From contig NZ_CP047897.1 in the NCBI RefSeq assembly GCF_009913235.1, forward strand, positions 3,037,001 to 3,101,000: a stretch of 64,000 nucleotides of DNA, read 5' to 3'. Positions 1-64,000 of this stretch are shown one piece after another (positions within the stretch are counted from its first letter, which is position 1; the number at the start of each line of letters is the position of its first letter). The DNA is from Nibribacter ruber. Its GTDB lineage: Bacteria; Bacteroidota; Bacteroidia; Cytophagales; Hymenobacteraceae. Made by a program: the position numbers and the translations under genes. The notes below the pieces were generated by a model. It searched no databases. It had not been told where the DNA came from and worked only from the letters and a program-made list of their open reading frames with translations.

Positions 1-648
1 TCCGTCAAACAGGTTCACAATGCGGTGGGCAAAGTCGGCGTCTGACGGGGAGTGAGTCACCATGACAATAGTAGTGCCTTGCTCGTTCAACCCGCTCAGA
101 AGTTGCATCACTTCCTGCCCGTGCGCCGAGTCCAGGTTACCCGTAGGCTCATCCGCTAGCAACAGTTCTGGTTTAGAAATCACGGCGCGGGCAATGGCCA
201 CCCGCTGTTGCTGACCACCCGATAGTTGTTGCGGGAAGTGGTTGCGGCGGTGGGCAATCTGCATTTGCTCTAAGGCCTGCTCCACACGCTGTTTGCGCTC
301 TGCGTTGCCAATCTTAAGGTAGATTAAAGGCAGTTCCACGTTTTCATAGACCGTTAACTCGTCAATCAGGTTGAAGCTCTGGAACACAAACCCGATGTGC
401 TTTTTGCGCAGGTTGGCTCGCTGGCGCTCATTGCACTTGGAGATTTCCTGGTCCAGGAAAAAGAACTCGCCACTGCTGGGGTTATCCAACAAGCCAATGA
501 TGTTCAACAAAGTGGACTTCCCACAGCCCGAAGGCCCCATGATGGCTACAAACTCGCCCTTGCGCACATGTAGGTTCACATTGACCAGCGCCGTGGTTTC
601 TACTTCATCTGTGGTGTATTTTTTCTGAAGGTTTACAGTTCTTAACAT
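1..648 (-). CDS. ABC transporter ATP-binding protein, LolD/MacB type (3' end outside window)
   Basis: Cytoplasmic ATPase subunit of a LolCDE/MacB-type exporter that works on envelope substrates. Reading the minus strand from the ATG at 646-648 gives a P-loop ATPase: Walker A GPSGCGKST at residues 38-46, a Q-loop (FVFQSFN), signature LSGGQQQR, Walker B LLLADEPTG and H-loop VTHS. About 216 codons lie in the window, so only the last few residues are missing. It is co-directional with the HlyD adaptor at 1042-2292; an FtsX-like permease is expected beyond the left edge (inference). The 393-bp gap to the adaptor is unusually long for an operon and is filled with interspersed repeats. The family is certain; the substrate is unknown. 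Confidence 0.93.
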   Translation of the reverse strand, partial: MLRTVNLQKKYTTDEVETTALVNVNLHVRKGEFVAIMGPSGCGKSTLLNIIGLLDNPSSGEFFFLDQEISKCNERQRANLRKKHIGFVFQSFNLIDELTVYENVELPLIYLKIGNAERKQRVEQALEQMQIAHRRNHFPQQLSGGQQQRVAIARAVISKPELLLADEPTGNLDSAHGQEVMQLLSGLNEQGTTIVMVTHSPSDADFAHRIVNLFDG

Positions 649-740
649 AGCTCTATTCTTGATTGCTAATTGTTGATTGCTAGTTGTTTTTGGTAGCGCG
701 TATCGTGTATTAAGTAGCACGATTCAATTTGTCTCTTCTT

Positions 741-945
741 CGTCCCCCTTTGAAGGGGGGATGATTTCTTTATCTGATGATTCTCCCCTTGAGGATTACC
801 CAAACGCGAGTTTGAGGTAGCGGGCATAGCCTAGGAGAGGGGTGTTTACATTCCAAACATACTCTCCAACGATTACACCCCTAAAGTCCCCTCAAGGGGA
901 CAATCACTTACTTTGTCATCCCGTGCCTTCAAAGGGGACGAAATG
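741..945. repeat. Cluster of R2-type CCCCTTGAGGGG repeats
   Basis: Four degenerate pieces of the R2 interspersed family lie head to tail here: CCCCCTTTGAAGGGGGG at about 744-760, a long form from TTCTCCCCTTGAGG to GAGGGGTGTTTACA at 781-850, and inverted pieces at 876-905 and 919-942. They occupy the gap between two genes of one operon. No ORF is supported in 649-1000. Confidence 0.8.
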
Positions 946-1000
946 CGTGAACAATTTCTAATTCTTAATTTCTAATTTTTAATTGAAGCTGAAGTAATAC

Positions 1001-1038
1001 CGTTTTTAGCCTGTTTTCCAGAAAGTAGGCCAAAAACG
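1001..1038. repeat. PR1 palindromic repeat
   Basis: 38-bp hairpin, left arm CGTTTTTAGCCTGTTTTC, right arm GAAAGTAGGCCAAAAACG. It begins 4 bp past the stop of the HlyD gene at 1042 (minus strand). Confidence 0.95.
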
Positions 1039-1041
1039 GTT

Positions 1042-2292
1042 TTACTTCAGCTCCAGTCTATCTGTATTATTGTAAGCGTCATAAGAAGAAATCACTACTT
1101 GCTCGCCGGGTTTCAGGCCGTCCAACACCTCATAGTATTCTGGGTTCTGGCGTCCTAGCCTGATGTCGCGTTTGGTCGCAAACTTGCCCGATTCATCTAG
1201 CACGTACACCCAGGAGCCACCAGTGCTCTGGTAAAAACCGCCTCTGGAAAGTAGCACTGCCGGAGCTGGGTCTGACAGCTGTAAGCGTATCTGCAATGTC
1301 TGTCCACGTCTGATACCTTCGGGCACCTTACCGATGAACTTCATGTCCACGGGGAATTTTCCGTTGGTCACTTCTGAGTACACCAGGGAAATCTCCAATG
1401 GGTAGCTCTGGCCGTTGTAGGTGAACTCCCCGCGCTGTCCGGCAAACACCCGGCTCACATAATGTTGGTCTAGTTCTGCCTTCACCTTGAAACCGCTCAA
1501 GTCATCTATCTGCCCAATGATTTGACCTGCCTGCACCGGCGTTCCAAGTTCCACTTGAATAGAAGATAATTGTCCCGAGATGGGTGCTTTGATGTACAAA
1601 TTCTTCAGGTTGTCCTCCATCATTCTCAGGTTGCGGCTGGTGCGGGCGATGGTGGTTTCCAGTTGCGCTATCTGCTGACGGGCGTTGTTCTCCTCAAACT
1701 TCTGTGACTCCTTTTCAATCTGAAACTCGGCTTTGAGGCGCTCATAGTCCCGCTTGTAGTTGAAGAACTCCTGCTGAGAAACGGCTTTGGCCTCATACAA
1801 AGAGATGTTGCGTTGGTATAGGTCTTTGGAGGCATCTAATTGAGCGCCTAACGTGGCCAGTCTCCTGCGCAGGTTGAATTTATTTTGCTGTAAGCTCAGT
1901 TTAGAATTCTGGAGGTTGTTGATAAGATCGTTCATGAGCGTCTCTTGGTTCATGAAGTCTAATACCAGACGGTTGTTGTTGAGCTTCAGGATGGGGTCTC
2001 CTTGTTTCACGGGCTTACCGCCTTCCAGGTATTTCTCTTCTACGGTTCCGCCTTCTACCGCTGGTATTACAATGGTCTTGATGGGGTGCACAGTGCCGTC
2101 AATGGGGATAAACTCCTGGAAGGACCCTTGGCTTACGGTGGCCATGGTAATCTTCTGGCTATCCACGTTCAGCTTAGAGCTGTTGTCGGCGATGGCCAGG
2201 TAGTAGGTCAAGAAAGCAATCACGCCCACCGCCAAAGTAAGCAAGGCTATTTTCTTGGGTGTCCAGCGTTTCTTCTCAATAATGCGGTCCAT
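1042..2292 (-). CDS. HlyD-family periplasmic adaptor (membrane fusion protein)
   Basis: 416-residue membrane fusion protein expected to bridge an inner-membrane ABC permease to an outer-membrane channel. It has a short cytoplasmic N-terminus, one membrane segment at about residues 14-36, a biotinyl-lipoyl half (VKQGDPILKLNN), a long alpha-helical coiled coil at about 115-235, the second lipoyl half (YIKAPISGQLSSIQVELGTP), then beta-barrel and membrane-proximal domains ending GLKPGEQVVISSYDAYNN. The length is normal for the family. It is the first gene of the operon with the ATPase at 1-648. A sigma-54-like promoter and two tandem dyads upstream match those before the response regulator at 7993, so it is probably activated by that two-component system. 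Confidence 0.93.
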   Translation of the reverse strand: MDRIIEKKRWTPKKIALLTLAVGVIAFLTYYLAIADNSSKLNVDSQKITMATVSQGSFQEFIPIDGTVHPIKTIVIPAVEGGTVEEKYLEGGKPVKQGDPILKLNNNRLVLDFMNQETLMNDLINNLQNSKLSLQQNKFNLRRRLATLGAQLDASKDLYQRNISLYEAKAVSQQEFFNYKRDYERLKAEFQIEKESQKFEENNARQQIAQLETTIARTSRNLRMMEDNLKNLYIKAPISGQLSSIQVELGTPVQAGQIIGQIDDLSGFKVKAELDQHYVSRVFAGQRGEFTYNGQSYPLEISLVYSEVTNGKFPVDMKFIGKVPEGIRRGQTLQIRLQLSDPAPAVLLSRGGFYQSTGGSWVYVLDESGKFATKRDIRLGRQNPEYYEVLDGLKPGEQVVISSYDAYNNTDRLELK

Positions 2293-2329
2293 GATTCTTG
2301 GGGTTGACTTTTATGGTCACTCTCTTTTA

Positions 2330-2345
2330 TCCAATAGCTGTGCCA
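2330..2345 (-). promoter_or_regulatory. Sigma-54-type (-24/-12) promoter of the HlyD operon
   Basis: On the minus strand the sequence reads TGGCACAGCTATTGGA. The GG doublet and the -12 element TTGGA are separated by the 10 bp expected of a -24/-12 promoter (consensus TGGCAC-N5-TTGCW; one mismatch, G for C). The start codon is about 40 bp downstream, and two tandem dyads sit about 70 bp upstream, as for enhancer-dependent promoters. Confidence 0.6.
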
Positions 2346-2396
2346 TTTTTATAAATGCCTGAAAACCAACCGTAAACAAAGGTGTGGTTTTGCAGA

Positions 2397-2436
2397 GTGT
2401 GCGCCAGCGGACACTCTCACGTTCACGCCTGAACAC
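2397..2436. promoter_or_regulatory. Tandem 18-bp dyads, probable enhancer-binding-protein sites
   Basis: Site A at 2397-2414 is GTGTGC-N6-GGACAC; site B at 2419-2436 is ACGTTC-N6-GAACAC. A 4-bp spacer puts the centres 22 bp apart, about two helical turns. The same two-site layout with the same spacing occurs at 7845-7884, before the sigma-54 response regulator. Binding by that regulator is inferred from this. Confidence 0.65.
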
Positions 2437-2466
2437 ATCTGCGGTCAATGGCACAGCGGCAAGAAC

Positions 2467-2504
2467 CGTTTTTGGCTTCTTTTTCAGAAATGAGGCCAAA
2501 AACG
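2467..2504. repeat. PR1 palindromic repeat
   Basis: 38 bp from CGTTTTTGGC to GGCCAAAAACG, upstream of the HlyD operon control region. Confidence 0.93.
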
Positions 2505-2551
2505 AAAGGGCTGTTTTTTCGCTCTCCGTCTGTTAATACCCTCCCTCTTTT

Positions 2552-2795
2552 GTCGTCCTGAAAGGACCTTATGGGCGAACCAGATAAACCCTGCCAAATG
2601 CAGATTCTCCCCTTGAGGATTGCCCAAACGAGAGTTTGAGGCAGCGAGCGCAGCTCTGAAGAGGGGTGTTTACATCAGCAGATAAACCCAGCCAGAGAAA
2701 GCAATGCGGTCTCTATAGGGTAATCAATATTTGGTGGTAATAGCATCCATAGCAACCGCCTGTCTAGTTTGCTCCCAAGATCCTTTCAGGATGAC
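2552..2795. mobile_element. MITE-like element with 33-bp R3 terminal inverted repeats, carrying an R2 copy
   Basis: The left end begins GTCGTCCTGAAAGGACCTT and the right end (2763-2795), reverse-complemented, begins GTCATCCTGAAAGGATCTT. The 33-bp ends match at about 26 positions. An R2 repeat lies inside at 2601-2674. No coding capacity is seen in the 244 bp. A second element with the same ends, but PR1 cargo, lies at 46533-46800. No transposase is present, so mobility is inferred. Confidence 0.6.
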
Positions 2796-2911
2796 AAATA
2801 GTGTGATTAGTACTGTGGGTCATTTGCTTGCTGGTGATAGTACACAGCTAAGGCGAGGACTTCCTGCAAAGAGGCAAAAAGAAACTTCATGAAACTTTTA
2901 AATGCTAATAC

Positions 2912-2941
2912 TTGTATATACAATAAATGTACATACATTTG
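2912..2941 (+). promoter_or_regulatory. Bacteroidota-type promoter overlapped by a palindromic operator, upstream of yceI
   Basis: TTG at 2912-2914 and TACATTTG at 2934-2941 (a perfect TANNTTTG -7 element) are separated by 19 bp, the usual Bacteroidota spacing. The spacer is nearly filled by an imperfect palindrome at 2913-2937 running from TGTATATAC to TGTACATACA. A repressor bound there would block RNA polymerase. A MarR-type regulator is the usual partner of such genes, but none is encoded nearby. Confidence 0.6.
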
Positions 2942-3004
2942 TTTATTCTTTCGGGAGAACGAAAGCGAAAAGAGATTTTTAAAACTACATAAAAACACAA
3001 GACT

Positions 3005-3541
3005 ATGGCAACTACAAAATGGGCAGTAGACCCAATGCACTCAGAGGTTCAGTTCAAAGTGAAACACCTCATGATTACCACCGTGACCGGTTATTTCCAG
3101 AGCTTCAACGTGGAGGCTGAGACGGCAGATGAGACCTTTACCAGCGCCAACAAAGTGACCTTTACGGCAGACGTGAATTCCATCAGCACCAACAACGAGC
3201 AACGTGACACCCACTTGAAGTCAGCTGATTTCTTTGACGCAGACACGCACGGCCAAATCAAATTTGAAGGCAATAACTATGAGCAAGTAGGCGGTGAGGA
3301 TTACCTTCTGCACGGCGACCTGACCATCAAAGGCATCACCAAGCCCGTGACCGTGAAAGTAGAGTTCGGTGGTATCGTGGTGGACCCATACGGCCAGACC
3401 AAAGCTGGTTTTACTGTGACTGGCAAAATCAGTCGCAAAGAGTTCGGGTTGACCTGGAACGCCGTTACGGAGGCTGGAAGCGTGGTAGTGAGCGATGAGA
3501 TTAAACTACAGGCAGAGATTCAGTTAGTGAAACAAGCCTAA
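3005..3541 (+). CDS. YceI family protein
   Basis: 178-residue YceI-like lipocalin-fold protein, a family that binds polyisoprenoid-type lipids such as quinones. The N-terminus WAVDPMHSEVQFKVKHLMI, the central DGDLTIKGITKPV-like strand (seen as LHGDLTIKGITKPVTVKVEF) and the ending KEFGLTWNAV are typical. No signal peptide is visible, so a cytoplasmic location is likely, unlike exported E. coli YceI. It is the first gene of a six-gene co-directional run to 7249, following a promoter overlapped by an operator-like palindrome. With pirin, ring-cleavage dioxygenase and carboxylesterase genes next in line, a role in quinone or electrophile stress is the best inference. Confidence 0.92.
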   Translation: MATTKWAVDPMHSEVQFKVKHLMITTVTGYFQSFNVEAETADETFTSANKVTFTADVNSISTNNEQRDTHLKSADFFDADTHGQIKFEGNNYEQVGGEDYLLHGDLTIKGITKPVTVKVEFGGIVVDPYGQTKAGFTVTGKISRKEFGLTWNAVTEAGSVVVSDEIKLQAEIQLVKQA

Positions 3542-3551
3542 TACTGGGCGT

Positions 3552-3589
3552 CGTTTTTGGCCTGTTTCTGAGAAAATAGGCCAAAAACG
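3552..3589. repeat. PR1 palindromic repeat
   Basis: 38 bp, CGTTTTTGGCCTGTTTCTG to TAGGCCAAAAACG, between yceI and pirin, inside the operon. A co-transcript would carry it as an internal hairpin. Confidence 0.95.
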
Positions 3590-3647
3590 GAAAAGCCTGA
3601 ACATCAGACCAAACCTACGTCCGTACAACCATCCAAACAGCGACCGC

Positions 3648-4358
3648 ATGCAAGTAGAAAGATTCAATCCTGCAGACAGAGGCCTCAAAGACATAGGCTG
3701 GCTGAAGAGCAATTTCGTGTTCAGCTTCTCTGGCTACCAGAATCCGGTGCGGAGTGGGTTTGGGTTGTTGCGCGCGTTCAACGATGACTTTGTGCAACCG
3801 GAGAATGGTTTTGGCCTGCACCCGCACGCCAACATGGAGATTATCTCTGTGATGCTGGCCGGTTCCATGAGCCACATTGACTCACTTGGCTACAAAGAGA
3901 CTGTGCACAAAGACTGGGTGCAGATTATGAGTGCGGGCAGTGGTTTGCGCCATGAGGAGCACAACGTGGGCCAGGATGAGGTGAATTTCCTGCAAATCTG
4001 GATTGAGCCCAAACTACAGAACATCACGCCCCGCTACCAGCGTCGTCATTTCCCGGAGGCAGACCGCAAAAACCAATTGGTCACCATTGTGAGCCAAGAG
4101 GAAGGCACTGCCCACTGCTGGATTAACCAAAACGCGAAGCTCTCTCTAGGCTTCTTTGAGTCGGGGCAAACCGCTAGTTATTCTTTTAACCCGGTGAACA
4201 AAGCGGTGTTCATCTTTAACATCAGCGGGACATTGGAAGTGAACGGAGAACAGCTCACTAACCGCGAGGCCCTGGGCATCTGGGACACCGCGCAACTGGA
4301 TTTCACCATCTCACAAGAGAGCCGATTTCTGCTCATAGAAACACCTATCAACCACTAA
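3648..4358 (+). CDS. Pirin family protein
   Basis: 236-residue bicupin. The N-terminal cupin holds the pirin metal site: HPHANMEII (two His), then HIDS, and SGSGLRHEEHN supplying the last His and Glu. Some bacterial pirins are quercetin 2,3-dioxygenases, others act as redox-responsive iron proteins; the sequence alone does not decide. The second half (about residues 130-236) is the non-metal cupin. The ATG at 3648 gives the standard N-terminus. It lies 107 bp after yceI with a PR1 hairpin between, and 15 bp before the dioxygenase gene. Confidence 0.92.
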   Translation: MQVERFNPADRGLKDIGWLKSNFVFSFSGYQNPVRSGFGLLRAFNDDFVQPENGFGLHPHANMEIISVMLAGSMSHIDSLGYKETVHKDWVQIMSAGSGLRHEEHNVGQDEVNFLQIWIEPKLQNITPRYQRRHFPEADRKNQLVTIVSQEEGTAHCWINQNAKLSLGFFESGQTASYSFNPVNKAVFIFNISGTLEVNGEQLTNREALGIWDTAQLDFTISQESRFLLIETPINH

Positions 4359-4373
4359 GCATCTACTACCACT

Positions 4374-5309
4374 ATGGAAACTAAAATATTAGGCCTGCAC
4401 CACATCACGGCCATCGCCGACAAGGCCAAAAGCAACCTTGATTTCTACACCCAAATACTAGGCTTGCGCCTGCTTAAAAAGACCGTCAATTTCGATGACC
4501 CCGGCACCTATCATTTGTACTACGGCGATGAAAAAGGAAGCGCGGGTACTATCCTGACGTTCTTCCCGTATGAAGGCGCCCGCCGTGGAAGCGCCGGTAC
4601 CGGCATGGCCACCAACATCGGCTACTCGGTGCCCGAAGGAAGCTTTGACTTCTGGATGAAGCGCTTCGAGGACCACAACGTCATCTACAACAAACCGTCA
4701 GAGAAGTTTGGGGAGAAGTACCTGACGTTCCTGGACCCAGACGGACTGAAGTTGGAGCTGGTTATCCCTAAGAACCAGGACAACCGCACTCCTTGGGTTA
4801 CGGATGAAGTGAGCGCCGAGGTAGCCACCAGAGGTTTCCACAGCGTTACCTTGACCTTGAAAGACATCAAAGCCACCGCCACTATCTTGAGCGATATCTT
4901 TGGCTACACTTTGCAGGAGAAAAGCGGTAACCGTTACCGTTACATAACCGATGCCGTGGAGCACGCCTCTATCATTGATTTGGTGGAACTGCCTAATGAG
5001 GCCAGAGGCATCGGAGGGGCCGGTACCAACCACCACATCGCTTTCCGGGTGAAGGACGAGGCCACGTTGATGGAGTTCCGGAAGAAAGTAGCGGGCGCCG
5101 GGCATAACATCACAGAGAAGATTGACCGCAATTACTTCTACTCTTTGTATTTCAGGGAGCCGGGCGGAGTGTTGTTTGAGATAGCCACGGACAACCCGGG
5201 CTTCGGGATAGATGAGGAGTGGGATAAACTGGGTTCTAACCTCTTGTTGCCTACGCAGTACGAAGCCAGCAGAGCCAAAATTGAAGCCGTCCTGCCGAAG
5301 TTAGACTAA
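4374..5309 (+). CDS. mhqO: Ring-cleaving dioxygenase, MhqO/MhqA type (glyoxalase fold)
   Basis: 311-residue vicinal-oxygen-chelate protein with two tandem glyoxalase-like modules. Module 1 opens GLHHITAIADKAKSNLDFYT with the metal His; module 2 contains TRGFHSVTLTLKD, NHHIAFRVKDE and FREPGGVLFEIATD, where His and Glu ligands are expected. The closest known group is MhqO/MhqA, the hydroquinone-type extradiol dioxygenases that detoxify quinones in Bacillus under MhqR. The downstream esterase matches MhqD, supporting the assignment. The start ATG lies 15 bp after pirin, so co-transcription is very likely. Confidence 0.88.
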   Translation: METKILGLHHITAIADKAKSNLDFYTQILGLRLLKKTVNFDDPGTYHLYYGDEKGSAGTILTFFPYEGARRGSAGTGMATNIGYSVPEGSFDFWMKRFEDHNVIYNKPSEKFGEKYLTFLDPDGLKLELVIPKNQDNRTPWVTDEVSAEVATRGFHSVTLTLKDIKATATILSDIFGYTLQEKSGNRYRYITDAVEHASIIDLVELPNEARGIGGAGTNHHIAFRVKDEATLMEFRKKVAGAGHNITEKIDRNYFYSLYFREPGGVLFEIATDNPGFGIDEEWDKLGSNLLLPTQYEASRAKIEAVLPKLD

Positions 5310-5348
5310 GGCTTAATAACAAGAAGTTTTACAACCGAATCCTTTAAC

Positions 5349-5984
5349 ATGTACACCCATCAGAAGAACGTCATCACCGCCGGTAAGCCCTTAACCCCAG
5401 ACAGCAAGGTCCTGGTCATGGTTCATGGCCGGGGCGCCACGGCCCAAAGCATTTTGGAACTGGCCAACCATTTGCCGGTAGAGGAGTTTGCCTTGTATGC
5501 CCCGCAGGCCACCCAGCACAGTTGGTACCCGTACAGCTTCATGGCGCCCGCAGACCAGAACCAGCCCGCCTTAGACTCGGCGTTGGAGCAATTAGATGAC
5601 CTGGTGACCGGTCTGCTTGCGCAAGGCGTGAAGAGCGAGAACATCTATTTGCTAGGCTTCTCTCAGGGTGCCTGTCTTTCCTCTGAATATGCCACCCGTC
5701 ATGCCAAACGCTACGGCGGACTGATGCTCTTCACCGGCGGATTGATTGGTCAACAACTCGAGACAAGTAGCTATCAAGGAGACTTCGCAGGGACGCCAGT
5801 TTTAATCACTACTGGTGACCCAGACCCACACGTGCCGGTGAGTAGGGTGGAGGAGACGGTAATCATCATGGAAAAAATGGGCGCGAAGGTGACTCAGAAA
5901 ATTTACAAAGGCCGTCCGCATACCATCTTGCAGGAAGAGATTACCTTGGCCAAAGAAATTCTGTCTTCACCAACTGCTCGCTAA
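5349..5984 (+). CDS. mhqD: Alpha/beta hydrolase, MhqD-like phospholipase/carboxylesterase
   Basis: 211-residue carboxylesterase of the small phospholipase/thioesterase family. The nucleophile elbow is GFSQGA (Ser in GXSXG), preceded by the oxyanion segment VMVHGRGATAQS. The acid is probably Asp in TTGDPDPHVPVSR and the base His in GRPHTILQEE. The length fits single-domain cytosolic enzymes. In Bacillus, mhqD is co-regulated with mhqO-type dioxygenases; here they are adjacent with a 39-bp gap. The natural substrate is not deducible. Confidence 0.88.
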   Translation: MYTHQKNVITAGKPLTPDSKVLVMVHGRGATAQSILELANHLPVEEFALYAPQATQHSWYPYSFMAPADQNQPALDSALEQLDDLVTGLLAQGVKSENIYLLGFSQGACLSSEYATRHAKRYGGLMLFTGGLIGQQLETSSYQGDFAGTPVLITTGDPDPHVPVSRVEETVIIMEKMGAKVTQKIYKGRPHTILQEEITLAKEILSSPTAR

Positions 5985-5989
5985 TTCTC

Positions 5990-6268
5990 ATGGACTTGAA
6001 CATTACTAACAACGAGGCCACGCATCGGTTTGAAACCGAAGTGGAAGGCCACACCGTGCACATTGAGTATAAATTGAAACCCGGCGTGATGACCGTTCTG
6101 CACACCATTGTACCTAAAGAACTGGAAGGCCGGGGCATTGCCGGCGCCATGATCAAATACGTGCTGGATTACATTGCCGAAGAAAACTTACAGGTAGTGC
6201 CCTTGTGTCCCTACATGGCATCTTATCTCAAAAAGCACCCCGAATACCAATATATGATAAAGCCGTAA
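5990..6268 (+). CDS. Small GNAT-like N-acetyltransferase (YjdJ/GtlN type)
   Basis: 92-residue single-domain protein of the Gcn5-related YjdJ-like family. The acetyl-CoA binding loop appears as ELEGRGIAGAMIKYVLDY, and the C-terminus VVPLCPYMASYLKKHPEY is highly typical. It starts 6 bp after the esterase stop, so it is translationally close to that gene. Members of this short family lack a clear acceptor site, and their substrate is unknown. Its place in the probable quinone-stress operon suggests a role in repairing or conjugating stress products, which is only inference. Confidence 0.88.
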   Translation: MDLNITNNEATHRFETEVEGHTVHIEYKLKPGVMTVLHTIVPKELEGRGIAGAMIKYVLDYIAEENLQVVPLCPYMASYLKKHPEYQYMIKP

Positions 6269-6298
6269 AACAAGAATGTAAACCCTAACTCGTCTGGT

Positions 6299-7249
6299 AT
6301 GGCCTGTCACGTTGATTTCAAAGGAGAGCAGTTGGTGCCGGTGGCCGAGGGGCAGACCTTGTTAAACGCGTCTTTAAAGGCGGGCATTCCGCATTACCAC
6401 GCCTGTGGAGGAAAGGGGAGGTGTACTACCTGCCGGGTGCGGGTGCTAGCCGGACAGGAACACCTCACCCCAGAAACCGATGCTGAGAAAACCATCAGGG
6501 CGGTGCGCCATTTTCCGGGTAACGTACGCTTGGCATGTCAGGCGCAGGTCACTGGGCCAGACGTGCAGGTGCAACGCCTCATCAAAGACGATGCAGACCG
6601 TTTCATCTTCATCAATGGAGAGCAGGAGAACATTACTGAGGTCACGGGCGAGCGCCGGAAAATGGCTTTGTTCTTCATTGACATCCGCAATTTCACGCCC
6701 TTTATAGAAGCGCATTTGCCGTTTGACGTCATCCACATCATGCGCCGTATGTTCAGTCTCACACGCAACGCCATTGAGCAGTATGACGGCAGAATCATAG
6801 ACACCGCCGGCGATGGTTTATACGCCGTCTTCGGGATGGATACTAAAATCAAGAAAGCCACCGAGTCTGCCGTACTGGCGGGCCTCAAGATTCTGGAGGA
6901 CGTCAAAATCTTCAACAACACCTACATGCGCCCCTACTTCAACCATAATTTTGAGGTGGGCATAGGCGTGCACGTGGGTAAGGTTATTTACGGGAACGTG
7001 GGCATTGGGCTGAACAACAACCTCACCGTGATGGGCTACCCCGTGAACATAGCCGCCCGCTTGCAAGCCGCTACCAAGGAAGTGAACAATAGCTTCGTGA
7101 TTTCACAGCGGGCCTATAGTCTGCTCAAGAACCCACCGTACTCCATGGACAGCACCATGCTCAGCCTCAAAGGCGTCCGCACAGAGTTTGAAGTGCAACT
7201 CATTGGTAAGCCTTATCAATACTCCAACGCATCGGCGCAAACCCAGTAG
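6299..7249 (+). CDS. Ferredoxin-adenylate/guanylate cyclase fusion protein
   Basis: 316-residue fusion. Residues 1-95 are a plant-type [2Fe-2S] ferredoxin with cluster ligands C36, C42, C45 and C80 (ACGGKGRCTTC, then RLAC). Residues about 118-300 are a class III nucleotide cyclase: metal-binding aspartates in FFIDIRNFT and DTAGDGLYAVFG, and the transition-state region VNIAARLQ. The usual Asp before the VN motif is replaced (LTVMGYPVN), so ATP or GTP preference is uncertain. The layout suggests a cytosolic cyclase gated by redox state. It ends the six-gene run that starts with yceI, 30 bp after the GNAT gene. Confidence 0.9.
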   Translation: MACHVDFKGEQLVPVAEGQTLLNASLKAGIPHYHACGGKGRCTTCRVRVLAGQEHLTPETDAEKTIRAVRHFPGNVRLACQAQVTGPDVQVQRLIKDDADRFIFINGEQENITEVTGERRKMALFFIDIRNFTPFIEAHLPFDVIHIMRRMFSLTRNAIEQYDGRIIDTAGDGLYAVFGMDTKIKKATESAVLAGLKILEDVKIFNNTYMRPYFNHNFEVGIGVHVGKVIYGNVGIGLNNNLTVMGYPVNIAARLQAATKEVNNSFVISQRAYSLLKNPPYSMDSTMLSLKGVRTEFEVQLIGKPYQYSNASAQTQ

Positions 7250-7261
7250 AATTATGCAAAC

Positions 7262-7299
7262 CGCTTTTGGCCTCTTTTCTGGAAAACAAGCCAAAAACG
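7262..7299. repeat. PR1 palindromic repeat
   Basis: 38 bp, CGCTTTTGGCCTC to AAGCCAAAAACG; begins 12 bp after the cyclase stop. Confidence 0.93.
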
Positions 7300-7748
7300 C
7301 ATCAGCACTATCTCTTCTCCCTGAGGGAGAAGGTTAGGATGAGGGGGGCAGCGTTCCATATTGTAGAGACCAGGCACCGCCTTGTCTCCCTCGCATTACT
7401 GATTTTCTCTATCTATGTAAACACCCCCTTCGCCCCCCTCAAGGGGGGAGTCTGCAGCTTGAGACGTCCTTGGCGCAGACGCTCGCAGGAGCTTCGCACG
7501 CTTCGAGATCTTTTGAGTAAAGGCAGTTCTAAGCCGCAGCGCCCTAGTCATCCCTAACCCCTTGCAAGGGGACGAAATACGCAGTCCTTGGAGAGACCAG
7601 GCACCGCCTTGTCTCCCGCGAATACCTGATTAACGATGCGTTCGGACAGCCATGGTTTGCCTTATATCTTTTCGCCTTCCTATTGGAGTCTGGAGACTCC
7701 ACCCACCGCACGTCAAGAGTCCGGAGACTCGCGCCATAGGACAATCTC
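7300..7748. repeat. Gene-free repeat region: R5 pair, R2 copies and a CTCCCTGAGGGAG palindrome
   Basis: No gene is supported. It holds CTTCTCCCTGAGGGAGAAG at 7314-7332, R5 copies (AGAGACCAGGCACCGCCTTG) at 7366-7388 and 7592-7614, an inverted R2 at 7416-7453 and a degenerate R2 near 7546-7575. A stretch at 7458-7505 (GGCGCAGACGCTCGCAGG) resembles 27660-27682. Small ORFs here are read through repeats. Confidence 0.75.
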
Positions 7749-7786
7749 CGTTTTTAGCCTCTTTTGAAGAAAACAGCCCAAAAACG
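7749..7786. repeat. PR1 palindromic repeat
   Basis: 38 bp, CGTTTTTAGCCTC to CAGCCCAAAAACG, upstream of the response-regulator control region. Confidence 0.94.
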
Positions 7787-7844
7787 ATTCTCCAAACCCG
7801 AACAACGAGTAACCCAAAACGATCCTCAACCAAGCGGACAGAAA

Positions 7845-7884
7845 GTGTTCACCAGCGGACACTTTTTTGTTCAACGCCGGACAC
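7845..7884. promoter_or_regulatory. Tandem 18-bp dyads, probable enhancer sites of the sigma-54 regulator
   Basis: Site A at 7845-7862 is GTGTTC-N6-GGACAC; site B at 7867-7884 is TTGTTC-N6-GGACAC; the spacer is 4 bp. Length, spacing and core bases match the pair at 2397-2436. The dyads lie about 80 bp upstream of a TGGCAC element, a typical enhancer position. Confidence 0.65.
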
Positions 7885-7946
7885 ATCCTGTAGCTTATTT
7901 TGTACATTCACCTTGCCAGCAGGCATATAGGGTATTTTCTATCTTC

Positions 7947-7962
7947 TGGCACAGTTTAGGTG
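7947..7962 (+). promoter_or_regulatory. Weak sigma-54-like promoter of the response regulator gene
   Basis: TGGCACAGTTTAGGTG aligns with TGGCACAGCTATTGGA before the HlyD gene. The -24 half is perfect; the -12 half departs from TTGC. Its distances to the dyads and to the start codon are similar at both loci (46 and 53 bp to the start). Confidence 0.4.
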
Positions 7963-7992
7963 TAGCATCCAGTAAACTCAACCCAGACCGCC

Positions 7993-9375
7993 GTGCAACC
8001 AACCTTAGGCAAAATCCTGATTATAGATGACAACGAGGACGTGCTGTTCTCGGCTAAGATGCTTTTGAAAAAGCACGCCCAGCAGGTGCTCATTGAGAAA
8101 GACCCGCGCAAGATTCCGTTCCTGCTCAATCATGATACCTATGACCTGATTCTGCTGGACATGAACTTCACCGAGGACATTTCCAGTGGCAACGAAGGCT
8201 TCTTCTGGCTCAAGGAGATTCTGGCCCGCGACCCCAGCGCCGTGGTGATTATGATTACCGCCTTCGGGGATGTGGAAATGGCGGTGCGGGCATTGAAAGA
8301 AGGCGCCACGGATTTTGTGCTCAAGCCCTGGCAGAACGAAAAACTGATTGCCACGCTCACGTCAGCTTCTCGGCTTAAAAGCTCCTACAAAGAAATCTCC
8401 TCGCTCAAGAAAACCAACTCGGCGCTGGCGTCTCAATTGAACCAGAATGTAGACTTGGTGACCGGTAAAAGCCCGGCCATGCAACAGCTCTTGCACCTCA
8501 TGCACCGCGTGGCCAAAACCGATGCGGATGTGTTACTCCTGGGGGAAAACGGAACCGGGAAAGAAGTCATCGCCCGCGCTTTGCACCAAGAATCGGCCCG
8601 CGCTGATAAAGTGTTTATTACCGTAGACATGGGCGCCGTCACTGAGACCCTGTTTGAAAGCGAGTTGTTCGGGCATAAGAAAGGCGCGTTCACAGATGCC
8701 AAGGAAGACCGCGTAGGCCGTTTTGAAATGGCGAACGGCGGTACCTTGTTCCTGGACGAAATTGGTAACCTGTCCATGGCCATGCAAGCCAAACTGCTCA
8801 CCGTCCTGCAACGCCGTGAGGTGATTCGCGTGGGCACCGGTCAGCCTATTCCCATAGATGTGCGTTTGATTTGTGCGACCAACATGCCTTTGCAGCAGAT
8901 GGTGGCGCAGGGGCAGTTCAGGCAAGACTTGCTGTACCGCATCAATACCATTGAACTTCATTTACCACCCCTGCGCAACCGCTTAGAGGATTTGCCATTA
9001 CTGGTAGAACATTTCCTGCAACGCTACGCCCAGAAGTACAAGCAACCGGCCAAGTCGGTGTCAGAGTCGGCGCTGGATAGGCTCAAGCGCTATGATTGGC
9101 CCGGCAACATCCGCGAGCTGGAGCACGTGCTGGAGCGGGCCTCCATCATTTCAGAGAATCACGTGTTGCAACCCCAGGATTTCTTCTTCTTGCAGGTTCA
9201 ACAGCAGGCGCTACATTCAAATACGGCCTCCCAAACGCATAACTTGGACGAGATGGAGAAAGCCACCGTGGTCAAGGCCATGAGTAAATACGACGGCAAT
9301 ATCTCCAAGGCGGCCAAGGAGCTAGGTTTGTCACGCGCCTCTCTCTATAGAAGACTGGAGAAGTATGGGCTTTAG
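7993..9375 (+). CDS. Sigma-54-dependent response regulator (NtrC family)
   Basis: 460 residues. The receiver (about 1-125) has the acidic pair D12-D13 and phospho-acceptor D56 in LILLDMNF. The AAA+ domain has Walker A GENGTGKE at 184-191, the sigma-54 contact loop GAFTDA at 231-236 (Asp where GAFTGA is usual) and an R-finger region ATNMPLQQMVAQGQFRQDL. A Fis-type helix-turn-helix ends the protein (NISKAAKELGLSRASLYRRL). The start is GTG. It overlaps the downstream histidine kinase by 11 bp. The matching upstream dyads suggest autoregulation and control of the HlyD operon. The stimulus is unknown; the regulated adaptor points to an envelope signal. Confidence 0.95.
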   Translation: MQPTLGKILIIDDNEDVLFSAKMLLKKHAQQVLIEKDPRKIPFLLNHDTYDLILLDMNFTEDISSGNEGFFWLKEILARDPSAVVIMITAFGDVEMAVRALKEGATDFVLKPWQNEKLIATLTSASRLKSSYKEISSLKKTNSALASQLNQNVDLVTGKSPAMQQLLHLMHRVAKTDADVLLLGENGTGKEVIARALHQESARADKVFITVDMGAVTETLFESELFGHKKGAFTDAKEDRVGRFEMANGGTLFLDEIGNLSMAMQAKLLTVLQRREVIRVGTGQPIPIDVRLICATNMPLQQMVAQGQFRQDLLYRINTIELHLPPLRNRLEDLPLLVEHFLQRYAQKYKQPAKSVSESALDRLKRYDWPGNIRELEHVLERASIISENHVLQPQDFFFLQVQQQALHSNTASQTHNLDEMEKATVVKAMSKYDGNISKAAKELGLSRASLYRRLEKYGL

Positions 9376-10723
9376 GAACTTCCGGTTTCAGATAGTAGTG
9401 CGCGTGCTGTTGCTTGTGGCCACCGTGTTTGTGTTCTTCAAAATAGGGTTTAACGCAACGCTGGTCAGTACGCAAATCTTTGTGGGCCTTTTGATTTCCG
9501 GACAGACCGTCGCACTCATCGTGTTCATGGAGCGCACTACCAACCGACTCATCAAGTTTCTAAACACCATCAAGTATGATGATTTCACCGAGGTCTTCAC
9601 TAGCAGGGGCGAGGGCGAGAAGTTTGACGAGCTGTACAAAAGCTACAATGAGGTCATCAAGAAATTCAAAGACATCCGCTCAGAGAAAGAAGCCACCACG
9701 CACTACTTCCAGGCGGTGGTTCAGCACATTGGCATCGGCATTCTCACCTTCAAGAAATCCGGTGAAGTACAGCTCATGAACAACGCGGCCAAGTGTTTAT
9801 TGCAAGTGCCCAGGCTGGAGCAAATAGAACATCTGCGTGCGGTTTCTCCGCAGTTGGTAGAGCAACTTCTTACCCTCCCCGCCGGACAAAGCGCCGTGCT
9901 TAAACTGCCGCACGGCAAAGAGCGTGTGCCCGTTTCTCTATATGCTGTGGATTTAGTCCTGCGTGGCGAGGACTTTCGGTTGGTCTCCATCCAGAATATT
10001 CAGCGCGAACTGGAGGACAAGGAGATGGAAGCCTGGCAGAACCTCATTCGCGTGCTCACCCATGAAATCATGAACTCGGTGACGCCCATCGCCTCTCTGG
10101 CCGGGAGCGTGGCCGCCGATGTGCAGGACTACCTGGAGGCCCAGCCTGGCACTCAAATCTGCTTGGAGCGCGAAGAAACCGAAGACATGGGCTTGGCTCT
10201 GCAAACTATTGAAAAACGCAGTCAGGGCTTGGTACGCTTTGTCAACGACTTTAGAAGCCTAGCCCGCGTGCCCACGCCCAAAAAGCAATTATTCTCTGTG
10301 GAGGAAATGCTCAAACAGTTGCAGTTGCTGTTTCAAGAAGAAGTAGCGCATGAAAACATTCTGTTCATTGTGAACTGCCGGCCAGCTTCCTTAACCGTCC
10401 TAGCCGACCGCGAACTGTTGGAGCAAGTGCTCATTAACCTGGTGCGCAACGCCATTCATGCCCTGGCAGACCAGCCTAACAAGACGCTGCAACTAGAAGC
10501 CTTTCAAGACGAGGACAGCCGCACGGTCTTACAGGTCTCAGATAATGGCACGGGTATTTCTGAAGAGGCGCAAGAGCAGATTTTCCTGCCGTTTTATACC
10601 ACCAAGCCCACCGGATCGGGCATTGGATTGAGCTTGTCTAAGCAGATTATGCGGTTGCACAAAGGGTCTTTGTCGGTGAGTTCAGAGTTGAGCAAGGGCA
10701 CTACGTTTACGCTTCGTTTTTAA
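9365..10723 (+). CDS. Sensor histidine kinase paired with the sigma-54 regulator
   Basis: 452-residue membrane kinase. Two membrane segments at about residues 8-27 and 33-55 are joined by a very short loop, so any sensing domain must be cytoplasmic or intramembrane. A PAS-like region follows (FQAVVQHIGIGILTF), then the DHp helix with H233 in LTHEIMNSVTPI, and HATPase boxes (NLVRNAIHAL, VSDNGTGIS, GSGIGLSLSKQIM). Its ATG lies inside the regulator gene, indicating translational coupling. The last residues RF and the stop are encoded by the left arm of a PR1 repeat, which has probably replaced the original C-terminus. Confidence 0.94.
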   Translation: MGFRNFRFQIVVRVLLLVATVFVFFKIGFNATLVSTQIFVGLLISGQTVALIVFMERTTNRLIKFLNTIKYDDFTEVFTSRGEGEKFDELYKSYNEVIKKFKDIRSEKEATTHYFQAVVQHIGIGILTFKKSGEVQLMNNAAKCLLQVPRLEQIEHLRAVSPQLVEQLLTLPAGQSAVLKLPHGKERVPVSLYAVDLVLRGEDFRLVSIQNIQRELEDKEMEAWQNLIRVLTHEIMNSVTPIASLAGSVAADVQDYLEAQPGTQICLEREETEDMGLALQTIEKRSQGLVRFVNDFRSLARVPTPKKQLFSVEEMLKQLQLLFQEEVAHENILFIVNCRPASLTVLADRELLEQVLINLVRNAIHALADQPNKTLQLEAFQDEDSRTVLQVSDNGTGISEEAQEQIFLPFYTTKPTGSGIGLSLSKQIMRLHKGSLSVSSELSKGTTFTLRF

Positions 10724-10752
10724 GCTGTTTTCCAGGAAATAGGCTAAAAACG
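10715..10752. repeat. PR1 palindromic repeat overlapping the kinase stop codon
   Basis: 38 bp, CGTTTTTAAGCTG to AGGCTAAAAACG. Its first nine bases code for Arg-Phe-stop of the histidine kinase. Confidence 0.94.
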
Positions 10753-10847
10753 ATGCTTCCTGCTTCTGGTATTTTATTTTCAAGGACAATACCTGTTCAC
10801 GTTTGCACAGCGCCCGTTTCAAGCAGCAAGTGGACGGAATGATCAGG

Positions 10848-10885
10848 CGTTTTTAGGCACTTTTTGTTAAAATAGGTTAAAAACG
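10848..10885. repeat. PR1 palindromic repeat (degenerate)
   Basis: 38 bp, CGTTTTTAGGCAC to AGGTTAAAAACG. The inner stem has decayed but the length is kept. It is the second copy in a 166-bp gap. Confidence 0.88.
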
Positions 10886-10934
10886 ACAAATGTTGTCAAT
10901 GGCACATTATCTTAGGGAGATAATACATAGCCTC

Positions 10935-12197
10935 ATGTTTCCTTTCTCTCGTCTAGGTGTAGCCTGTCTGTTGTGGGTTTCGGTTCTAGTTGGTTTGCCT
11001 GGTAAAAGTCTTGCGCAAGGCACAGGAACTGTCATAGGCAGCACGGTTGACACCGAGGCCAACCAGCCGCTGGGGTTTGCCACGGTCTTCATTGCGCAGA
11101 CTACCTATGGCACTATGGCCGCAGAGAACGGCAGCTTTAAACTACCTAACCTTCCGGCGGGCAAGCATGAGCTGGTAGTGTCCTATCTTGGCTATGAGAC
11201 CGTAACCTATGCGTTCACGCTGCAGCCGGGCCAGGAGCTGAAAATCAAAGTAGGCCTTACGCCCAAACCCAACGCTCTGCAGGAAGTGGTCATCACCAAA
11301 GACCCGCATTGGCGAGAAAACTACGCGGTGTTTGTGAAGCATTTTCTGGGCAATTCGGTGCTGGCGAAGAAAGCACGCATTTTAAACTCAGAAGCTTTGT
11401 ATTTTGAGTACATCCCTGCCACCAACGTCCTCACCGCCGAGGCCTCAGAAGCCCTCATCATTGAAAACAAGGAACTGGGCTACAAGCTGCACTTTCTGCT
11501 AAAAGAGTTTAGAGCAGATTTCAAGAACCAAAAAATCTTCCATGCCGGCTACCCCAGGTTTGAGCCCATGGTGGCAAAAAACGAAGGCCAGCGAAAGCGT
11601 TGGGAGAAAGCGCGCTTAGCGGCGTACAATGGATCTGTCATGCATTTTGTAAGAGCCTTACACACCAAGACCTTGAGGCAGGAGGGCTTTAGCGTGCGCC
11701 GCCTGCAACGTTTGCCCAACCCTGACCGGCTGCCAGAGGCGCAGATACAGGCCGGCCTGAAACGCTGGCGACCCAAAGGCAGAATTGCCATTGTGCAAAG
11801 TTCTTCCAACGCCCAAACCCAGGATAGTCTCAATTACTGGTTCCAAATGTCTAGGGTAGACAAAATAATGGAAGTGGTGCACAATGACCTGGTACCCTAT
11901 GAGAACATGGTGCAGAGAGAGGCCGGCAGCAATCTGCTCCTGCTTCATTTCCAGGATTTTCTGCAAGTGGTGTACACGGGTGAGAAGGAGGAGCCGGAAT
12001 ATTTAGAGTCGCGCCCGTTTATGCCCAACCGTAAACCCTCTTTTCAGACATCGGTGCTTTCACTCTTGGAGCCCTTCACGTACCTGGAGCCCAAGGGCAT
12101 GATCCTCAATCCTTATTCGTTCCTGGTGGAAGGGTACTGGGGCTGGGAGAAACTAGCCGAGATGCTGCCCCTGGACTATGCGCCTGTAAGCGAGTAA
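10935..12197 (+). CDS. Secreted CarboxypepD_reg-like domain protein
   Basis: Exported protein with a signal peptide (LGVACLLWVSVLVGLPGKSLAQ) followed by a carboxypeptidase-regulatory-like beta-sandwich at about residues 30-115 (GTVIGSTVDTEANQPLGFATVFI to SYLGYETVTY). The remaining 300 residues are a Bacteroidota family without a known function; no TonB plug or barrel follows, so it is not a SusC porin. The ATG at 10935 places the signal peptide at the N-terminus; an in-frame ATG at 10890 would add 15 residues and start 5 bp after a PR1 repeat. It probably sits in the periplasm or outer membrane. A hairpin terminator follows at 12305. Confidence 0.85.
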   Translation: MFPFSRLGVACLLWVSVLVGLPGKSLAQGTGTVIGSTVDTEANQPLGFATVFIAQTTYGTMAAENGSFKLPNLPAGKHELVVSYLGYETVTYAFTLQPGQELKIKVGLTPKPNALQEVVITKDPHWRENYAVFVKHFLGNSVLAKKARILNSEALYFEYIPATNVLTAEASEALIIENKELGYKLHFLLKEFRADFKNQKIFHAGYPRFEPMVAKNEGQRKRWEKARLAAYNGSVMHFVRALHTKTLRQEGFSVRRLQRLPNPDRLPEAQIQAGLKRWRPKGRIAIVQSSSNAQTQDSLNYWFQMSRVDKIMEVVHNDLVPYENMVQREAGSNLLLLHFQDFLQVVYTGEKEEPEYLESRPFMPNRKPSFQTSVLSLLEPFTYLEPKGMILNPYSFLVEGYWGWEKLAEMLPLDYAPVSE

Positions 12198-12304
12198 GTA
12201 CGGAGAAACAGATAATGCATTTTACGGGAGACTGCTAAACGATATCCTGTCTATTTTATTTTGCCATAGGTTGGGATTCTGTTATTGATTTTCCTTAATT
12301 TTAT

Positions 12305-12334
12305 TGGAGTTTCTGAAAAGGGACTCCATTTTTT
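12305..12334 (+). terminator. Rho-independent terminator after the CarboxypepD_reg gene
   Basis: Stem TGGAGT / ACTCCA around a 12-base loop, followed by a T run (ATTTTTTAT). It lies in the 311-bp gap 12198-12508, in which I see no gene and no clear promoter. Confidence 0.6.
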
Positions 12335-12508
12335 ATGTACCGGGTGCTCCGCAGCCCTCCGCTTCTGTCTTACTTCCCTTCCTTCGCCTGGCCTCTTCCC
12401 CTGAAGCACGCTAGCCTAAAAACTTACTAAATATTCTATTCAATGGGCTTCTGGGCAGTTTCTGCCGTGGCCAGATTTATATTAATTTTCTTCTATATTT
12501 TTTAAAGC

Positions 12509-14482
12509 ATGCACAGTTCTATACTTTCTTGGGCTAAACTCACCTTATTGTTAGCCGTTTTTCTTGTGAGTCTTTCTGCCGCCGCCCAGCCGGTGCCCGT
12601 CAAGTTTGGGGAGGTGACCCCAGAGGAAGTAAAAATGAAAGTCTATGAAAAGGACACTGCCGCCGCGGCTGTGGTGCTGGTAGACTTCGGGGATTCTTAC
12701 TTCACGTTTGTGGGAGGGGAGTTCAAACTGGTGTTTCAGAGAACCCTTCGCCTGAAGATTCTTAAAAAAGCCGGCTATGACCGGGCCAACATAGAGATAC
12801 CCTACCTGTACGGCAACTCCTCTGCCAAAGAATTTGTGACCCGGGTAAAAGCCACCACCTACAACTGGGAGAACGGCACCGTGGTGGCCACGCCCCTGGA
12901 CAGCAAATCCATCTTGGACGAAAAGAAGCACGACCACCTGTATGTAAAGAAGCTAGCCTTGCCAGCCGTCAAGGAAGGCTCCCTGTTGGACATCACCTAC
13001 ACGGTCAACTCAGACTTCTTCATGAAGTTCAATGACTGGACGTTTCAAGAGTCCATTCCTACGGCGCACAGTGAGTACAGAGCCGCCATCCCAGAATACT
13101 TTGAATACAAGCAGTACGTACAGGGGCATGAACCCATGCAGGTGAGAGAGTCCAAGAAAGGCAACATGAAACACGGCACCGCCACCACCAATGAGTACCG
13201 GTGGGTCATGAAAGACGTGCCGGCGCTGGTCTCTGAGGCCTATATTACCACCGTGGCAGACCACGTTTCCAGAATAGAGTTTGAGCTGGAGTGGATAAAG
13301 ATTCCTGGCAGCCGGCACCAGCAGGTATCGGGTTCGTGGGGCAGCTTTACCAAAAGCCTGATCAATGAAGAGAACTTTGGGGGCCAGTTGGGCAAGGCAG
13401 GCTTTCTGAAGGCAGAAGTGGCTTCTTTTGCTTCCATCAAGGACACCATGGAGCGGGTGAACACCATTTATAACTTTGTGAAAGACCGCATTGAATGGAA
13501 CAAGAGCACGGGCATTCTGGCCAGCAACAGCCTGCGCAAAACCTATGACAGCAAAACCGGAAGCGCCGCCGACATCAATCTGCTCCTGATTGCCTTGCTC
13601 AAAGAAGCCGGAGTAGAGGCCTGGCCCGTAGTGCTCAGCACGCGTGACAACGGCCACATTCCGCAGCACTCGCCCCTGATCAGTAGGTTCAACTACGTGG
13701 TGGGAAGTGTAGTGGTAGGCGGGAAGACCTTGCTGATGGATGCTACAGACCCCATGCGCCCCTTGGGTTTACTGCCTCAGAACTGCTTAAATGGAAAAGG
13801 CTGGCAGGTAACAACCGGCGGCGGCGAGTGGATTCCTCTGCAAACCGGAGACAAAACCATGGAAGCCTTTAGCGCAGACCTGCACGTGCTGCCCAACGGC
13901 ACCCTGCGCGGAACGGTAAGAGAGTCGTCCAGCGGCTACGCTGGATTTAACCAGAGACGCACGGTGAAAGACATGGGAGAGCCCAAGTACCTGGAGGCGT
14001 TCACCAACAGCCAGAGCAACTTTACGCGCAAGAAGCCCGTGGTGCAAAACCTTCAGGAGCTAAGACAGCCTTTCAACCTAGAGTATGAGGTCTTAAACGA
14101 GGGAGGCGCCCAGGCCAAGGACATCATCTACCTGCATCCCATGGCACTAAAGACGCCGGCAGACAACCCCTTTAAACTGCAGGAGCGCAAATATCCGGTA
14201 GACTTTGCCTTTGCCAAAGAAGAAGTCTTTATGTGCTCTTTCACCATTCCAGAGGGTTATGTGGTAGAGGAACTGCCCAAGAGCGCGGTGATTTCTCTGC
14301 CAGAGAACAAGGGCAAGTTCACCTACATGCTGCAGGCCCAGGGAAACAAAGTGCAGGTAATTAGCAAGGTGGTCATCTCCAATCCTGTGTTTTATGCCCA
14401 GGAGTATGCTTTCCTGAAGCAGTTCTACGCCCAGATACTGGCCAAGCAGGCAGAGCAGATTGTGCTCAGAAAGAAAAGCTAA
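12509..14482 (+). CDS. Secreted DUF3857 / transglutaminase-like protein, predicted inactive (paralog 1)
   Basis: 657 residues with a signal peptide ending SAAAQ. A DUF3857 beta-rich domain (about 50-260) is followed by a transglutaminase-like domain (about 320-420). Where active members have GDC, this protein has GSA: the catalytic Cys position is Ala353, and the His position in FNHV is Tyr396 (FNYVV); the Asp-containing strand LLMDATDP is kept. The fold is therefore probably a binding module, not a protease or transglutaminase. A C-terminal beta domain ends in a KQAEQIVLRKKS-type tail shared by the paralogs at 14663, 18767 and 20906. Periplasmic or cell-surface. First of five tandem genes. 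Confidence 0.88.
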   Translation: MHSSILSWAKLTLLLAVFLVSLSAAAQPVPVKFGEVTPEEVKMKVYEKDTAAAAVVLVDFGDSYFTFVGGEFKLVFQRTLRLKILKKAGYDRANIEIPYLYGNSSAKEFVTRVKATTYNWENGTVVATPLDSKSILDEKKHDHLYVKKLALPAVKEGSLLDITYTVNSDFFMKFNDWTFQESIPTAHSEYRAAIPEYFEYKQYVQGHEPMQVRESKKGNMKHGTATTNEYRWVMKDVPALVSEAYITTVADHVSRIEFELEWIKIPGSRHQQVSGSWGSFTKSLINEENFGGQLGKAGFLKAEVASFASIKDTMERVNTIYNFVKDRIEWNKSTGILASNSLRKTYDSKTGSAADINLLLIALLKEAGVEAWPVVLSTRDNGHIPQHSPLISRFNYVVGSVVVGGKTLLMDATDPMRPLGLLPQNCLNGKGWQVTTGGGEWIPLQTGDKTMEAFSADLHVLPNGTLRGTVRESSSGYAGFNQRRTVKDMGEPKYLEAFTNSQSNFTRKKPVVQNLQELRQPFNLEYEVLNEGGAQAKDIIYLHPMALKTPADNPFKLQERKYPVDFAFAKEEVFMCSFTIPEGYVVEELPKSAVISLPENKGKFTYMLQAQGNKVQVISKVVISNPVFYAQEYAFLKQFYAQILAKQAEQIVLRKKS

Positions 14483-14662
14483 GATGAATGGCCCTTTAGC
14501 ATGGGCATCCATTTTTCTGCTTCAAATAAGGAGCCTTGCTCTTATAGGCGCTTCCATAAAAAAATATGCCCCTTTACATTAACCATTTTATTTTTCATGT
14601 TATAAATCAACTGTTTGGCTTTTAAACCAATACCGTTTACCATTCTATCTAAACCCTCTAGT

Positions 14663-16705
14663 ATGCATAACCCTACCCGCTTGCCTTTAAAGGGCATGTT
14701 GCTGGTGCTTTGCTTGCTGGGTAGTTTCCTGGCCATGGCCCAGGACGCCCCAGTTAAATATGGCAAAGTGTCTGAAGAAGAAGTCAAGATGAAGGTCTAT
14801 GACAAAGACACCGCCGCCGCTGCCGTGATCCTGGCAGACTACGGCCGCTCTTTCTTTACCGTGGTCAATAATGACATGAAGCTCAATTTTGAGCGAACCA
14901 TGCGCATAAAAGTCCTGAAGAAGGCGGGCTATGAGTGGGCAAACGTAACGGTGCCCTTTTACCAGCAGAGTTCTAGTAGCAAAGAAGCGGTCACCAACAT
15001 CAAAGCCACCACCTACAACCTGGAGAACGGGCAGGTGGTGAAGGTGAAGATGGAGAACAATGCCATCTTTGAGGAAAAAGAAAGCGAGCATTGGTACAAC
15101 AAGAAGTTTACCTTGCCAGCGGTCAAGGAAGGATCTGTGTTGGAGGTGTCTTACATGGTAAGTTCAGAGTTCTTCTTCAACTTCAGAGACTGGACTTTCC
15201 AGAGCTCCGTTCCGGTAGTGCACAGTGAGTACCGGGCTTCCATCCCTGAGTTTTATGAGTACAAGAATTACCTGCAGGGGTATGAACCGCTCCTGGTGAA
15301 CGAGGTGTTGCCGGGCTCGGTTAATTTTACCTTTAGAACTGACGCTGAGGTGGGAGCTGGAATGAATGCCTCCAGAACCTCTGGTTACAATGAAACCTAT
15401 CCGGCTAAAACCATGAACCACCGGTGGGTGATGAAAGATCTGCCGGCCATTGCGCCAGAGTCTCATATCACCACCATTCGGGACTATATATCCAAGATTG
15501 AGTTTGAGCTGGAGTGGATAAGATACCCGCAACAGCTGCCTAAGCGCGTAGCAGGTAACTGGAATAAGCTCACTGAAGAATTCCTGCTGGAAGACCGTTT
15601 TGGCGCGCAATTGAACCGCACCGGCTACTTTAAAAATGAGGTGGCCGCCTTGCAATCTGTCAAAGACACGCTGGAGAAGGTAAGCGCCATCTACGACTAT
15701 GTGAAGAAGAACGTGAAGTGGAATGGCAGCGCCGGCGTGCTGGCTACCAACACCCTGCGCAAAGCCTTTGACACCAAATCTGGCAATGCCGCCGACATTA
15801 ACCTCATGCTGGTAGCCATGTTGCGTGAAGCTGGACTGGAGTCTTATCCTGTCGTGTTGAGCACGCGTGACCACGGCAGAGTGCCCACCCACGCGCCCAT
15901 GCTTAACAAGTTTAACTATGTGGTGGCATTTGTAAAAACACCTAAGGGCGATCTTTTAGTGGATGCAACTGATCCTTTTATGCCGCTGGGACAGATGCCT
16001 AAGCACTGCTTGAACGGGCAGGGCTGGTTGGTAGCCAAAGACCAGGGTTCTTGGATTCCATTGGTGCCTCAAGGCAGGTCTACTTCCTTGCTAAATGCAG
16101 AATTGCAAATCCTGCCAACAGGTGTCTTGAGCGGCAAGGTGCAGGAATCAAGCAGTGGGTTATTGGCTGTGAACATGCGCAATGCTGTGCACGAGACCGG
16201 CGAGGTCAAGTTCCTGGAGAACCTGGTCAGCGCTCAAAACCAATTTGAACGCAAGAAGCCTGTTCTAAAGGACTTTGCCCATGTGCAGAAACCTATTTCT
16301 CTGGAGTATGAGATTTCCAGCACCGGAGACGCTCAATCCAAAGACATCATCTACGTGAACCCCATGCTCCTCAAAGCCAGAGAGGAGAACCCGTTCAAAC
16401 ACACAGAGCGCAAGTATCCGGTTGACTTCGGGCACGGCAGTGAAGAAGTGTACGTGTGTAACTTCACCATTCCAGAAGGCTATGTGGTTGAAGAAATGCC
16501 CAAGGGCGTCATAATGGCCCTGCCAGAGAACGGCGGTAAGTTTACCTATATGCTACAGCAGAACGGCAACAAGGTGCAGGTGATGAGCAAGGTGACCATT
16601 TCGCGGCCTATCTTCTATGTGCAGGAATATGAGGCGCTCAAGCAGTTCTACGCGCAGATAGTAGCCAAGCACGCAGAACAGATTGTGCTTAAAAAGAAAA
16701 TCTAG
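14663..16705 (+). CDS. Secreted DUF3857 / transglutaminase-like protein, predicted inactive (paralog 2)
   Basis: 681 residues from the ATG at 14663, which starts directly at a signal peptide (MLLVLCLLGSFLAMAQ); an upstream in-frame TTG at 14615 would add 16 residues and is less likely. Same domain order as the gene at 12509: DUF3857, transglutaminase-like, C-terminal beta domain. The catalytic Cys position is Ala376 (GNAADIN) and the His position Tyr419 (FNYVV). It differs from paralog 1 by a longer loop after FTFRTDAEVG. It ends KHAEQIVLKKKI. A decayed half PR1 at 16709 follows the stop. Confidence 0.88.
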   Translation: MHNPTRLPLKGMLLVLCLLGSFLAMAQDAPVKYGKVSEEEVKMKVYDKDTAAAAVILADYGRSFFTVVNNDMKLNFERTMRIKVLKKAGYEWANVTVPFYQQSSSSKEAVTNIKATTYNLENGQVVKVKMENNAIFEEKESEHWYNKKFTLPAVKEGSVLEVSYMVSSEFFFNFRDWTFQSSVPVVHSEYRASIPEFYEYKNYLQGYEPLLVNEVLPGSVNFTFRTDAEVGAGMNASRTSGYNETYPAKTMNHRWVMKDLPAIAPESHITTIRDYISKIEFELEWIRYPQQLPKRVAGNWNKLTEEFLLEDRFGAQLNRTGYFKNEVAALQSVKDTLEKVSAIYDYVKKNVKWNGSAGVLATNTLRKAFDTKSGNAADINLMLVAMLREAGLESYPVVLSTRDHGRVPTHAPMLNKFNYVVAFVKTPKGDLLVDATDPFMPLGQMPKHCLNGQGWLVAKDQGSWIPLVPQGRSTSLLNAELQILPTGVLSGKVQESSSGLLAVNMRNAVHETGEVKFLENLVSAQNQFERKKPVLKDFAHVQKPISLEYEISSTGDAQSKDIIYVNPMLLKAREENPFKHTERKYPVDFGHGSEEVYVCNFTIPEGYVVEEMPKGVIMALPENGGKFTYMLQQNGNKVQVMSKVTISRPIFYVQEYEALKQFYAQIVAKHAEQIVLKKKI

Positions 16706-16708
16706 AAC

Positions 16709-16736
16709 CGTTTTTAGGGCATTTCCCCGGAATTTA
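16709..16736. repeat. Half PR1 repeat between two DUF3857 genes
   Basis: CGTTTTTAGGGCATTTCCCC matches the left arm of PR1, but no right arm follows; the ATG of the next gene begins where it should be. Probably a truncated copy. Confidence 0.5.
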
Positions 16737-18652
16737 TGAAAAACTGGATATTAGCTGTTGGGGTGGTGGTACTGTCATGTACTGCTGCCAGTGCCGGAGA
16801 GCCTTCTTTTTCGGCGCTCTCCATTGATGCCTCGCTTAAGAAAGGAGCCAATGCCGTGGTGCGCGCAGATGAAACGGTGTTTACCGTGCATTCGCCGCAG
16901 GCAGCCTCGCAAAAGAACCGCCAAGTCATCACGGTCCTGAATGAAAATGGCAAAGACCACGCAGAACTGGTGGTGCACTATGACAAGCTCAGCAAGGTGG
17001 ACTACATCAAAGGCACCGTGTATGATGTGATGGGCAAGAAGGTAAAAACACTCAAGAACTCAGACATCATTGACGTGAGCGCCGTGAGCAACGGTGCCTT
17101 GTTTGAAGACAATCGCATGAAAGTGGCCAGGTTGTCCATGCCCAGCTACCCGTACACCGTGGAGTATGAGTACCAGACCAGTTCCAACAACCTGTTGTTC
17201 TACCCCACGTGGTACCCCATTGCCTCTGAGAAGCTGGCCGTGGAGCAAGCCTATTTCCAAGTGTCCATGCCAGCAGGCATGACGCTGCGGTACCGTGAGC
17301 TCAACCTGCCGGTAAAGGCAGAAACCTCTGAGGCCGCCGGAAGAAAACTGTATAGCTGGACGGTGAAGAACATTTCGCCTTTAGAGGTAGAACCCATGGG
17401 CCCCAGCTACAGAGACGTGATCCCGATGGTGTTCACTGCGCCTTCAGACTTTGAGGTGCAGGGCTACAAAGGCAACATGGCCACCTGGTCTGACCTGGGT
17501 AAATGGATCAACCTTTTGAACGCTGGCAGAGACCAGTTGCCAGAAGCCACCAAAGAGCATATCAAGACGTTGACCGCCTCTTTGCCAGATCCCAAAGCCA
17601 AAGCCGAAGCCGTGTACAATTACATGCAAAACAAAACCCGGTACGTGGCCATACAGCTGGGAATTGGCGGATGGCAACCGTTTGAGGCCACCATGGTAGA
17701 TTCTAAAGGCTACGGCGACTGCAAGGCCCTAAGCAATTACACCAAGTCTTTGCTAGAGGCGGCGGGCGTGCCCAGTTATTATGCCCTCATCAAGGGCGGG
17801 GAAGACCAGTTGCCCATCATGGCAGACTTTCCTAGCAGCCAGTTCAACCACGTGGTGCTGTGCGTTCCCATGGCCAAAGATACGCTGTGGCTGGAATGCA
17901 CCAGCCAGACCGAGGACGCCGGCTACACGGGTTCCTTCACCGGTGACCGCCAGGCGCTGTTGATTACCCCAGAAGGTGGCGTGTTGGTGAAAACCCCGCA
18001 GTTCAAGGCCAAGGACAACGGGCAGTTCAGGACGGTGAAGGTGAAGTTGAACGCCCAGGGCGGCGCCGTGGCAGAAGCCACCACGCTGTTCACGGGCAGC
18101 CAGCATGAAGACAGAAAAAGCATCATGCACCATTACACCCCAGAAGACCAACTGAAATGGATTTACAAAAACACCCATATTCCGGCATTTGAAATCAAGA
18201 AATTCACGCTCAACCAGGTGTCCAAGACCAGCGCCCCGCAAATGAAGGAAACCCTGCAGCTGGATCTGCCCCGAGTAGCCTCCATCAGTGGCAAGCGCCT
18301 GTTCATCACGCCCAACCTCATGAACCGCTGGACCTACGTGCCCCCTACTACAGAGAACCGGAAGCAGGACGTGGTTTGGTCAGATGCCTTCTATGACACA
18401 GACACGGTGGAGTTTGAGATTCCGGCGGGGTACCTGCCAGAGAGCGTTCCGCAGCCCGTGAAAATCTCCTCTTTGTTTGGCGAATATACGGCCCAGGTAC
18501 AAGTAAAGGCTGGCCGTCTGGTGTACGTGCGTGAACTCACCATGCACAAAAGCCGTCATGCCCCAGCCAAGTACCAGGAGTTGGTCAACTTCTTAAAACA
18601 GGTTTCTAAGGCAGACCAGCAGCAAGTAGTGTTGGCCGCCACGCCGTCTTAA
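16736..18652 (+). CDS. Secreted DUF3857 protein with intact transglutaminase-like Cys/His
   Basis: 638 residues; signal peptide MKNWILAVGVVVLSCTAASA. The DUF3857 domain (about 50-240) is followed by a transglutaminase-like domain that keeps the catalytic pair: C329 in GYGDCKALS and H372 in FNHVVLCV, with the third position at WLECTSQ. Activity as a cysteine protease, amidase or crosslinker is possible; family members are mostly uncharacterised. It belongs to a different subfamily from its four neighbours, which have lost Cys and His, and it sits in the middle of them. Its start is 30 bp after the upstream stop, so co-expression is likely. Confidence 0.9.
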   Translation: MKNWILAVGVVVLSCTAASAGEPSFSALSIDASLKKGANAVVRADETVFTVHSPQAASQKNRQVITVLNENGKDHAELVVHYDKLSKVDYIKGTVYDVMGKKVKTLKNSDIIDVSAVSNGALFEDNRMKVARLSMPSYPYTVEYEYQTSSNNLLFYPTWYPIASEKLAVEQAYFQVSMPAGMTLRYRELNLPVKAETSEAAGRKLYSWTVKNISPLEVEPMGPSYRDVIPMVFTAPSDFEVQGYKGNMATWSDLGKWINLLNAGRDQLPEATKEHIKTLTASLPDPKAKAEAVYNYMQNKTRYVAIQLGIGGWQPFEATMVDSKGYGDCKALSNYTKSLLEAAGVPSYYALIKGGEDQLPIMADFPSSQFNHVVLCVPMAKDTLWLECTSQTEDAGYTGSFTGDRQALLITPEGGVLVKTPQFKAKDNGQFRTVKVKLNAQGGAVAEATTLFTGSQHEDRKSIMHHYTPEDQLKWIYKNTHIPAFEIKKFTLNQVSKTSAPQMKETLQLDLPRVASISGKRLFITPNLMNRWTYVPPTTENRKQDVVWSDAFYDTDTVEFEIPAGYLPESVPQPVKISSLFGEYTAQVQVKAGRLVYVRELTMHKSRHAPAKYQELVNFLKQVSKADQQQVVLAATPS

Positions 18653-18664
18653 TTTTTAATCTGC

Positions 18665-18702
18665 CGTTTTTGGCTTGTTTTCCAGGAAAGAGGCCAAAAA
18701 CG
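18665..18702. repeat. PR1 palindromic repeat
   Basis: 38 bp, CGTTTTTGGCTTGTTTTCC to GAGGCCAAAAACG, 12 bp after the upstream stop. Confidence 0.95.
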
Positions 18703-18766
18703 GCCCATCGCCTCCTGCTCTGGCACTACTAGGGCAGGAGGCTTTTTACGCGTTTACTAGTTCCAA

Positions 18767-20800
18767 ATGAAAACCAAGAATACCTCACCCGCCTTTTTTG
18801 CCAAAACCTCTTGTCTGTTGTTTTTCCTAGTGAGCCTGCCCTTGCTGGGCTGGAGCCAGGACCCGCTCAAAATGGGCCAGACCACCAATGAAGAACTGAA
18901 CATGAAGGTGTACGCCCAGGACACCAGTGCCGCCGCCGTGGTCTTGTATGACTACGGGCACACGTCGTTCCTGTACACCAAAGGCACCCAGGTGCAGCTC
19001 AAACGACTGCTACGCATTAAAATTCTTAAGAAGGCCGGGCTGGACCAGGCCAACATCAGTATTCCCTACTACCGAAAAGACTTCAGCAACAAAGAAGAAG
19101 TGCTGGAGCTGAAAGGCATGACCTACAACCTGGAAGGCGGGAAGATTGAAAAAGTGAAGCTAGACGACAAGGCAGTCTTTGAGGAAAAGGCAGACGTGAA
19201 CTGGTATGTGAAGAAAATTGCCATGCCCAACGTGAAAGTGGGCTCTGTGATTGAGATTTCCTACACCATCAAGTCACCGTATCTCTACAGCCTTCGCGAC
19301 TGGACGTTTCAGGCTGAAATTCCAGTGGCCTGGAGCGAGTACCGCATGAACATGATGCCTTTCTATGAGTACACGCACCTCTTGCACGGCTTCCAGAGAT
19401 ACCACCTGGAAGACATGAAGGTGATTAGCCAGACCATTGCCTTTAACTGGGAGGAGGACATGGGCCACACTTCCCTGCAGAAGTGTGGCTCACAAGTGTA
19501 CAAGATTGCGCAGTACCGCTGGGTCATGAAAGACGTACCTGCTTTTACCGAGGAGCCCTACATGACCGGCGTACAGGACTATCTCTCTAAGCTGGAGTTC
19601 ATGCTCACCAAGATACAGTACCCAGAGCGGGAGCCAGAGTACATGGCCAGCAGTTGGGACGGGCTGGCCAAAGAACTGCAGAAAGAGGAACAGTTTGGCC
19701 TTCAGTTACAAAATACCGCCGGCTTTAAGAAGACCGTTGACCAGGCCACGGCCGCCAGCACAGACGTGTTGTCTAAAGCCAAAGCCATTGACGCCTACGT
19801 GAAAAACCAGATGGTCTGGGATGGCATGAACAGCTTCTACTCAGAGAACATAAAAAAGGCGCATGAAGCCCACAAAGGATCATCTGCTGATATTAACCTG
19901 CTGTTGGTAGCCTTGCTCCGCGAAGCCGGCCTGGACGCCCATCCTATGTTGGTGAGTACCCGCAGCCATGGCAGCGCCGCCACCAACATGCCTATGCTCT
20001 CCAAGTTCAACTACGTCATTGCCGCGGTAAAAGTAGGTGAGGCTACCCATCTACTAGATGCCACGGAGCGGGAACTGCCGTTTGGCGTGCTGCCGTACCG
20101 CTGCCTGAACGGGCAGGGCTGGGTGACCAACCTGCCGGCGGGCAAATGGCTGCCCCTCAAAAACAATGACCGCAACGTGCAACTGGTGTCTGCTCACATG
20201 GAGATTAAACCCACCGGCGAAGTGACGGGCAAGATGGAAGAGTCTTACAGCGGCCTGTCTGCCCACCAGATGCGTGCCAGCATCAAAGCACAAGGTAAAG
20301 AAGACTACCTCCAGAAACTGACCTCCAAAGACCCAGACTGGACCCGTCAAGAAATGAACCTGGCCAACCTGGAGAAGCATGACGCTGACTTGAAAGCCAC
20401 CTACAAACTGCACCGTGTAGGAGAGGCACAACCCGTGCACCTGTTGTACGTGTCACCCATGCTCAATCATGCCACAGAGCAGAATCCATTTAAACTGGCC
20501 AACCGCTTGTTTCCCATTGACTTCGCCACGCCCACAGATGAGACCTACGTGTTTACCTATGTGCTGCCCACCGGTTATGAGGTAGAGGAAATGCCCAAGG
20601 GCCTCAACGTCTCTCTGCCAGACAATTCTGCTAGGTTCAGTTACCTGGTGCAGGTGACGGACGGTAAGTTGCAGATCATGAGCAAGCTCAACATCAACAA
20701 GCCCGTTTTCACTGCCAAAGAATACCAGGACCTGCGCGAACTCTACAGCCGCATGGTAGCCAAGCACGCCGAGAAAGTGGTGCTGCGCAAGAAGTCTTAA
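18767..20800 (+). CDS. Secreted DUF3857 / transglutaminase-like protein, predicted inactive (paralog 3)
   Basis: 677 residues; signal peptide ending LPLLGWSQ. Domains as in the gene at 12509. Catalytic Cys position is Ser373 (GSSADIN) and the His position Tyr416 (FNYVI). It is closest to the next gene (shared QDPLK after the signal, DVPAF, LPYRCLNG), pointing to a recent tandem duplication. A PR1 repeat lies immediately after it. Confidence 0.88.
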   Translation: MKTKNTSPAFFAKTSCLLFFLVSLPLLGWSQDPLKMGQTTNEELNMKVYAQDTSAAAVVLYDYGHTSFLYTKGTQVQLKRLLRIKILKKAGLDQANISIPYYRKDFSNKEEVLELKGMTYNLEGGKIEKVKLDDKAVFEEKADVNWYVKKIAMPNVKVGSVIEISYTIKSPYLYSLRDWTFQAEIPVAWSEYRMNMMPFYEYTHLLHGFQRYHLEDMKVISQTIAFNWEEDMGHTSLQKCGSQVYKIAQYRWVMKDVPAFTEEPYMTGVQDYLSKLEFMLTKIQYPEREPEYMASSWDGLAKELQKEEQFGLQLQNTAGFKKTVDQATAASTDVLSKAKAIDAYVKNQMVWDGMNSFYSENIKKAHEAHKGSSADINLLLVALLREAGLDAHPMLVSTRSHGSAATNMPMLSKFNYVIAAVKVGEATHLLDATERELPFGVLPYRCLNGQGWVTNLPAGKWLPLKNNDRNVQLVSAHMEIKPTGEVTGKMEESYSGLSAHQMRASIKAQGKEDYLQKLTSKDPDWTRQEMNLANLEKHDADLKATYKLHRVGEAQPVHLLYVSPMLNHATEQNPFKLANRLFPIDFATPTDETYVFTYVLPTGYEVEEMPKGLNVSLPDNSARFSYLVQVTDGKLQIMSKLNINKPVFTAKEYQDLRELYSRMVAKHAEKVVLRKKS

Positions 20801-20806
20801 GCCCAT

Positions 20807-20844
20807 CGTTTTTGGGCTGTTTTCCAGGAAACAGGCCAAAAACG
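20807..20844. repeat. PR1 palindromic repeat
   Basis: 38 bp, CGTTTTTGGGCTGTTTTCC to CAGGCCAAAAACG, 7 bp after the upstream stop. Confidence 0.95.
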
Positions 20845-20905
20845 ATGCTTCTTTCTATGTTGTGTTAGGCAACCGTCTGTTATCAATTCAATTATTTTTA
20901 TTTCT

Positions 20906-22945
20906 ATGAAATCCCTCCCCCGTCTCTCTGGGGGCTTTGCAAGACCCTGGATGTTGTTTTGGTTTTTAGCCGTTCTGCCCCTTATTAGCTGGGCGCAAGA
21001 CCCTCTCAAGCTTGGTCAGGTAACGGATGAGGAACTAAAGATGAAAACCTACGCTCCAGATACCAGCGCCGCCGCCGTGGTGTTGTATGATTATGGGCAG
21101 TCATCGTTCATCTTCACCAAAGGCACGCAGGTACAGTACAAGCGCACCGTCAGGATTAAGGTTTTACAGAAAGCCGGCCTGGAGCACGCCAACATCATCA
21201 TTCCGTACTATCGTCAAAACAGAGACAACCAGGAACAGGTGGTAGAGGTGAAGGGCTTTGCCTACAACCTGGAGGGTGGTAAGAAAGTGGCCAGCAAACT
21301 GGATGAGACCGCCATCTTTGACGAACAGGTGAACGCCAACTGGTATCAGAAGAAACTCACGCTGCCCAACGTGAAGGTGGGTTCTGTGCTGGAGTACACC
21401 TATACTCTCACCTCAGACTTTCTGTACAACCTGCGGGAATGGGAGTTTCAGAAAGACGTGCCTGTGAAGTGGAGCGAGTACCGCGTAGACATGGTGCCCA
21501 TGTTTGAGTACAAGCAGATGGTGCATGGGTTTCATCCCTTTCACTTGAGAGAAAGCAAAGAGTCAAAAGTGGGCGTTCCCATTAACTGGCACACTGAAAG
21601 AAACACCTCCTTCTCCACCGAACGTGGCATCTTGTACATGACCGTGACGCAGTACCGCTGGGTGATGAAAGACGTGCCGGCGTTCAGGCAGGAGGCCTAT
21701 CTCACCAATTCTACAGACTACACCTCTAAGATTGTGTTTGAGCTGGCCAAGGTGCAGTACCCAGACCAGGAACCCCGGTTCATGGCAGTAGGTTGGGAAG
21801 ACTTTACCCAGGAAATGCTCAAAGAGGAAAATTTCGGGAAACTGCTTACCAGCAACCCCGCTTATTTCAAGAAGGTTGTCCAGTCATTGGCGCTGGAGGA
21901 AAACGCAGACAAGCTGGCCCGGCTACAGGCCGTGTACGCGTACGTGCAAAAGCACATGCAATGGGACAAAAGGCAGCGTACCACGGCAGATGATTTAAAG
22001 ACAGCGCATGAAGCCCGCACCGGCTCCTCAGCTGACATTAACCTGCTGCTGACGGCCCTGCTGCGGGAAGCGGGCTTAGTGGCCCAGCCCATGTTGGTGA
22101 GTACCAGAAACCACGGACTTCCGCCCGGAAGAACGCCCATGCTCAACAAATTCAACTATGTTATTAGCTGCGTCACCCTTGACGGCAAAGACTACCTGTT
22201 AGATGCCACAGAGCCATCCCTGGCCATGGGTATGCTACCGTACCGCTGCCTCAACGGCAAAGGCTGGGTGGTAGAAGAACCGGCCGGCCGGTGGGTGGCG
22301 CTGCAGGGCCTAGACCGAAACACCCAGTTGGTCTCCGCCAAAATGGAGGTGAAGCCCACCGGCGAGGTGACAGGCACCCTGGAAGAAAGTTACCTGGGAG
22401 TGCCCGCCCTGCAACTGCGGGACAAAATCAACAGCCAGGGCCAGGAAGACTACCTCAAGAGCCTGGGCAACGCCGGCGCCGACTGGACCTGGGAACAAAT
22501 CAAGCTGACGCACCTGGAAGAACCGGCCAAGCCGCTTAAAACGAGTTATCAACTGCAAAAAACCGGCGAAGGAAAGGCCAGCGAAGTCTTGTACCTGCCT
22601 GCCATGCTGGTGCATGCAAAGCAAGAGAACCCGTTTAAGGCAGCCACCCGCCAATACCCAGTGGATTTTTCTACGCCCATAGATGAGACCTACGTACTCC
22701 AGTACCAACTACCGCAGGGCTATGAGGTGGAGGAACTGCCGCAGCCGGTCAATCTGCTGTTGCCCAACGGCGCTGCTAAATTCAATTACCAGGCCCAAGT
22801 GACCAACGGCAAACTGCAGATCATCAGTAAACTGGCCATCAACAAGACTGTCTTTTCGCCGGAGGAGTATGCGAGCCTTCGGGAATTCTTTAGTTTGATG
22901 GTAGCCAAGCACGCTGAGAAAGTGGTACTCAGAAAGAAATCCTAA
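20906..22945 (+). CDS. Secreted DUF3857 / transglutaminase-like protein, predicted inactive (paralog 4)
   Basis: 679 residues; hydrophobic signal peptide PWMLFWFLAVLPLISWAQ. Sister of the gene at 18767. Cys position Ser375 (GSSADIN), His position Tyr418 (FNYVI), Asp strand LLDATEPS kept. C-terminus KHAEKVVLRKKS. Last of the five-gene array; a PR1 repeat and a bidirectional terminator follow. The retained fold with lost active site in four paralogs suggests selection for binding or structure. Confidence 0.88.
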   Translation: MKSLPRLSGGFARPWMLFWFLAVLPLISWAQDPLKLGQVTDEELKMKTYAPDTSAAAVVLYDYGQSSFIFTKGTQVQYKRTVRIKVLQKAGLEHANIIIPYYRQNRDNQEQVVEVKGFAYNLEGGKKVASKLDETAIFDEQVNANWYQKKLTLPNVKVGSVLEYTYTLTSDFLYNLREWEFQKDVPVKWSEYRVDMVPMFEYKQMVHGFHPFHLRESKESKVGVPINWHTERNTSFSTERGILYMTVTQYRWVMKDVPAFRQEAYLTNSTDYTSKIVFELAKVQYPDQEPRFMAVGWEDFTQEMLKEENFGKLLTSNPAYFKKVVQSLALEENADKLARLQAVYAYVQKHMQWDKRQRTTADDLKTAHEARTGSSADINLLLTALLREAGLVAQPMLVSTRNHGLPPGRTPMLNKFNYVISCVTLDGKDYLLDATEPSLAMGMLPYRCLNGKGWVVEEPAGRWVALQGLDRNTQLVSAKMEVKPTGEVTGTLEESYLGVPALQLRDKINSQGQEDYLKSLGNAGADWTWEQIKLTHLEEPAKPLKTSYQLQKTGEGKASEVLYLPAMLVHAKQENPFKAATRQYPVDFSTPIDETYVLQYQLPQGYEVEELPQPVNLLLPNGAAKFNYQAQVTNGKLQIISKLAINKTVFSPEEYASLREFFSLMVAKHAEKVVLRKKS

Positions 22946-22951
22946 ACCTTC

Positions 22952-22989
22952 CGTTTTTGGGCTGTTTTCTTGAAAACAGCCCAAAAACG
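22952..22989. repeat. PR1 palindromic repeat
   Basis: 38 bp, nearly perfect stem: CGTTTTTGGGCTGTTTTC and GAAAACAGCCCAAAAACG; 7 bp after the stop. Confidence 0.96.
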
Positions 22990-23005
22990 GAGATCAACCT
23001 CACAA

Positions 23006-23043
23006 AAAAAGCCCGTGGCTCTTAAAAGAACCACGGGCTTTTC
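23006..23043 (-). terminator. Terminator of tRNA-Pro (probably bidirectional)
   Basis: Stem AGCCCGTGG / CCACGGGCT with a short loop. Read on the minus strand it ends in a seven-T run; the plus strand has a weaker TTTTC tail. It lies 9 bp from the 3' end of tRNA-Pro. Confidence 0.85.
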
Positions 23044-23051
23044 TGTATCCG

Positions 23052-23125
23052 TCGGAATGGCAGGATTTGAACCTGCGACCTCCAGCACCCCATGCTGGCG
23101 CGATACCAGGCTACGCTACATCCCG
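23052..23125 (-). tRNA. tRNA-Pro (anticodon GGG)
   Basis: 74 nt on the minus strand. Acceptor CGGGATG pairs with CATTCCG and discriminator A. The anticodon stem CCAGC/GCTGG encloses the loop ATGGGGT, anticodon GGG. The T-arm is GCAGG-TTCAAAT-CCTGC. CCA is not encoded. A terminator follows directly. Confidence 0.97.
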
Positions 23126-23248
23126 ATCTTGTATCTGTTACAAAGTAAACGAAAAAAAAGTAGATGCAAAAGTAGATGCTGCTGAATAATATTATCAGAA
23201 AATGCAGCTTCCTTGCTCTGTGGCCGCAAAACTGGTGGAGCAGGCTAT

Positions 23249-23833
23249 CTATTTTCTGGTGGTTCTCACTTTGAAATGATACGTGCCCGAGATGTTTTTC
23301 TTGACGCCGTTGCTGTTAAGTTCCAGGGCAGACAATTGGTATTTGCCCTTAATCTGGAAGATAGCCTCATTGCCCGAAGCCCCGGCATACGTAATTGCCA
23401 CTATTTCATTAAATTCTTCGGCCGTAAACCCCTCCTGGCTTACTAAGTAAGTGCTGCTGCCTTCCGTCACTGGCACCTTAAACGAGAACTGGAATGGGGC
23501 AGAAACTTGTCCAAACTCCTTAATGGTATACTTTTTCAGGTTGGAGGACTTGGCCATGGCAGAGCTGTCTTTCGGGAAAGAGAGAAAAAACGTGTTTCTG
23601 GTAGAAGCCGAAGAAGCAAATGTGAAATACGTGGAGGCATTGTATTCACTAGAAGGCAGATCCAGGTGCGTGCAGTCAATCTTCCTTTCCCAATCAGGTG
23701 TCTTGAAGGCTAGATGCAGGCTGTCGTCTGCTGCTTGTGAAGGTTCAGGATCGTCAGAGGGGCAGGCGGTTAAAAAGAAGAGGGCACAGCCCGTCAAGGC
23801 TAAGGAGAATACACGCTGGGTGATGGTTGGCAT
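23249..23833 (-). CDS. Hypothetical lipoprotein
   Basis: 194 residues with a lipoprotein signal peptide; lipobox LTAC with Cys24. The mature part begins with an acidic, Pro/Ser linker (PSDDPEPSQAADD) and then looks beta-rich with alternating Ser/Thr strands. I do not recognise the family. It is a single gene between tRNA-Pro and the ABC exporter, all on the minus strand. Probably anchored in the outer membrane of this Bacteroidota cell. Confidence 0.75.
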   Translation of the reverse strand: MPTITQRVFSLALTGCALFFLTACPSDDPEPSQAADDSLHLAFKTPDWERKIDCTHLDLPSSEYNASTYFTFASSASTRNTFFLSFPKDSSAMAKSSNLKKYTIKEFGQVSAPFQFSFKVPVTEGSSTYLVSQEGFTAEEFNEIVAITYAGASGNEAIFQIKGKYQLSALELNSNGVKKNISGTYHFKVRTTRK

Positions 23834-23984
23834 ATAGCTGAAGGTTTAGATGGGAGAGGCAAGATGTGATAAGGCATAATCCTCTCAGAAGCTAAAATAG
23901 CAACCTATATCTAGTATCTACAATACCTGAAAATGAGTAGTTTATAAGCAAGGATAGAGGAGCGGAGCAGCGAAAGCAAAAGTT

Positions 23985-24022
23985 CGTTTTTGGCCTCTTT
24001 TGGTCAAAACAGGTCAAAAACG
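23985..24022. repeat. PR1 palindromic repeat
   Basis: 38 bp, CGTTTTTGGCCTC to AGGTCAAAAACG, just past the stop of the ABC exporter (minus strand). Confidence 0.94.
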
Positions 24023-24028
24023 AACGGA

Positions 24029-25816
24029 TTACTCAATATCCTCGGTTTGTAGCTGGCGCTCATATAAGGCGCGGTATAAGCCATCTGTGTCGGCCATCAG
24101 TTCGTCATGGCTACCGTGTTGTACTACCACGCCGTCATCCAAGACCAGAATCTTATCGGCTAGTTTCACGGAGCTTACGCGGTGCGAGATGATGATGGAC
24201 GTGCGGTTGTGCATGACGCGTTGGAGGCTGTTCAAGATGGCGTTCTCCGTCTTGGTATCTACCGCAGAAAGCGAGTCGTCCAGAATCAGAATCTTAGGCT
24301 CACGGGCCAGAGCGCGGGCAATGGAGACACGCTGTTTCTGCCCACCGGACAAGGTAATGCCGCGCTCGCCCAACACCGTGTCAAACTGCTGCGGGAAGCG
24401 CATGATGTTCTCGTAGACATCGGCATCTTTGGCGGCTTGTAGCATCTTTTCCTCAGACAGCGCCTCTACCCCAAACCCGATGTTGTTTCTGATAGAATCT
24501 GAGAAAAGAAACACGTCCTGCGGCACGTAGCCAATCTGACTGCGCAAAGTGCTTAAATTATACTGTCTGATGTCCTCGCCATCTACCAGAATACGTCCAC
24601 CAGTGGCATCATATAAGCGACATAGCAAAGCGGCAATGGTGCTCTTGCCCGAGCCTGTGTTGCCGATCACGGCCAGCGTCTCGCCGGGGTTAATCTGGAA
24701 AGACAGTTTCTTCAAGGCATAAATGCCGGTGTCTGGGTAAGTGAAGTCAACGTCCTCAAAGGTAATGGAGCCCGTGATGTCTTTCTCCTCTATCGGTCCT
24801 GAGAGGATGTCTGTCTTGGTGTTCAAAAACTCGTTGATGCGTTGCTGGGAAGCGGCGGCGCGCTGTACCAGAGAGGTAGTCCAGCCCAAAGCCGTCACGG
24901 GCCAGGTGAGCATATTCACGTAAATCAAGAACTCGGCTATTACTCCCGGCGTGATACTTCCGTTAATCACTTCTTTACCACCCAACCACACGGTGATAAT
25001 AGTACTTAAGCCAATCAAAAATAAGATAAGCGGGAAGAACAATGAGTTGACAAAGTTGAGCTCCAGGGACTTGTCGCGGTAGGTGTCGCTGGCCACGGTG
25101 AAGTTGGCGTGCGAATCCTGCTCACGCACAAAGGATTTCAATACCCTGATGCCCGAGAACGCCTCTTGCACAAACGTAGTAATACCCGAAAGGCTTTTCT
25201 GAATCTCGTCAGACTTGCGCTCAATGATGTTATTCACGTAGTAAATGCTCATAGACAAAATAGGCAGGGGCAACAGCGTGTAGAGCGTCAGTTTCACGTT
25301 CACGGATAACATGTACGGTATGACCATCAGGAACAAGGCCACCAGGTTGATGCCGTACATGATGGCCGGCCCGATGTACATGCGCACACGGCCCACATCC
25401 TCAGAAATTCTGGCCATGAGGTCACCGGTGTTATTCTTGCGGTAAAAGCTCAATGGCAGGGTCTGGTAGTGCGCGAAGATTTCGTTCTTGAGGTCGTTCT
25501 CCACCAGGCGGCTCATCACAATGATGGTCTGGCGCATAAGAAACAGAAAAACACCCCGCAGCAAGGCCATGGCCACTATCACCGCACCATAAAACAGCGT
25601 ACTGCGCGCGAAGCTGTCATACACCGTCTCTTGCTGGCCGAAGCCTTCGTGCAACTGGTGCAGGTTAATGCCTTCGCGCACCAGATCAAAGGCGTGCCGA
25701 ACCACCTGCGCCGGGATGATGGCAAAGACGTTGGAAACAATCACAAACACAATTCCCCAGAAAAACCGGAATTTGTACTTGAGCAAATATTTATTGAGGT
25801 AGCGTAGTGATTTCAC
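24029..25816 (-). CDS. ABC exporter, MsbA/MdlB-like half-transporter
   Basis: 595 residues: six membrane segments in residues 1-310, then an ATP-binding domain with Walker A GNTGSGKST at 385-393, Q-loop YVPQDVFLFSD, signature LSGGQKQR, Walker B ILILDDSLSAVD and H-loop ISHR. The fused domains and length fit homodimeric lipid or multidrug exporters. The substrate cannot be told from sequence. It is divergent from leucine dehydrogenase at 25965; a 19-bp palindrome between them carries a -7 element on each strand. Confidence 0.93.
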   Translation of the reverse strand: MKSLRYLNKYLLKYKFRFFWGIVFVIVSNVFAIIPAQVVRHAFDLVREGINLHQLHEGFGQQETVYDSFARSTLFYGAVIVAMALLRGVFLFLMRQTIIVMSRLVENDLKNEIFAHYQTLPLSFYRKNNTGDLMARISEDVGRVRMYIGPAIMYGINLVALFLMVIPYMLSVNVKLTLYTLLPLPILSMSIYYVNNIIERKSDEIQKSLSGITTFVQEAFSGIRVLKSFVREQDSHANFTVASDTYRDKSLELNFVNSLFFPLILFLIGLSTIITVWLGGKEVINGSITPGVIAEFLIYVNMLTWPVTALGWTTSLVQRAAASQQRINEFLNTKTDILSGPIEEKDITGSITFEDVDFTYPDTGIYALKKLSFQINPGETLAVIGNTGSGKSTIAALLCRLYDATGGRILVDGEDIRQYNLSTLRSQIGYVPQDVFLFSDSIRNNIGFGVEALSEEKMLQAAKDADVYENIMRFPQQFDTVLGERGITLSGGQKQRVSIARALAREPKILILDDSLSAVDTKTENAILNSLQRVMHNRTSIIISHRVSSVKLADKILVLDDGVVVQHGSHDELMADTDGLYRALYERQLQTEDIE

Positions 25817-25888
25817 GGTATAATTTTAAGTTTTACTACGAGGCTAACAGATGTTAGGGTTTTCCTTGTTGTAGTAAAAAGATATGCC

Positions 25889-25907
25889 TACTTTTGCGGC
25901 AAAAGTA
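25889..25907. promoter_or_regulatory. Palindromic divergent promoter (-7 elements on both strands)
   Basis: TACTTTTGCGGCAAAAGTA is a perfect 19-bp palindrome around one central base. It contains TACTTTTG, a full TANNTTTG match, at 25889-25896 on the plus strand and again at 25900-25907 on the minus strand. The starts lie 68 bp (leucine dehydrogenase) and 83 bp (ABC exporter) away. Confidence 0.5.
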
Positions 25908-25964
25908 CTAAATCTGGGAGCCGTTTTCCGCAGGTTTTGGAAGTAAATCATTTTATTCACAATT

Positions 25965-27065
25965 ATGGTTGAAATAAAAGAAATAGCAGGAGGCCAGGAA
26001 TCATCGGTTTTTAGCCAGATGGGCCAGTTTGATCATGAGCAAGTAGTGTTCTGCCATGACCACGACACTGGGTTGAAAGCCATTATTGGTATCCACAACA
26101 CGGTGTTAGGCCCAGCCTTGGGCGGTACCCGTATGTGGACCTACGCCACTGAGGCCGAAGCACTACGCGATGTGTTGCGTCTTTCCCGCGGTATGACCTT
26201 CAAGTCGGCCATCTCTGGTTTGAACCTGGGCGGTGGTAAGGCCGTGATCATTGGCGACTCCAAAAAGGATAAGAACGAGGCGATGATGCGCAAGTTCGGG
26301 CGTTTTGTAAACAACCTGAACGGTAAATACATCACCGCCGAGGACATGGGCATGACCACCCTGGACATGGGCTACATTGCCATGGAGACCAAGCACGTGG
26401 CTGGTTTGCCAGAGTCGCAAGGCGGTAGCGGTGACCCTTCTCCGGTAACGGCCTACGGTACCTACATGGGTATGAAAGCCTCTGCCAAGAAAGCTTGGGG
26501 CAACGACAGCTTGGCAGGTAAAAAAATCTCTGTACAAGGTACTGGCCACGTAGGTGGTTATTTGATTGACTACCTGGTAAAGGAAGGTGCTCAGTTGTTC
26601 ATCACTGACATTGACCAAGACCGTTTACAGCGTATTTCTTCGGCTACCGGTGCTACCGTAGTTGGCTTGGATGAAATCTATGACCTGGATGTGGATATCT
26701 ATTCTCCTTGCGCCATGGGAGCCACCATCAATGACAACACACTTTCACGTTTGAAGTGCCAGATCATTGCCGGTTGCGCCAACAACCAGTTGCAGGATGA
26801 GAACGTGCACGGCCCGGCTCTAGTGCAGAAAGGCATGATCTACGCGCCAGACTTCCTGATCAACGCGGGTGGTATCATCAACGTGTACTCAGAAGTTAAA
26901 AAGCTGAACCGCGAGTGGTCTATGCAACAGACAGAGCAGATCTACAACACCACGTTGAACATCTTCGCGAAGGCTGAGGCAGACGGTACGCACACGCAGA
27001 AAGCCGCCACTGAGCTGGCGCAGAAGCGTATTGACGATATGGCTAAGATCAAAAGAACTTACTAA
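25965..27065 (+). CDS. Leucine dehydrogenase-type amino acid dehydrogenase
   Basis: 366-residue Glu/Leu/Phe/Val dehydrogenase, in the size range of leucine dehydrogenases (about 350-370). The substrate domain has GPALGGTRMW and SGLNLGGGKAVI with the substrate-binding lysines; the NAD domain carries GTGHVGGYLIDYL. It would reversibly deaminate branched-chain amino acids to 2-oxo acids in the cytoplasm, feeding branched fatty acid synthesis. One of three enzymes of this superfamily in the window. Monocistronic: divergent promoter upstream, PR1 downstream. Confidence 0.92.
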   Translation: MVEIKEIAGGQESSVFSQMGQFDHEQVVFCHDHDTGLKAIIGIHNTVLGPALGGTRMWTYATEAEALRDVLRLSRGMTFKSAISGLNLGGGKAVIIGDSKKDKNEAMMRKFGRFVNNLNGKYITAEDMGMTTLDMGYIAMETKHVAGLPESQGGSGDPSPVTAYGTYMGMKASAKKAWGNDSLAGKKISVQGTGHVGGYLIDYLVKEGAQLFITDIDQDRLQRISSATGATVVGLDEIYDLDVDIYSPCAMGATINDNTLSRLKCQIIAGCANNQLQDENVHGPALVQKGMIYAPDFLINAGGIINVYSEVKKLNREWSMQQTEQIYNTTLNIFAKAEADGTHTQKAATELAQKRIDDMAKIKRTY

Positions 27066-27106
27066 TCTTAGTTTCGCCTTCTAAAGGCGAGGAGATATTT
27101 AGAAAG

Positions 27107-27144
27107 CGTTTTTGGCTTAGTTTCTCAGAAACAGGCCAAAAACG
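27107..27144. repeat. PR1 palindromic repeat
   Basis: 38 bp, CGTTTTTGGCTTAG to CAGGCCAAAAACG, 42 bp after the leucine dehydrogenase stop. Confidence 0.94.
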
Positions 27145-27182
27145 CTTTTTTGTTTCTGATTGACTTTGCCGCATCTTACCTC

Positions 27183-27217
27183 AGATTCTCCCCTTGAGGG
27201 GAGCGTAGAGGGGTGTT
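27183..27217 (+). repeat. R2 repeat
   Basis: CAGATTCTCCCCTTGAGGGG followed by AGCGTAGAGGGGTGTT; the same core recurs at 40395, 41034 (inverted), 48602 and 58232. Confidence 0.85.
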
Positions 27218-27288
27218 CTCACCGACAACTCTGACTGTCTGTCAAATAGCAGTTACCTCTCAACCTCGTTCTTCTTAACTTCCTTTTC

Positions 27289-27568
27289 TTACTTTCTACC
27301 CGCGTTTGTCACTTTTCTCCTTGATGAGAAAAGTAACCAAAAGAATCAAGAAGAAAAGAAACTCGCTGCCGCTCAGACAGCTTTTCTTCGGAGTGTGCAC
27401 AGTGAGAAGCTATCTGTTCCATCGTAAGCTCACGCCATTGCCAATCGAACTTCTATTACTTTCTCCCTCGGGGAAAGAGACTTAAATTGACCAGTCTCTT
27501 TCCCCTCGGTCAAGGGCTGGCGGATGGCTAGGTGAGTCGTTGCAATGCCTGCATGCGCTGGCGCGGGA
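27289..27568. repeat. R4 interspersed repeat, about 280 bp (copy 1)
   Basis: Closely matches 58325-58606 from TTACTTTCT to TGCATGCGCTGGCGCG. Shared blocks include CTCCTTGATGAGAAAAG (a small hairpin), GTAACCAAAAGAATCAAG, GTGAGAAGCTATCTGTTCCA, CTTTCTCCCTCGG and GACCAGTCTCTTT. Short gaps distinguish the copies. No convincing ORF. Its end touches an R5 copy at 27572-27603 (GGCACCGCCTTGTCTCCTGC). Confidence 0.85.
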
Positions 27569-27688
27569 GATGTAGAGACAACGGCACCGCCTTGTCTCCT
27601 GCGTATTGCTTTGCTAGCCTGACCATCTGCCTCTGCTCTCAAGACCTCGTAGTGTCCGGCAGGACCTGCGAGCGTCTGCGCCAACAAC

Positions 27689-27726
27689 CGTTTTCAACCT
27701 AATTCCCACAAAATACCCCAAAAACG
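27689..27726. repeat. PR1 palindromic repeat (strongly decayed)
   Basis: 38 bp, CGTTTTCAACCTAAT to ATACCCCAAAAACG; the ends and length are kept while the stem has drifted. Confidence 0.75.
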
Positions 27727-27924
27727 CTTTTCCATTTTCCAGCCTCTTTCCCAGCCATCCACCAAAGACTCAGAATTAAAAAGAAGTACTGTTTGCTTCT
27801 TGCTCTCTTAGTTCGGACCTTTGCGCCAGAATTGGCGGTATCGCCATGCCTTGGCAGCGGGCCAGCGCCTCTTTGCCAACTTTTACGCTTATTTTCACGT
27901 TCACCACGTTCTTTCCTTATCCTC

Positions 27925-29097
27925 ATGCTCAACCGCAGAATACTCCGGATCAAAGCCATGCAAGCCATCTACGCCTATGTACAGGCAGAAGGCTCTAACT
28001 ATCTGTTGGCCCTAGACCGCATTGCAGACACGTTCGCGCCAGATTTAATGGCCATTGAGGCGCAAGACAGAAAGCTGCTGGAAGGGCAGAAGCAAATTGC
28101 CACGCTGCTCTTCAAAGAGTGGTATGAAACCAAGAAGTTTGACACCGAGGAGAAAGACAGAGAGATTCTCAACGCGGCCCAAGACGCCGTCAACTTCTAC
28201 CAAAACTCGCTTAAGAAAGACTATAAATCCTTCGGGAACCAGATGCTTACGGCCGTAGAGGAAATCTATGACCGCTACCTGCTTACCTTGCTGGTGATGC
28301 AGGAAGTGACGCATTTGATTGAAGGCGAAGAGAAGAAAGCCGCCACCCGCTTCACGGAGCGCACGGATGTAGACCTGCGCGGTCTTCTCAGAAACAAAGC
28401 CTTGACCAAACTACAGGATAACAAGTTCCTGGAGCAGCGCGTGATCAGAAGAAACGTGAGCTGGGCGGGCAACCTGGACGTAGTACAGCAAATCTATAAA
28501 AACGGCATCAAGAAAGACGAGCAAGTGCTGGCCTATCTGGACCTAGTGGAGCCTACCTATGAGCAGGACCATGAGTTGCTCAAGCATCTTTATAAAAACG
28601 TCATTTTCAAAGACGAGAACCTGCAAGGCCTGTTTGAAGAGCAAGACCTGAACTGGGTGGAGAACAAGTCTGTGGTGAAGAGCCTGGTGAACAAGTCCAT
28701 CAAGATGCTGGAAGAAACCACAGATGAGCACCTGCCGCTCTTGGACCTTTCGGCCAGCTGGGACGATGACAAGGCCTTCTTTGAAGAACTCTACCACGAG
28801 ACCCTCAAAGACGACGCCAAGTATGAGGCCATGATCTCTGAGAGCGTGCAGAACTGGGACGTGGAGCGCGTGGCCCTCATAGACAAGATCATCTTAAAAA
28901 TGGCGCTCTGCGAGATGCACATTTTTAGAAGTATCCCCGTGAAAGTGACTATCAACGAGTATATCGAGATATCCAAGGTGTACAGCACGCCTAAGAGCAA
29001 GCAGTTCGTGAACGGCGTGTTAGACAAGCTGTCACAGCAGTTAACCGCCAGCGGTGCCATCCGTAAATCAGGGAGAGGTCTATTGGACAACAAATAA
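27925..29097 (+). CDS. nusB: Transcription antitermination factor NusB (long Bacteroidota form)
   Basis: 391 residues from ATG 27925 (MLNRRILRIKAMQAIYAYVQ). Upstream in-frame sequence to 27793 is low-quality and rejected as N-terminus. The RNA- and NusE-binding NusB fold is split: the first helix at the N-terminus and the rest at about 300-385 (VERVALIDKIILKMALCEM, PVKVTINEYIEISKVY, FVNGVLDKL). A long charged helical insert between is usual for the phylum. It acts in rRNA antitermination. First gene of a run with yajC, ybbR and coaE, an order seen in many Bacteroidota. Confidence 0.9.
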   Translation: MLNRRILRIKAMQAIYAYVQAEGSNYLLALDRIADTFAPDLMAIEAQDRKLLEGQKQIATLLFKEWYETKKFDTEEKDREILNAAQDAVNFYQNSLKKDYKSFGNQMLTAVEEIYDRYLLTLLVMQEVTHLIEGEEKKAATRFTERTDVDLRGLLRNKALTKLQDNKFLEQRVIRRNVSWAGNLDVVQQIYKNGIKKDEQVLAYLDLVEPTYEQDHELLKHLYKNVIFKDENLQGLFEEQDLNWVENKSVVKSLVNKSIKMLEETTDEHLPLLDLSASWDDDKAFFEELYHETLKDDAKYEAMISESVQNWDVERVALIDKIILKMALCEMHIFRSIPVKVTINEYIEISKVYSTPKSKQFVNGVLDKLSQQLTASGAIRKSGRGLLDNK

Positions 29098-29143
29098 GAA
29101 GCAGATTTTTGCGTTCTTACAGAAGCGAGCGTTGCATTAGACC

Positions 29144-29181
29144 CGTTTTTCAGCTATTTTTCTGAAAACTAGCCAAAAACG
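29144..29181. repeat. PR1 palindromic repeat
   Basis: 38 bp, CGTTTTTCAGCTA to TAGCCAAAAACG, between nusB and the ytxH-like gene. Confidence 0.93.
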
Positions 29182-29224
29182 GCAAGGCTCTTTTTTATTG
29201 AAACCTGTAACCACAACCAACACC

Positions 29225-29530
29225 ATGGGCAAAAAAACAACCTCCATCATTGCCTTTTCCACCGGAATCGCCACGGGTGCCATCCTGGGGATTTTATTTG
29301 CGCCTGAGAAAGGCCGCGAGACCCGCGACAAACTCAGCTTTCAATTAGAAAAATACCGTGCCCGCCTGCTGGAGCTTTCCAACGACCTGATTGCCGGCCG
29401 CGAGGAGCAGGGCTCTGCCGCCAAGACCGAAGGACAGCGCGTAATCAAAGACGCCCGCGACAAAGCAGAGCGCCTTTTGCAGGACGTAGACACGCTCATC
29501 AACGAAATAAACAGTAAGAAAGAAGCATAA
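29225..29530 (+). CDS. YtxH-like small membrane protein
   Basis: 102 residues from ATG 29225 (an in-frame TTG at 29198 is less likely). One N-terminal membrane segment (SIIAFSTGIATGAILGILF), the YtxH hallmark APEKGRETR, then an amphipathic charged helix to the end. General-stress-type protein of unknown function, inner-membrane anchored. Ends 10 bp before isocitrate dehydrogenase, so probably co-transcribed. Confidence 0.85.
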   Translation: MGKKTTSIIAFSTGIATGAILGILFAPEKGRETRDKLSFQLEKYRARLLELSNDLIAGREEQGSAAKTEGQRVIKDARDKAERLLQDVDTLINEINSKKEA

Positions 29531-29540
29531 GCCCTTGACC

Positions 29541-30536
29541 ATGACAACCGTTACCCTTATTCCCGGCGACGGGATAGGTCCTGAGATCACTGAAGCCGTA
29601 AAGGCGATCTTCACTGCCGCACAAGTTCCTATTACTTGGGAAGAAGAAAACGCCGGACAAACCACCTTTGACAGCATGGGTGAGTTGATTCCGCAGTCTT
29701 TGATTGACTCGCTGGAGCGCAACAGAATTGCTTTGAAAGGCCCCATCACCACACCGGTGGGCAAAGGCTTCAAGAGCATCAATGTGCAGCTGCGCCAGAA
29801 GTTTGACCTGTACTCCAACGTGCGTCCCGCCAAAACCACGGCCGGTGTGAAAACCCGCTTTGATAACGTGAACCTGGTGCTGTTCAGAGAAAACACCGAA
29901 GGGCTGTACGCCGGCCTGGAGATGTATGATGAGCGCCTGGGCATCTCTGACTCCATTGCCCGCGTGACGGTAACCGGTTGCCACAAGATTGTACGCGCCG
30001 CCTTCGCTTACGCAGACAAAAACAAGAAGAAGGTGACCGTGGCCCACAAAGCCAACATCTTAAAGTCTGCCGGCAGATTGATGCTGGAAGCCGCCGCAGA
30101 CGTGTCTAAAGAATTCCCGAACGTGGTTTGGGAAGACAAGATCATTGACAACATGTGCATGCAGCTGGTGAGCAAGCCAGAGCAGTTTGAGGTGATTGTG
30201 ACCACCAACCTGTTCGGGGATATTCTCTCTGACCTGTGTGCCGGTTTGGTAGGCGGTCTGGGCGTGGTGTCTGGCGCCAACATAGGCGATGACATGGCTA
30301 TTTTTGAGGCCGTGCACGGCTCTGCCCCAGATATTGCGGGTCAAGGCCTGGCCAATCCAACGGCTCTGTTGCGCTCTGGCATCATGATGCTGCAGCACAT
30401 GGGCATGCAGGCAGAGGCAGACAGAATTGAAGACGCCCTGGAGAAAACCTTGCTAGACAAAAACTGCTGCACCCGTGATTTGGGTGGTACGGCCTCTACC
30501 TCAGAGTTCGCGCAGCACATTATTTCAAACTTGTAA
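29541..30536 (+). CDS. Isocitrate dehydrogenase (NAD-type, isocitrate/isopropylmalate family)
   Basis: 331 residues from ATG 29541 (TTG at 29535 is an alternative in frame). Motifs: [15 protein letters not shown] at the N-terminus, [20 protein letters not shown] and YSNVRPAK binding isocitrate, [15 protein letters not shown], and [17 protein letters not shown] with the metal aspartates. Size and the FKSINVQLR segment favour NAD-dependent isocitrate dehydrogenase over isopropylmalate dehydrogenase, which also would normally sit in a leu operon. TCA cycle step making 2-oxoglutarate. Placed inside a nusB-coaE gene run, where it is not a usual member. Confidence 0.87.
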
Positions 30537-30551
30537 TTACCTTTCCCTTAT

Positions 30552-31097
30552 ATGAAAAAGCAATTTGTAATAGCAATGCTATTGGCTGCCGGTTTCTGGA
30601 CCGCCGGCTGCGAGAAAAAGCAGGACACTGAAACTACCACTACCACCACAGAACAAACTGCTTCTGTGAGCACGGTGGCCACCAATGACCCTGCCACCAA
30701 CCCTAACGTGGCCAGCGCTGAGCCGGTGAACCCCAACGCGCCAAAGCCGGTCATGACCTTCAAGGAGACCGAGCATGACTTTGGTACCATCAAGCAGGAC
30801 AAGAAGGTACAGCACACGTTTTCATTCACCAACACTGGTAAATCGCCGCTGGTGATTGAGAGCGCTACCGCTACCTGCGGTTGTACCGTGCCAGAGTGGC
30901 CAAAAGAACCTATTGCGCCAGGTGCCACCGGCAGCATTAAGGTAGAGTTTGACCCAACCGGTAAAGTTGGTCAGCAGTCTAAGCAGATCACCATCACCGC
31001 CAACACTGATCCGCAGGTTAATCAATTGATCATCAAGACCAACATTACCGCTTCTGTGCCTACGGCCGGGGCAGATGGTCCTGTGCGCACTAACTAA
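30552..31097 (+). CDS. DUF1573 domain lipoprotein
   Basis: 181 residues. Signal peptide with lipobox TAGC (Cys19), then a low-complexity Thr-rich linker (about 24-60), then the DUF1573 Ig-like domain: FKETEHDFGTIKQDKKVQ, FTNTGKSPLVI, TATCGCTVPEWP with the conserved CGC, and IAPGATGSIKVEFDPTGK. Function unknown, envelope-located. In Bacteroidota it is commonly just upstream of yajC, as here (6-bp gap). Confidence 0.92.
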   Translation: MKKQFVIAMLLAAGFWTAGCEKKQDTETTTTTTEQTASVSTVATNDPATNPNVASAEPVNPNAPKPVMTFKETEHDFGTIKQDKKVQHTFSFTNTGKSPLVIESATATCGCTVPEWPKEPIAPGATGSIKVEFDPTGKVGQQSKQITITANTDPQVNQLIIKTNITASVPTAGADGPVRTN

Positions 31098-31103
31098 TCT
31101 CTG

Positions 31104-31433
31104 ATGTTGACGATACTTTTACAAGCCAGCCCGCTAGGGGCTGGTGGACTTTCCAACATCCTGTTCTTCGGAGCAATCATCCTGGTGTTTTATTTCTTCA
31201 TGATCAGGCCGCAGCAGAAAAAGGCCAAGGACCAGAAGAAGTTCAGAGATGAGCTGAAACGCGGCATGAACGTGGTCACCATTGGTGGCTTGCACGGCCG
31301 TCTGCTCAGCATTGATGAAGACACCGTCTGGATTGAGGTAGACAAAGGCATCAAGCTGAAGTTTGACAAATCGGCGATTGCCGTAGAGGCAACCAGCCGC
31401 GTGAACAAAGCTACCGCAGAAACTGCCGCTTAA
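31104..31433 (+). CDS. yajC: Preprotein translocase subunit YajC
   Basis: 109 residues: a single membrane segment (ILFFGAIILVFYFFMIRPQ), the YajC signature RPQQKKAKDQKKF, then a small beta domain (GGLHGRLLSIDEDTVWIEV). Accessory subunit of the SecDF-YajC complex in the inner membrane. Starts 6 bp after the DUF1573 gene and ends 17 bp before ybbR. Confidence 0.95.
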   Translation: MLTILLQASPLGAGGLSNILFFGAIILVFYFFMIRPQQKKAKDQKKFRDELKRGMNVVTIGGLHGRLLSIDEDTVWIEVDKGIKLKFDKSAIAVEATSRVNKATAETAA

Positions 31434-31450
31434 TTCTTTAGCATCATACT

Positions 31451-32431
31451 TTGCCATTCAATAAAACAAAGCAAGCCCTCCTCTGGTTAGTAAGACCGTT
31501 TTCTCCCAAACAGAAACGGTACTGGAGAGTGGTTTTGCTTTGTTTTTTGACGGCTACCACCTTCTGGGTGCTCAACTCTCTAAACAAGAGTTACATTGCC
31601 CGCATCTCGTATCCCATCCAATTTGTGTATGATCAGCGCCAGCTGGTGCCGGTAAAGCCCCTCCCCGAGGAGGTGATGGTAAGCGTGACCGGCAAAGGCT
31701 GGAAGCTGCTGCGCAAGAACCTCATGTTTCAGGTAAAGCCCGCCGAGCTTTCCATTAGAGGCTTACCCTATGTGAAGCGTCTGCCGGGCGCGGCCCTCAG
31801 ACCAGCCATTGCCAACGCGTTAGACGGCCTGGAACTGAACTACGTAGCCACAGACACGCTCTACTTTGACTTTGACCATCTGATTACCCGCAAAATTCCG
31901 TTGGGCATAGACACAGCCCAGGTGCGCATTGGCCCAGGGTTTACGTATGGCGGCCAGCTGCGCATTCAGCCAGACTCTGTGGCCTTCACGGGGCCTAAGC
32001 AGATCATCAGCATGTTTCCCAGTCCGTACCCGCTGGCGCCTCCAGAGGCGGCCCTGCAGAGTTCCTTCAAGGGCGAGTTGCCGTTGCTGTATGATTTTAC
32101 AGAACTGGTGAAGGCCAACATAAGCAAAGCCCAGGTGCAGTTTGCAGTATTGCCCCTTGACAAGCTGGAAGTGGTGGTGCAGCCGGTGCTCAAGAACTTT
32201 CCGCCTAAGTACCGCCTGGCCTACCTGAACGGACCCGTGAAGGTGAAATATGCCTTCCATCCCAGAAACCGAGGCCTTATTGAGGCCGCCCAGTTTGAAG
32301 TAACGCTGGATTATGCGCAGTACAATGCCGCAGACTCATCCATTGTGCCCACTATTACGCAGAAGCCTACGGGTATCCGGCAGGCTTCCATTGCACCGGG
32401 CAAAGTAAAAATTTCCTTAACCGCGCTCTAA
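31451..32431 (+). CDS. YbbR-like domain protein (CdaR-type)
   Basis: 326 residues from a TTG start at 31451; no ATG is available in the 17-bp gap. One membrane segment near residues 25-45 (WRVVLLCFLTATTFWVLNSL), then tandem YbbR-like repeats outside the membrane (VSVTGKGWKLL; KIPLGIDTAQVRIGPGF). YbbR/CdaR proteins regulate the CdaA diadenylate cyclase in Firmicutes; here no cdaA is adjacent, and in Bacteroidota the gene is linked to yajC and coaE. 4-bp gap to coaE. Confidence 0.85.
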   Translation: MPFNKTKQALLWLVRPFSPKQKRYWRVVLLCFLTATTFWVLNSLNKSYIARISYPIQFVYDQRQLVPVKPLPEEVMVSVTGKGWKLLRKNLMFQVKPAELSIRGLPYVKRLPGAALRPAIANALDGLELNYVATDTLYFDFDHLITRKIPLGIDTAQVRIGPGFTYGGQLRIQPDSVAFTGPKQIISMFPSPYPLAPPEAALQSSFKGELPLLYDFTELVKANISKAQVQFAVLPLDKLEVVVQPVLKNFPPKYRLAYLNGPVKVKYAFHPRNRGLIEAAQFEVTLDYAQYNAADSSIVPTITQKPTGIRQASIAPGKVKISLTAL

Positions 32432-32435
32432 CCGT

Positions 32436-33047
32436 ATGCTCAAGATTGGGATAACCGGCGGCATAGGGTCTGGCAAAAGCATTGTCTGCCGATGCTTTCA
32501 GCTGCTGGACGTACCCGTCTATGATTCTGATGCCCGCGCCAAATGGGTGATGCACGGTGACCCAGAACTGCGCGAAGGATTGATCTCCACCTTCGGGCCG
32601 AATACTTTTGATGCCCAAGGTAACTTGGATAGGCCATACCTGGCCCAGAGAGTTTTCCATAACCAAGAGGAGTTGGCCAAGCTCAATGCCTTAGTGCACC
32701 CACAGGTGCGCAAGGACTTTCACCGGTGGCTAGAGGCGCATGCCCAGGCCCCCTACATTCTCAAGGAAGCAGCGCTCATGTTTGAGTCCACGGCCTATAC
32801 CCAGGTAGACCACGTGCTGACGGTTTCGGCCCCGGTGGCCCTGCGCCAAAAAAGAACCCTGGCCAGGGACCCGCACCGTACTGCCCAAGACATTGACGCC
32901 ATCATCCACAAGCAACTGCCAGAAGAAGAACGCCTGCGACGCTCTCAGTTTGTCCTCTACAACGATGACCGACAATTGGTGCTTCCGCAAGTCATCCAGC
33001 TCCACCAAACGTTTCTAGGCTTAGCTTCTAACTCTTCCCATCATTAG
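32436..33047 (+). CDS. coaE: Dephospho-CoA kinase
   Basis: 203 residues. P-loop GITGGIGSGKS at residues 5-15, YDSDARAKWVM (DSD base region), LVHPQVRKDFHRWL and a CoA-domain-like lid. Catalyses the last step of coenzyme A synthesis in the cytosol. Last gene of the nusB-coaE run; PR1 begins 9 bp after its stop. Confidence 0.95.
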   Translation: MLKIGITGGIGSGKSIVCRCFQLLDVPVYDSDARAKWVMHGDPELREGLISTFGPNTFDAQGNLDRPYLAQRVFHNQEELAKLNALVHPQVRKDFHRWLEAHAQAPYILKEAALMFESTAYTQVDHVLTVSAPVALRQKRTLARDPHRTAQDIDAIIHKQLPEEERLRRSQFVLYNDDRQLVLPQVIQLHQTFLGLASNSSHH

Positions 33048-33056
33048 TAGGAAATC

Positions 33057-33094
33057 CATTTTTGGCCTGTTTCCCGGAAATCAGGCCAAAAACG
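33057..33094. repeat. PR1 palindromic repeat
   Basis: 38 bp, CATTTTTGGCCTGTTTCCC to TCAGGCCAAAAACG; first G replaced by A. Confidence 0.95.
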
Positions 33095-33308
33095 AGTTCT
33101 GCTGCGTTATTATTTACAATGCCTTGGTTCAACGGAGAGATTATCTGATGAATTAGCAGAGGCCTTAACAAGCTCTACATAAAGAAATGCTGACCTAGAG
33201 ATGGTTCTCATTTGGTGCCACCTATCGCTGCGTAAAAACTACGTCGTGTCGGTGCCACGTCACTACAACCGGAAGCCGGCCGAAGGCCCAGCCGGTCTCG
33301 TGGCAGTA

Positions 33309-33614
33309 GATAAAGGAAACCGTGCCTTGGCACGAGTGACTCTGCAGCGACAGCCAAGGCCATTGCCCGAAACCAGCAAACCAACCATCAAACGAAAGCA
33401 GAATTGGGACCTAAACCAGTCCTGGCACTGAGCGCTTCTGGTGTTTGTGCGCCGCGGGCAGCGGCGGGAGGGACAAAGTCCCACAAACAACAGCAGCGCG
33501 AAGGGCAAGGACGGGGCCCCGCGGCCGTGAGCGCTTACCAGAAGAAATGAAACAGCAAAGGTTATTCGCACCGCAAGAAAGAACGTATGAAGTGATAGCC
33601 GACTGCGTGCACAA
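33309..33614 (-). repeat. R6 interspersed repeat, 306 bp (copy 1)
   Basis: Reverse-complement partner of 44155-44460, both spanning 306 bp between GTGCACGCA and the CCTTTATCT/ACTTTATCT end with no net length change, though many bases differ. Most conserved is the GC-rich core AAGCGCTCACGGCCGCGGGG and the block TTTGTGGGACTTTGTCCCT. One frame in the core keeps the peptide KVPQT...RARTGPRGRERL in copies 1 and 2. Flanks 33095-33308 and 33615-33721 show no gene. Confidence 0.8.
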
Positions 33615-33721
33615 AGGCAGTGTCAGAAAGTCACGGATTTAACCTCCGCGCTATAGAAGGCAAGACGGAAAAGACAGTCCAAGGCCTTTATAAGAACACC
33701 AACAGCAAGCAATCAAACAAT

Positions 33722-33759
33722 CGTTTTTCGCCTAAATCTCAGAAAACAAGCCAAAAACG
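33722..33759. repeat. PR1 palindromic repeat
   Basis: 38 bp, CGTTTTTCGCCTA to AAGCCAAAAACG, 15 bp past the stop of the GNAT gene (minus strand). Confidence 0.92.
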
Positions 33760-33774
33760 CCATTCAGCCAACCG

Positions 33775-34941
33775 CTATTTAATAATAGGATACCGCTGAA
33801 ACGGCTTAGATGGATCAAAAATCTTGCGGTACGTAACGTGGGTTTTGTAGATGACTGCCTCCAGCCCGCGCACCACCATCATCATTTTAGGATTAAAATC
33901 ACCGATCCAATTCATTTCTACCACGCCTACCCCTTGCGCCAGCACGGCCTTTTGAGACATCGCAGACATGTAACTGTCAATGCCTTTGCCCTGGAACTCC
34001 GGGACAACGCCAAAGATCAACCCCAAGGCCTTTTTGTTGGGCGTGTGATTATAGCGCCAGCGGTAGTACAGAAACTTAAGCTTGCCCAGCCAGTCTAGGC
34101 GGCCGTTCAGGTGCTTGAAAATCTGGTTGAGTTCGGGGAGCATGATAAAGAAGGAGACGGGCTGGTCATGGTGGTAGGCAAAATAGATGAGCTTTTCATC
34201 CATGACCGGTTTCATGCTGTTAATCAATTTTCTAGCCTTCTCCAGCGTCATTTCATTGAGGCCGGAATGCCCTGCCCACGCTTTGTTGTAGACCTCCAGA
34301 AACTCCTGGGTGAGTTTTTCCATGTTCTTTTTAGAAACATGCCGGAAGGAGTAAGCCGGGTCGTTCTCAATGAGGGCCGCCCGTTGTAGGACCTTGTCGC
34401 TGAGCTGGTGGGCAGGATCACGGCGATAGGTGTACTGCTGAAAATACACCTGGAAGCCGTAGTTCTCAAAAAGCTCTTTGTAGTAGGGCGGGTGGTAGAA
34501 CATGCCGTAGTTAGGCTCGGTGAAGCCCTTCACCAACAGTCCCCAGAAACGGTCCCGCTCTCCAAAGTTAATGGGTCCATCCATGGCTTCCATGCCCTGT
34601 GCTTCTAACCAGTTCTTACAGGCATCAAACAAGGCGTTGGCGGCGGTCTGGTCATCAATGCACTCAAAGAAGCCCATGCCGCCGGTCACGTACTCAGAGG
34701 CGTCTTTGGTTTTGCCGTTCACAAAGGCGGCTACCCGGCCTATGGTCTGGCCGCGGTCATCCTGCAGGAGCCACCGGATGGCAGAGCCGTTCTTAAAGTT
34801 GTGGTTGCGCTTCGGGTCAAAGGTCTGCTCAATGTCATTGTCCAGAGGCCTGATCCAGTTGGGGTGGTCTGTGTAGAGCGTAGCAGGAAAATCCAGGAAC
34901 GACCTGAGGTGGGCGGCAGAGGTAACTTCTATCAATTGCAT
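33775..34941 (-). CDS. GNAT-fold protein, large uncharacterised family
   Basis: 388 residues of a Bacteroidota/Proteobacteria family annotated as N-acetyltransferase-like. N-terminal WIRPLDNDIEQTFDPKRNH, FNFGERD-type block (GPINFGERDRFWGLLVKGF) and YHPPYYKELFENYGF are typical. The C-terminal half has an acetyl-CoA-loop-like segment (GVVPEFQGKGIDSYMSA). Lengths near 380 are usual. The substrate is unknown. Monocistronic, flanked by PR1 and the R6 repeat downstream. Confidence 0.83.
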   Translation of the reverse strand: MQLIEVTSAAHLRSFLDFPATLYTDHPNWIRPLDNDIEQTFDPKRNHNFKNGSAIRWLLQDDRGQTIGRVAAFVNGKTKDASEYVTGGMGFFECIDDQTAANALFDACKNWLEAQGMEAMDGPINFGERDRFWGLLVKGFTEPNYGMFYHPPYYKELFENYGFQVYFQQYTYRRDPAHQLSDKVLQRAALIENDPAYSFRHVSKKNMEKLTQEFLEVYNKAWAGHSGLNEMTLEKARKLINSMKPVMDEKLIYFAYHHDQPVSFFIMLPELNQIFKHLNGRLDWLGKLKFLYYRWRYNHTPNKKALGLIFGVVPEFQGKGIDSYMSAMSQKAVLAQGVGVVEMNWIGDFNPKMMMVVRGLEAVIYKTHVTYRKIFDPSKPFQRYPIIK

Positions 34942-35013
34942 AACGGCGGCGTCTTGTAGCCCCCAAATTACACAATTGCCCTAAAAGTGCCATGACTCCC
35001 GCTATTGGAAGGC

Positions 35014-35220
35014 TCAGGCAAGCCCAGAGAGGAGGGATTGATGCGGGTGCGCCAGCATTTCCAGGTGCATGGCCTCACTAAAGCTGTAGGCCCTGTGGTC
35101 ATAGGGGCTCACAAACGCCTCTTTCATGACCAGCCAGGAAATGTCAAAACCCAGGAAATACATGGGCACGGGGCTTATCTGCCAGCCCTGGGACAATAAA
35201 AGTTGCGCATTTTCTTCCAT
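35014..35220 (-). CDS. Small hypothetical protein
   Basis: 68 residues beginning MEENAQLLLSQGWQISPVPM and rich in aromatic residues and Met. No signal peptide, membrane segment or known motif. Kept because it has an ATG start, is alone in a gene-sized gap, and its composition looks protein-like. It lies downstream of tRNA-Val in the same orientation, 73 bp upstream of the GNAT gene. Could be spurious. Confidence 0.45.
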   Translation of the reverse strand: MEENAQLLLSQGWQISPVPMYFLGFDISWLVMKEAFVSPYDHRAYSFSEAMHLEMLAHPHQSLLSGLA

Positions 35221-35384
35221 GGCGGTTGTCTGTCTAGGTGTGCGGAAAAGAAACCAAGGCCGTTTTGCTTGTCCAAAAAGACGCTGGTAAAAAGAATAAC
35301 AGGAAAATAATCAGATTGTTAGAGCCCACAGGAGGAAATGAGGCTAGAGAGGGAGGCCTGAAGATATAGCAAAAACCATATAAA

Positions 35385-35418
35385 ACAAAAAAGCCTTACC
35401 GGGTAGGTAAGGCTTTTT
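35385..35418 (-). terminator. Terminator of tRNA-Val
   Basis: Stem AAGCCTTACC / GGTAAGGCTT, 5-base loop, T run on the minus strand (TTTTTTG); it lies 5 bp from the tRNA 3' end. Confidence 0.85.
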
Positions 35419-35422
35419 GAAG

Positions 35423-35497
35423 TGGGGCGTGCTGGATTCGAACCAGCGACCCTCTGCTTGTAAGGCAGATGCTCTGAACCAGCTGAGCTAACACCCC
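35423..35497 (-). tRNA. tRNA-Val (anticodon TAC)
   Basis: 75 nt on the minus strand. Acceptor GGGGTGT pairs with ACGCCCC plus discriminator A; the anticodon stem TCTGC/GCAGA encloses the loop CTTACAA, anticodon TAC; T-arm CTGG-TTCGAAT-CCAG. CCA not encoded. A -7-like CATATTTG lies at 35540-35547 on the same strand. Confidence 0.97.
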
Positions 35498-35613
35498 TTC
35501 TTTATCTTTCCGACGACCTATTGTCCCCGTTTGATGATGCAAATATGGGGGGTAAAATTTAATCTACCAAATGCGGTTCAGAAAAAACTTCAAAAAAATT
35601 TATGCCGCCCGCC

Positions 35614-35621
35614 TAGCTTTG
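35614..35621 (+). promoter_or_regulatory. Bacteroidota -7 promoter element before the AsmA gene
   Basis: TAGCTTTG is a full TANNTTTG match 51 bp upstream of the GTG start. No clear -33 TTTG is visible. Confidence 0.4.
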
Positions 35622-35671
35622 GCGCGCTCATTTTATGCATGTATATTTAGACCCTGAAAATCAGAACGTTT

Positions 35672-38188
35672 GTGGGAAAGACAAAAAAGGTAGCCCGATA
35701 TTTTTTTTTCGTGATGGGAGGGCTGGTGCTGGTGGCAGGACTGGCGGCGGGCACTATTTATCTTTACCAGGACAAAATCATACAGCTGTTTATCACGGAG
35801 GCCAACAAACACATCAAGACCAAGGTGGCCGTGGAGAAGATAGACGTCTCGCTCTGGGAGAAATTCCCGCAGGTGGCCATCTCCCTCCAAAACGTTGAAA
35901 TCACCGAAGCTGTCCCCGGCAGCACCGCTCCGCTGGCCAAACTCAAAAACATTCACAGCACGTTCAGCCTCTGGGACCTGGTGTGGGGAGAATACCGCAT
36001 CAGAGAAATCTATTTAGAGGAGGGCGAGGTGCATGTAAAGGTGCTTTCCAATGGCGAGGTCAACTATCTTTTTTACCAGTCTGCAGACACCGCGCAAACC
36101 GGAAAGCTCTCTTTTGACCTGCAGGGAATTACGCTGCGCAAGGTGCACGTGCTGTATGTAGACGCTCCCCTCCAGCAAAGGTATGACGTGCAGGCCCACC
36201 TGATGAAAGCCGCCCTCACCCTAGAGGAACCACTTGTGAACATTAAGCTCAAAGGCAACGCGCGGGTGAACACCATTCGGTTGGCCGGCAATGAATACCT
36301 CAAGCAGAAGGAACTCACGCTGGGCAGCCAGTTATCTGTAGACGCAGAACGCAAGCACGTGGCCCTGCAGCCCTCTGAGTTGCGCGTGGGCAAGGCGCAG
36401 TATCAGTTTGGCGGCACCATTGACTACGCCAACAAAACACACTTGGACCTGGCCCTGGAAGGCAAGAACACCGATGTACAGTCGCTGGTAGCCTTGCTGC
36501 CGCGCCAGGCCACCCAGTCTTTTGCGCAGTACCAGAGCCAGGGCGATGTCTATTTTAAAGGAACGGTGACCGGCGAGGCCTCCCATAAGAAAAGCCCAGC
36601 CATACAGGTAAGCTTCGGATGCCGGCAGGCTTCTTTCTTCCACCCAGAGTACCAGGAGAAGCTAGAACAGGTGAGCTTTACGGGGCGCTTTTCCAACGGC
36701 ACGCTGCGCAACAGCCAAACCTCAGTGGTGGAGCTGCGCAACATCAAAGGACAGTTGCGCGGCAAACCATTCTCTGGAGAATTTGTGTATGCCAACTTTC
36801 TCAACCCAGACGTGCAAGCCAAGCTGAAGGCCGATCTAGACGTAGCGCACGTTTTTGGCCTATTTCCGGTAAAAGAGGTCAAAAACGGCAGCGGACGGGC
36901 GCTGGTAGATTTTTCTTTTGCGGGCAACCTACGCGCGTTCAAAGCCAATCCTAGGGGAGCGGGCATTTCTACTTCCGGGGAGGTACAGTTGCAGAACGTG
37001 AGCCTGCTGTTCAGCCAGCACCCACTGCCGTTCAAAGGCGTACAGGGCACGTTTCAGGTGCGCAGGAATGACGTGGCCATCTCAGACCTCAAAGGAACCA
37101 TTGGGGAGACGGATTTTCTGGTGAACGGCTTCCTGAAGAACGCCCTGGGGTATCTATTCCTGGACAATCAACGACTGCGCGTAGAGGCCGATTTTAAGAC
37201 TCGTTATTTGAACCTGGATCAGTTGCTGGCTGCCTCTACCACGGCCCCGCCGGTCAAGCGGCCATCTGGGAAAGTGGATGCCTACGGCTATGCCTTGAAC
37301 ATGCCCGCCCACCTGGAACTGGACATTAACGCCGCAGTGACTAGTTTGAAGTTCAGACGATTCAAAGCCAAGCAGCTACACGGCAACGTGCGGCTGCAGA
37401 ACCAGGTCATCTCTTCGCCCAACATTGCCATGCAGGTGGTGGGAGGCCGGTTTCAGGTGCAGGGAAGCGTAGACGCCCGGCAGCCGCTCATCAAGATCAA
37501 CTCAACGGCCAACATCCAGGACATTAAGGTAGACAGTTTGTTTTATGCGTTTGAAGACTTCGGGCAGGCCTTTATTACCCAGCGCCACCTGCATGGCACC
37601 TTGACGGCGCGCATTGAGTCTGAGCTATTCTTTGACCACCACCTCAACGCCCGCGAAGACCTGATGCAGGCCGAAATCAACACTACGCTGCGCGACGGCC
37701 AACTGCTCAACTGGGCCCCATTGCAGAAGATGAGCACCTTCATTAGTCGGGGTGAACTGGCCAACCTGCGCTTCTCAGAAATCAAGAACAACTTCTACAT
37801 TCAGGACCGCACCATTTATATTCCAGAGATGGAAATCAAGTCCAGCACCAGCCGGTTCAACAACATCACGCTGTCTGGCATGCACACCTTTGACCAGCAG
37901 ATGGACTATAAGCTCAAGATCCCGTTGTCTGGTGCCACCAAAGCCAAGCGCGACAAAGACGAGCGCTTTGGCGTGATAGCCACCACCGCCACTGCCAGCC
38001 CCAACCTGTTCCTCACCATCAAAGGCCGCGAGGGCAACTTTAAGGTAGCCTATGACCAGGAACGCGTCAAAGCCAAGATAGCCGCCGACCTCAAAACCGA
38101 AAAGCAGGAATTGAAAGAGCTCTTCCAGGGCAAGAAGAAGGAAGAGAAAAAGGCCGTGAAACCCACCACCGAGTACTTTGACTTTTAA
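35672..38188 (+). CDS. AsmA family protein containing an in-frame PR1 repeat
   Basis: 838 residues from GTG 35672. An N-terminal membrane segment (VARYFFFVMGGLVLVAGLAAGTIYL region) anchors a long periplasmic body of repeated beta strands: AsmA/TamB-type lipid-transfer scaffold, with the AsmA_2 C-terminal domain (RDGQLLNWAPLQKMSTFI, FNNITLSGMHTFDQQMDY). A highly charged Lys/Glu tail ends it. Members help organise outer-membrane lipids. Unusually, bases 36850-36887 within the frame are a PR1 repeat, encoding VFGLFPVKEVKN at about residue 394-405. Confidence 0.88.
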   Translation: MGKTKKVARYFFFVMGGLVLVAGLAAGTIYLYQDKIIQLFITEANKHIKTKVAVEKIDVSLWEKFPQVAISLQNVEITEAVPGSTAPLAKLKNIHSTFSLWDLVWGEYRIREIYLEEGEVHVKVLSNGEVNYLFYQSADTAQTGKLSFDLQGITLRKVHVLYVDAPLQQRYDVQAHLMKAALTLEEPLVNIKLKGNARVNTIRLAGNEYLKQKELTLGSQLSVDAERKHVALQPSELRVGKAQYQFGGTIDYANKTHLDLALEGKNTDVQSLVALLPRQATQSFAQYQSQGDVYFKGTVTGEASHKKSPAIQVSFGCRQASFFHPEYQEKLEQVSFTGRFSNGTLRNSQTSVVELRNIKGQLRGKPFSGEFVYANFLNPDVQAKLKADLDVAHVFGLFPVKEVKNGSGRALVDFSFAGNLRAFKANPRGAGISTSGEVQLQNVSLLFSQHPLPFKGVQGTFQVRRNDVAISDLKGTIGETDFLVNGFLKNALGYLFLDNQRLRVEADFKTRYLNLDQLLAASTTAPPVKRPSGKVDAYGYALNMPAHLELDINAAVTSLKFRRFKAKQLHGNVRLQNQVISSPNIAMQVVGGRFQVQGSVDARQPLIKINSTANIQDIKVDSLFYAFEDFGQAFITQRHLHGTLTARIESELFFDHHLNAREDLMQAEINTTLRDGQLLNWAPLQKMSTFISRGELANLRFSEIKNNFYIQDRTIYIPEMEIKSSTSRFNNITLSGMHTFDQQMDYKLKIPLSGATKAKRDKDERFGVIATTATASPNLFLTIKGREGNFKVAYDQERVKAKIAADLKTEKQELKELFQGKKKEEKKAVKPTTEYFDF
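36850..36887. repeat. PR1 repeat inside a coding sequence
   Basis: 38 bp, CGTTTTTGGCCTATTTCC to AGAGGTCAAAAACG. By eye 31 of 38 bases equal the PR1 consensus. Read in the AsmA frame it has no stop. Confidence 0.85.
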
Positions 38189-38190
38189 GT

Positions 38191-38228
38191 CGTTTTTGGG
38201 CTGTTTTGGAGGAAAGAGGCCAAAAACA
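38191..38228. repeat. PR1 palindromic repeat
   Basis: 38 bp, CGTTTTTGGGCTGTTTTGG to GAGGCCAAAAACA; 3 bp after the AsmA stop. Confidence 0.94.
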
Positions 38229-38267
38229 ATTAATTTCAGAAAGTATTATTCTTATGTAAGCAATATT

Positions 38268-38300
38268 AATATATGCGGTAGATAGAATACCGCATATATT
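38268..38300. promoter_or_regulatory. Perfect AT-rich inverted repeat before the SIMPL gene
   Basis: AATATATGCGGTA and TACCGCATATATT form a 13-bp perfect inverted repeat with a 7-base loop, 20 bp upstream of the ATG at 38321. There is no T run, so a terminator is unlikely; an operator or leader hairpin is possible. Confidence 0.45.
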
Positions 38301-38320
38301 ACATTCTCTAAAAATTCGAA

Positions 38321-39034
38321 ATGAAAATCCTTCTTTATGTAATCATTTTACTTGCATCTACGGTGGCATTCGGCCAAAACGTGGATGACCAAACTCTTCA
38401 AATTAATGGAAGTGCAAGACTTTCTGTTAAACCTGATATAGGGGTTTTAAATATTAAAGTTTCTGATATAAACGCGTCAATGAGCAATTCAATTGCTAGA
38501 GTTGGCGAGAAAACAAACGACTATGTGAAAATTTTGCAAAAACTTAAATTCAACAAAGAAGATATAAAGACAACGAGCTTTGCAGTTTCTAAGAATAGTA
38601 TATACAGAGATGAAAGATATGTTGATAGTGGCTATGTGGCCTCTCAAAATATTAGAATAGCGTTTCCGTATAGCCAAGAAATTCTTTCTAAAATTCTGAA
38701 TGAATTTGCTAAAAGCTCTACAGAAGTAGACTTTAGTTTCGCCTTCGAACTTTCTGAAAAGCTGAAAACTGAAGTTCAGAATAAAATTATTGAGTTAGCT
38801 GTGAATGATGCAAAAAGTAAATCAGTAATTATTTCGAAAGCTTCAGGTCAAAAGCTGAAGAGAATTCAAAGTATTAATTATGGTTGGAATCACGACACTG
38901 GCATGGAGCAGATAGAAAGGGAACAAGTATATGCTGCGGAAGCTGTGGCCGCTGGCGGAAGCGTGCCATTCAATTTCACGCCAGATGATTTAATTTTTAG
39001 AGATACTATCACAGTAACTTGGATTATTGACTAA
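38321..39034 (+). CDS. SIMPL (DUF541) domain protein
   Basis: 237 residues; signal peptide [19 protein letters not shown], then the SIMPL/Oxidative-stress-defence domain ([56 protein letters not shown]). Periplasmic, function unsettled in the family. The gene is strikingly AT-rich and uses AAA/ATT/TTT codons, unlike the GC-balanced genes on both sides, so it was probably acquired. A serine-hydrolase frame overlaps its end. Confidence 0.88.
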
Positions 39035-40268
39035 GCTATTCATTTTGATAAATCCTGCTTTGAGAACTTTTAGTAGATGTGGTTTAATAAATATTAGCCT
39101 GAGAAACTTTATCTGCTGCCTCTTTACATCCCTCTTATTAATATTTTCTGCCTGCCTACCTAATGCTGGCACAACTTCCCAAAGCGCAACCTCAACCGCC
39201 AATGTCTATTACCCTGGCGAAGGAGACAACTGGGAGCGCAAGAAGCCTGAGGAAGTGGACATGGATGCAGAGTTGTTGGCGCAGGCGGTGGCGTTTGCGC
39301 AGACGCAGGAGACCAAGCGGCCGAAGGATTTCTCTGACCAGGAGCAGATCTTCGGGAAGTTGCTGGGGCCTATTCCCGAAGACCGCGCAGCTACCAACGG
39401 CATCATCTTAAAGAACGGCTACATTGTGGCAGAGTGGGGAGACACCAAACGTGCAGACCCTACCTACAGCATCGCCAAAAGCTTTTTGTCTACCATTTTG
39501 GGCATTACCATAGACAAAGGCATGATCAAGAATGTGCAGGATCCGGTGGCCAACTACATCAAAGATGGCGGCTATGACTCTGAGCACAACAGAAAAATCA
39601 CCTGGCAGCACCATGCCCAGCAGACCAGCGAGTGGGAGGGAGAACTGTTCGGCAAGAGCCACACCTTTTTGGGCAAAGAGGAGTTTGGAAGTGGAGAACG
39701 CAAACCCCGCGCTTTGCAAGAACCCGGTACTTTCTATGAATACAATGACGTGCGCATCAACCGTATGTCCCTATCCTTGTTGCGTCTCTGGAAAAAGCCC
39801 TTGCCCGAAGTGTTGAAAGAGCAGATCATGAACCCTATTGGCGCGTCCTCTACCTGGCAATACATTCCCTATAAAAACTCTTACGTGGACGTAGACGGCA
39901 AACAACTCCCCAGCGTGAGCGGCGGTACGCGCTGGGGAGGCGGCCTCTGGATCAATACCCGTGACGAAGCCCGCTTCGGGTATCTGTTTCTGCGCAAAGG
40001 CCGTTGGAAGGACAAACAGCTCGTCTCAGAGAAATGGGTACAACAAGCCCTCACGCCCAGCCAGCACGGACCCGACTATGGCTACCTTTGGTGGCTCAAT
40101 ACCCAGAAGAAGCAATGGCCAGACGCGCCTGCCACCAGCTACGCCGCCTTAGGCGCTGGTTCCAATACCATTTGGGTTGATCCTGAGCATGACATCGTGG
40201 TGGTATGGCGCTGGCACCAAACCAACGGCAACGAGTTCTTCAAGCGCATTCTGGCCGCGGTGAAGTAG
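39027..40268 (+). CDS. Serine hydrolase, class C beta-lactamase/PBP4*-like fold (lipoprotein)
   Basis: About 413 residues. Catalytic Ser148-Ile-Ala-Lys151 (TYSIAKSF), the second motif YND in [10 protein letters not shown], and a C-terminal strand around [17 protein letters not shown]. The N-terminus has a hydrophobic stretch with lipobox-like FSAC. The TTG at 39027 overlaps the SIMPL stop by 8 bp; no in-frame ATG precedes the signal segment, so the start is uncertain (another TTG at 39057). The N-terminal 45 codons are AT-rich, the rest is not, as if a foreign end was joined to the gene. Esterase or peptidase activity cannot be told. Confidence 0.87.
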
Positions 40269-40320
40269 TAGTAAGGCCTATCGGCTTTCCTTTGCCATGG
40301 TAGATTACTGTTTTAGCTGG

Positions 40321-40358
40321 CGTTTTTGACTTGTTTTCTGAAAAATAGCCGAAAAACG
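40321..40358. repeat. PR1 palindromic repeat
   Basis: 38 bp, CGTTTTTGACTTGTTTTC to TAGCCGAAAAACG. Confidence 0.93.
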
Positions 40359-40394
40359 GGAAAGTATTAATATGGCAAATGCGTTTCATCAACG

Positions 40395-40434
40395 CAGATT
40401 CTCCCCTTGAGGGGAGCGTAGAGGGGTGTTTACA
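40395..40434 (+). repeat. R2 repeat, left flank of an AT-rich ORF
   Basis: CAGATTCTCCCCTTGAGGGG then AGCGTAGAGGGGTGTTTACA. Its inverted partner at 41034-41073 differs by one missing G, and both extend to a shared CAACG before the repeat. Confidence 0.85.
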
Positions 40435-40499
40435 ACTGCTGGTCTTGATATTTGTATTTAGTTTAGAGGTTAGTTGGTAGTAATATTGAATATTAAAAA

Positions 40500-40910
40500 A
40501 TGAAAGGCGCCTTGAAAGCTATACTGTATATTTTTCTAGTCATACTTTCTATTGGTGTTCTCTTTGCCGCTGTTCTGATAGCTGATAATAAAGACAAGGA
40601 AGAAAAATTGAGTGAGGTTGCCCATATTGTGATTGGATTGGGAGAGAAAATAAATGATTTGGAATCAGCCGATTTAATTATCTGCGACAGCACATATAAT
40701 TACCTGAATTCAAGCTTAAAAGATACGATTGGTGAAAATGTGGGGATACCAAATAGTAAATCCCCTTGTGCTGTTTTTATAAGATACAACTTCAAGTCAG
40801 GAAAATCTAAAGTTCTGGAAGCAGATAGCCTGTACGGACTTGATAAACTTTCTGGCGCAACCAGCTTTTACCTATTTAAAGACTCTGTTAAAGTCGCATA
40901 TCACGACTAA
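40500..40910 (+). CDS. Hypothetical membrane-anchored protein, AT-rich
   Basis: 136 residues with one N-terminal membrane segment (AILYIFLVILSIGVLFAAVLI) and a soluble part without a recognised motif (EKINDLESADLIICDSTYNY, GLDKLSGATSFYLFKDSVKV). Composition is far more AT-rich than its neighbours. It is flanked by inverted R2 repeats and followed 10 bp after its stop by an attC-like hairpin, so it looks like a mobile or cassette-borne gene. No homolog known to me. Confidence 0.7.
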   Translation: MKGALKAILYIFLVILSIGVLFAAVLIADNKDKEEKLSEVAHIVIGLGEKINDLESADLIICDSTYNYLNSSLKDTIGENVGIPNSKSPCAVFIRYNFKSGKSKVLEADSLYGLDKLSGATSFYLFKDSVKVAYHD

Positions 40911-40920
40911 AAAAATACTA

Positions 40921-40987
40921 CCAACAAGGCATAAACGTCAGCCTCCGACCGACGGCCTCGCCCTTCGTTTATACTAGACGTTAGAGC
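40921..40987 (+). other. attC-like hairpin downstream of the AT-rich ORF
   Basis: From CCAACAAGGCATAAACG to CGTTTATACTAGACGTTAG: complementary ATAAACG/CGTTTAT arms, inner CCGACCGACGG and a terminal GTTAGAG resembling an integron R' box (GTTRRRY, last base off). Its place 10 bp after a cassette-sized ORF fits attC. The match is partial and no integrase is present. The rest of 40988-41225 holds only the inverted R2. Confidence 0.4.
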
Positions 40988-41033
40988 AAAATGCCATCCC
41001 TTTTTGTAGAAGAAATAATTTACTATTCTCCTG

Positions 41034-41073
41034 TGTAAACACCCCTCTACGCTCCCTCAAGGGGAGAATCTGC
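41034..41073 (-). repeat. R2 repeat, inverted, right flank of the AT-rich ORF
   Basis: TGTAAACACCCCTCTACGCT then CCCTCAAGGGGAGAATCTG, the reverse complement of 40395-40434 with a single-base deletion. Confidence 0.85.
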
Positions 41074-41225
41074 GTTGAGAGTCTGTGTTCCATTTGAAAA
41101 AGCTACAGGCAATTCACTTCACTCTTTTCTTTCTCTTCTAAAATTTTTCTGTAAGCTACTGACAGACTGTTGTCACTAGGGGCGGGTACTTTTGGTGCAT
41201 CGTTAAACAAGTAACCCCAAGACCT

Positions 41226-41720
41226 ATGGAAACCATCACATCCACCACCCCTGCCACATCCATTATTTCATCCAAAGACCTGCTGGCTCACTGGCAAGGA
41301 CACCGTAACGTCACCCGAAGAGTCATTGAGGCCTTCCCAGAGAAAGAATTGTTTGAGTTTTCTATTGGCGGCATGCGCACGTTCTACAAAATGGTGCAGG
41401 AACTGCTGCTCCTGGCCGCACCCGGCGTGAAGCAGATGGCAGATGGCACCGTTCCGCAGATCAAAGAAGACCTGTATCCAGCTAACAGCAAAGAAGAACT
41501 ACTGGCCCTCTGGGATGCCCAAACCGAGGCCATGAACCAAGACTGGGCCCTTATACCAGATGAAAGATTTCAAGAAACCATTCTGGCGTTTGGTGCCTAT
41601 GAAGGTTCTGTGATTTCTACCGTGCTGTATTACATTGACAATGAAATCCACCACCGCGGGCAAGGATATGTGTACCTGCGGGCGCTGGGCATTACGCCAC
41701 CTAACTTCTATGAGAGGTAA
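41226..41720 (+). CDS. DinB family protein
   Basis: 164-residue four-helix DinB-fold protein, a class of metal-binding thiol-dependent enzymes. The N-terminal helix has LLAHWQGHRNVTRRVIEA and the third ligand region is IDNEIHHRGQGYVYLRALG. Other DinB-type members are S-transferases; this one is not assigned. 14 bp upstream of the small gene at 41735; the YafY/WYL regulator facing it is a plausible controller. Confidence 0.88.
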   Translation: METITSTTPATSIISSKDLLAHWQGHRNVTRRVIEAFPEKELFEFSIGGMRTFYKMVQELLLLAAPGVKQMADGTVPQIKEDLYPANSKEELLALWDAQTEAMNQDWALIPDERFQETILAFGAYEGSVISTVLYYIDNEIHHRGQGYVYLRALGITPPNFYER

Positions 41721-41734
41721 TCTAGGCCAAAGCT

Positions 41735-41956
41735 ATGAGAACCGTATTGGTATTCAAGACATCGGTGCGCACCAGCCATGGCGTACAGCAGGTTGCTCCC
41801 TTGCTCAATCAGTTGCTAGATGCCACGGAGCGCTGGAACTTTGACCTGCAAGACTGTGACCATATCCTACGAGTAGAGGCGAAGGCGGTGACGCCTTCCG
41901 TCATCATTGATAAGATGCAACAAGCGGGTTTTCTATGTGCAGAACTAGAGGACTAG
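41735..41956 (+). CDS. Small ferredoxin-like-fold (HMA-like) protein without CxxC
   Basis: 73 residues with beta-alpha-beta-beta-alpha-beta-like pattern: VLVFKTSV, QVAPLLNQLLDA, WNFDLQDCDHILRVEAK, VIIDKMQQAGFLCAEL. It resembles heavy-metal-associated domains but lacks the metal-binding CxxC. 14 bp after dinB, same strand. Its stop codon interlocks with the stop of the convergent regulator in the palindrome CTAG (41953-41956). Confidence 0.7.
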   Translation: MRTVLVFKTSVRTSHGVQQVAPLLNQLLDATERWNFDLQDCDHILRVEAKAVTPSVIIDKMQQAGFLCAELED

Positions 41957-42939
41957 CCATAGATGGGCTCTGGTTGTAGCGCTAAGGATGCCTGCACTCT
42001 GGCAATGATGTCGCTTACCTGCTGCTTTAGGCTTTCGGGCTCCAGAATCTGGGCGCAGTCTCCAAACATGAGAAACCAGCGGGCCATGCCCTCGCATTGG
42101 TAATCGGTCATGAAGGTCATCTCCACATACTCTTCGGCTACCTCTTCAGAGACAAACCCATAATAGTTGCGGCTGGTCTGGATGTATTTGGCAAACTTTT
42201 TCTCTACCCGTAACACCACTTTTACTTTCTCAGAAGGCGATTTGGGCTTTCTATATTCTGATAACGGGCCGTGCTCTTTGCTGAAGGGCCGGTCCGTTAA
42301 TTTTATCTGGAGCATGCGGTCCGTCCTGAACTGGCGGTAATCTTCGCGCAGATGGCAGTAGCCCATGATGTACCAGAAATTGTTTTCGTGGAACAGGCCC
42401 ACAGGTTCAATGAGGCGCTCAGTGGCTTCCTCAGCACTGAAGGCCTGGTACTGGAGGGCCACCTGCTTCTTGAGGGCCATGCTGTCAAAGAGCACGTCTA
42501 ACACATGGGGCGTGTGCTGGTTGAACAGCTGCGTGGTAGAGGAGTCTACCCAAATCTGCGCCTCCAGGGCGGCTACTCTATCTTTGGCGCTGCCCCGCAG
42601 CACAGATTTTACCTTGTACATGGCAGACTCAAAATGCGCGCCCAGGGCCTTGTCACTGAACTTCTGCATCAGTTTCTCTGCGGCCACAAAGCTGCCGGCC
42701 TCTTCATGCGTGAACATGACGGGCGGCAAGCGGTAGCCGTCCAGCAGGGAGTAGCCCACGCCGGCCTCGCCGGTGACGGGCACGCCCGAGGCTTCCAGGG
42801 ACCGGATGTCGCGGTACACGGTGCGCAGGCTCACCTGAAACCGGTCTGCCAGTTCCTGGGCCTTTACCGTGCGGCCCGACTGCAAATGCTGCAACATGGC
42901 TACTATGCGGTCAAAACGGTTAAGTGATTCGCTGTCCAT
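41953..42939 (-). CDS. WYL-domain (YafY-type) transcriptional regulator
   Basis: 328 residues from ATG 42939 (an upstream in-frame start at 42996 would add 19 residues unlike the family). The HTH_11 DNA-binding domain is at 1-60 (RFDRIVAMLQHLQSGRTVKA, VSLRTVYRDIRSLEASGVP). The WYL domain (about 130-220) contains LIEPVGLFHENNFWYIMGYC and QFRTDRM. A WCX-type C-terminus follows. Family members sense nucleic acids or small ligands. Convergent with the dinB pair. Confidence 0.92.
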   Translation of the reverse strand: MDSESLNRFDRIVAMLQHLQSGRTVKAQELADRFQVSLRTVYRDIRSLEASGVPVTGEAGVGYSLLDGYRLPPVMFTHEEAGSFVAAEKLMQKFSDKALGAHFESAMYKVKSVLRGSAKDRVAALEAQIWVDSSTTQLFNQHTPHVLDVLFDSMALKKQVALQYQAFSAEEATERLIEPVGLFHENNFWYIMGYCHLREDYRQFRTDRMLQIKLTDRPFSKEHGPLSEYRKPKSPSEKVKVVLRVEKKFAKYIQTSRNYYGFVSEEVAEEYVEMTFMTDYQCEGMARWFLMFGDCAQILEPESLKQQVSDIIARVQASLALQPEPIYG

Positions 42940-43028
42940 AGAAATGAGGCGTTGGCTTGTTAAAGCTACCAAAACAAGGGCAATAATGTACGGCAACTAG
43001 CTGGTTTTTCAAGGAAGGCTCAAGTTGG

Positions 43029-43066
43029 CGTTTTTGGCTTGTTTTCCGGGAAATAGGCCAAAAACG
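43029..43066. repeat. PR1 palindromic repeat
   Basis: 38 bp, CGTTTTTGGCTTGTTTTCC to TAGGCCAAAAACG. A second half copy (CGTTTTTAGCCGCTCCG) follows at 43074-43090, before terB. Confidence 0.95.
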
Positions 43067-43125
43067 CCAACTCGTTTTTAGCCGCTCCGTTCATAAAGCT
43101 CTACACCAATGCAACTACAACCATT

Positions 43126-43944
43126 ATGGCCGAAGAAACCACCTTACTCAAAGACTACTCAGACCAGGAAAAAGGAGCGTACCTGGGCGCCCTGGCCACC
43201 ATTGCCTCGGCAGACGGAAACGTAACCGATGACGAGCTGGAGTTTCTGCGTCTTACCTCAGAAGCCGCCGAACTGCCCGCCAACCTGCAGCAGGAAATAG
43301 AATCCATTGCCAAGAACCCTTCCCAGATAAGCCTGCAGAAGTGCCTGGACGTGCTAAAGGGCAGCCAGCTGCGGTTCTCGTTTCTGACAGACGTGATCAG
43401 TTTCGCGAAGGCTGACGGAGAATACACCCAGGACGAGCAGAGGCGCATTTCTGAGATTGGCCAGTACCTGGGCATTGACCAGAAGCAGTTCAGCATCCTG
43501 GACCAGTTTGTGGACAAGGCCAACCAGGCGCAGCAACAGGGCGAAGACCCTACCTCTCAGTCCTTCCTGAACAAAAGCGGCTTTGGCGACATGTTCAAAA
43601 ACGCCGGAATCTCGCCGGGCATGGTTACCGGTATGCTGGGCGTTCTGGCGCCCATGGTCATTGCCGGCATGATGAACCGCCGCGGCCGCAGCAGCATGGG
43701 TGGCGGTATGATGGGAGGCATGGGCGGCGGCCTTGGCGGACTTTTAGGAGGTCTGCTGGGCGGCGGCATGATGAGCAGAGGCGGCATGTACGGCGGTGGC
43801 CGCACGGGAGGCCTTGGTTCTATGGCCTCTATTCTGGGTGGCTTGGCCGGGCGAAGCCGTTACGGCGGTATGGGTTCCGGCGGATTAGGTGGCCTGCTAG
43901 GCGGAATCTTAGGCGGCGGCCGCCGTGGCGGGACCGGCTGGTAA
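43126..43944 (+). CDS. TerB-domain protein with Gly/Met-rich tail
   Basis: 272 residues. The first 130 form a TerB-type helical domain with acidic metal-like motifs (ATIASADGNVTDDELEF and FAKADGEYTQDEQRRI). A short helix and hydrophobic stretch (GMVTGMLGVLAPMVIAGMM) lead to a 90-residue low-complexity tail of Gly, Met, Arg and Leu. Such tails can self-associate or bind membranes. Function in tellurite stress is named from distant relatives only. A perfect 21-bp stem terminator follows. Confidence 0.85.
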   Translation: MAEETTLLKDYSDQEKGAYLGALATIASADGNVTDDELEFLRLTSEAAELPANLQQEIESIAKNPSQISLQKCLDVLKGSQLRFSFLTDVISFAKADGEYTQDEQRRISEIGQYLGIDQKQFSILDQFVDKANQAQQQGEDPTSQSFLNKSGFGDMFKNAGISPGMVTGMLGVLAPMVIAGMMNRRGRSSMGGGMMGGMGGGLGGLLGGLLGGGMMSRGGMYGGGRTGGLGSMASILGGLAGRSRYGGMGSGGLGGLLGGILGGGRRGGTGW

Positions 43945-43963
43945 TTTTCTCTTTGCTCAGCAA

Positions 43964-44013
43964 TCCCCGTTTTTGGGCTGTTTTCACCAAAACAGCCCAA
44001 AAACGGGGATTTT
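43964..44013 (+). terminator. Terminator built on a PR1 copy (after terB)
   Basis: PR1 at 43968-44005 has a perfect stem that continues outward (ATCCCCGTTTTTGGGCTG and its complement) to about 21 bp and is followed by ATTTTTGTTT. This copy looks like a working rho-independent terminator. Confidence 0.75.
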
Positions 44014-44154
44014 TGTTTGTAGCTGATATTTCCTTGCTGACGGATTTTGGTTCTCTTAACTGTCTGCGTATCCTCTCTCTGCGCGGTGGTTGGTGCCCTC
44101 ACCAACCACTGTCAACTGCCTCTCCAATTGCCATTAGTTCTTATAACAGGCTTG

Positions 44155-44460
44155 GTGCACGCATTTGGAAGTTCCCTTGGTAAGACCGTCTGTTCCGGTG
44201 CGCACTAACTTCCTTTTTCATTTGTTCTGCTAAGCGCTCACGGCCGCGGGGCCCCGTCCTGGCCCTTCGCACTGCTGCTGTTTGTGGGACTTTGTCCCTG
44301 CCGCCGCTTCCAGCGGCGCACAAACACCAGAGGCGCTCAGGACCAGGACTGGTTTTGGTTCCAATTCTGCGTCTGCTGGATGGCTGGCTTTATTGATTGC
44401 AGGTAAGTGCAGTTCTTGTCGCTGCAGAGTCGTTCGTGCCTGGGCACGGTTACTTTATCT
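44155..44460 (+). repeat. R6 interspersed repeat, 306 bp (copy 2)
   Basis: Partner of 33309-33614 (inverted) and of the truncated copy at 48329-48450. Here the order is GTGCACGCA, then TAAGCGCTCACGGCCGCGGG 76 bp on, then GTTTGTGGGACTTTGTCCCT, ending GTTACTTTATCT. Its end overlaps the last codons of the gene at 44450. Confidence 0.8.
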
Positions 44461-44848
44461 TGTCTTTAGAGTGTATAGGATAGATCAAACTTGCAAAAAC
44501 AATGCTTGCAGAGTAAACAAAACTACCCAGTAAAGCCATGGAGCCACCCAGTATTTGGAAGGTTAAGACTATAAATACTATGATGATAAGATTAGTCAGA
44601 GACTTAAGTAGGGCAACAGAAGTAATTCTATAGGATAGGAATTTGAAGACAATGAAGCTGATGACAAGTGCTGGGAGTGAAAGCAACAACCCAAATAAGA
44701 TAAGCAATGGGAGGATTTCATATCCGGTATTATAATCTTCGTGGAGCCATCCAACAATTACAAACAGCAAAGGCGCAATGAACACAATGCTTGAGCCCCA
44801 AACCAATAGAATATAGCCTCCAGATGTAGTATTATCTCTGTCCCCCAT
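44450..44848 (-). CDS. Hypothetical four-helix membrane protein, AT-rich
   Basis: 132 residues from ATG 44848 (GTG at 44854 possible). Four hydrophobic segments: ILLVWGSSIVFIAPLLFVIV, ILPLLILFGLLLSLPALVISFI, LIIIVFIVLTFQIL and ALLGSFVYSASIVFASLI. No known family. AT-rich against its neighbours. The last three to four codons and stop lie in the end of the R6 repeat, which may have replaced the original end. Confidence 0.65.
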   Translation of the reverse strand: MGDRDNTTSGGYILLVWGSSIVFIAPLLFVIVGWLHEDYNTGYEILPLLILFGLLLSLPALVISFIVFKFLSYRITSVALLKSLTNLIIIVFIVLTFQILGGSMALLGSFVYSASIVFASLIYPIHSKDKIK

Positions 44849-44879
44849 TTTCACATCTCCACATTTTCAAATCTTCAAA

Positions 44880-45992
44880 TCAGTCTTCCTTCTGCATGAT
44901 GACCGTCTGCGTTGGGAACGCGAACGCAGCGCCGTGCTGCTCTACAATCTCCACAATCTTGTAGTTGATTTCTTCCTTGATGTTCACGTACTCGTCCCAG
45001 TCAATGGTGTCAATAAAGTACAGCACCATCACGTCCTTGGAGTGGGCCCCCAGGTTCATGAAACGCACGCGGCCGTCTTGGTTGGTGCGCGGGTAATGGT
45101 CAATAAAGTGCTGGATGTCACGGACAATGGATTTTATCTGCGCCGAGGTGGTGTTGTAGGTGAGCATGATGTCAAACTTGACCCGTCTGAACGTGCGCAG
45201 CGTGAGGTTGTCCAGGGGCTTGTCAATCATGTGCTTGTTGGGCAGAGTCACGTAGCTTTTCTCCATGGTGCGTATGCGCGTGCTCCGGAAGCCAATCTTC
45301 TCAATGGTGCCCTGCACTTCGCCCACTTGCACCAAGTCTCCTACCACAAAAGGGTGGTCCAGGAAAATGGTGAAGGACGCCAGCAGGTTCTCCAGGCTTT
45401 CCTTGGCGGCGAAGGCAATGGCCAAACCACCCACGCCCAAACCTGCCACCAGACCTGCCACATTCACCTTAAAGACCGTGCCCAGCATCACAAAGAAGCC
45501 GATGATGACCACAATCACCTTAATGAAATCCACGAAGAACGGCACCAGCTGGTCATCCAGCTTAGACTGCGTACGGGCGGCGCGCTTGGAGAAAATCATG
45601 CCCACAAAGTCTACCAGGCGCATGACCACCCACGTGAGCGAGAAGATCAGGAAGATGCTGTAAATGCGCTGCAGCACGCGCTTCAGGCCCAGTTCATCTT
45701 TGGCGGGCAGTCCCAGTTCTGGCGGATAGTTAAGCCGATCAAACGCAATGTAGAGAAAGACCAGAAACGTGAGCGCCTCTAATGGGACTACCAGCAGCCG
45801 CCTGAACTCCTGCATGGTGACCTCAGAGGAGAAGCGTTTCACCATGACTCTGAACAAGATGGAGGTGAGGAGCTTGGATAGAATCTCTTTGAACAGGAAG
45901 CCGCAGAGCATAATGCCTATGAACAGGAAATACTGTTCTACCGTGTTGCCCAGATAGACCTGCTCTAGTATGGTCTCAAGTTGTTCCTTCAT
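44880..45992 (-). CDS. MscS-family mechanosensitive ion channel
   Basis: 370 residues: membrane helices at about 20-40, 60-85 and 105-130, the pore-lining TM3 with GLVAGLGVGGLAIAFAAKESLENLLA, then the MscS beta domain (PFVVGDLVQVGEVQGTIEKIGFRSTRIRTME, LPNKHMIDKPLDN) and a C-terminal alpha/beta part. Protects the inner membrane from hypo-osmotic shock. Divergent from the lipoprotein gene at 46065. Confidence 0.94.
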   Translation of the reverse strand: MKEQLETILEQVYLGNTVEQYFLFIGIMLCGFLFKEILSKLLTSILFRVMVKRFSSEVTMQEFRRLLVVPLEALTFLVFLYIAFDRLNYPPELGLPAKDELGLKRVLQRIYSIFLIFSLTWVVMRLVDFVGMIFSKRAARTQSKLDDQLVPFFVDFIKVIVVIIGFFVMLGTVFKVNVAGLVAGLGVGGLAIAFAAKESLENLLASFTIFLDHPFVVGDLVQVGEVQGTIEKIGFRSTRIRTMEKSYVTLPNKHMIDKPLDNLTLRTFRRVKFDIMLTYNTTSAQIKSIVRDIQHFIDHYPRTNQDGRVRFMNLGAHSKDVMVLYFIDTIDWDEYVNIKEEINYKIVEIVEQHGAAFAFPTQTVIMQKED

Positions 45993-46064
45993 GTGCTTGA
46001 AATTATAACGGTCTGCAACCTTTGGGGCCGCAAACGGGTCATCAGGTAAAAATGGACATTATCT

Positions 46065-46421
46065 ATGAAACGGAAAATTTTATCCCTGCTTATAATAATG
46101 CACGGCCTGTTCTTGTTTTCGGGCTGCCAGCACCCAGAGGGCAAAATAGAGTGGCCAGAGGAGAACCTGCAATGGCTCTCTTACGCAGAAACCCAATGCG
46201 CCGACCCCTGGGGCTACGGCAATAGCCAGCAGGACAAGGCCCAATACGTAAAAGGCTATCTGGAGAAGCAGGGCATACAAGTGTTCAACATTTCCCTGAT
46301 CAAAGAAAGCGAGGGCGCCATGTGCCTGGCCTGTACCTGTCCCTCTGGTAGAGTTTTGAGAGTGCAAGTGAAGAAAGAAGACGAAGCCAAGTTACTAGCT
46401 TTAGGGTTTAAAATGATTTAG
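46065..46421 (+). CDS. Small Cys-rich lipoprotein
   Basis: 118 residues; signal peptide with lipobox FSGC (Cys20). The mature part has conserved-looking cysteines (ETQCADPWGYG, AMCLACTCPSGRVL). The family is common in Bacteroidota as hypothetical protein; metal binding is conceivable. A strong hairpin terminator follows at 46463. Confidence 0.8.
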   Translation: MKRKILSLLIIMHGLFLFSGCQHPEGKIEWPEENLQWLSYAETQCADPWGYGNSQQDKAQYVKGYLEKQGIQVFNISLIKESEGAMCLACTCPSGRVLRVQVKKEDEAKLLALGFKMI

Positions 46422-46462
46422 GGACGTGTAATCTCTTTTTTGAAAGATGCACTCTTCCACAG

Positions 46463-46498
46463 AAAAGCCTCTGCTCTGATAAGGAGCAGAGGCTTTTC
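46463..46498 (+). terminator. Rho-independent terminator
   Basis: Stem AAAAGCCTCTGCTC / GAGCAGAGGCTTTT, 8-base loop TGATAAG-type; T run inside the descending stem. 42 bp after the lipoprotein stop. Confidence 0.8.
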
Positions 46499-46591
46499 CA
46501 TTACCTGGATCTCCTTTCACTAACTTCCTTTTGTTATGTTGGAAGGACCTCATGGGCGAATTAGACAAGTGCTTGCTACATGTAAATTTCC

Positions 46592-46629
46592 CGTTTTTGC
46601 CCTACTTTCCAGAAAACAGCCCAAAAACG
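46592..46629. repeat. PR1 palindromic repeat
   Basis: 38 bp, CGTTTTTGCCCTACTTTCC to CAGCCCAAAAACG, within the R3-bounded element. Confidence 0.94.
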
Positions 46630-46704
46630 ATTTCGCTGCTTCAAGCTTGCGAGAGATTTGGAGGGTGGCAGAGAAGCAAGCCCAACTTGCCGAAACACAG
46701 AAGC

Positions 46705-46742
46705 CGTTTTTAGCCTTATTCTCTGAAAACAGGCTAAAAACG
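46705..46742. repeat. PR1 palindromic repeat
   Basis: 38 bp, CGTTTTTAGCCTTATTCTC to CAGGCTAAAAACG, second copy in the R3-bounded element. Confidence 0.94.
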
Positions 46743-46875
46743 GCTTCTACTATGTAATGAACGTCTATCTAATTCGCCCACAAGGTCCTTTCAGGGTGAC
46801 AGTGGAGTAAGTTGATGGAAGATTGTCCGTCCGCTTTTCCCTTTCCTATCGTCGGTTTGAAGGCAAAAACAATTG

Positions 46876-48102
46876 CTAGAGCAACTGGCTCAAGGCAATC
46901 TCAAAAGAGGTCTTGGCAATCTCTGTTTTCTCTGGATGACGCGCGTGGGTTTTCTCCAGTGCTTGGCCAATGGTTCTAGAGATATCTGTGAAAATGGCCT
47001 CATCTGTAATCTCCACGTCCTGCTCCATCAAGTAAGCAAATACGCGGGCCATGCCGCAGTTGGCAATAAAGTCTGGAATGACAGACACATGCTGGTCGGC
47101 GAACTCACCCGTAGGACCGAAGAAGATTTCTGGGTCCTGGAACGGTACGTTGGCCCCAGAGGAAATCACTTCTAAGCCGTGTTGGCGCATGCGTTCCACC
47201 TGCTCTTTGGTCACCAATCTAGACGCCGCTGCCGGAATGAAAATCTCAGACTCCAAATCCCAGATGCGGGCGTTGGTGTCTTCAAAAGACAAGAGGTTCT
47301 CTGCGTACAAAGTATTGCCTCTGCGGTTTAAGAACAGGTCTTTAATCTCTTCAAACGCGAAGCCTTCTGGATTGATTAAGCCGCCGGCACGGTCAATGAT
47401 GCCTACAATCTGCACACCTTCACTGGCTAAATAATAAGCCGCCGCCGCGCCTACGTTACCCCATCCCTGAATGATGGCGCGCTTACCCTTCAGCTCACCA
47501 CCCCAGATTTGATAATAATGACGAACCGCCTCAGCCACGCCATAGCCCGTAATCATGTCGGCTACGTTGTATTTGCGGCTAAGCGAAGGAGAATAGTTGG
47601 CGTCTTCAATCACTTTGCTTACGCCTTGGCGCAACTGACCTATCTTGTTGATTTTCTGTGGTTCAGTGGCCTGGAAGTGTCCATTTACTACGCCCTCCTG
47701 TGGGTGCCACAGGCCATATTCTTCGGTGATAGGAATTACTTCATGGATCTCGTCCACGTTTAGGTCGCCGCCGGTGCCGTAGTAATTTTTCAATAAGGGG
47801 AACACCGCTTTGTACCAACGCTCCAGCACGCCTTTCTTTCTAGGGTCTGCCGGGTCAAAGTTGATGCCCGACTTGGCGCCGCCAATAGCTGGGCCAGAGA
47901 CGGTGAACTTCACTTCCATGGTTTTGGCCAGAGATTCTACTTCGCGCTTGTCCAGGCCTTTGCGCATGCGGGTTCCGCCGCCAGCCGCGCCACCTCTCAA
48001 GGAGTTGATGACCACCCAGCCTTCGGCCTCGGTTTCAGCGTCTTTCCACTCAAAAACAATCTCAGGACGTTTCGTCTCAAATTTGGCCAGTAAGTCTTTC
48101 AT
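46876..48102 (-). CDS. Glutamate dehydrogenase-like amino acid dehydrogenase
   Basis: 408-residue Glu/Leu/Phe/Val dehydrogenase of a Bacteroidota clade apart from classical GdhA. Substrate domain: GGAAGGGTRMRKGLDKREVE and SGPAIGGAKSGINFDP with active-site lysines; NAD domain: IQGWGNVGAAAAYYLASEG. The active Asp region is TGGDLNVDE. One of three superfamily members here; specificity unproven. A -7 element TACCTTTG lies at 48134-48141, 32 bp upstream of the start. Confidence 0.88.
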   Translation of the reverse strand: MKDLLAKFETKRPEIVFEWKDAETEAEGWVVINSLRGGAAGGGTRMRKGLDKREVESLAKTMEVKFTVSGPAIGGAKSGINFDPADPRKKGVLERWYKAVFPLLKNYYGTGGDLNVDEIHEVIPITEEYGLWHPQEGVVNGHFQATEPQKINKIGQLRQGVSKVIEDANYSPSLSRKYNVADMITGYGVAEAVRHYYQIWGGELKGKRAIIQGWGNVGAAAAYYLASEGVQIVGIIDRAGGLINPEGFAFEEIKDLFLNRRGNTLYAENLLSFEDTNARIWDLESEIFIPAAASRLVTKEQVERMRQHGLEVISSGANVPFQDPEIFFGPTGEFADQHVSVIPDFIANCGMARVFAYLMEQDVEITDEAIFTDISRTIGQALEKTHARHPEKTEIAKTSFEIALSQLL

Positions 48103-48133
48103 AGAAATGAAGTGTTGGTTCTTAATGATGGCG

Positions 48134-48141
48134 CAAAGGTA
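48134..48141 (-). promoter_or_regulatory. -7 promoter element of the 48102 dehydrogenase gene
   Basis: On the minus strand TACCTTTG, a full TANNTTTG match followed by C, 32 bp before the ATG. Confidence 0.5.
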
Positions 48142-48328
48142 GGATTTAACGAGCGTTAGTTACTAGAAGAAAAGTAAAAAGCAGAAAAGCGTCTAGAACG
48201 AAAGAAGACTTTGTTTCTACGCAAGCCAGTAAAGTCCCCCTCGGAGGGGGTGGGTGGAGGATGATTCATGATTCAGTTCTAAGTCAAAGACTAACTCGAT
48301 GCGCAGATTCCTTCAATGACTTTCTGCC

Positions 48329-48450
48329 GTGCACTTCCGTTGGCTGTTCCTGAGAAGGTTCTTTCATCCAGTGCCCTTATGCCGCCTTGTTTCATTATGT
48401 CTGCTAAGCGCTCGCGGCCGCGGGGCCCCGTCTTCCTGCCTCGCGCTGTA
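48329..48450 (+). repeat. R6 interspersed repeat, truncated (copy 3)
   Basis: GTGCAC to TAAGCGCTCGCGGCCGCGGG spaced 76 bp, exactly as in copy 2, then similarity ends shortly after GGGGCCCCGTC. Rest of 48143-48328 and 48451-48601 shows no gene; a small CCCCCTCGGAGGGGG palindrome is at 48236-48250. Confidence 0.7.
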
Positions 48451-48601
48451 CCAGCTTGCCTCTTCTGCGTAGCAACTTCATTTAGTGGTCAAGTTGCTTA
48501 TGCCTTGTAGTGGTCGCTGTTCTAACCTGAGGCGGCAACCTGCTTAGGCGCTCGTCAGAAAGACTGGAACAGGTGCGGGTAGCAAAGGCCTTTGCCAAAC
48601 G

Positions 48602-48641
48602 CAGATTCCCCCCTTGAGGGGGGCGAAGGGGGGTGTTGACA
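48602..48641 (+). repeat. R2 repeat
   Basis: CAGATTCCCCCCTTGAGGGG then GGCGAAGGGGGGTGTTGACA; preceded by TTTGCCAAACG as at 58186. Confidence 0.85.
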
Positions 48642-48691
48642 CCTGCAGTTAAAACATCCAGCAATCAACAATCAACAATAAGAAATAGAAT

Positions 48692-48729
48692 CGTTTTTAG
48701 CCTCTTTTCTGAGAATCAAGCCAAAAACG
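48692..48729. repeat. PR1 palindromic repeat
   Basis: 38 bp, CGTTTTTAGCCTC to AAGCCAAAAACG, 3 bp past the anmK stop (minus strand). Confidence 0.94.
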
Positions 48730-48731
48730 AG

Positions 48732-49805
48732 TTACATCCAGTAAATGGCACCGCCGCAGTTGTCCTGGCTGGCACCGGTTACGCTTTGCAGACAGTTGTT
48801 TTCCTGGCGCCAGCGCAACACGCCCAGAAACGCGAAGATGAGGGCCTCTTTGAAATTAACCAGCTCTGGCTCCGGTACTACCACTTCAAACGTTGGTCCT
48901 AAGTAGTGTTGAATCTGCTCCACCAGAAAGCTGTTGAACGCTCCGCCGCCCGTCAACAAGAGTTTGCCGTGGGCCTGAGAGGCGTGCTGTTTCACAGACT
49001 GGGCAATCTGGTAGCCAATGTGATGACATGCCGTGTGTAGTTTGTCTTGGGTAGATGCTTTGGAGTGGCTTAAGACCTTGAGGCTGTTCTCATCTGCCCA
49101 TTCCTTACCGATGGACTTTGGATAGGCCGCTGAGAAATAAGCGGCCTCATTCAGTTTCTCAAACAGGTCTTGTTGCAACTGTCCTTGTCTGGCCAGCTCG
49201 CCGTTTCGGTCATAGGCAAAGCCTAATTCCTCAGCCAAGTGGTTCAGGAGCATGTTGCAGCAGGAGATGTCAAAGGCCACGCGGCGGTCTGACCCTTCCT
49301 GCGAGATATTGGAGATACCGCCTAGGTTCAGGCAGAAGTCATAGCCAGAGAACAGCAGTTTGTCCCCGATGGGCACCAGCGGGGCGCCTTGTCCGCCCAA
49401 GGCAATGTCCAGGGTTCTGAAGTCGCAGACCACGGGTAAACCAGCCGCCGCGGCTAGATAAGCGCCGCTCCCCACCTGGAACGTGATGTCCAATTGGGGC
49501 TGGTGAAAAATGGTATGGCCGTGCGAAGAGACAAAATCAACCGAAAGTTTATTTGCCTCCACGAAGTTTTTTACTAGCTCACCTAAATAGCGCCCGTAGG
49601 CCCTGTCAGTGGCGATTATCTCGGCGGCGCTAGCTTCTGTGAGGGTAGAAAGAAGCTTCAGCCAAACATCTGTATATGGAAGTGTTTCAGTATTAAGGAT
49701 TTTATATATCCAATTCTTTTCATTATACGTAAATCTGCAATAAGCTAAGTCAACTCCGTCAAGGGAGGTGCCAGACATTATTCCTATAACATGGTAAGTC
49801 GCCAT
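48732..49805 (-). CDS. anmK: Anhydro-N-acetylmuramic acid kinase
   Basis: 357 residues of the ASKHA kinase fold. ATP loop GIMSGTSLDGVDLA at 8-21, FVSSHGHTIFHQP, NLGGISNIS and the C-terminal LLTGGGAFNSFLVEQI. It hydrolyses the 1,6-anhydro ring and phosphorylates to MurNAc-6-P in peptidoglycan recycling. No murQ or transporter is nearby. Divergent from the ArsR-type gene at 49912. Confidence 0.95.
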   Translation of the reverse strand: MATYHVIGIMSGTSLDGVDLAYCRFTYNEKNWIYKILNTETLPYTDVWLKLLSTLTEASAAEIIATDRAYGRYLGELVKNFVEANKLSVDFVSSHGHTIFHQPQLDITFQVGSGAYLAAAAGLPVVCDFRTLDIALGGQGAPLVPIGDKLLFSGYDFCLNLGGISNISQEGSDRRVAFDISCCNMLLNHLAEELGFAYDRNGELARQGQLQQDLFEKLNEAAYFSAAYPKSIGKEWADENSLKVLSHSKASTQDKLHTACHHIGYQIAQSVKQHASQAHGKLLLTGGGAFNSFLVEQIQHYLGPTFEVVVPEPELVNFKEALIFAFLGVLRWRQENNCLQSVTGASQDNCGGAIYWM

Positions 49806-49911
49806 GCGTTAAAGTAACATAATGTTCAGGTACCGTCAAAAACTGGAGGGGATTTGGCGGGTTTAAAGGCGTGTAGTAGCGCTAATTGTAGTACTGGTAA
49901 GTGTGTCCCTT

Positions 49912-50220
49912 ATGAAAAGTTTATTATCCAGAGTTGAATCTAAGAAGATAGATAAGGCGGCGTCCATGCTGAAGGTGTTGGCGCATCCTAAAAGGTTGGC
50001 CATCGTGGATCTTCTGGGTAAGGAAGACAAAATGACCGTGACGGAAATCTATAATTACTTGGATTTGCCTCAGGCCATCGCCTCACAGCATTTGATTACC
50101 TTGAAAGACAAGGGAGTTCTTTCTTCCTTTAAGGTGGGCACCAAAATCTATTATTCCCTTTCCATCCCTAAGCTGATTGATGTGATTGACTGCCTGGAGG
50201 AATGTTGCGGTGACCTGTAA
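49912..50220 (+). CDS. ArsR/SmtB-type winged-helix regulator
   Basis: 102 residues from ATG 49912; in-frame GTG at 49903 adds three. Winged helix with LKVLAHPKRLAIVDLLGKED, recognition region LPQAIASQHLITLKDKGVL and wing SSFKVGTKIYYSL. The tail has LEECCG; the two Cys near the end might sense metal or thiol, though the classical ELCVCD motif is missing. No target gene is obvious; anmK is divergent. Confidence 0.9.
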   Translation: MKSLLSRVESKKIDKAASMLKVLAHPKRLAIVDLLGKEDKMTVTEIYNYLDLPQAIASQHLITLKDKGVLSSFKVGTKIYYSLSIPKLIDVIDCLEECCGDL

Positions 50221-50264
50221 TCTTTCTCCGGCGTAAGTAAATCTGTCAAGTAAGTACCCCCTGG

Positions 50265-50313
50265 AACCGTTTCCAGTCTGCAGTTGGTGTAGGCTAGAAA
50301 CGGTTTTATTTTG
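50265..50313 (+). terminator. Terminator-like hairpin after the ArsR-type gene
   Basis: AACCGTTTC pairs with GAAACGGTT across a 23-base loop, followed by TTATTTT. Confidence 0.55.
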
Positions 50314-50331
50314 CCCTTTTGTCAAGGAGAC

Positions 50332-50369
50332 CGTTTTTGGGCTGTTTTCTGGGAAATAGGCCAAAAACG
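50332..50369. repeat. PR1 palindromic repeat
   Basis: 38 bp, CGTTTTTGGGCTGTTTTC to TAGGCCAAAAACG, between convergent genes. Confidence 0.95.
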
Positions 50370-50370
50370 A

Positions 50371-50407
50371 AAAGCGGGACTCTCTAGAAAGAAAGTCCCG
50401 CTTTTTT
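50371..50407. terminator. Bidirectional terminator between arsR-type gene and hemA
   Basis: Stem AAAAGCGGGACT / AGTCCCGCTTTT with T runs on both strands. Confidence 0.8.
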
Positions 50408-50423
50408 ATGGGTTTGCGTTGGC

Positions 50424-51698
50424 TTATGAATGTGCCTCGGCGGATTGTTTCTCTAAATCAAACAGGTCAGTTAAGACGTCAATCAGGGTCTCGGCCTCCC
50501 CGCGTTTGCAGGCGGCTTTCAATTGAAGCACCGGCAACTTGATGATTTTCTGCATCATGGACTTGGTGATGTCGTCAATGTGCCTGGCTTCTTCGGCAGA
50601 AACCTTCTTCATGTAACGGGCCATCTCTTCCTGACGGATAGTCTCTAGGGCGTTCTTCAGTTTCTGGATGGTAGGGGAGACGTTCATCTCTTTGCTCCAG
50701 TCCTCAAAAGAAGCAATGGACTCTGTGATAATCTGCTTCACATGCGGTACAGACTCAAGACGGCGTTGCAGGGCCTCAGAAGCTTTGCTCTGGATGGTGT
50801 CAATGTTGTACAGCAACACACCCGGCACGCTTTCTACTTCTGGCTCTACACTGCGCGGTACGCTCAGGTCAATAAAGAACTTGTAAGTCAAGACCTCCAG
50901 ACGGCTTACCATCTCTTTGGTGAAGAACGGCTCATCGCGGGCCACTGAGGAGATGATGACATCAGCCTCTTTCATGGCCTCTACCAGATTCTCAAACGCA
51001 ACCACTTCCAGACCGCACTCATCAGCTAAGATTTGGGCTTTGGCTTGGGTACGGTTAGAGATTTTTACGTTCTGGAATTCAGAGTCTTTCAAGTGACGGC
51101 ACACATCGGCGCCAATCTCACCCAGGCCTACGACTAAGATTTTAGGGTTGGCTACCTCGGTGGTCAGGCTTTCTACCAGCTCCAGGGCGGCGTAAGAGGT
51201 AGAGGCGGCTCCGTCACGGAACGAGGTCTCTTGTACTACGCGCTTGTTGGTGAAGAAGATGGTGTGCAACAGGCGGTGCAGGAACGGGCCGGCGGCCTCG
51301 TTGTCCACGCTCCACTGGTACGCTTGCTTCACTTGGTTAGAAATCTGCATGTCACCTACCACCTGCGCCTCTAGGCCCATGGCCACGTTGAACAAATGCA
51401 GAACGGCGTCTGCGTGCTCATTGACAATGGTAAAGTAGTCTAGGTACTGTGAAATATTCTGGATTCCCTTGCTGATGCCCAACAGCTTCACAATCTCTTG
51501 GCTGTAGTCAGAATCAGCGGTATAGTATACCTCCGTGCGGTTGCACGTAGAAAGTACAAGGATGTCAGTAGCTTGGATGTATGTTTTGAGCGTTTGCAGG
51601 AACTGTCGGCACGACCCCTCATCCAACGCGATCAGCTCCCTTATGTCTAAAGGCGCTTTTTTATGTGAAAGACTGACGGCTCTAAAGTTTTGGAACAT
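50424..51698 (-). CDS. hemA: Glutamyl-tRNA reductase
   Basis: 424 residues from ATG 51698 (MFQNFRAVSLSHKKAPLDIREL); the upstream start at 51722 would add eight odd residues. The catalytic Cys52 is in STCNRTEVY. NADPH domain GLGEIGADVCRHLKD, and the dimerisation helix at the C-terminus (ARHIDDITKSMMQKIIKLPV). First enzyme of C5 tetrapyrrole synthesis. Divergent from the kinase at 51903; a -7 element TAATTTTG lies at 51720-51727. Confidence 0.95.
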   Translation of the reverse strand: MFQNFRAVSLSHKKAPLDIRELIALDEGSCRQFLQTLKTYIQATDILVLSTCNRTEVYYTADSDYSQEIVKLLGISKGIQNISQYLDYFTIVNEHADAVLHLFNVAMGLEAQVVGDMQISNQVKQAYQWSVDNEAAGPFLHRLLHTIFFTNKRVVQETSFRDGAASTSYAALELVESLTTEVANPKILVVGLGEIGADVCRHLKDSEFQNVKISNRTQAKAQILADECGLEVVAFENLVEAMKEADVIISSVARDEPFFTKEMVSRLEVLTYKFFIDLSVPRSVEPEVESVPGVLLYNIDTIQSKASEALQRRLESVPHVKQIITESIASFEDWSKEMNVSPTIQKLKNALETIRQEEMARYMKKVSAEEARHIDDITKSMMQKIIKLPVLQLKAACKRGEAETLIDVLTDLFDLEKQSAEAHS

Positions 51699-51719
51699 AC
51701 GGCACTTTAAAATAGCACG

Positions 51720-51727
51720 CAAAATTA
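51720..51727 (-). promoter_or_regulatory. -7 promoter element of hemA
   Basis: On the minus strand TAATTTTG followed by C, 22 bp upstream of the hemA ATG. Confidence 0.5.
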
Positions 51728-51902
51728 CAATCGCAATAGTTAAGATGAAACCCTATTCTTTTATTATTTCATCTATTTATAGTCATTCAAAATTAGCGCG
51801 GGTAGACGCTTCTTCTGCTATCTTCGTTAAGAGTATGCTTAAATTGCTCTGGGCATAACCCTCTCACAGGACGGGCGTATCTCCTGAAGCGTTGCTTTGT
51901 AC

Positions 51903-53090
51903 ATGATTCCAACCTCCATTTATTCTAAAAAAGCCCGGATTAAGCTCCTCATCATGACCGTTGCCCTGGTCATTGGCGCTTCTACCGTGATTTATACCAA
52001 CCTCTTGGTGGCCAAACTCTCTGAGCGCGAACAACAGCTCATTGACTTGTACGCCAAAGGGTTACGCTATATGAACAACGCTGACATTAACAGCGGTAAC
52101 CTGGTGTTCATACAGGAGGAAATCATTGACGCCAACCGTTCTGTGCCCGTGATTCTTACGGATGAGAACGAAGAACCCATCGCTTATAAGAACCTCACAC
52201 TGCCCCAAAAGATTTCAAAAAAGCGCGAAAATAACCTTCTGCGCCGTGAAATTGCCAAGATGAAGCTCCAGCACAAACCCATAGTGGTGGAGGAGCCGGG
52301 CGTGTTCAAAAACTATATTTTCTACAAGGATTCTGAACTGCTCACCCAGTTGCGCTACTATCCTTATGTGCAGTTGACTGTTATCGCCTGTCTTTCTTTG
52401 ATTGCCTACTACGCCTTCAGTTATTCGCGCAAGGCAGAGCAGAACCGGGTGTGGGTAGGTCTGGCCAAGGAGACTGCGCACCAGTTGGGCACCCCGCTTT
52501 CCTCGCTCATGGCCTGGTATGAGTACATGAAAGGAAGCCCTCGGTTTGACAACGAGCCCATTGTGGAGGAACTGGGCAAGGACGTGCGAAGGCTGGAGAT
52601 TATCACCGAGCGTTTCTCCAACATCGGGTCTGTGCCTATTTTAAAAGACGAGCCTTTGAAAAAGGTGGTGGAAAACGCCATCGGCTACCTGCGCAACCGC
52701 GTGTCCCAGAAGGTGGCCTTTTATATAGAGTCTGAGTTCCCCGAGGAGACCACGGCCAAGGTCAACATCCCGCTGTTTGAGTGGGTAATTGAGAACATCT
52801 GCAAGAACGCCGTTGATGCCATGGAGGGCAAAGGCAGTATCACGCTCCGTATCACCAAGAGCAACACCAAGAACGCCATCGCGCTAGACATCCAAGACAC
52901 GGGCAAAGGCATCCCGAAGACCAAGCAGGAAGAAGTCTTCGTGCCGGGCTTCACGACCAAAAAGCGCGGTTGGGGCTTAGGTTTGGCACTAGCCAGGCGT
53001 ATTATTGAGAACTACCACCAAGGGAGGCTCTTCGTGAAGAACTCTGAGGTAGGGAAGGGTACTACCTTTAGAATGGTCTTGAACCGGTAG
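51903..53090 (+). CDS. Sensor histidine kinase
   Basis: 395 residues from ATG 51903 (in-frame TTG at 51897). Membrane segments at about 12-34 and 155-173 enclose a 120-residue periplasmic domain of predicted PAS-like character. DHp His in LAKETAHQLGTPLSSLMAW (HQLGTP type); HATPase motifs ENICKNAVDAM, IQDTGKGIP, RGWGLGLALARRI. No response regulator adjacent, so orphan. It ends 3 bp before PR1. Confidence 0.92.
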   Translation: MIPTSIYSKKARIKLLIMTVALVIGASTVIYTNLLVAKLSEREQQLIDLYAKGLRYMNNADINSGNLVFIQEEIIDANRSVPVILTDENEEPIAYKNLTLPQKISKKRENNLLRREIAKMKLQHKPIVVEEPGVFKNYIFYKDSELLTQLRYYPYVQLTVIACLSLIAYYAFSYSRKAEQNRVWVGLAKETAHQLGTPLSSLMAWYEYMKGSPRFDNEPIVEELGKDVRRLEIITERFSNIGSVPILKDEPLKKVVENAIGYLRNRVSQKVAFYIESEFPEETTAKVNIPLFEWVIENICKNAVDAMEGKGSITLRITKSNTKNAIALDIQDTGKGIPKTKQEEVFVPGFTTKKRGWGLGLALARRIIENYHQGRLFVKNSEVGKGTTFRMVLNR

Positions 53091-53092
53091 CT

Positions 53093-53130
53093 CGTTTTTG
53101 GGCTGTTATGGTGAAAAGAGGCTAAAAACG
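53093..53130. repeat. PR1 palindromic repeat
   Basis: 38 bp, CGTTTTTGGGCTGTTATGG to GAGGCTAAAAACG, exactly between two convergent stops (2 bp from each). Confidence 0.94.
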
Positions 53131-53132
53131 GA

Positions 53133-53891
53133 TTAGTGGAAGAGGTTGTGTACCCTTTGATACAAGCCACGGGGCGTGTACCATTTGTAAATTGGGAAGG
53201 CACCACCTACTATCACCACTTCATCAATTGGCTTATTTTCTGCTTGTAGTTGTATGATTATTGAAGAACTAATTTGGAGGTTATTCAATAGTCTTTCTTG
53301 TTCTTTATACCCAATAAAAGAGAATGTTAAAACAGGTTCTCCACCTAAATTTTTACTTGGTACATCTAAAATGAATCTCCCTTCTCCATTGGTAACAGAT
53401 GCAATTCTAGTTCCTTTTAAAAGTATGGAAACTCCGGGAAGAGGCTCGTTTGTTTCAGCATCTATAACTTGTCCTTTTAGAACTACTTCGCTGTCCTGTG
53501 AAGAAGTAGTCATTGTTGCATTAGGCTGAACTCTGATGGCTGTAAAAACCGGCTGTTGAGAAGAAGGTGTACTACTTTTAGTTTGCGCCTCAACTGTCTT
53601 AGTGCTCAACCACGCTGAAAGTCCTAAAGCCACTGCCCGCCACGTCCAGCTATTGTTAGAAGGTGTAGAAGCGATAAGTTCTCTGGCTAATTGCTTCTCA
53701 GTAAACCGTCCGCAAGTGTTTCCTTTCTGCTTGCTCAACCAGCGCACTACTTCCGCATCTGTCATGAAGGTGAAGTCCACTACCGTCTTCTGGCAACTGT
53801 TGCAGTATCTGCCTTTGTCGTGGCGCGTCATAGCGTTCCAATCCTCATGGCAAGGTTCAGGTACTGTGACGGTAAGCCGGTTTTTAAACAT
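53133..53891 (-). CDS. Zinc-ribbon-like / CarboxypepD_reg membrane protein (twin 1)
   Basis: 252 residues. N-terminal Cys motif PEPCHEDWNAM...GRYCNSCQKTVVDFT (about 12-42) and CGRF at about 60 look like a small metal site. A membrane segment (WRAVALGLSAWLSTKTVEA) is followed by a CarboxypepD_reg-like sandwich (VVLKGQVIDAETNEPLPGVS) and a tail WYTPRGLYQRVHNLFH. Cytosolic N-terminus and periplasmic sandwich are expected. Twin of the gene at 53939. Confidence 0.85.
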   Translation of the reverse strand: MFKNRLTVTVPEPCHEDWNAMTRHDKGRYCNSCQKTVVDFTFMTDAEVVRWLSKQKGNTCGRFTEKQLARELIASTPSNNSWTWRAVALGLSAWLSTKTVEAQTKSSTPSSQQPVFTAIRVQPNATMTTSSQDSEVVLKGQVIDAETNEPLPGVSILLKGTRIASVTNGEGRFILDVPSKNLGGEPVLTFSFIGYKEQERLLNNLQISSSIIIQLQAENKPIDEVVIVGGAFPIYKWYTPRGLYQRVHNLFH

Positions 53892-53897
53892 AAAGGT

Positions 53898-53935
53898 TGT
53901 TTTTGGGCTGTTTTCTGGGAATTAGGTGAAAAACG
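53898..53935. repeat. PR1 palindromic repeat
   Basis: 38 bp, TGTTTTTGGGCTGTTTTC to TTAGGTGAAAAACG, between the twin genes. Confidence 0.92.
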
Positions 53936-53938
53936 GTA

Positions 53939-54682
53939 TTATCGGAAGAGGTTGCGTAATCTATCATACGCGCCACGCGGGGTGTACCATCTATAATATG
54001 AAGTGACTGACACCTCGCCTAGCCAGTGAGTTGCTGGTTCTAGTGCTAAGAGCAGGAAGTCCTTTTTCAATACGTCTCCTATGTTACGTTCTTCTGTCTT
54101 ATAGCCAACATAATAGAAGACGATGACACCAGTATTAAGTGAGACGTTATTTGGAATGCTAAGCGTAAAATGTCCTTTTTTATCAGTTGCAGTAGCGGTA
54201 GTTGTTCCTTTTATCTGCACTGTAACCCCGGGTAAACCTTCTTTAGTTGTCAAATCTAAAACCGCACCTTTCAGGAGTGCAGAATCCTGTTTAGACACTG
54301 ATATAGTCTTATTTAAATCAAAAGACTGAATAGTAGATGACAAGGTTACTTGCTCCATGGTAGGAGTTGTGACCACTTTAGCCTCGGCTGTTCTTGTGCT
54401 TAACCAGGCAGAAAGCCCGAAGGTAATTGCTTTCCAAGTATAACTTTGGCGGATGGGGGAGGAGACAAGTAATTTGTCAAGTTGTCTGTCTTTAAACCTT
54501 CCGCAGGTGCGTCCTTCTGCTTTAGAAAACCACTGCACTATCTCTGCATTGCTCATTACAGTGAAATCTATAACCGTCTTAGAACAGCTCTGGCAGAAGC
54601 GGCCTTGGCCTTGCGGGGTCATGGCTTGCCAGGCTTCGTGGCAAGGCTGGGGGACGGAAACGGTGAGGCGTTGGCCGGGCAT
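53939..54682 (-). CDS. Zinc-ribbon-like / CarboxypepD_reg membrane protein (twin 2)
   Basis: 247 residues, same layout as the gene at 53133: PCHEAWQAM, FCQSCSKTVIDFTVM, CGRF, membrane segment (AITFGLSAWLSTRTAEA), CarboxypepD_reg sandwich (ALLKGAVLDLTTKEGLPGVT), tail WYTPRGAYDRLRNLFR. The twins share ends and diverge in the middle; they arose by tandem duplication. Upstream of 53133 in the same direction, with PR1 between, so a two-gene operon is possible. Confidence 0.85.
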   Translation of the reverse strand: MPGQRLTVSVPQPCHEAWQAMTPQGQGRFCQSCSKTVIDFTVMSNAEIVQWFSKAEGRTCGRFKDRQLDKLLVSSPIRQSYTWKAITFGLSAWLSTRTAEAKVVTTPTMEQVTLSSTIQSFDLNKTISVSKQDSALLKGAVLDLTTKEGLPGVTVQIKGTTTATATDKKGHFTLSIPNNVSLNTGVIVFYYVGYKTEERNIGDVLKKDFLLLALEPATHWLGEVSVTSYYRWYTPRGAYDRLRNLFR

Positions 54683-54777
54683 GGGAGATATAGCTATGTC
54701 TAAATATACGCAAGCTTCTTCAGTTCTGATTATTTTGATTAAATTTCACCTCCAAAACCTACACCAACGCTAACAAA

Positions 54778-56520
54778 GTGAGTCTAAAGAGCCTTTTCCG
54801 CCGCAAGAGTTTGACGGCCCTTATGCATACCCCGCCCGCCGATGTAGCGACCCACCCGGGCGCTGTGGAGGAGGGGTTGGAGCGTAACCTGACCGTACGG
54901 GACTTAACCTCCCTGGGCATTGCCGCCATTATTGGCGCCGGTATTTTCAGTACCATCGGTAATGCCAGTTTTGAGGGTGGTCCGGCGGTGTCTTTGCTGT
55001 TTGTGTTTACCGCCATTGCCTGTGCGTTCTCTGCCTTGTGCTATGCGCAGTTTGCGGCTACCATTCCCGTGAGCGGTTCTGCCTATACGTATGCATACAC
55101 CTCGTTTGGCGAATTGGCGGCCTGGATCATTGGCTGGGCGCTTATCATGGAATACACCGTGGGGAACATTGTGGTGGCCATCTCCTGGAGCGATTATTTT
55201 ACCGGGCTTTTGAGCGGCGTTGGGTTGGATATGCCGGCCTGGCTGACCATGGGTACCCAGAGTGCCTATAAAGGCTTTCAGGCGGTGCAGGAACTGTTGG
55301 CCACCGGGCAGCCGGCTTCTGCCGCAGACCCTGCCACGCTAGACGCCTACAACACCTGGCAAAGCGCCCCAGACTTTTTGGGTGGTAAACTGGTGATTGA
55401 CCTACCGGCCTTTATGATCAATGCGGTCATCACTACGCTGGTGTACATAGGCATTAAAGAATCTAAGAACGCCTCTAACCTGTTGGTGATCTTGAAGATG
55501 GCCGTGGTGTTTGTAGTGATAGCCGTGGGCGTTTTCTACGTGCAGCCAGAAAACTGGAGCCCGTTTGCACCCAACGGCATTGGCGGGGTCTTGAAAGGAG
55601 TTTCTGCCGTGTTCTTCGCCTATATCGGGTTTGACGCCATTTCTACCACCGCTGAAGAATGTAAAAATCCCCAGCGCGATCTGCCCAGAGCCATGCTCTA
55701 TGCCTTGGTCATCTGTACCGTTTTATACGTGATCATCACTCTCGTTTTAACAGGCATGGTGCCCTATACAGAACTAGCCGTGGGCGATCCTTTGGCCTAT
55801 GTGTTCACCAAAGTAGGTGTGGATTGGCTGGCCGGCGTAGTAGCCGTGAGTGCCATTTTTGCCATGGCTTCTGTGTTATTGGTGTTCCAGATTGGCCAGC
55901 CCCGCATCTGGATGACCATGTCCCGTGATGGTCTCTTGCCGCCGGTGTTCTCCAAAGTGCATCCGCGTTTCAGGACGCCTTCTTTCTCTACCTTGGTGAC
56001 CGGTTTCTTTGTGGGCGTGCCTGCTTTGCTCTTGAACATGGACCTGGTGATTGACCTGACCAGTATTGGAACGCTGTTCGCGTTTGCTCTGGTGTGCGGT
56101 GGCATTTTGATCATTGACCCACGCGGCACCTCAGATGCTCGTTTCAAAGTGCCTTATTTTAATGGACGGTTCTTGGTGCCGTTGTTGTTGTCTCTCATTG
56201 GCGTGGCTGTGCTCATGTACAACCGCGCGGCTATTGATGAGTTCTGGAGCGCCGTGGCTTGGAACGGCGGGTACGAAGAGTTCAGGCACCAGATTCCTAT
56301 GGTCGTGTTCTTGATTTCCTGTGTCTTGTTGGCTTGGGTGTCCTTTGCCAAACAGCTTTCTCTGCTGCCGGTGCTGGGACTTTTGACCAATCTGTACTTG
56401 ATGACGCAACTGGGTGTAAACAACTGGTTGCTGTTTGGGATTTGGTTGTTGATAGGCCTGGCCATCTACTTCGGGTACAGCCGTAAACACAGCAAACTAG
56501 CCGCCACCGAAGCTCAATAA
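54778..56520 (+). CDS. APC-family amino acid permease (cationic amino acid type)
   Basis: 580 residues from GTG 54778, about 12-14 membrane segments. TM1 motif [21 protein letters not shown]3-4 [24 protein letters not shown]6 [26 protein letters not shown], all typical of CAT/YfnA-type transporters. A loop insert around 155-195 ([19 protein letters not shown]) is characteristic of the Bacteroidota form. Imports amino acids in symport, exact substrate unknown. It could feed the three amino acid dehydrogenases in this window (speculation). Confidence 0.93.
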
Positions 56521-56596
56521 TATATTCCCTTGTTTGTAGCATCTGCTCTGGTAAACGTGCCAGGGCAGATGACTACCAAGTAGCTCCTCTATTCCC

Positions 56597-57034
56597 GTGA
56601 TCGAGAAATTCATACCAGAAAGTAGTTTGCAACTCACCTTGCGCAAGGACATGGGTATTCTGTTCCTGCGTTGGTCTAAGCAGGTGAGCTCAGAACAGAT
56701 TCGGCAAGGATATGTGCAGGCGCTGGACTTCGCGGAAGAAGTGGGGGCCCACCTTTGGCTTTTCGACTTGCGAGGCCGGGGCGGCGCTACAGCTGAGGAC
56801 GAGGACTGGATTCTGCAGCATTTCTACCCAAGCGTTCAGGAACGTCTGCAACACATGGGCTATTTCGCGTACTTAGTCTCTCCCAAGCACTACACGCACC
56901 TGCGAGACAACGTGGGTCTGGAGCGCTTGTTCAACTACAGCGATGCCGTGAAGATCCGTCCTTTTGTGTCTGAGCTGGAAGCCGTGGAATGGCTGCAGCT
57001 CCACAAAACCCTTCCCTCTGCCAAAGACGCCTGA
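56597..57034 (+). CDS. Hypothetical STAS/SpoIIAA-like protein
   Basis: 145 residues from GTG 56597. The pattern MGILFLRWSKQVSSEQIRQG, HLWLFDLRGRGGATAEDEDW and YFAYLVSPKHYTHLRDNV looks like an alpha/beta STAS-type fold found widely in Bacteroidota. No catalytic motif recognised. Its stop is 1 bp from the stop of the convergent EamA gene. Confidence 0.75.
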   Translation: MIEKFIPESSLQLTLRKDMGILFLRWSKQVSSEQIRQGYVQALDFAEEVGAHLWLFDLRGRGGATAEDEDWILQHFYPSVQERLQHMGYFAYLVSPKHYTHLRDNVGLERLFNYSDAVKIRPFVSELEAVEWLQLHKTLPSAKDA

Positions 57035-57035
57035 C

Positions 57036-57935
57036 TTATTTAGCCCTGTTCACCAGCAGCACCCCGGCCAGAATCACGGCCATGCCCACGTAGTGCATCA
57101 GGTGAATACTTTCCCCATCGGCTACGCCCCAGATCAAGGCGACAATCGGCATTAAATAGGTAGACGTGCTGGCAAACAGCGTGCCCGTCATGTGGATGAG
57201 TTTGTTGTAAAACACCAAGCCAATGGCCGTGCTGAAGACCGCCAACAAGGTAATGTAGCCCAAGGCCTCCCACGCCTGCGGAACAGTGCTTAGCTTATGA
57301 AATGCATCTGTGGTACACAGGTAGACAAATGCTATAGGACCTACCGTAAGCAAGGCCAGACTAGCCATGGTGATGGCTTTTAATCCCGCCAGTTTGTGCT
57401 TAATGATGTTGAGGCTTCCGCCGTATAGGATGGTGGCCAGCACTACATACAAGCCATACAGCCCGTTGGACGAGTTTTCCTCGGCGCTGCCCGAGAAAAT
57501 CAACACCGCCGTGCCCACAATTCCAATCACAATACCCGTCACGCGCAAAGCCGTAATCTTCTGCTGAAAGAAAATAGCGCCAATGATGAGCGTGAACAAA
57601 GCGGTCAGGGAATTCAACACGCCTGCCAAACCACTCGCCAACTGGGTTTCTGCATACGCGAACAGAAACGCCGGAAGAAGATTGCCAATGAGCCCGCTGA
57701 TGAGTAAGAACTTCCACTGCTGCGGCGTAGGCGCCTTCAATCCCCTCAGTGCGAAAGGCAGCAGAGACACCGTGGCAATGGTAATCCTGATGGCGCCCAG
57801 CTCATCTGAACTGTACACTTCCAGCCCTTTCTTAATCAGGATGAAAGACGTTCCCCAAATCAGCGCCAGGCCAAACAGGATGATCCAAGCAAGGAGCGGG
57901 GTAGAAGTAGGGGCGGTGGTATCTTTTGTGGTCAC
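57036..57935 (-). CDS. DMT-superfamily (EamA) transporter
   Basis: 299 residues, ten membrane segments in two EamA repeats (LIWGTSFILIKKGLEVYS and GSLNIIKHKLAGLKAITMASL starts). The second repeat ends TYLMPIVALIWGVADGESI. Metabolite exporter of unknown substrate. PR1 lies upstream of the start, 51 bp away. Confidence 0.92.
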   Translation of the reverse strand: MTTKDTTAPTSTPLLAWIILFGLALIWGTSFILIKKGLEVYSSDELGAIRITIATVSLLPFALRGLKAPTPQQWKFLLISGLIGNLLPAFLFAYAETQLASGLAGVLNSLTALFTLIIGAIFFQQKITALRVTGIVIGIVGTAVLIFSGSAEENSSNGLYGLYVVLATILYGGSLNIIKHKLAGLKAITMASLALLTVGPIAFVYLCTTDAFHKLSTVPQAWEALGYITLLAVFSTAIGLVFYNKLIHMTGTLFASTSTYLMPIVALIWGVADGESIHLMHYVGMAVILAGVLLVNRAK

Positions 57936-57985
57936 GGTGCGTGAGAAGGATAGAAGTAAGGCCGCAAAGATAGAAGAAGCTTTTC

Positions 57986-58023
57986 CGTTTTTGGGCTAGT
58001 TTCCAGAAAACAGGCTAAAAACG
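57986..58023. repeat. PR1 palindromic repeat
   Basis: 38 bp, CGTTTTTGGGCTAGTTTCC to CAGGCTAAAAACG, upstream of the EamA gene. Confidence 0.94.
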
Positions 58024-58145
58024 AGGTGGAGGGTGTAGACACTCGATGGAACTTCGCGCGCACTACGAGGTCTTTTGAGGCTTGGCTACATTGGTCATTC
58101 TTCCTTTTTCTCTCACCTTTTCTATTGATATTGTCCTTTTACTTT

Positions 58146-58265
58146 GTCATCCTGAAAGGACCTTGGTGGCGAACTAGACAGGGCTTTGCCAAACGCAGAT
58201 TCTCTCCTTGAGGATTGGCCCACCGCGGATTCTCCCCTTGAGGGGAGCGAAGAGGGGTGTTTACA
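58146..58265 (+). repeat. R3 end joined to a double R2 repeat
   Basis: R3 at 58146-58178 (GTCATCCTGAAAGGACCTTG) then GGGCTTTGCCAAACGCAGAT and two R2 cores at 58196 and 58230. The same R3-R2 order begins the element at 2552, but here no inverted R3 closes it. Confidence 0.8.
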
Positions 58266-58324
58266 TCAGTAGGTCACTTTTTCCGCGTCTGCCTACCAAA
58301 CCCATCTTTCCAACCTTCCCTGCA

Positions 58325-58606
58325 TTTACTTTCTGCATAGGTCTGTTACTTTTCTCCTTGATGAGAAAAGTAACCAAAAGAATCAAGAGCCCCCGAACTC
58401 GCTGACCGCTCGGACAGGGCGGGGGCTCAAAGAGGTGCACCGTGAGAAGCTATCTGTTCCATAGCCGGCTTACGCCATTGCCAATAGACACGTCACTGCT
58501 TTCTCCCTCGGGCAAAGAGACTTAAACTGACCAGTCTCTTTTCCCTCGGTCAAGGGCAGACGGGTTAATGAGGGAGGTGTGGCAATGCCTGCATGCGCTG
58601 GCGCGG
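58325..58606. repeat. R4 interspersed repeat, about 280 bp (copy 2)
   Basis: Matches 27289-27568; the block GCCCCCGAACTCGCTG...GGGCGGGGGC here forms an added stem absent from copy 1. No gene is supported in 58024-58728. Confidence 0.85.
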
Positions 58607-58620
58607 TGTAAAAGGTGAAT

Positions 58621-58658
58621 CGTTTTTGGCTTGTTTTCCTGAAAACAGGCCAAAAACG
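58621..58658. repeat. PR1 palindromic repeat
   Basis: 38 bp, CGTTTTTGGCTTGTTTTCC to CAGGCCAAAAACG; near-perfect stem. Confidence 0.96.
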
Positions 58659-58659
58659 A

Positions 58660-58692
58660 GAATGCCCTAAAGACAAATCTTCAGGGCATTCC
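58660..58692 (-). terminator. Terminator-like hairpin downstream of dusB
   Basis: GAATGCCCT pairs with AGGGCATTC around a 15-base loop; 37 bp past the dusB stop. Confidence 0.55.
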
Positions 58693-58728
58693 TGTATTAT
58701 AATTAACTCAAGACTCAGAACTCGCGAC

Positions 58729-59733
58729 TCAGGACTCTACTTCCGCGTATTCTAAGGTGTTAGCAATCTCGTCTAAGATGGCGTAGATTTCTGCGGGGTC
58801 TTCTGTCTGCACCAGGCGCATACGGTAGCTTTTTACGTTGGGCAGGCCTCTGAAATAGTTGGCGTAATGGCGGCGCATCTCAAAGATTCCTAGTTTCAAA
58901 CCTTTCCACTCCAGGCTGCGGTCAAAGTGCATCTTGCACATGTCAATGCGCTCCTGGATGGTAGGCGGGGCCAGCAGTTCGCCGGTTTGCTGGAAGTGCT
59001 TGATTTCTCTGAAAATCCAGGGGTAGCCAATGGAGGCGCGGCCAATCATGATGCCATCCACGCCGTATTGCTCTTTGTATTCCACGGCCTTTTGCGGCGT
59101 GTCAATGTCGCCGTTCCCGAAGATGGGAATTTTAATGCGGGGGTTTTCCTTGATTTTACGGATGAGGGTCCAGTCGGCCTCGCCTTTGTACATCTGCACG
59201 CGCGTGCGGCCGTGAACCGTCAAAGCCTGACAGCCGATGTCCTGCAAGCGCTCGGCCACTTCCTCTACGTTTTTGGTAGAATCGTCCCAGCCTAAGCGCG
59301 TCTTTACGGTCACCGGCAAACCGAAGGGCTCTACGGCTTTGACAATGGCCGAGGTCATGGCCACCATCTTCGGGATGTCACGCAACAGCGCTGCGCCCGC
59401 GCCTTTGCAGGCTACGTTCTTCACCGGGCAGCCGTAGTTAATATCAATCAAGTCTGGCCCTACGGCGGCAGAAATGGCGGCAGACTCGCGCATGGCCTCA
59501 ATCTCAGACCCGAAGATCTGGATACCAATGGGGCGCTCGTAATCAAATATGTCTAGCTTCTGACGGCTTTTGGCGGCGTCTCTGATGAGGCCCTCAGAGG
59601 AAATGAACTCGGTGTACATCAGGTCGGCGCCGTTGGCCTTGCACACCGCCCTGAACGGCGGATCACTCACATCCTCCATAGGAGCCAGCAGCAGCGGGAA
59701 GTCCGGAAGCTCTATTTTGCCAATTTTTACCAC
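58729..59733 (-). CDS. dusB: tRNA-dihydrouridine synthase (DusB type)
   Basis: 334 residues from GTG 59733. FMN-binding TIM barrel: APMEDVSDPPFRAVCKANGA, catalytic Cys in INYGCPVKNVACKGAGAAL, TVKTRLGWDD, LTVHGRTRVQMY and FGNGDIDTPQKA. C-terminal helical tRNA-binding part. Reduces uridine in tRNA. Divergent from the CPBP gene; the 56-bp gap has a CGTAAATTTACG palindrome. Confidence 0.94.
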   Translation of the reverse strand: MVKIGKIELPDFPLLLAPMEDVSDPPFRAVCKANGADLMYTEFISSEGLIRDAAKSRQKLDIFDYERPIGIQIFGSEIEAMRESAAISAAVGPDLIDINYGCPVKNVACKGAGAALLRDIPKMVAMTSAIVKAVEPFGLPVTVKTRLGWDDSTKNVEEVAERLQDIGCQALTVHGRTRVQMYKGEADWTLIRKIKENPRIKIPIFGNGDIDTPQKAVEYKEQYGVDGIMIGRASIGYPWIFREIKHFQQTGELLAPPTIQERIDMCKMHFDRSLEWKGLKLGIFEMRRHYANYFRGLPNVKSYRMRLVQTEDPAEIYAILDEIANTLEYAEVES

Positions 59734-59755
59734 GTGGAACAGTTTAATAATTTCG

Positions 59756-59767
59756 CGTAAATTTACG
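59756..59767. promoter_or_regulatory. Palindrome CGTAAATTTACG in the dusB/CPBP divergent gap
   Basis: A perfect 12-bp palindrome holding TAAATTTA, close to the -7 consensus on both strands. Possible shared promoter core; weak evidence. Confidence 0.3.
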
Positions 59768-59789
59768 TCAAGTAAACCACACCGCCTAT

Positions 59790-60734
59790 ATGAAAGGTTT
59801 CATACACCCGCGTCTGCATCCATTTGTCTCTTTGTTGTTGCTGACGGTCTTTGTCATAGCAGGCTTGTTTGTGGGCATGTTCCTGGCCATGGTGGTGAAC
59901 AAGGCGCTGTACGGCTACGGCATGATGCAGATGACCGAGATTCTGCAAAGCCCCACGGATTTTCCCGAAGGACGCCAGGCCATGTTGCTCTACCAGGCCA
60001 TTACGCACCTGGGCGGTTTTACGCTGGGTACCCTGGCCTTCCTTAAATTCAACGCCCAGGCTCCTTTTTCATTTTTATCGCCGCGCACGCACGTACCCGC
60101 CGGGCTTTTGTTGATGAGCGCTCTGTTAATTGTCCTGATTATGCCGGCCAATTCCTGGCTGATTGAATGGAACGTCAATTTTAAGTTTCCGGAGTTTCTG
60201 AGAGCCTTTGAGCAGGACGCCAAAGCCACTGAAGAACGCCTGCGCGTACTGACCGAGTACCTGACCCGTTTTGAAACCGTGGGTTCCCTGATTTTTGGGT
60301 TAGTGGTGGTGGCCGTCATTCCGGCTATTGGCGAGGAGTTGGTCTTTAGGGGCGTGGCGCAGCAGGAGCTGGCGCGTTGGTTCAAAAATCCGCACGTGGG
60401 CATCTGGTTGGCGGCTTTCTTGTTTGGCGCGGTGCACTTTCAGTTCTATGGCTTCTTCCCGAGGATGGCCTTGGGCGCGGTGTTGGGCTATCTCTACTTA
60501 TGGTCTAAGAACATCTGGGTGCCCATTGTGGGCCATTTTATGAACAACGGCTTCACGGTGCTTTTTCTGTACCTGCACCAGCGCGGAACGGTAGACGTAG
60601 AGATTGAATCTACAGAGGCCATGCCGTGGTATTGGTCCTTGGGTTCTGTGGTATTGAGCGGTGCCGTTTTGTACGTGCTGCAAAAAGGATACAACCAAGT
60701 AAGCCAACCGGCAGTAAACGAAGACCGTTTTTAG
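59790..60734 (+). CDS. CPBP-family intramembrane metalloprotease
   Basis: 314 residues with about eight membrane helices. Catalytic motif GEELVFRGVAQQEL (EExxxR) at about 182-195, second motif FLFGAVHFQF with His, third near VPIVGHFMNN. ABI/CAAX-type proteases cleave membrane proteins. The last residues RF and the stop TAG come from a PR1 copy at 60726. Confidence 0.92.
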   Translation: MKGFIHPRLHPFVSLLLLTVFVIAGLFVGMFLAMVVNKALYGYGMMQMTEILQSPTDFPEGRQAMLLYQAITHLGGFTLGTLAFLKFNAQAPFSFLSPRTHVPAGLLLMSALLIVLIMPANSWLIEWNVNFKFPEFLRAFEQDAKATEERLRVLTEYLTRFETVGSLIFGLVVVAVIPAIGEELVFRGVAQQELARWFKNPHVGIWLAAFLFGAVHFQFYGFFPRMALGAVLGYLYLWSKNIWVPIVGHFMNNGFTVLFLYLHQRGTVDVEIESTEAMPWYWSLGSVVLSGAVLYVLQKGYNQVSQPAVNEDRF

Positions 60735-60762
60735 CCTCTTTTCCAGAAAACTGCCCAAAACG
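60726..60762. repeat. PR1 palindromic repeat overlapping the CPBP stop
   Basis: 37 bp, the only copy with a length change (one A missing at the right end): CGTTTTTAGCCTC to ACTGCCCAAAACG. First nine bases code Arg-Phe-stop. Confidence 0.92.
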
Positions 60763-60803
60763 AAGTTTCATCACGCAGGCGTCTAAGCCTTCCCAAATTT
60801 ATA

Positions 60804-61637
60804 ATGGAGAAACCAACCAAGAAACCTTCCAGCAATCTGCAACAGCGTATTTGGGCCGGGGCCGCGGGTGCTGCTCTTTTTGTGGGTGGCATTTACTTTA
60901 GCGAATGGACTTTTTTTCTGCTGTTCCTGGCCTTGACCGTTTTGGGTCTGCTGGAGTTCTACCGTCTGCTTTCTGTCAAAGGCTTTCAGCCTAACCGGGC
61001 CATGGGGCTGCTGTTGGGGGTGGGGCTGTATGTGCTCAGCTTCTTTATAAAGCAAGACCAGATCTCCAGTGACTGGCTGTTTTTGCTGCCGCCGGTCATG
61101 CTGCTGGTGCTGGTAGCTGAGCTGTACCGCAAGAAAGAGCAACCGTTCACCAACATCGCCTTGACCCTTACTGGCGTGCTCTACATTGCCGCGCCGTTCA
61201 GCATGCTGCACGTGCTGGCCTTCTTGCCAGACCGCTACAGCTGGCAGATAATATTAGGCGTTATGCTCTTGATCTGGGCCTCAGACACGGGCGCGTACAT
61301 AGCGGGTAAGTCGTTTGGCAGGCACAAGCTGTTCCCCAGGATTTCGCCGGGCAAGACCTGGGAAGGCTGGATAGGCGGCGTCATCCTGTCTCTGGTGGTG
61401 GCGTATGTGCTGGCAATGTACTTTGCGGACCTGACTTTGGTGCAGTGGCTGGGCGTGGGCGCGTTGGTGTCTGTGTTTGGCGTACTGGGTGATCTGGTGG
61501 AGTCTATGCTCAAGCGCAGCCTGGACGTGAAAGACTCTGGTACGTTGATTCCCGGGCACGGCGGCATCTTGGATCGGTTTGACAGTTTGATATTGGTGGT
61601 GCCTTTTTTGGTGGCTTTTTTGGAGTTAATACATTAA
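60804..61637 (+). CDS. cdsA: Phosphatidate cytidylyltransferase
   Basis: 277 residues, about eight membrane segments. The CDS signature is complete: SMLKRSLDVKDSGTLIPGHG followed by GILDRFDS near the C-terminus; SDTGAYIAGKSFGRHK and SPGKTWEGWIGG precede it. Makes CDP-diacylglycerol at the inner membrane, the precursor that feeds phosphatidylserine and, via psd at 63126, phosphatidylethanolamine. Confidence 0.95.
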   Translation: MEKPTKKPSSNLQQRIWAGAAGAALFVGGIYFSEWTFFLLFLALTVLGLLEFYRLLSVKGFQPNRAMGLLLGVGLYVLSFFIKQDQISSDWLFLLPPVMLLVLVAELYRKKEQPFTNIALTLTGVLYIAAPFSMLHVLAFLPDRYSWQIILGVMLLIWASDTGAYIAGKSFGRHKLFPRISPGKTWEGWIGGVILSLVVAYVLAMYFADLTLVQWLGVGALVSVFGVLGDLVESMLKRSLDVKDSGTLIPGHGGILDRFDSLILVVPFLVAFLELIH

Positions 61638-61693
61638 GTGTATAACAAATAATGAATGATGCCCAGATTACTGGCTTTACGTTGGAAATCTTC

Positions 61694-61701
61694 TAATTTT
61701 G
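61694..61701 (+). promoter_or_regulatory. -7 promoter element of gdh
   Basis: TAATTTTG, full TANNTTTG match followed by C, 38 bp before the ATG. Confidence 0.5.
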
Positions 61702-61738
61702 CCACCCAAATAGAAACCAGAATTATAAAATTGATAAT

Positions 61739-63013
61739 ATGGCCTATAAAGAACCTGCCCCTATAAAGGACAAAGAAAGCCCATTTGAGTCTATGATGTC
61801 TCGCTTCAACATTGCTGCTGAAGCACTTGGGTTAGATGATGAGACGTATAACGTGTTAAAATCGCCGGCCCGTCAGGTGATTGTGAACCTGCCTGTGACC
61901 ATGGATGATGGTAGCATCAAGGTGTTTGAAGGCTTTAGAGTAGTGCACTCCACTATCCTGGGTCCGTCAAAAGGTGGTATCCGCTATGACATGGGCGTAT
62001 TTCTGGATGAGGTAAAGGCCCTGGCTGCCTGGATGACCTGGAAATGTGCCGTGGTGGATATTCCGTACGGCGGTGCCAAAGGTGGTATTGTGTGTGATCC
62101 TTCTACCATGTCTGCCGGTGAGATGGAGCGTTTAACCCGCGCCTACACCGTGGCTTTGATTGATACCTTTGGTCCAGATCAGGATATTCCGGCCCCAGAC
62201 ATGGGTACCGGTCCAAGAGAAATGGCCTGGTTGATGGATGAGTACTCCAAAACCAAAGGCATGACCGTGAACTCTGTAGTGACGGGCAAGCCGTTGGTAT
62301 TGGGCGGTTCACTGGGGCGTGTAGAGGCTACCGGACGCGGCGTGATGGTGTCTGCCATGGCCGCCATGGAGAAACTGGGCATGGATCCAAGCCAGACTAC
62401 GGCGGCGGTGCAGGGCTTCGGGAACGTAGGTTCCTGGGCGGCTAAGTTGCTGGCCGAGCGCGGTGTGAAAATCTTGGGCGTAAGTGACGTGAGCGGTGCC
62501 TACTGGAACGAGAACGGCATCAACATTGAAGAAGCCATTGCCTACAAGAACGCCCACAACGGAAGACTGGAAGGCTACACCGGCGCTGATAAAATCAGCA
62601 ATGATGACCTCTTGACTTCTAAAGTAGACTTGCTGGTGCCTGCCGCGGTAGAAGACGTGATCACGGTGCGTAATGCAGACAAGATCCAGGCCAAGCTGAT
62701 TGTAGAAGGCGCCAACGGCCCTACTTCTGCTAACGCTGACCGCATCATCAATGAGAAGGGCATCATGGTAGTGCCAGACATTCTGGCCAACTCAGGCGGG
62801 GTGACCGTGTCTTACTTTGAGTGGGTGCAGAACCGCATGGGCTACAAGTGGAGCCTGGAGATGGTAACCGAGCGCTCTGAGCGCATCATGAAAGAGGCGT
62901 TCAACAAAGTGTATGACGCTTCTCAGAAATACAACGTGCCAATGCGTATTGCGGCCTACATTGTGGCCATTGACAAAGTGGCGCAGACCTATAAATTCCG
63001 CGGCGGATTCTAA
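61739..63013 (+). CDS. Glutamate dehydrogenase
   Basis: 424 residues, the size of hexameric GdhA/RocG-type enzymes. Substrate domain: GFRVVHSTILGPSKGGIRY, WKCAVVDIPYGGAKGGIVC (active Lys), PAPDMGTGPREMAWLMDEY (active Asp). Dinucleotide domain: VQGFGNVGSWAAKLLAERG. Interconverts glutamate and 2-oxoglutarate. NAD or NADP cannot be decided safely. Placed between cdsA and psd; own promoter and terminator. Confidence 0.94.
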   Translation: MAYKEPAPIKDKESPFESMMSRFNIAAEALGLDDETYNVLKSPARQVIVNLPVTMDDGSIKVFEGFRVVHSTILGPSKGGIRYDMGVFLDEVKALAAWMTWKCAVVDIPYGGAKGGIVCDPSTMSAGEMERLTRAYTVALIDTFGPDQDIPAPDMGTGPREMAWLMDEYSKTKGMTVNSVVTGKPLVLGGSLGRVEATGRGVMVSAMAAMEKLGMDPSQTTAAVQGFGNVGSWAAKLLAERGVKILGVSDVSGAYWNENGINIEEAIAYKNAHNGRLEGYTGADKISNDDLLTSKVDLLVPAAVEDVITVRNADKIQAKLIVEGANGPTSANADRIINEKGIMVVPDILANSGGVTVSYFEWVQNRMGYKWSLEMVTERSERIMKEAFNKVYDASQKYNVPMRIAAYIVAIDKVAQTYKFRGGF

Positions 63014-63054
63014 GCCCCGGGCACCGCAAGGTTAAAAATTTATAAAACTTAAGA

Positions 63055-63092
63055 AACCGCTTCCCGTCTTTGTAGATGGGAGGCGGTTTTTT
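63055..63092 (+). terminator. Rho-independent terminator of gdh
   Basis: AACCGCTTCCCGTC pairs with GATGGGAGGCGGTT around TTTGTA, then TTTTTTT. Confidence 0.9.
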
Positions 63093-63094
63093 TA

Positions 63095-63102
63095 TATTTT
63101 TG
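63095..63102 (+). promoter_or_regulatory. -7 promoter element of psd
   Basis: TATTTTTG followed by C, directly after the gdh terminator and 24 bp before the psd ATG. Confidence 0.45.
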
Positions 63103-63125
63103 CTGTAACTATCTAAAAGGAGTAC

Positions 63126-63791
63126 ATGAAAATTCACAAAGAAGGACGAAAGATTCTGTTCTTTACCTTGCTCGGCTTGTTGATCGCCAACCTGGTACTT
63201 TATTATTTTAACAGCAACCTCCTCGTTAACCGAATTTTCACCGGTGCCTCTGTTATTGTCTTTCTGCTCATTCTGCAGTTCTTCCGGAGCCCGTACCGCA
63301 ACCTGTTGTTGCATGAGGACTTGGTCATAGCCCCTGCCGATGGAAAAGTGGTGGTGATTGAAGACGTGGAGGAGCCGGAGTACTTCCAGGGTATGCGCAA
63401 GCAGATTTCCATCTTCATGTCGCCTATTAACGTGCACATTACCCGCAACCCGGTTTCTGGCGTGGTGAAGTACTTTAAATACCACCCGGGTAATTACCTG
63501 GTGGCGTGGCACCCAAAATCCAGCACCAAGAACGAGCGTACCACCACCGTGGTTGAGTCTCTAGCTGGTCCAGAGGTGTTGTTCCGGCAGATTGCCGGCG
63601 CCATGGCCCGCCGCATTGTCTGGTATGTGACCGAAGGCGATGAAGTAAACCAAGGCGAGGAGTTCGGGTTCATTAAGTTTGGCTCCCGCGTAGACATCTT
63701 TGTGCCGCTAGACACCGAGGTGAGAGTGCAGCTGGGTCAAAAAACCAAAGGCGGCCAGACCGTGATTGCCCAGTTGAAGACAACGGTATAG
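63126..63791 (+). CDS. psd: Phosphatidylserine decarboxylase family protein
   Basis: 221 residues, short (group B) form. Two N-terminal membrane segments (LLGLLIANLVLYYF and TGASVIVFLLILQFF), catalytic region VIAPADGKVVVIED, SPINVHITRNPVSG with His, and the self-cleavage site FGS in FGFIKFGSRVDIF, where Ser becomes the pyruvoyl group. Makes phosphatidylethanolamine. Functionally linked with cdsA upstream. Confidence 0.94.
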   Translation: MKIHKEGRKILFFTLLGLLIANLVLYYFNSNLLVNRIFTGASVIVFLLILQFFRSPYRNLLLHEDLVIAPADGKVVVIEDVEEPEYFQGMRKQISIFMSPINVHITRNPVSGVVKYFKYHPGNYLVAWHPKSSTKNERTTTVVESLAGPEVLFRQIAGAMARRIVWYVTEGDEVNQGEEFGFIKFGSRVDIFVPLDTEVRVQLGQKTKGGQTVIAQLKTTV

Positions 63792-63835
63792 TATCAAGTA
63801 GCACGTAGCAAGTATCAAGATTTAAAAAGGTATAT

Positions 63836-63879
63836 AAAGCAGAAGCGGTTCCTTGCATGCAAGGAACCGCTTCTGCTTT
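63836..63879. terminator. Perfect hairpin terminator after psd
   Basis: AGCAGAAGCGGTTCCTTGCA and its complement form a perfect palindrome of over 40 bp with TTT tails, 45 bp after the stop. Confidence 0.85.
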
Positions 63880-63908
63880 AAAGGAGTGGATAGCGATTAG
63901 TCTATTTT

Positions 63909-63946
63909 CGTTTTTGGCTTGTTTTCCAGAAAATAGGCCAAAAACG
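63909..63946. repeat. PR1 palindromic repeat
   Basis: 38 bp, CGTTTTTGGCTTGTTTTCC to TAGGCCAAAAACG, near the right edge of the window. Confidence 0.96.
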
Positions 63947-64000
63947 AAAGTCTTGCTACCTGATACTTTCTACACGATACTAAACTTAAAACCAGCTTTC

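What the first reader, a model, noticed from the sequence alone, without database searches (positions are those of the whole stretch)
1001..63946. A 38-bp palindrome (PR1) occurs 31 times in 64 kb and keeps its exact length
The consensus arms are CGTTTTTGGCCTGTTTTC and its complement. I count 31 copies (plus two half copies at 16709 and 43074), about one per 2 kb, mostly within 3-15 bp of a stop codon. By my count 30 of 31 are exactly 38 bp although stem and loop bases vary; compensatory-looking changes occur (GGCC/GGCC, GGGC/GCCC, AGCC/GGCT). Length constancy with drift suggests selection on a folded RNA or DNA structure, or recent spread by a replicative process like REP/RAYT. No transposase is in the window. 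Most copies lack a following T run, so simple terminators do not explain them.
Basis: seen in the sequence. Interest (0 to 1): 0.8.

Follow-up and report, generated by a model that had tools for sequence, protein, structure and literature searches.

The report
Genome-wide 38-bp DNA recognition mark
The sampled genomes of the bacterium Rufibacter carry a 38-base mirror-image DNA mark scattered along the chromosome; species spell it differently and, in this genome, its two halves vary independently, so it looks like a docking site read by a protein, possibly a 'this is my own DNA' tag, rather than a folded RNA or a jumping element.

Summary
In detail: 31 copies in the window. In 464 kb of this Rufibacter genome 127 of 129 perfect-ended copies are 38 bp, 2 are 39; the genome has 1138 against 5 for a reversed control. 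A folded structure is not supported here: arms of 183 copies pair no more than when shuffled among copies (2615 of 3294; 2621.5±12.7), though five other species show weak excess pairing. Mobility is not supported: most sites recur at shared places in sister species, three in-gene sites align without indels, RAYT genes are not enriched beside sites, and a species without a RAYT hit keeps its sites. All 16 Rufibacter genomes searched have the motif (46-1425 hits); other genera 0-2. Species have their own spelling at shared positions: 'dialects'. Best reading: a symmetric double-stranded-DNA site read by an unidentified protein and evolving in place. Closest working analogue: uptake-sequence (DUS/USS) dialects; a chromosome-architecture protein is nearly as likely. 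A sister genus has another abundant motif, laid out like a Haemophilus USS. No binding protein was identified; competence genes were not searched.

The parts
1001..1038 (.). 38-bp site
   Evidence: score 33/36, 3 bp from stop of 1042-2292(-)
2467..2504 (.). 38-bp site, divergent gap
   Evidence: 31/36
3552..3589 (.). 38-bp site
   Evidence: 33/36, 10 bp after stop
7262..7299 (.). 38-bp site
   Evidence: 33/36, 12 bp after stop
7749..7786 (.). 38-bp site
   Evidence: 32/36
10715..10752 (.). 38-bp site overlapping the stop codon of 9365-10723(+); the G007 counterpart is 37 bp
   Evidence: 30/36
10848..10885 (.). 38-bp site, weak
   Evidence: 27/36
18665..18702 (.). 38-bp site
   Evidence: 33/36, 12 bp after stop
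20807..20844 (.). 38-bp site
   Evidence: 34/36, 6 bp after stop
22952..22989 (.). 38-bp site, 18 of 18 arm pairs complementary
   Evidence: 34/36, 6 bp after stop
23985..24022 (.). 38-bp site
   Evidence: 32/36, 6 bp from stop of 24029-25816(-)
27107..27144 (.). 38-bp site
   Evidence: 31/36
27689..27726 (.). 38-bp site, weakest counted
   Evidence: 26/36
29144..29181 (.). 38-bp site; a site scoring >=26 lies at the same place in G007, G006, G013, G004, G012 and G005
   Evidence: 29/36
33057..33094 (.). 38-bp site
   Evidence: 33/36, 9 bp after stop
33722..33759 (.). 38-bp site
   Evidence: 29/36, 15 bp from stop
36850..36887 (.). 38-bp site inside coding gene 35672-38188(+), substitutions only between species
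   Evidence: 31/36; ungapped in 5 species
38191..38228 (.). 38-bp site
   Evidence: 31/36, 2 bp after stop
40321..40358 (.). 38-bp site
   Evidence: 30/36
43029..43066 (.). 38-bp site, divergent gap
   Evidence: 33/36
43968..44005 (.). 38-bp site
   Evidence: 33/36
46592..46629 (.). 38-bp site
   Evidence: 32/36
46705..46742 (.). 38-bp site, aligned to a G007 site in poorly alignable intergenic DNA
   Evidence: 30/36
48692..48729 (.). 38-bp site
   Evidence: 30/36, 2 bp from stop
50332..50369 (.). 38-bp site beside a terminator-like hairpin; no site at >=26 in the G007 interval
   Evidence: 33/36
53093..53130 (.). 38-bp site
   Evidence: 31/36, 2 bp after stop
53898..53935 (.). 38-bp site
   Evidence: 29/36, 3 bp from stop
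57986..58023 (.). 38-bp site
   Evidence: 32/36
58621..58658 (.). 38-bp site, best match in window
   Evidence: 35/36
60726..60762 (.). site with a 1-bp deletion (37 bp), overlapping the stop of 59790-60734(+)
   Evidence: 29/36 in the 38-bp register
63909..63946 (.). 38-bp site
   Evidence: 34/36

Best explanation
The 38-bp element is a two-fold-symmetric double-stranded-DNA recognition site. Each 18-bp half carries two T-tracts about one helical turn apart (GTTT at 2-5, TTT at 15-17), mirrored in the other half. A DNA-binding protein of the genus (not identified), whose specificity shifts between species, reads the two halves, probably as a dimer. Sites persist and change dialect in place by base substitution, in DNA that tolerates them, often just after stop codons. 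The mechanism I think most likely is that of a DNA-uptake signal (DUS/USS-like): uptake machinery prefers self DNA carrying the mark, and recombination of incoming fragments holds about one mark per 2 to 2.5 kb across the core chromosome. Shown: constant geometry; no arm covariation in three of eight species; shared positions; in-place change; dialects; even spacing; scarcity in two low-GC stretches. Inferred: the protein, its dimeric binding and the uptake role.
For: Arms independent in G000: 2615 of 3294 pairs versus 2621.5±12.7 permuted; strict set of 175, 2523 of 3150 versus 2534.8±12.3. G007 and G005 show none in total (z -0.7 each). In G005 an arm is mostly one of two types, tightly linked inside an arm but with no excess of same-type pairs across arms (41, expected 43.4). 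Flanks carry 0.4 bit at ±1 and at most 0.11 bit per base beyond. Shared positions with species-specific spelling: a site in the syntenic interval for 28 of 31 mapped (G007), 22 of 25 (G013), 18 of 24 (G006), 15 of 23 (G005); reversed-motif hits 0 of 133, 99, 99 and 66 blocks in the same genomes. Site identity to G007 85% against 60% for intergenic flanks. Three in-gene sites align without gaps across 5, 16 and 9 genomes. Even spacing: 21 gaps with two or more sites, expected 36.7±3.2. Two low-GC 20-kb stretches have 0 and 1 sites. DUS/USS share dialects, core-genome bias, permissive placement and inverted pairs at gene ends (PMC3630211 abstract; PMC2397512 and PMC12616744 passages). The sister-genus motif has a USS-like layout. 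A Bacteroidota, Riemerella columbina, prefers its own DNA (PMC7965970 section 16).
Against: Competence and pilus genes were not searched, and no binding protein was found; only HU was tested. The element is long and symmetric: 51.5 bits in G000, 30-55 over eight species, against DUS of about 13 and USS of up to 32 nt (PMC12616744 passage). Five of eight species show weak excess arm pairing (z 3.1-6.4). In G000 the loose set gives z 3.5, two partner pairs (7/32 and 18/21) are associated (z 6.6 and 4.6), and folding of transcribed-strand sites is 2.8 sd more stable than arm-swapped controls. In G005 positions 1 and 6 are associated across arms (z 5.7 and 4.0). Position retention suggests that single sites may matter, which drive alone does not need; yet retention is poorer in G009, G004 and G012 (4 of 22, 9 of 16, 10 of 16).
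Confidence: 0.42

Rival explanations
1. Chromosome-architecture or roadblock protein: the same dsDNA site is bound by an abundant dimeric nucleoid protein that spaces domains or insulates neighbouring transcription units; the protein's specificity drifts and the sites follow.
For: All dsDNA evidence above; sites spaced more evenly than chance; retained at shared positions; strong preference for gene 3' sides in short gaps (80-150 bp gaps, eight species pooled by me: convergent 54/78, codirectional 81/189, divergent 2/32).
Against: 51.5 bits per site in G000 is far more than needed to find some 1700 sites (extrapolated) in 4.35 Mb; divergent gaps have as many sites as convergent ones in G004 (17/26, 19/30); the classical HU (PF00216) has 1-2 hits in each of 39 genomes, with or without sites.
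Confidence: 0.35
2. RNA or DNA hairpin element (3' UTR stabiliser, bidirectional terminator, cruciform).
For: Near-palindromy; frequent location just after stops; weak excess of pairing in G006, G004, G012, G009, G013; lower folding energy than arm-swapped controls in several species (G009 -11.41 vs -6.78, G006 -13.84 vs -11.26, G000 -13.41 vs -12.71±0.25).
Against: No covariation in G000 (strict), G007, G005; G005 folds no better than arm-swapped controls (-13.48 vs -13.85); at nine free positions only 42-68% of pairs are Watson-Crick in the eight species; G-U on the transcribed strand not clearly above A-C (477 vs 422 over all; G000 114 vs 82, G007 27 vs 43); T-run downstream in 14 of 101.
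Confidence: 0.12
3. REP-like mobile palindrome spread by RAYT transposases.
For: RAYT relatives in 15 of 16 Rufibacter, REP_Tyr_transpos for the two tested; placement 3' of genes; 2 of 20 RAYT loci (L147, L160) have a site on both sides within 300 bp, L160 near-perfect ones.
Against: RAYT genes have no more flanking sites than other genes (up 5/20, down 9/20, both 2/20; background of 492 genes 37%, 44%, 16%; the NHxH check of frame passed in 15 of the 20); G007 has no RAYT hit and 551-577 strict sites; no one-sided tag; in-gene sites without indels.
Confidence: 0.06
4. Methylation- or repair-driven iterated palindrome (HIP1-like).
For: High copy, palindromic, other motifs in relatives, as described for HIPs (PMC4390886 abstract).
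Against: 38 bp is far beyond a usual methyltransferase site (recalled), and the GGCC of the G000 consensus is not the majority in G005 or G013.
Confidence: 0.05

Closest known systems
Neisserial DUS and Pasteurellaceae USS (uptake sequences)
   Same: High copy, clade dialects, core-genome bias, permissive placement, inverted pairs at gene ends; USS has a 9-nt core plus AT-rich regions, up to 32 nt (PMC3630211 abstract; PMC2397512 and PMC12616744 passages).
   Different: Here 38 bp and symmetric, few single half-sites, another phylum; no uptake test or receptor known.
REP sequences / REPtrons (GTAG- and CGTC-tagged repeats)
   Same: 20-40 bp palindromes, high copy, often downstream of genes (PMC3733652 passages).
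   Different: No one-sided tag, no arm covariation in G000, no RAYT enrichment, most positions shared between species.
HIP1 highly iterated palindrome of cyanobacteria
   Same: Lineage-specific iterated palindromes that can be replaced by alternates (PMC4390886 abstract).
   Different: 8 bp, linked to methyltransferases; ours 38 bp.
Operators of dimeric DNA-binding proteins (general knowledge)
   Same: Two-fold symmetric, fixed spacing, independent half-sites.
   Different: Some 1700 copies (extrapolated from 183 in 464 kb) and 51.5 bits per site in G000.

Membership tests
DUS/USS uptake sequence | Strong over-representation in the genome | tested here: met
   1138 vs 5 control; CGTTTTTGG 79 vs 3.4 expected in 180 kb
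DUS/USS uptake sequence | Clade-specific dialects | tested here: met
   Distinct consensus in G000, G013, G006, G005
DUS/USS uptake sequence | Placement mostly in permissive, intergenic DNA with some copies in genes | tested here: met
   7 of 177 inside ORFs in G000; range over eight species 1 of 64 (G013) to 10 of 78 (G012)
DUS/USS uptake sequence | Scarce in recently acquired DNA | tested here: inconclusive
   Two low-GC 20-kb stretches have 0 and 1 sites; their origin was not established
DUS/USS uptake sequence | Genome encodes a competence/pilus uptake machine | not tested
DUS/USS uptake sequence | Enhances uptake or transformation through a receptor | not testable with these tools
   Needs competent cells
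REP element mobilised by RAYT | Stem-loop kept by compensatory change | tested here: not met
   for G000; weak excess in five other species
REP element mobilised by RAYT | One-sided GTAG/CGTC-type tag | tested here: not met
   Ends symmetric; at most 0.11 bit per flanking base beyond ±1
REP element mobilised by RAYT | RAYT gene flanked by the repeat | tested here: not met
   No enrichment at 20 RAYT loci against 492 genes; two loci flanked on both sides
Intrinsic terminator | GC-rich hairpin followed by T-run | tested here: not met
   TTTT within 12 nt downstream in 14 of 101 oriented sites
HIP-like methylation palindrome | Conserved methyltransferase target | tested here: inconclusive
   GGCC of G000 not the majority in G005, G013; methylation data not available
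HU-protein site | Lineage-specific HU (PF00216) paralogue where sites exist | tested here: not met
   1-2 PF00216 hits in each of 39 genomes with or without sites; other HU-like families not tested

The most novel reading that the evidence does not exclude
Hymenobacteraceae have a self-DNA marking system of their own: Rufibacter uses a 38-bp symmetric mark with species dialects and a sister genus a 29-bp asymmetric mark laid out like an extended USS. This would be an independent origin of uptake-signal genomes beside Neisseriaceae and Pasteurellaceae, in Bacteroidota, with a dimeric double-stranded-DNA receptor whose change of specificity rewrites well over a thousand chromosomal sites in place.
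Probability: 0.33. Interest if true: 0.92.

Novelty: new variant of a known kind. Interest (0 to 1): 0.78.

Why it matters
A DNA word of some 50 bits repeated about every 2 kb, mostly kept at the same places while its spelling changes between species, is a natural experiment in how a DNA-binding protein and more than a thousand of its sites change together. If it is an uptake mark it would extend motif-based self-DNA recognition to a new phylum and bear on why Riemerella prefers its own DNA. If it is an architectural site it would be an unusually sequence-specific bacterial chromosome mark. Either way the reader protein should be reachable by one pull-down.

Tried and rejected
Rfam: only two tRNAs in the window. 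A pattern with one base too many gave 4 places; kept as a check on length. The first strict cross-species pattern gave high counts only in G000 and G007; a looser core pattern found hundreds in most other Rufibacter. Arm-pair counts with the loose core set in G000 gave z 3.5; that set of 188 admits a few non-sites (reversed control 6), and the consensus-based sets show none. HU as a lineage-specific cause: rejected. RAYT flanking: not enriched (one search did not orient the loci, one search does). Information content was used as a clue only, on sites chosen by their core, so it is somewhat inflated. My own gene finders (the first kind reused in 37, 43, 54, 66, 73, 78, 79, 82)-79% of G000 bases coding, so some genes are missed and gap statistics are approximate. 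One search mixed strands; one search repeats it oriented. Both-sided changes in 24 G000/G007 site pairs chosen by hand (17 seen, 12.9 expected, 7 keeping a pair) are too few to decide. One search found no recurrent palindrome in 140 kb each of G017, G018, G019. Of the 7 to 10 in-gene sites of the G000 sample three were followed across species. Paper searches: Rufibacter with palindrome and intergenic, Hymenobacter with uptake sequence, Hymenobacter with extragenic palindrome: 0 papers each; the top listings showed nothing on this element.
Full report
What was checked. The window lies at G000:C1:3037001-3101000 of a single-contig, 4,352,178-bp genome. The named-genome scan for the exact consensus found two records, both Rufibacter (records of the window's own genome may be left out there), so I place the genome in Rufibacter (Bacteroidota, Hymenobacteraceae).

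The observation. 31 sites in the window score at least 26 of 36. Five resampled windows have none, and the reversed consensus gives 0 in 464 kb. Twenty spaced 20-kb stretches plus the window (464 kb) hold 183 sites at >=25 of 36: one per 2.5 kb, mean spacing 2.05 kb between neighbours inside a stretch; extrapolated, about 1700 per genome. Of 129 perfect-ended copies in this sample 127 are 38 bp and 2 are 39.

Not a hairpin in this genome. Across the 183 copies each arm varies, but not in step with its partner: Watson-Crick pairs 2615 of 3294 against 2621.5±12.7 after shuffling right arms among copies, and 2523 of 3150 against 2534.8±12.3 in the 175 that score >=28. Per position, 11, 13, 17 and the centre fall below expectation and 8, 10 and 18 somewhat above. 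By mutual information most dependences are between neighbouring bases and in the centre, but partners 7/32 and 18/21 are also associated (z 6.6, 4.6). In eight species the total excess pairing at nine free positions was z -0.7 (G007), -0.7 (G005), 3.5 (G000, loose set), 3.1 (G013), 6.4 (G006), 4.8 (G004), 4.7 (G012), 4.6 (G009); the share of paired cells was 42-68%. So five other species show modest symmetry beyond independence, strongest at positions 6 and 7 in most of them. I read this as symmetric half-site preference or mixed dialects, but it counts against the simplest form of my reading. Folding tells the same: sites fold better than arm-swapped controls in G006, G004, G012 and G009, by 2.8 sd in G000, and not in G005. 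It is not clearly strand-specific: G-U 477 against A-C 422 on the transcribed strand over all species.

Half-sites as units. In G005 arms come mostly in two types (base 6 = A in 108 arms, T in 34, C in 6); base 6 predicts bases 7, 10, 11, 14 and 18 of the same arm, but same-type pairs across arms are 41 against 43.4 expected. Positions 1 and 6 are nonetheless associated across arms (z 5.7, 4.0), with T-T pairs rare. In G006, G004, G012 and G009 same-type pairs are in excess (66 vs 52.3, 62 vs 43.3, 47 vs 38.1, 27 vs 18.2).

Not an insertion. For each window site the matching interval was located in seven relatives. A site at >=26 of 36 was found for 28 of 31 mapped sites in G007, 22 of 25 in G013, 18 of 24 in G006, 15 of 23 in G005, 10 of 16 in G012, 9 of 16 in G004 and 4 of 22 in G009; some window sites share a target, so distinct target sites are 24, 18, 14, 11, 6, 6 and 2. 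Reversed motifs gave 0 in the four species tested. The three misses in G007 are 10715 (a 37-bp counterpart), 10848 and 50332 (the whole interval differs). Site identity to G007 is 85% (28 pairs, shared targets included), intergenic flanks 60%, coding flanks 73%, unrelated DNA 47%. The site at 36850 is inside a coding gene: relatives align without a gap, G006 and G013 have ordinary codons there (core score 8 of 16) and G000, G007 and G009 have the site (15, 14, 14), with amino-acid differences such as L/F and P or A/K. Two more in-gene sites align without gaps in the site in 16 of 16 genomes (core 12-16) and in the 9 of 16 genomes where the gene was found (core 14-16).

Distribution. The core pattern occurs 46 to 1425 times in each of 16 Rufibacter genomes and 0-2 times in 134 genomes of five other genera of the family, reversed control 0 throughout. 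In 395 genomes of the phylum only G000 exceeds one hit; three others have 1, and two have 1 for the reversed control. In gaps of 80-150 bp, pooled over eight species, convergent pairs have a site in 54 of 78, codirectional 81 of 189, divergent 2 of 32; in longer gaps the contrast shrinks, and in G004 divergent gaps have as many as convergent (17/26, 19/30). Two sites in one gap are rarer than expected (21 vs 36.7±3.2 in G000, 2 vs 9.8±2.0 in G007). Two low-GC stretches of the twenty have 0 and 1 sites; the other eighteen have 5-13.

Transposases. Three RAYT hits exist in G000; the two tested are called REP_Tyr_transpos above cut-off. 15 of 16 Rufibacter have relatives of one of them; G007 has none at E<=0.001 yet 551 core-pattern sites. 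At 20 RAYT loci, sites within 300 bp occur upstream in 5, downstream in 9 and on both sides in 2, against 37%, 44% and 16% of 492 comparable genes.

The sister genus. G016 (g2) has 0 hits to the Rufibacter pattern but 1125 matches to AAACGCTA-N4-TT-N9-AAA (529 forward, 596 reverse); G021 has 108; the 14 Rufibacter genomes of that search have 0-2 and the other genera 0-5. In 120 kb, 77 copies score >=17 of 22 (reversed control 2), 25 inside ORFs, with 8 overlapping inverted pairs. Core, T-tract and A-tract are about a helical turn apart, resembling the extended USS (PMC12616744, passages). G019 (g5) over-represents ACCTAGGGC/CCTAGG. So at least two, perhaps three, genera of this family carry their own iterated words.

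Mechanism. The data support a double-stranded recognition site that evolves in place and drifts into dialects. Among functions, uptake-signal drive explains dialects, even spacing, permissive placement, in-place change and paucity in odd DNA, and Riemerella columbina shows own-DNA preference with no established motif (PMC7965970, section 16 read). Against it: competence genes were not searched, no receptor is known, and the element is unusually long. An architectural protein explains nearly as much. I give 0.42 to the uptake-type reading, 0.35 to architecture, 0.12 to RNA, 0.06 to REP and 0.05 to HIP-like; that the site is read as double-stranded DNA by a protein I hold at about 0.8. On re-checking I dropped my earlier point that DUS/USS sit largely in coding DNA (a PMC2397512 passage says most DUS are intergenic); I left the odds as they were.

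Papers: abstract and outline seen for PMC3630211 and PMC4390886; passages for PMC12306157, PMC3733652, PMC12616744, PMC2397512 and PMC7965970 (plus its section 16).

Noticed in passing
L085, L228-L232 (G016): Sister genus g2 has its own abundant 29-bp asymmetric motif ~AAAACGCTATnCTTTTnnnnnnAAAAAGT (1125 core matches in G016, 108 in G021), partly in coding DNA and sometimes as overlapping inverted pairs; layout like an extended USS.
   Followed up: partly
L090-L091, L243-L247 (G019): Genus g5 over-represents ACCTAGGGC (55 vs 1.6 expected) around the hexamer CCTAGG, in coding and intergenic DNA.
   Followed up: partly
L086-L087, L233-L237 (G017): Genus g3 mildly over-represents GCCATATAT and TATATA words.
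   Followed up: no
window 33095-33720: Stretch of about 600 bp, GC-rich by eye, with no gene called by my finder and no counterpart at the matching place in G007.
   Followed up: no
window 12509-22945: Five tandem DUF3857/transglutaminase-like genes, with sites after the third, fourth and fifth and a weak half copy after the second.
   Followed up: no
L055 (G000:C1:2640001-2660000), L061 (4040001-4060000): Low-GC stretches (42.5%, 39.6%) nearly free of sites; possibly acquired islands.
   Followed up: no
G007 genome: The only one of 16 Rufibacter genomes with no RAYT hit.
   Followed up: yes
L083-L084, L123-L129 (G005): Many sites are hybrids of a CGTTTAGCGGCTCTTTTTC-like arm with a differently spelled arm, suggesting an asymmetric second class.
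   Followed up: partly
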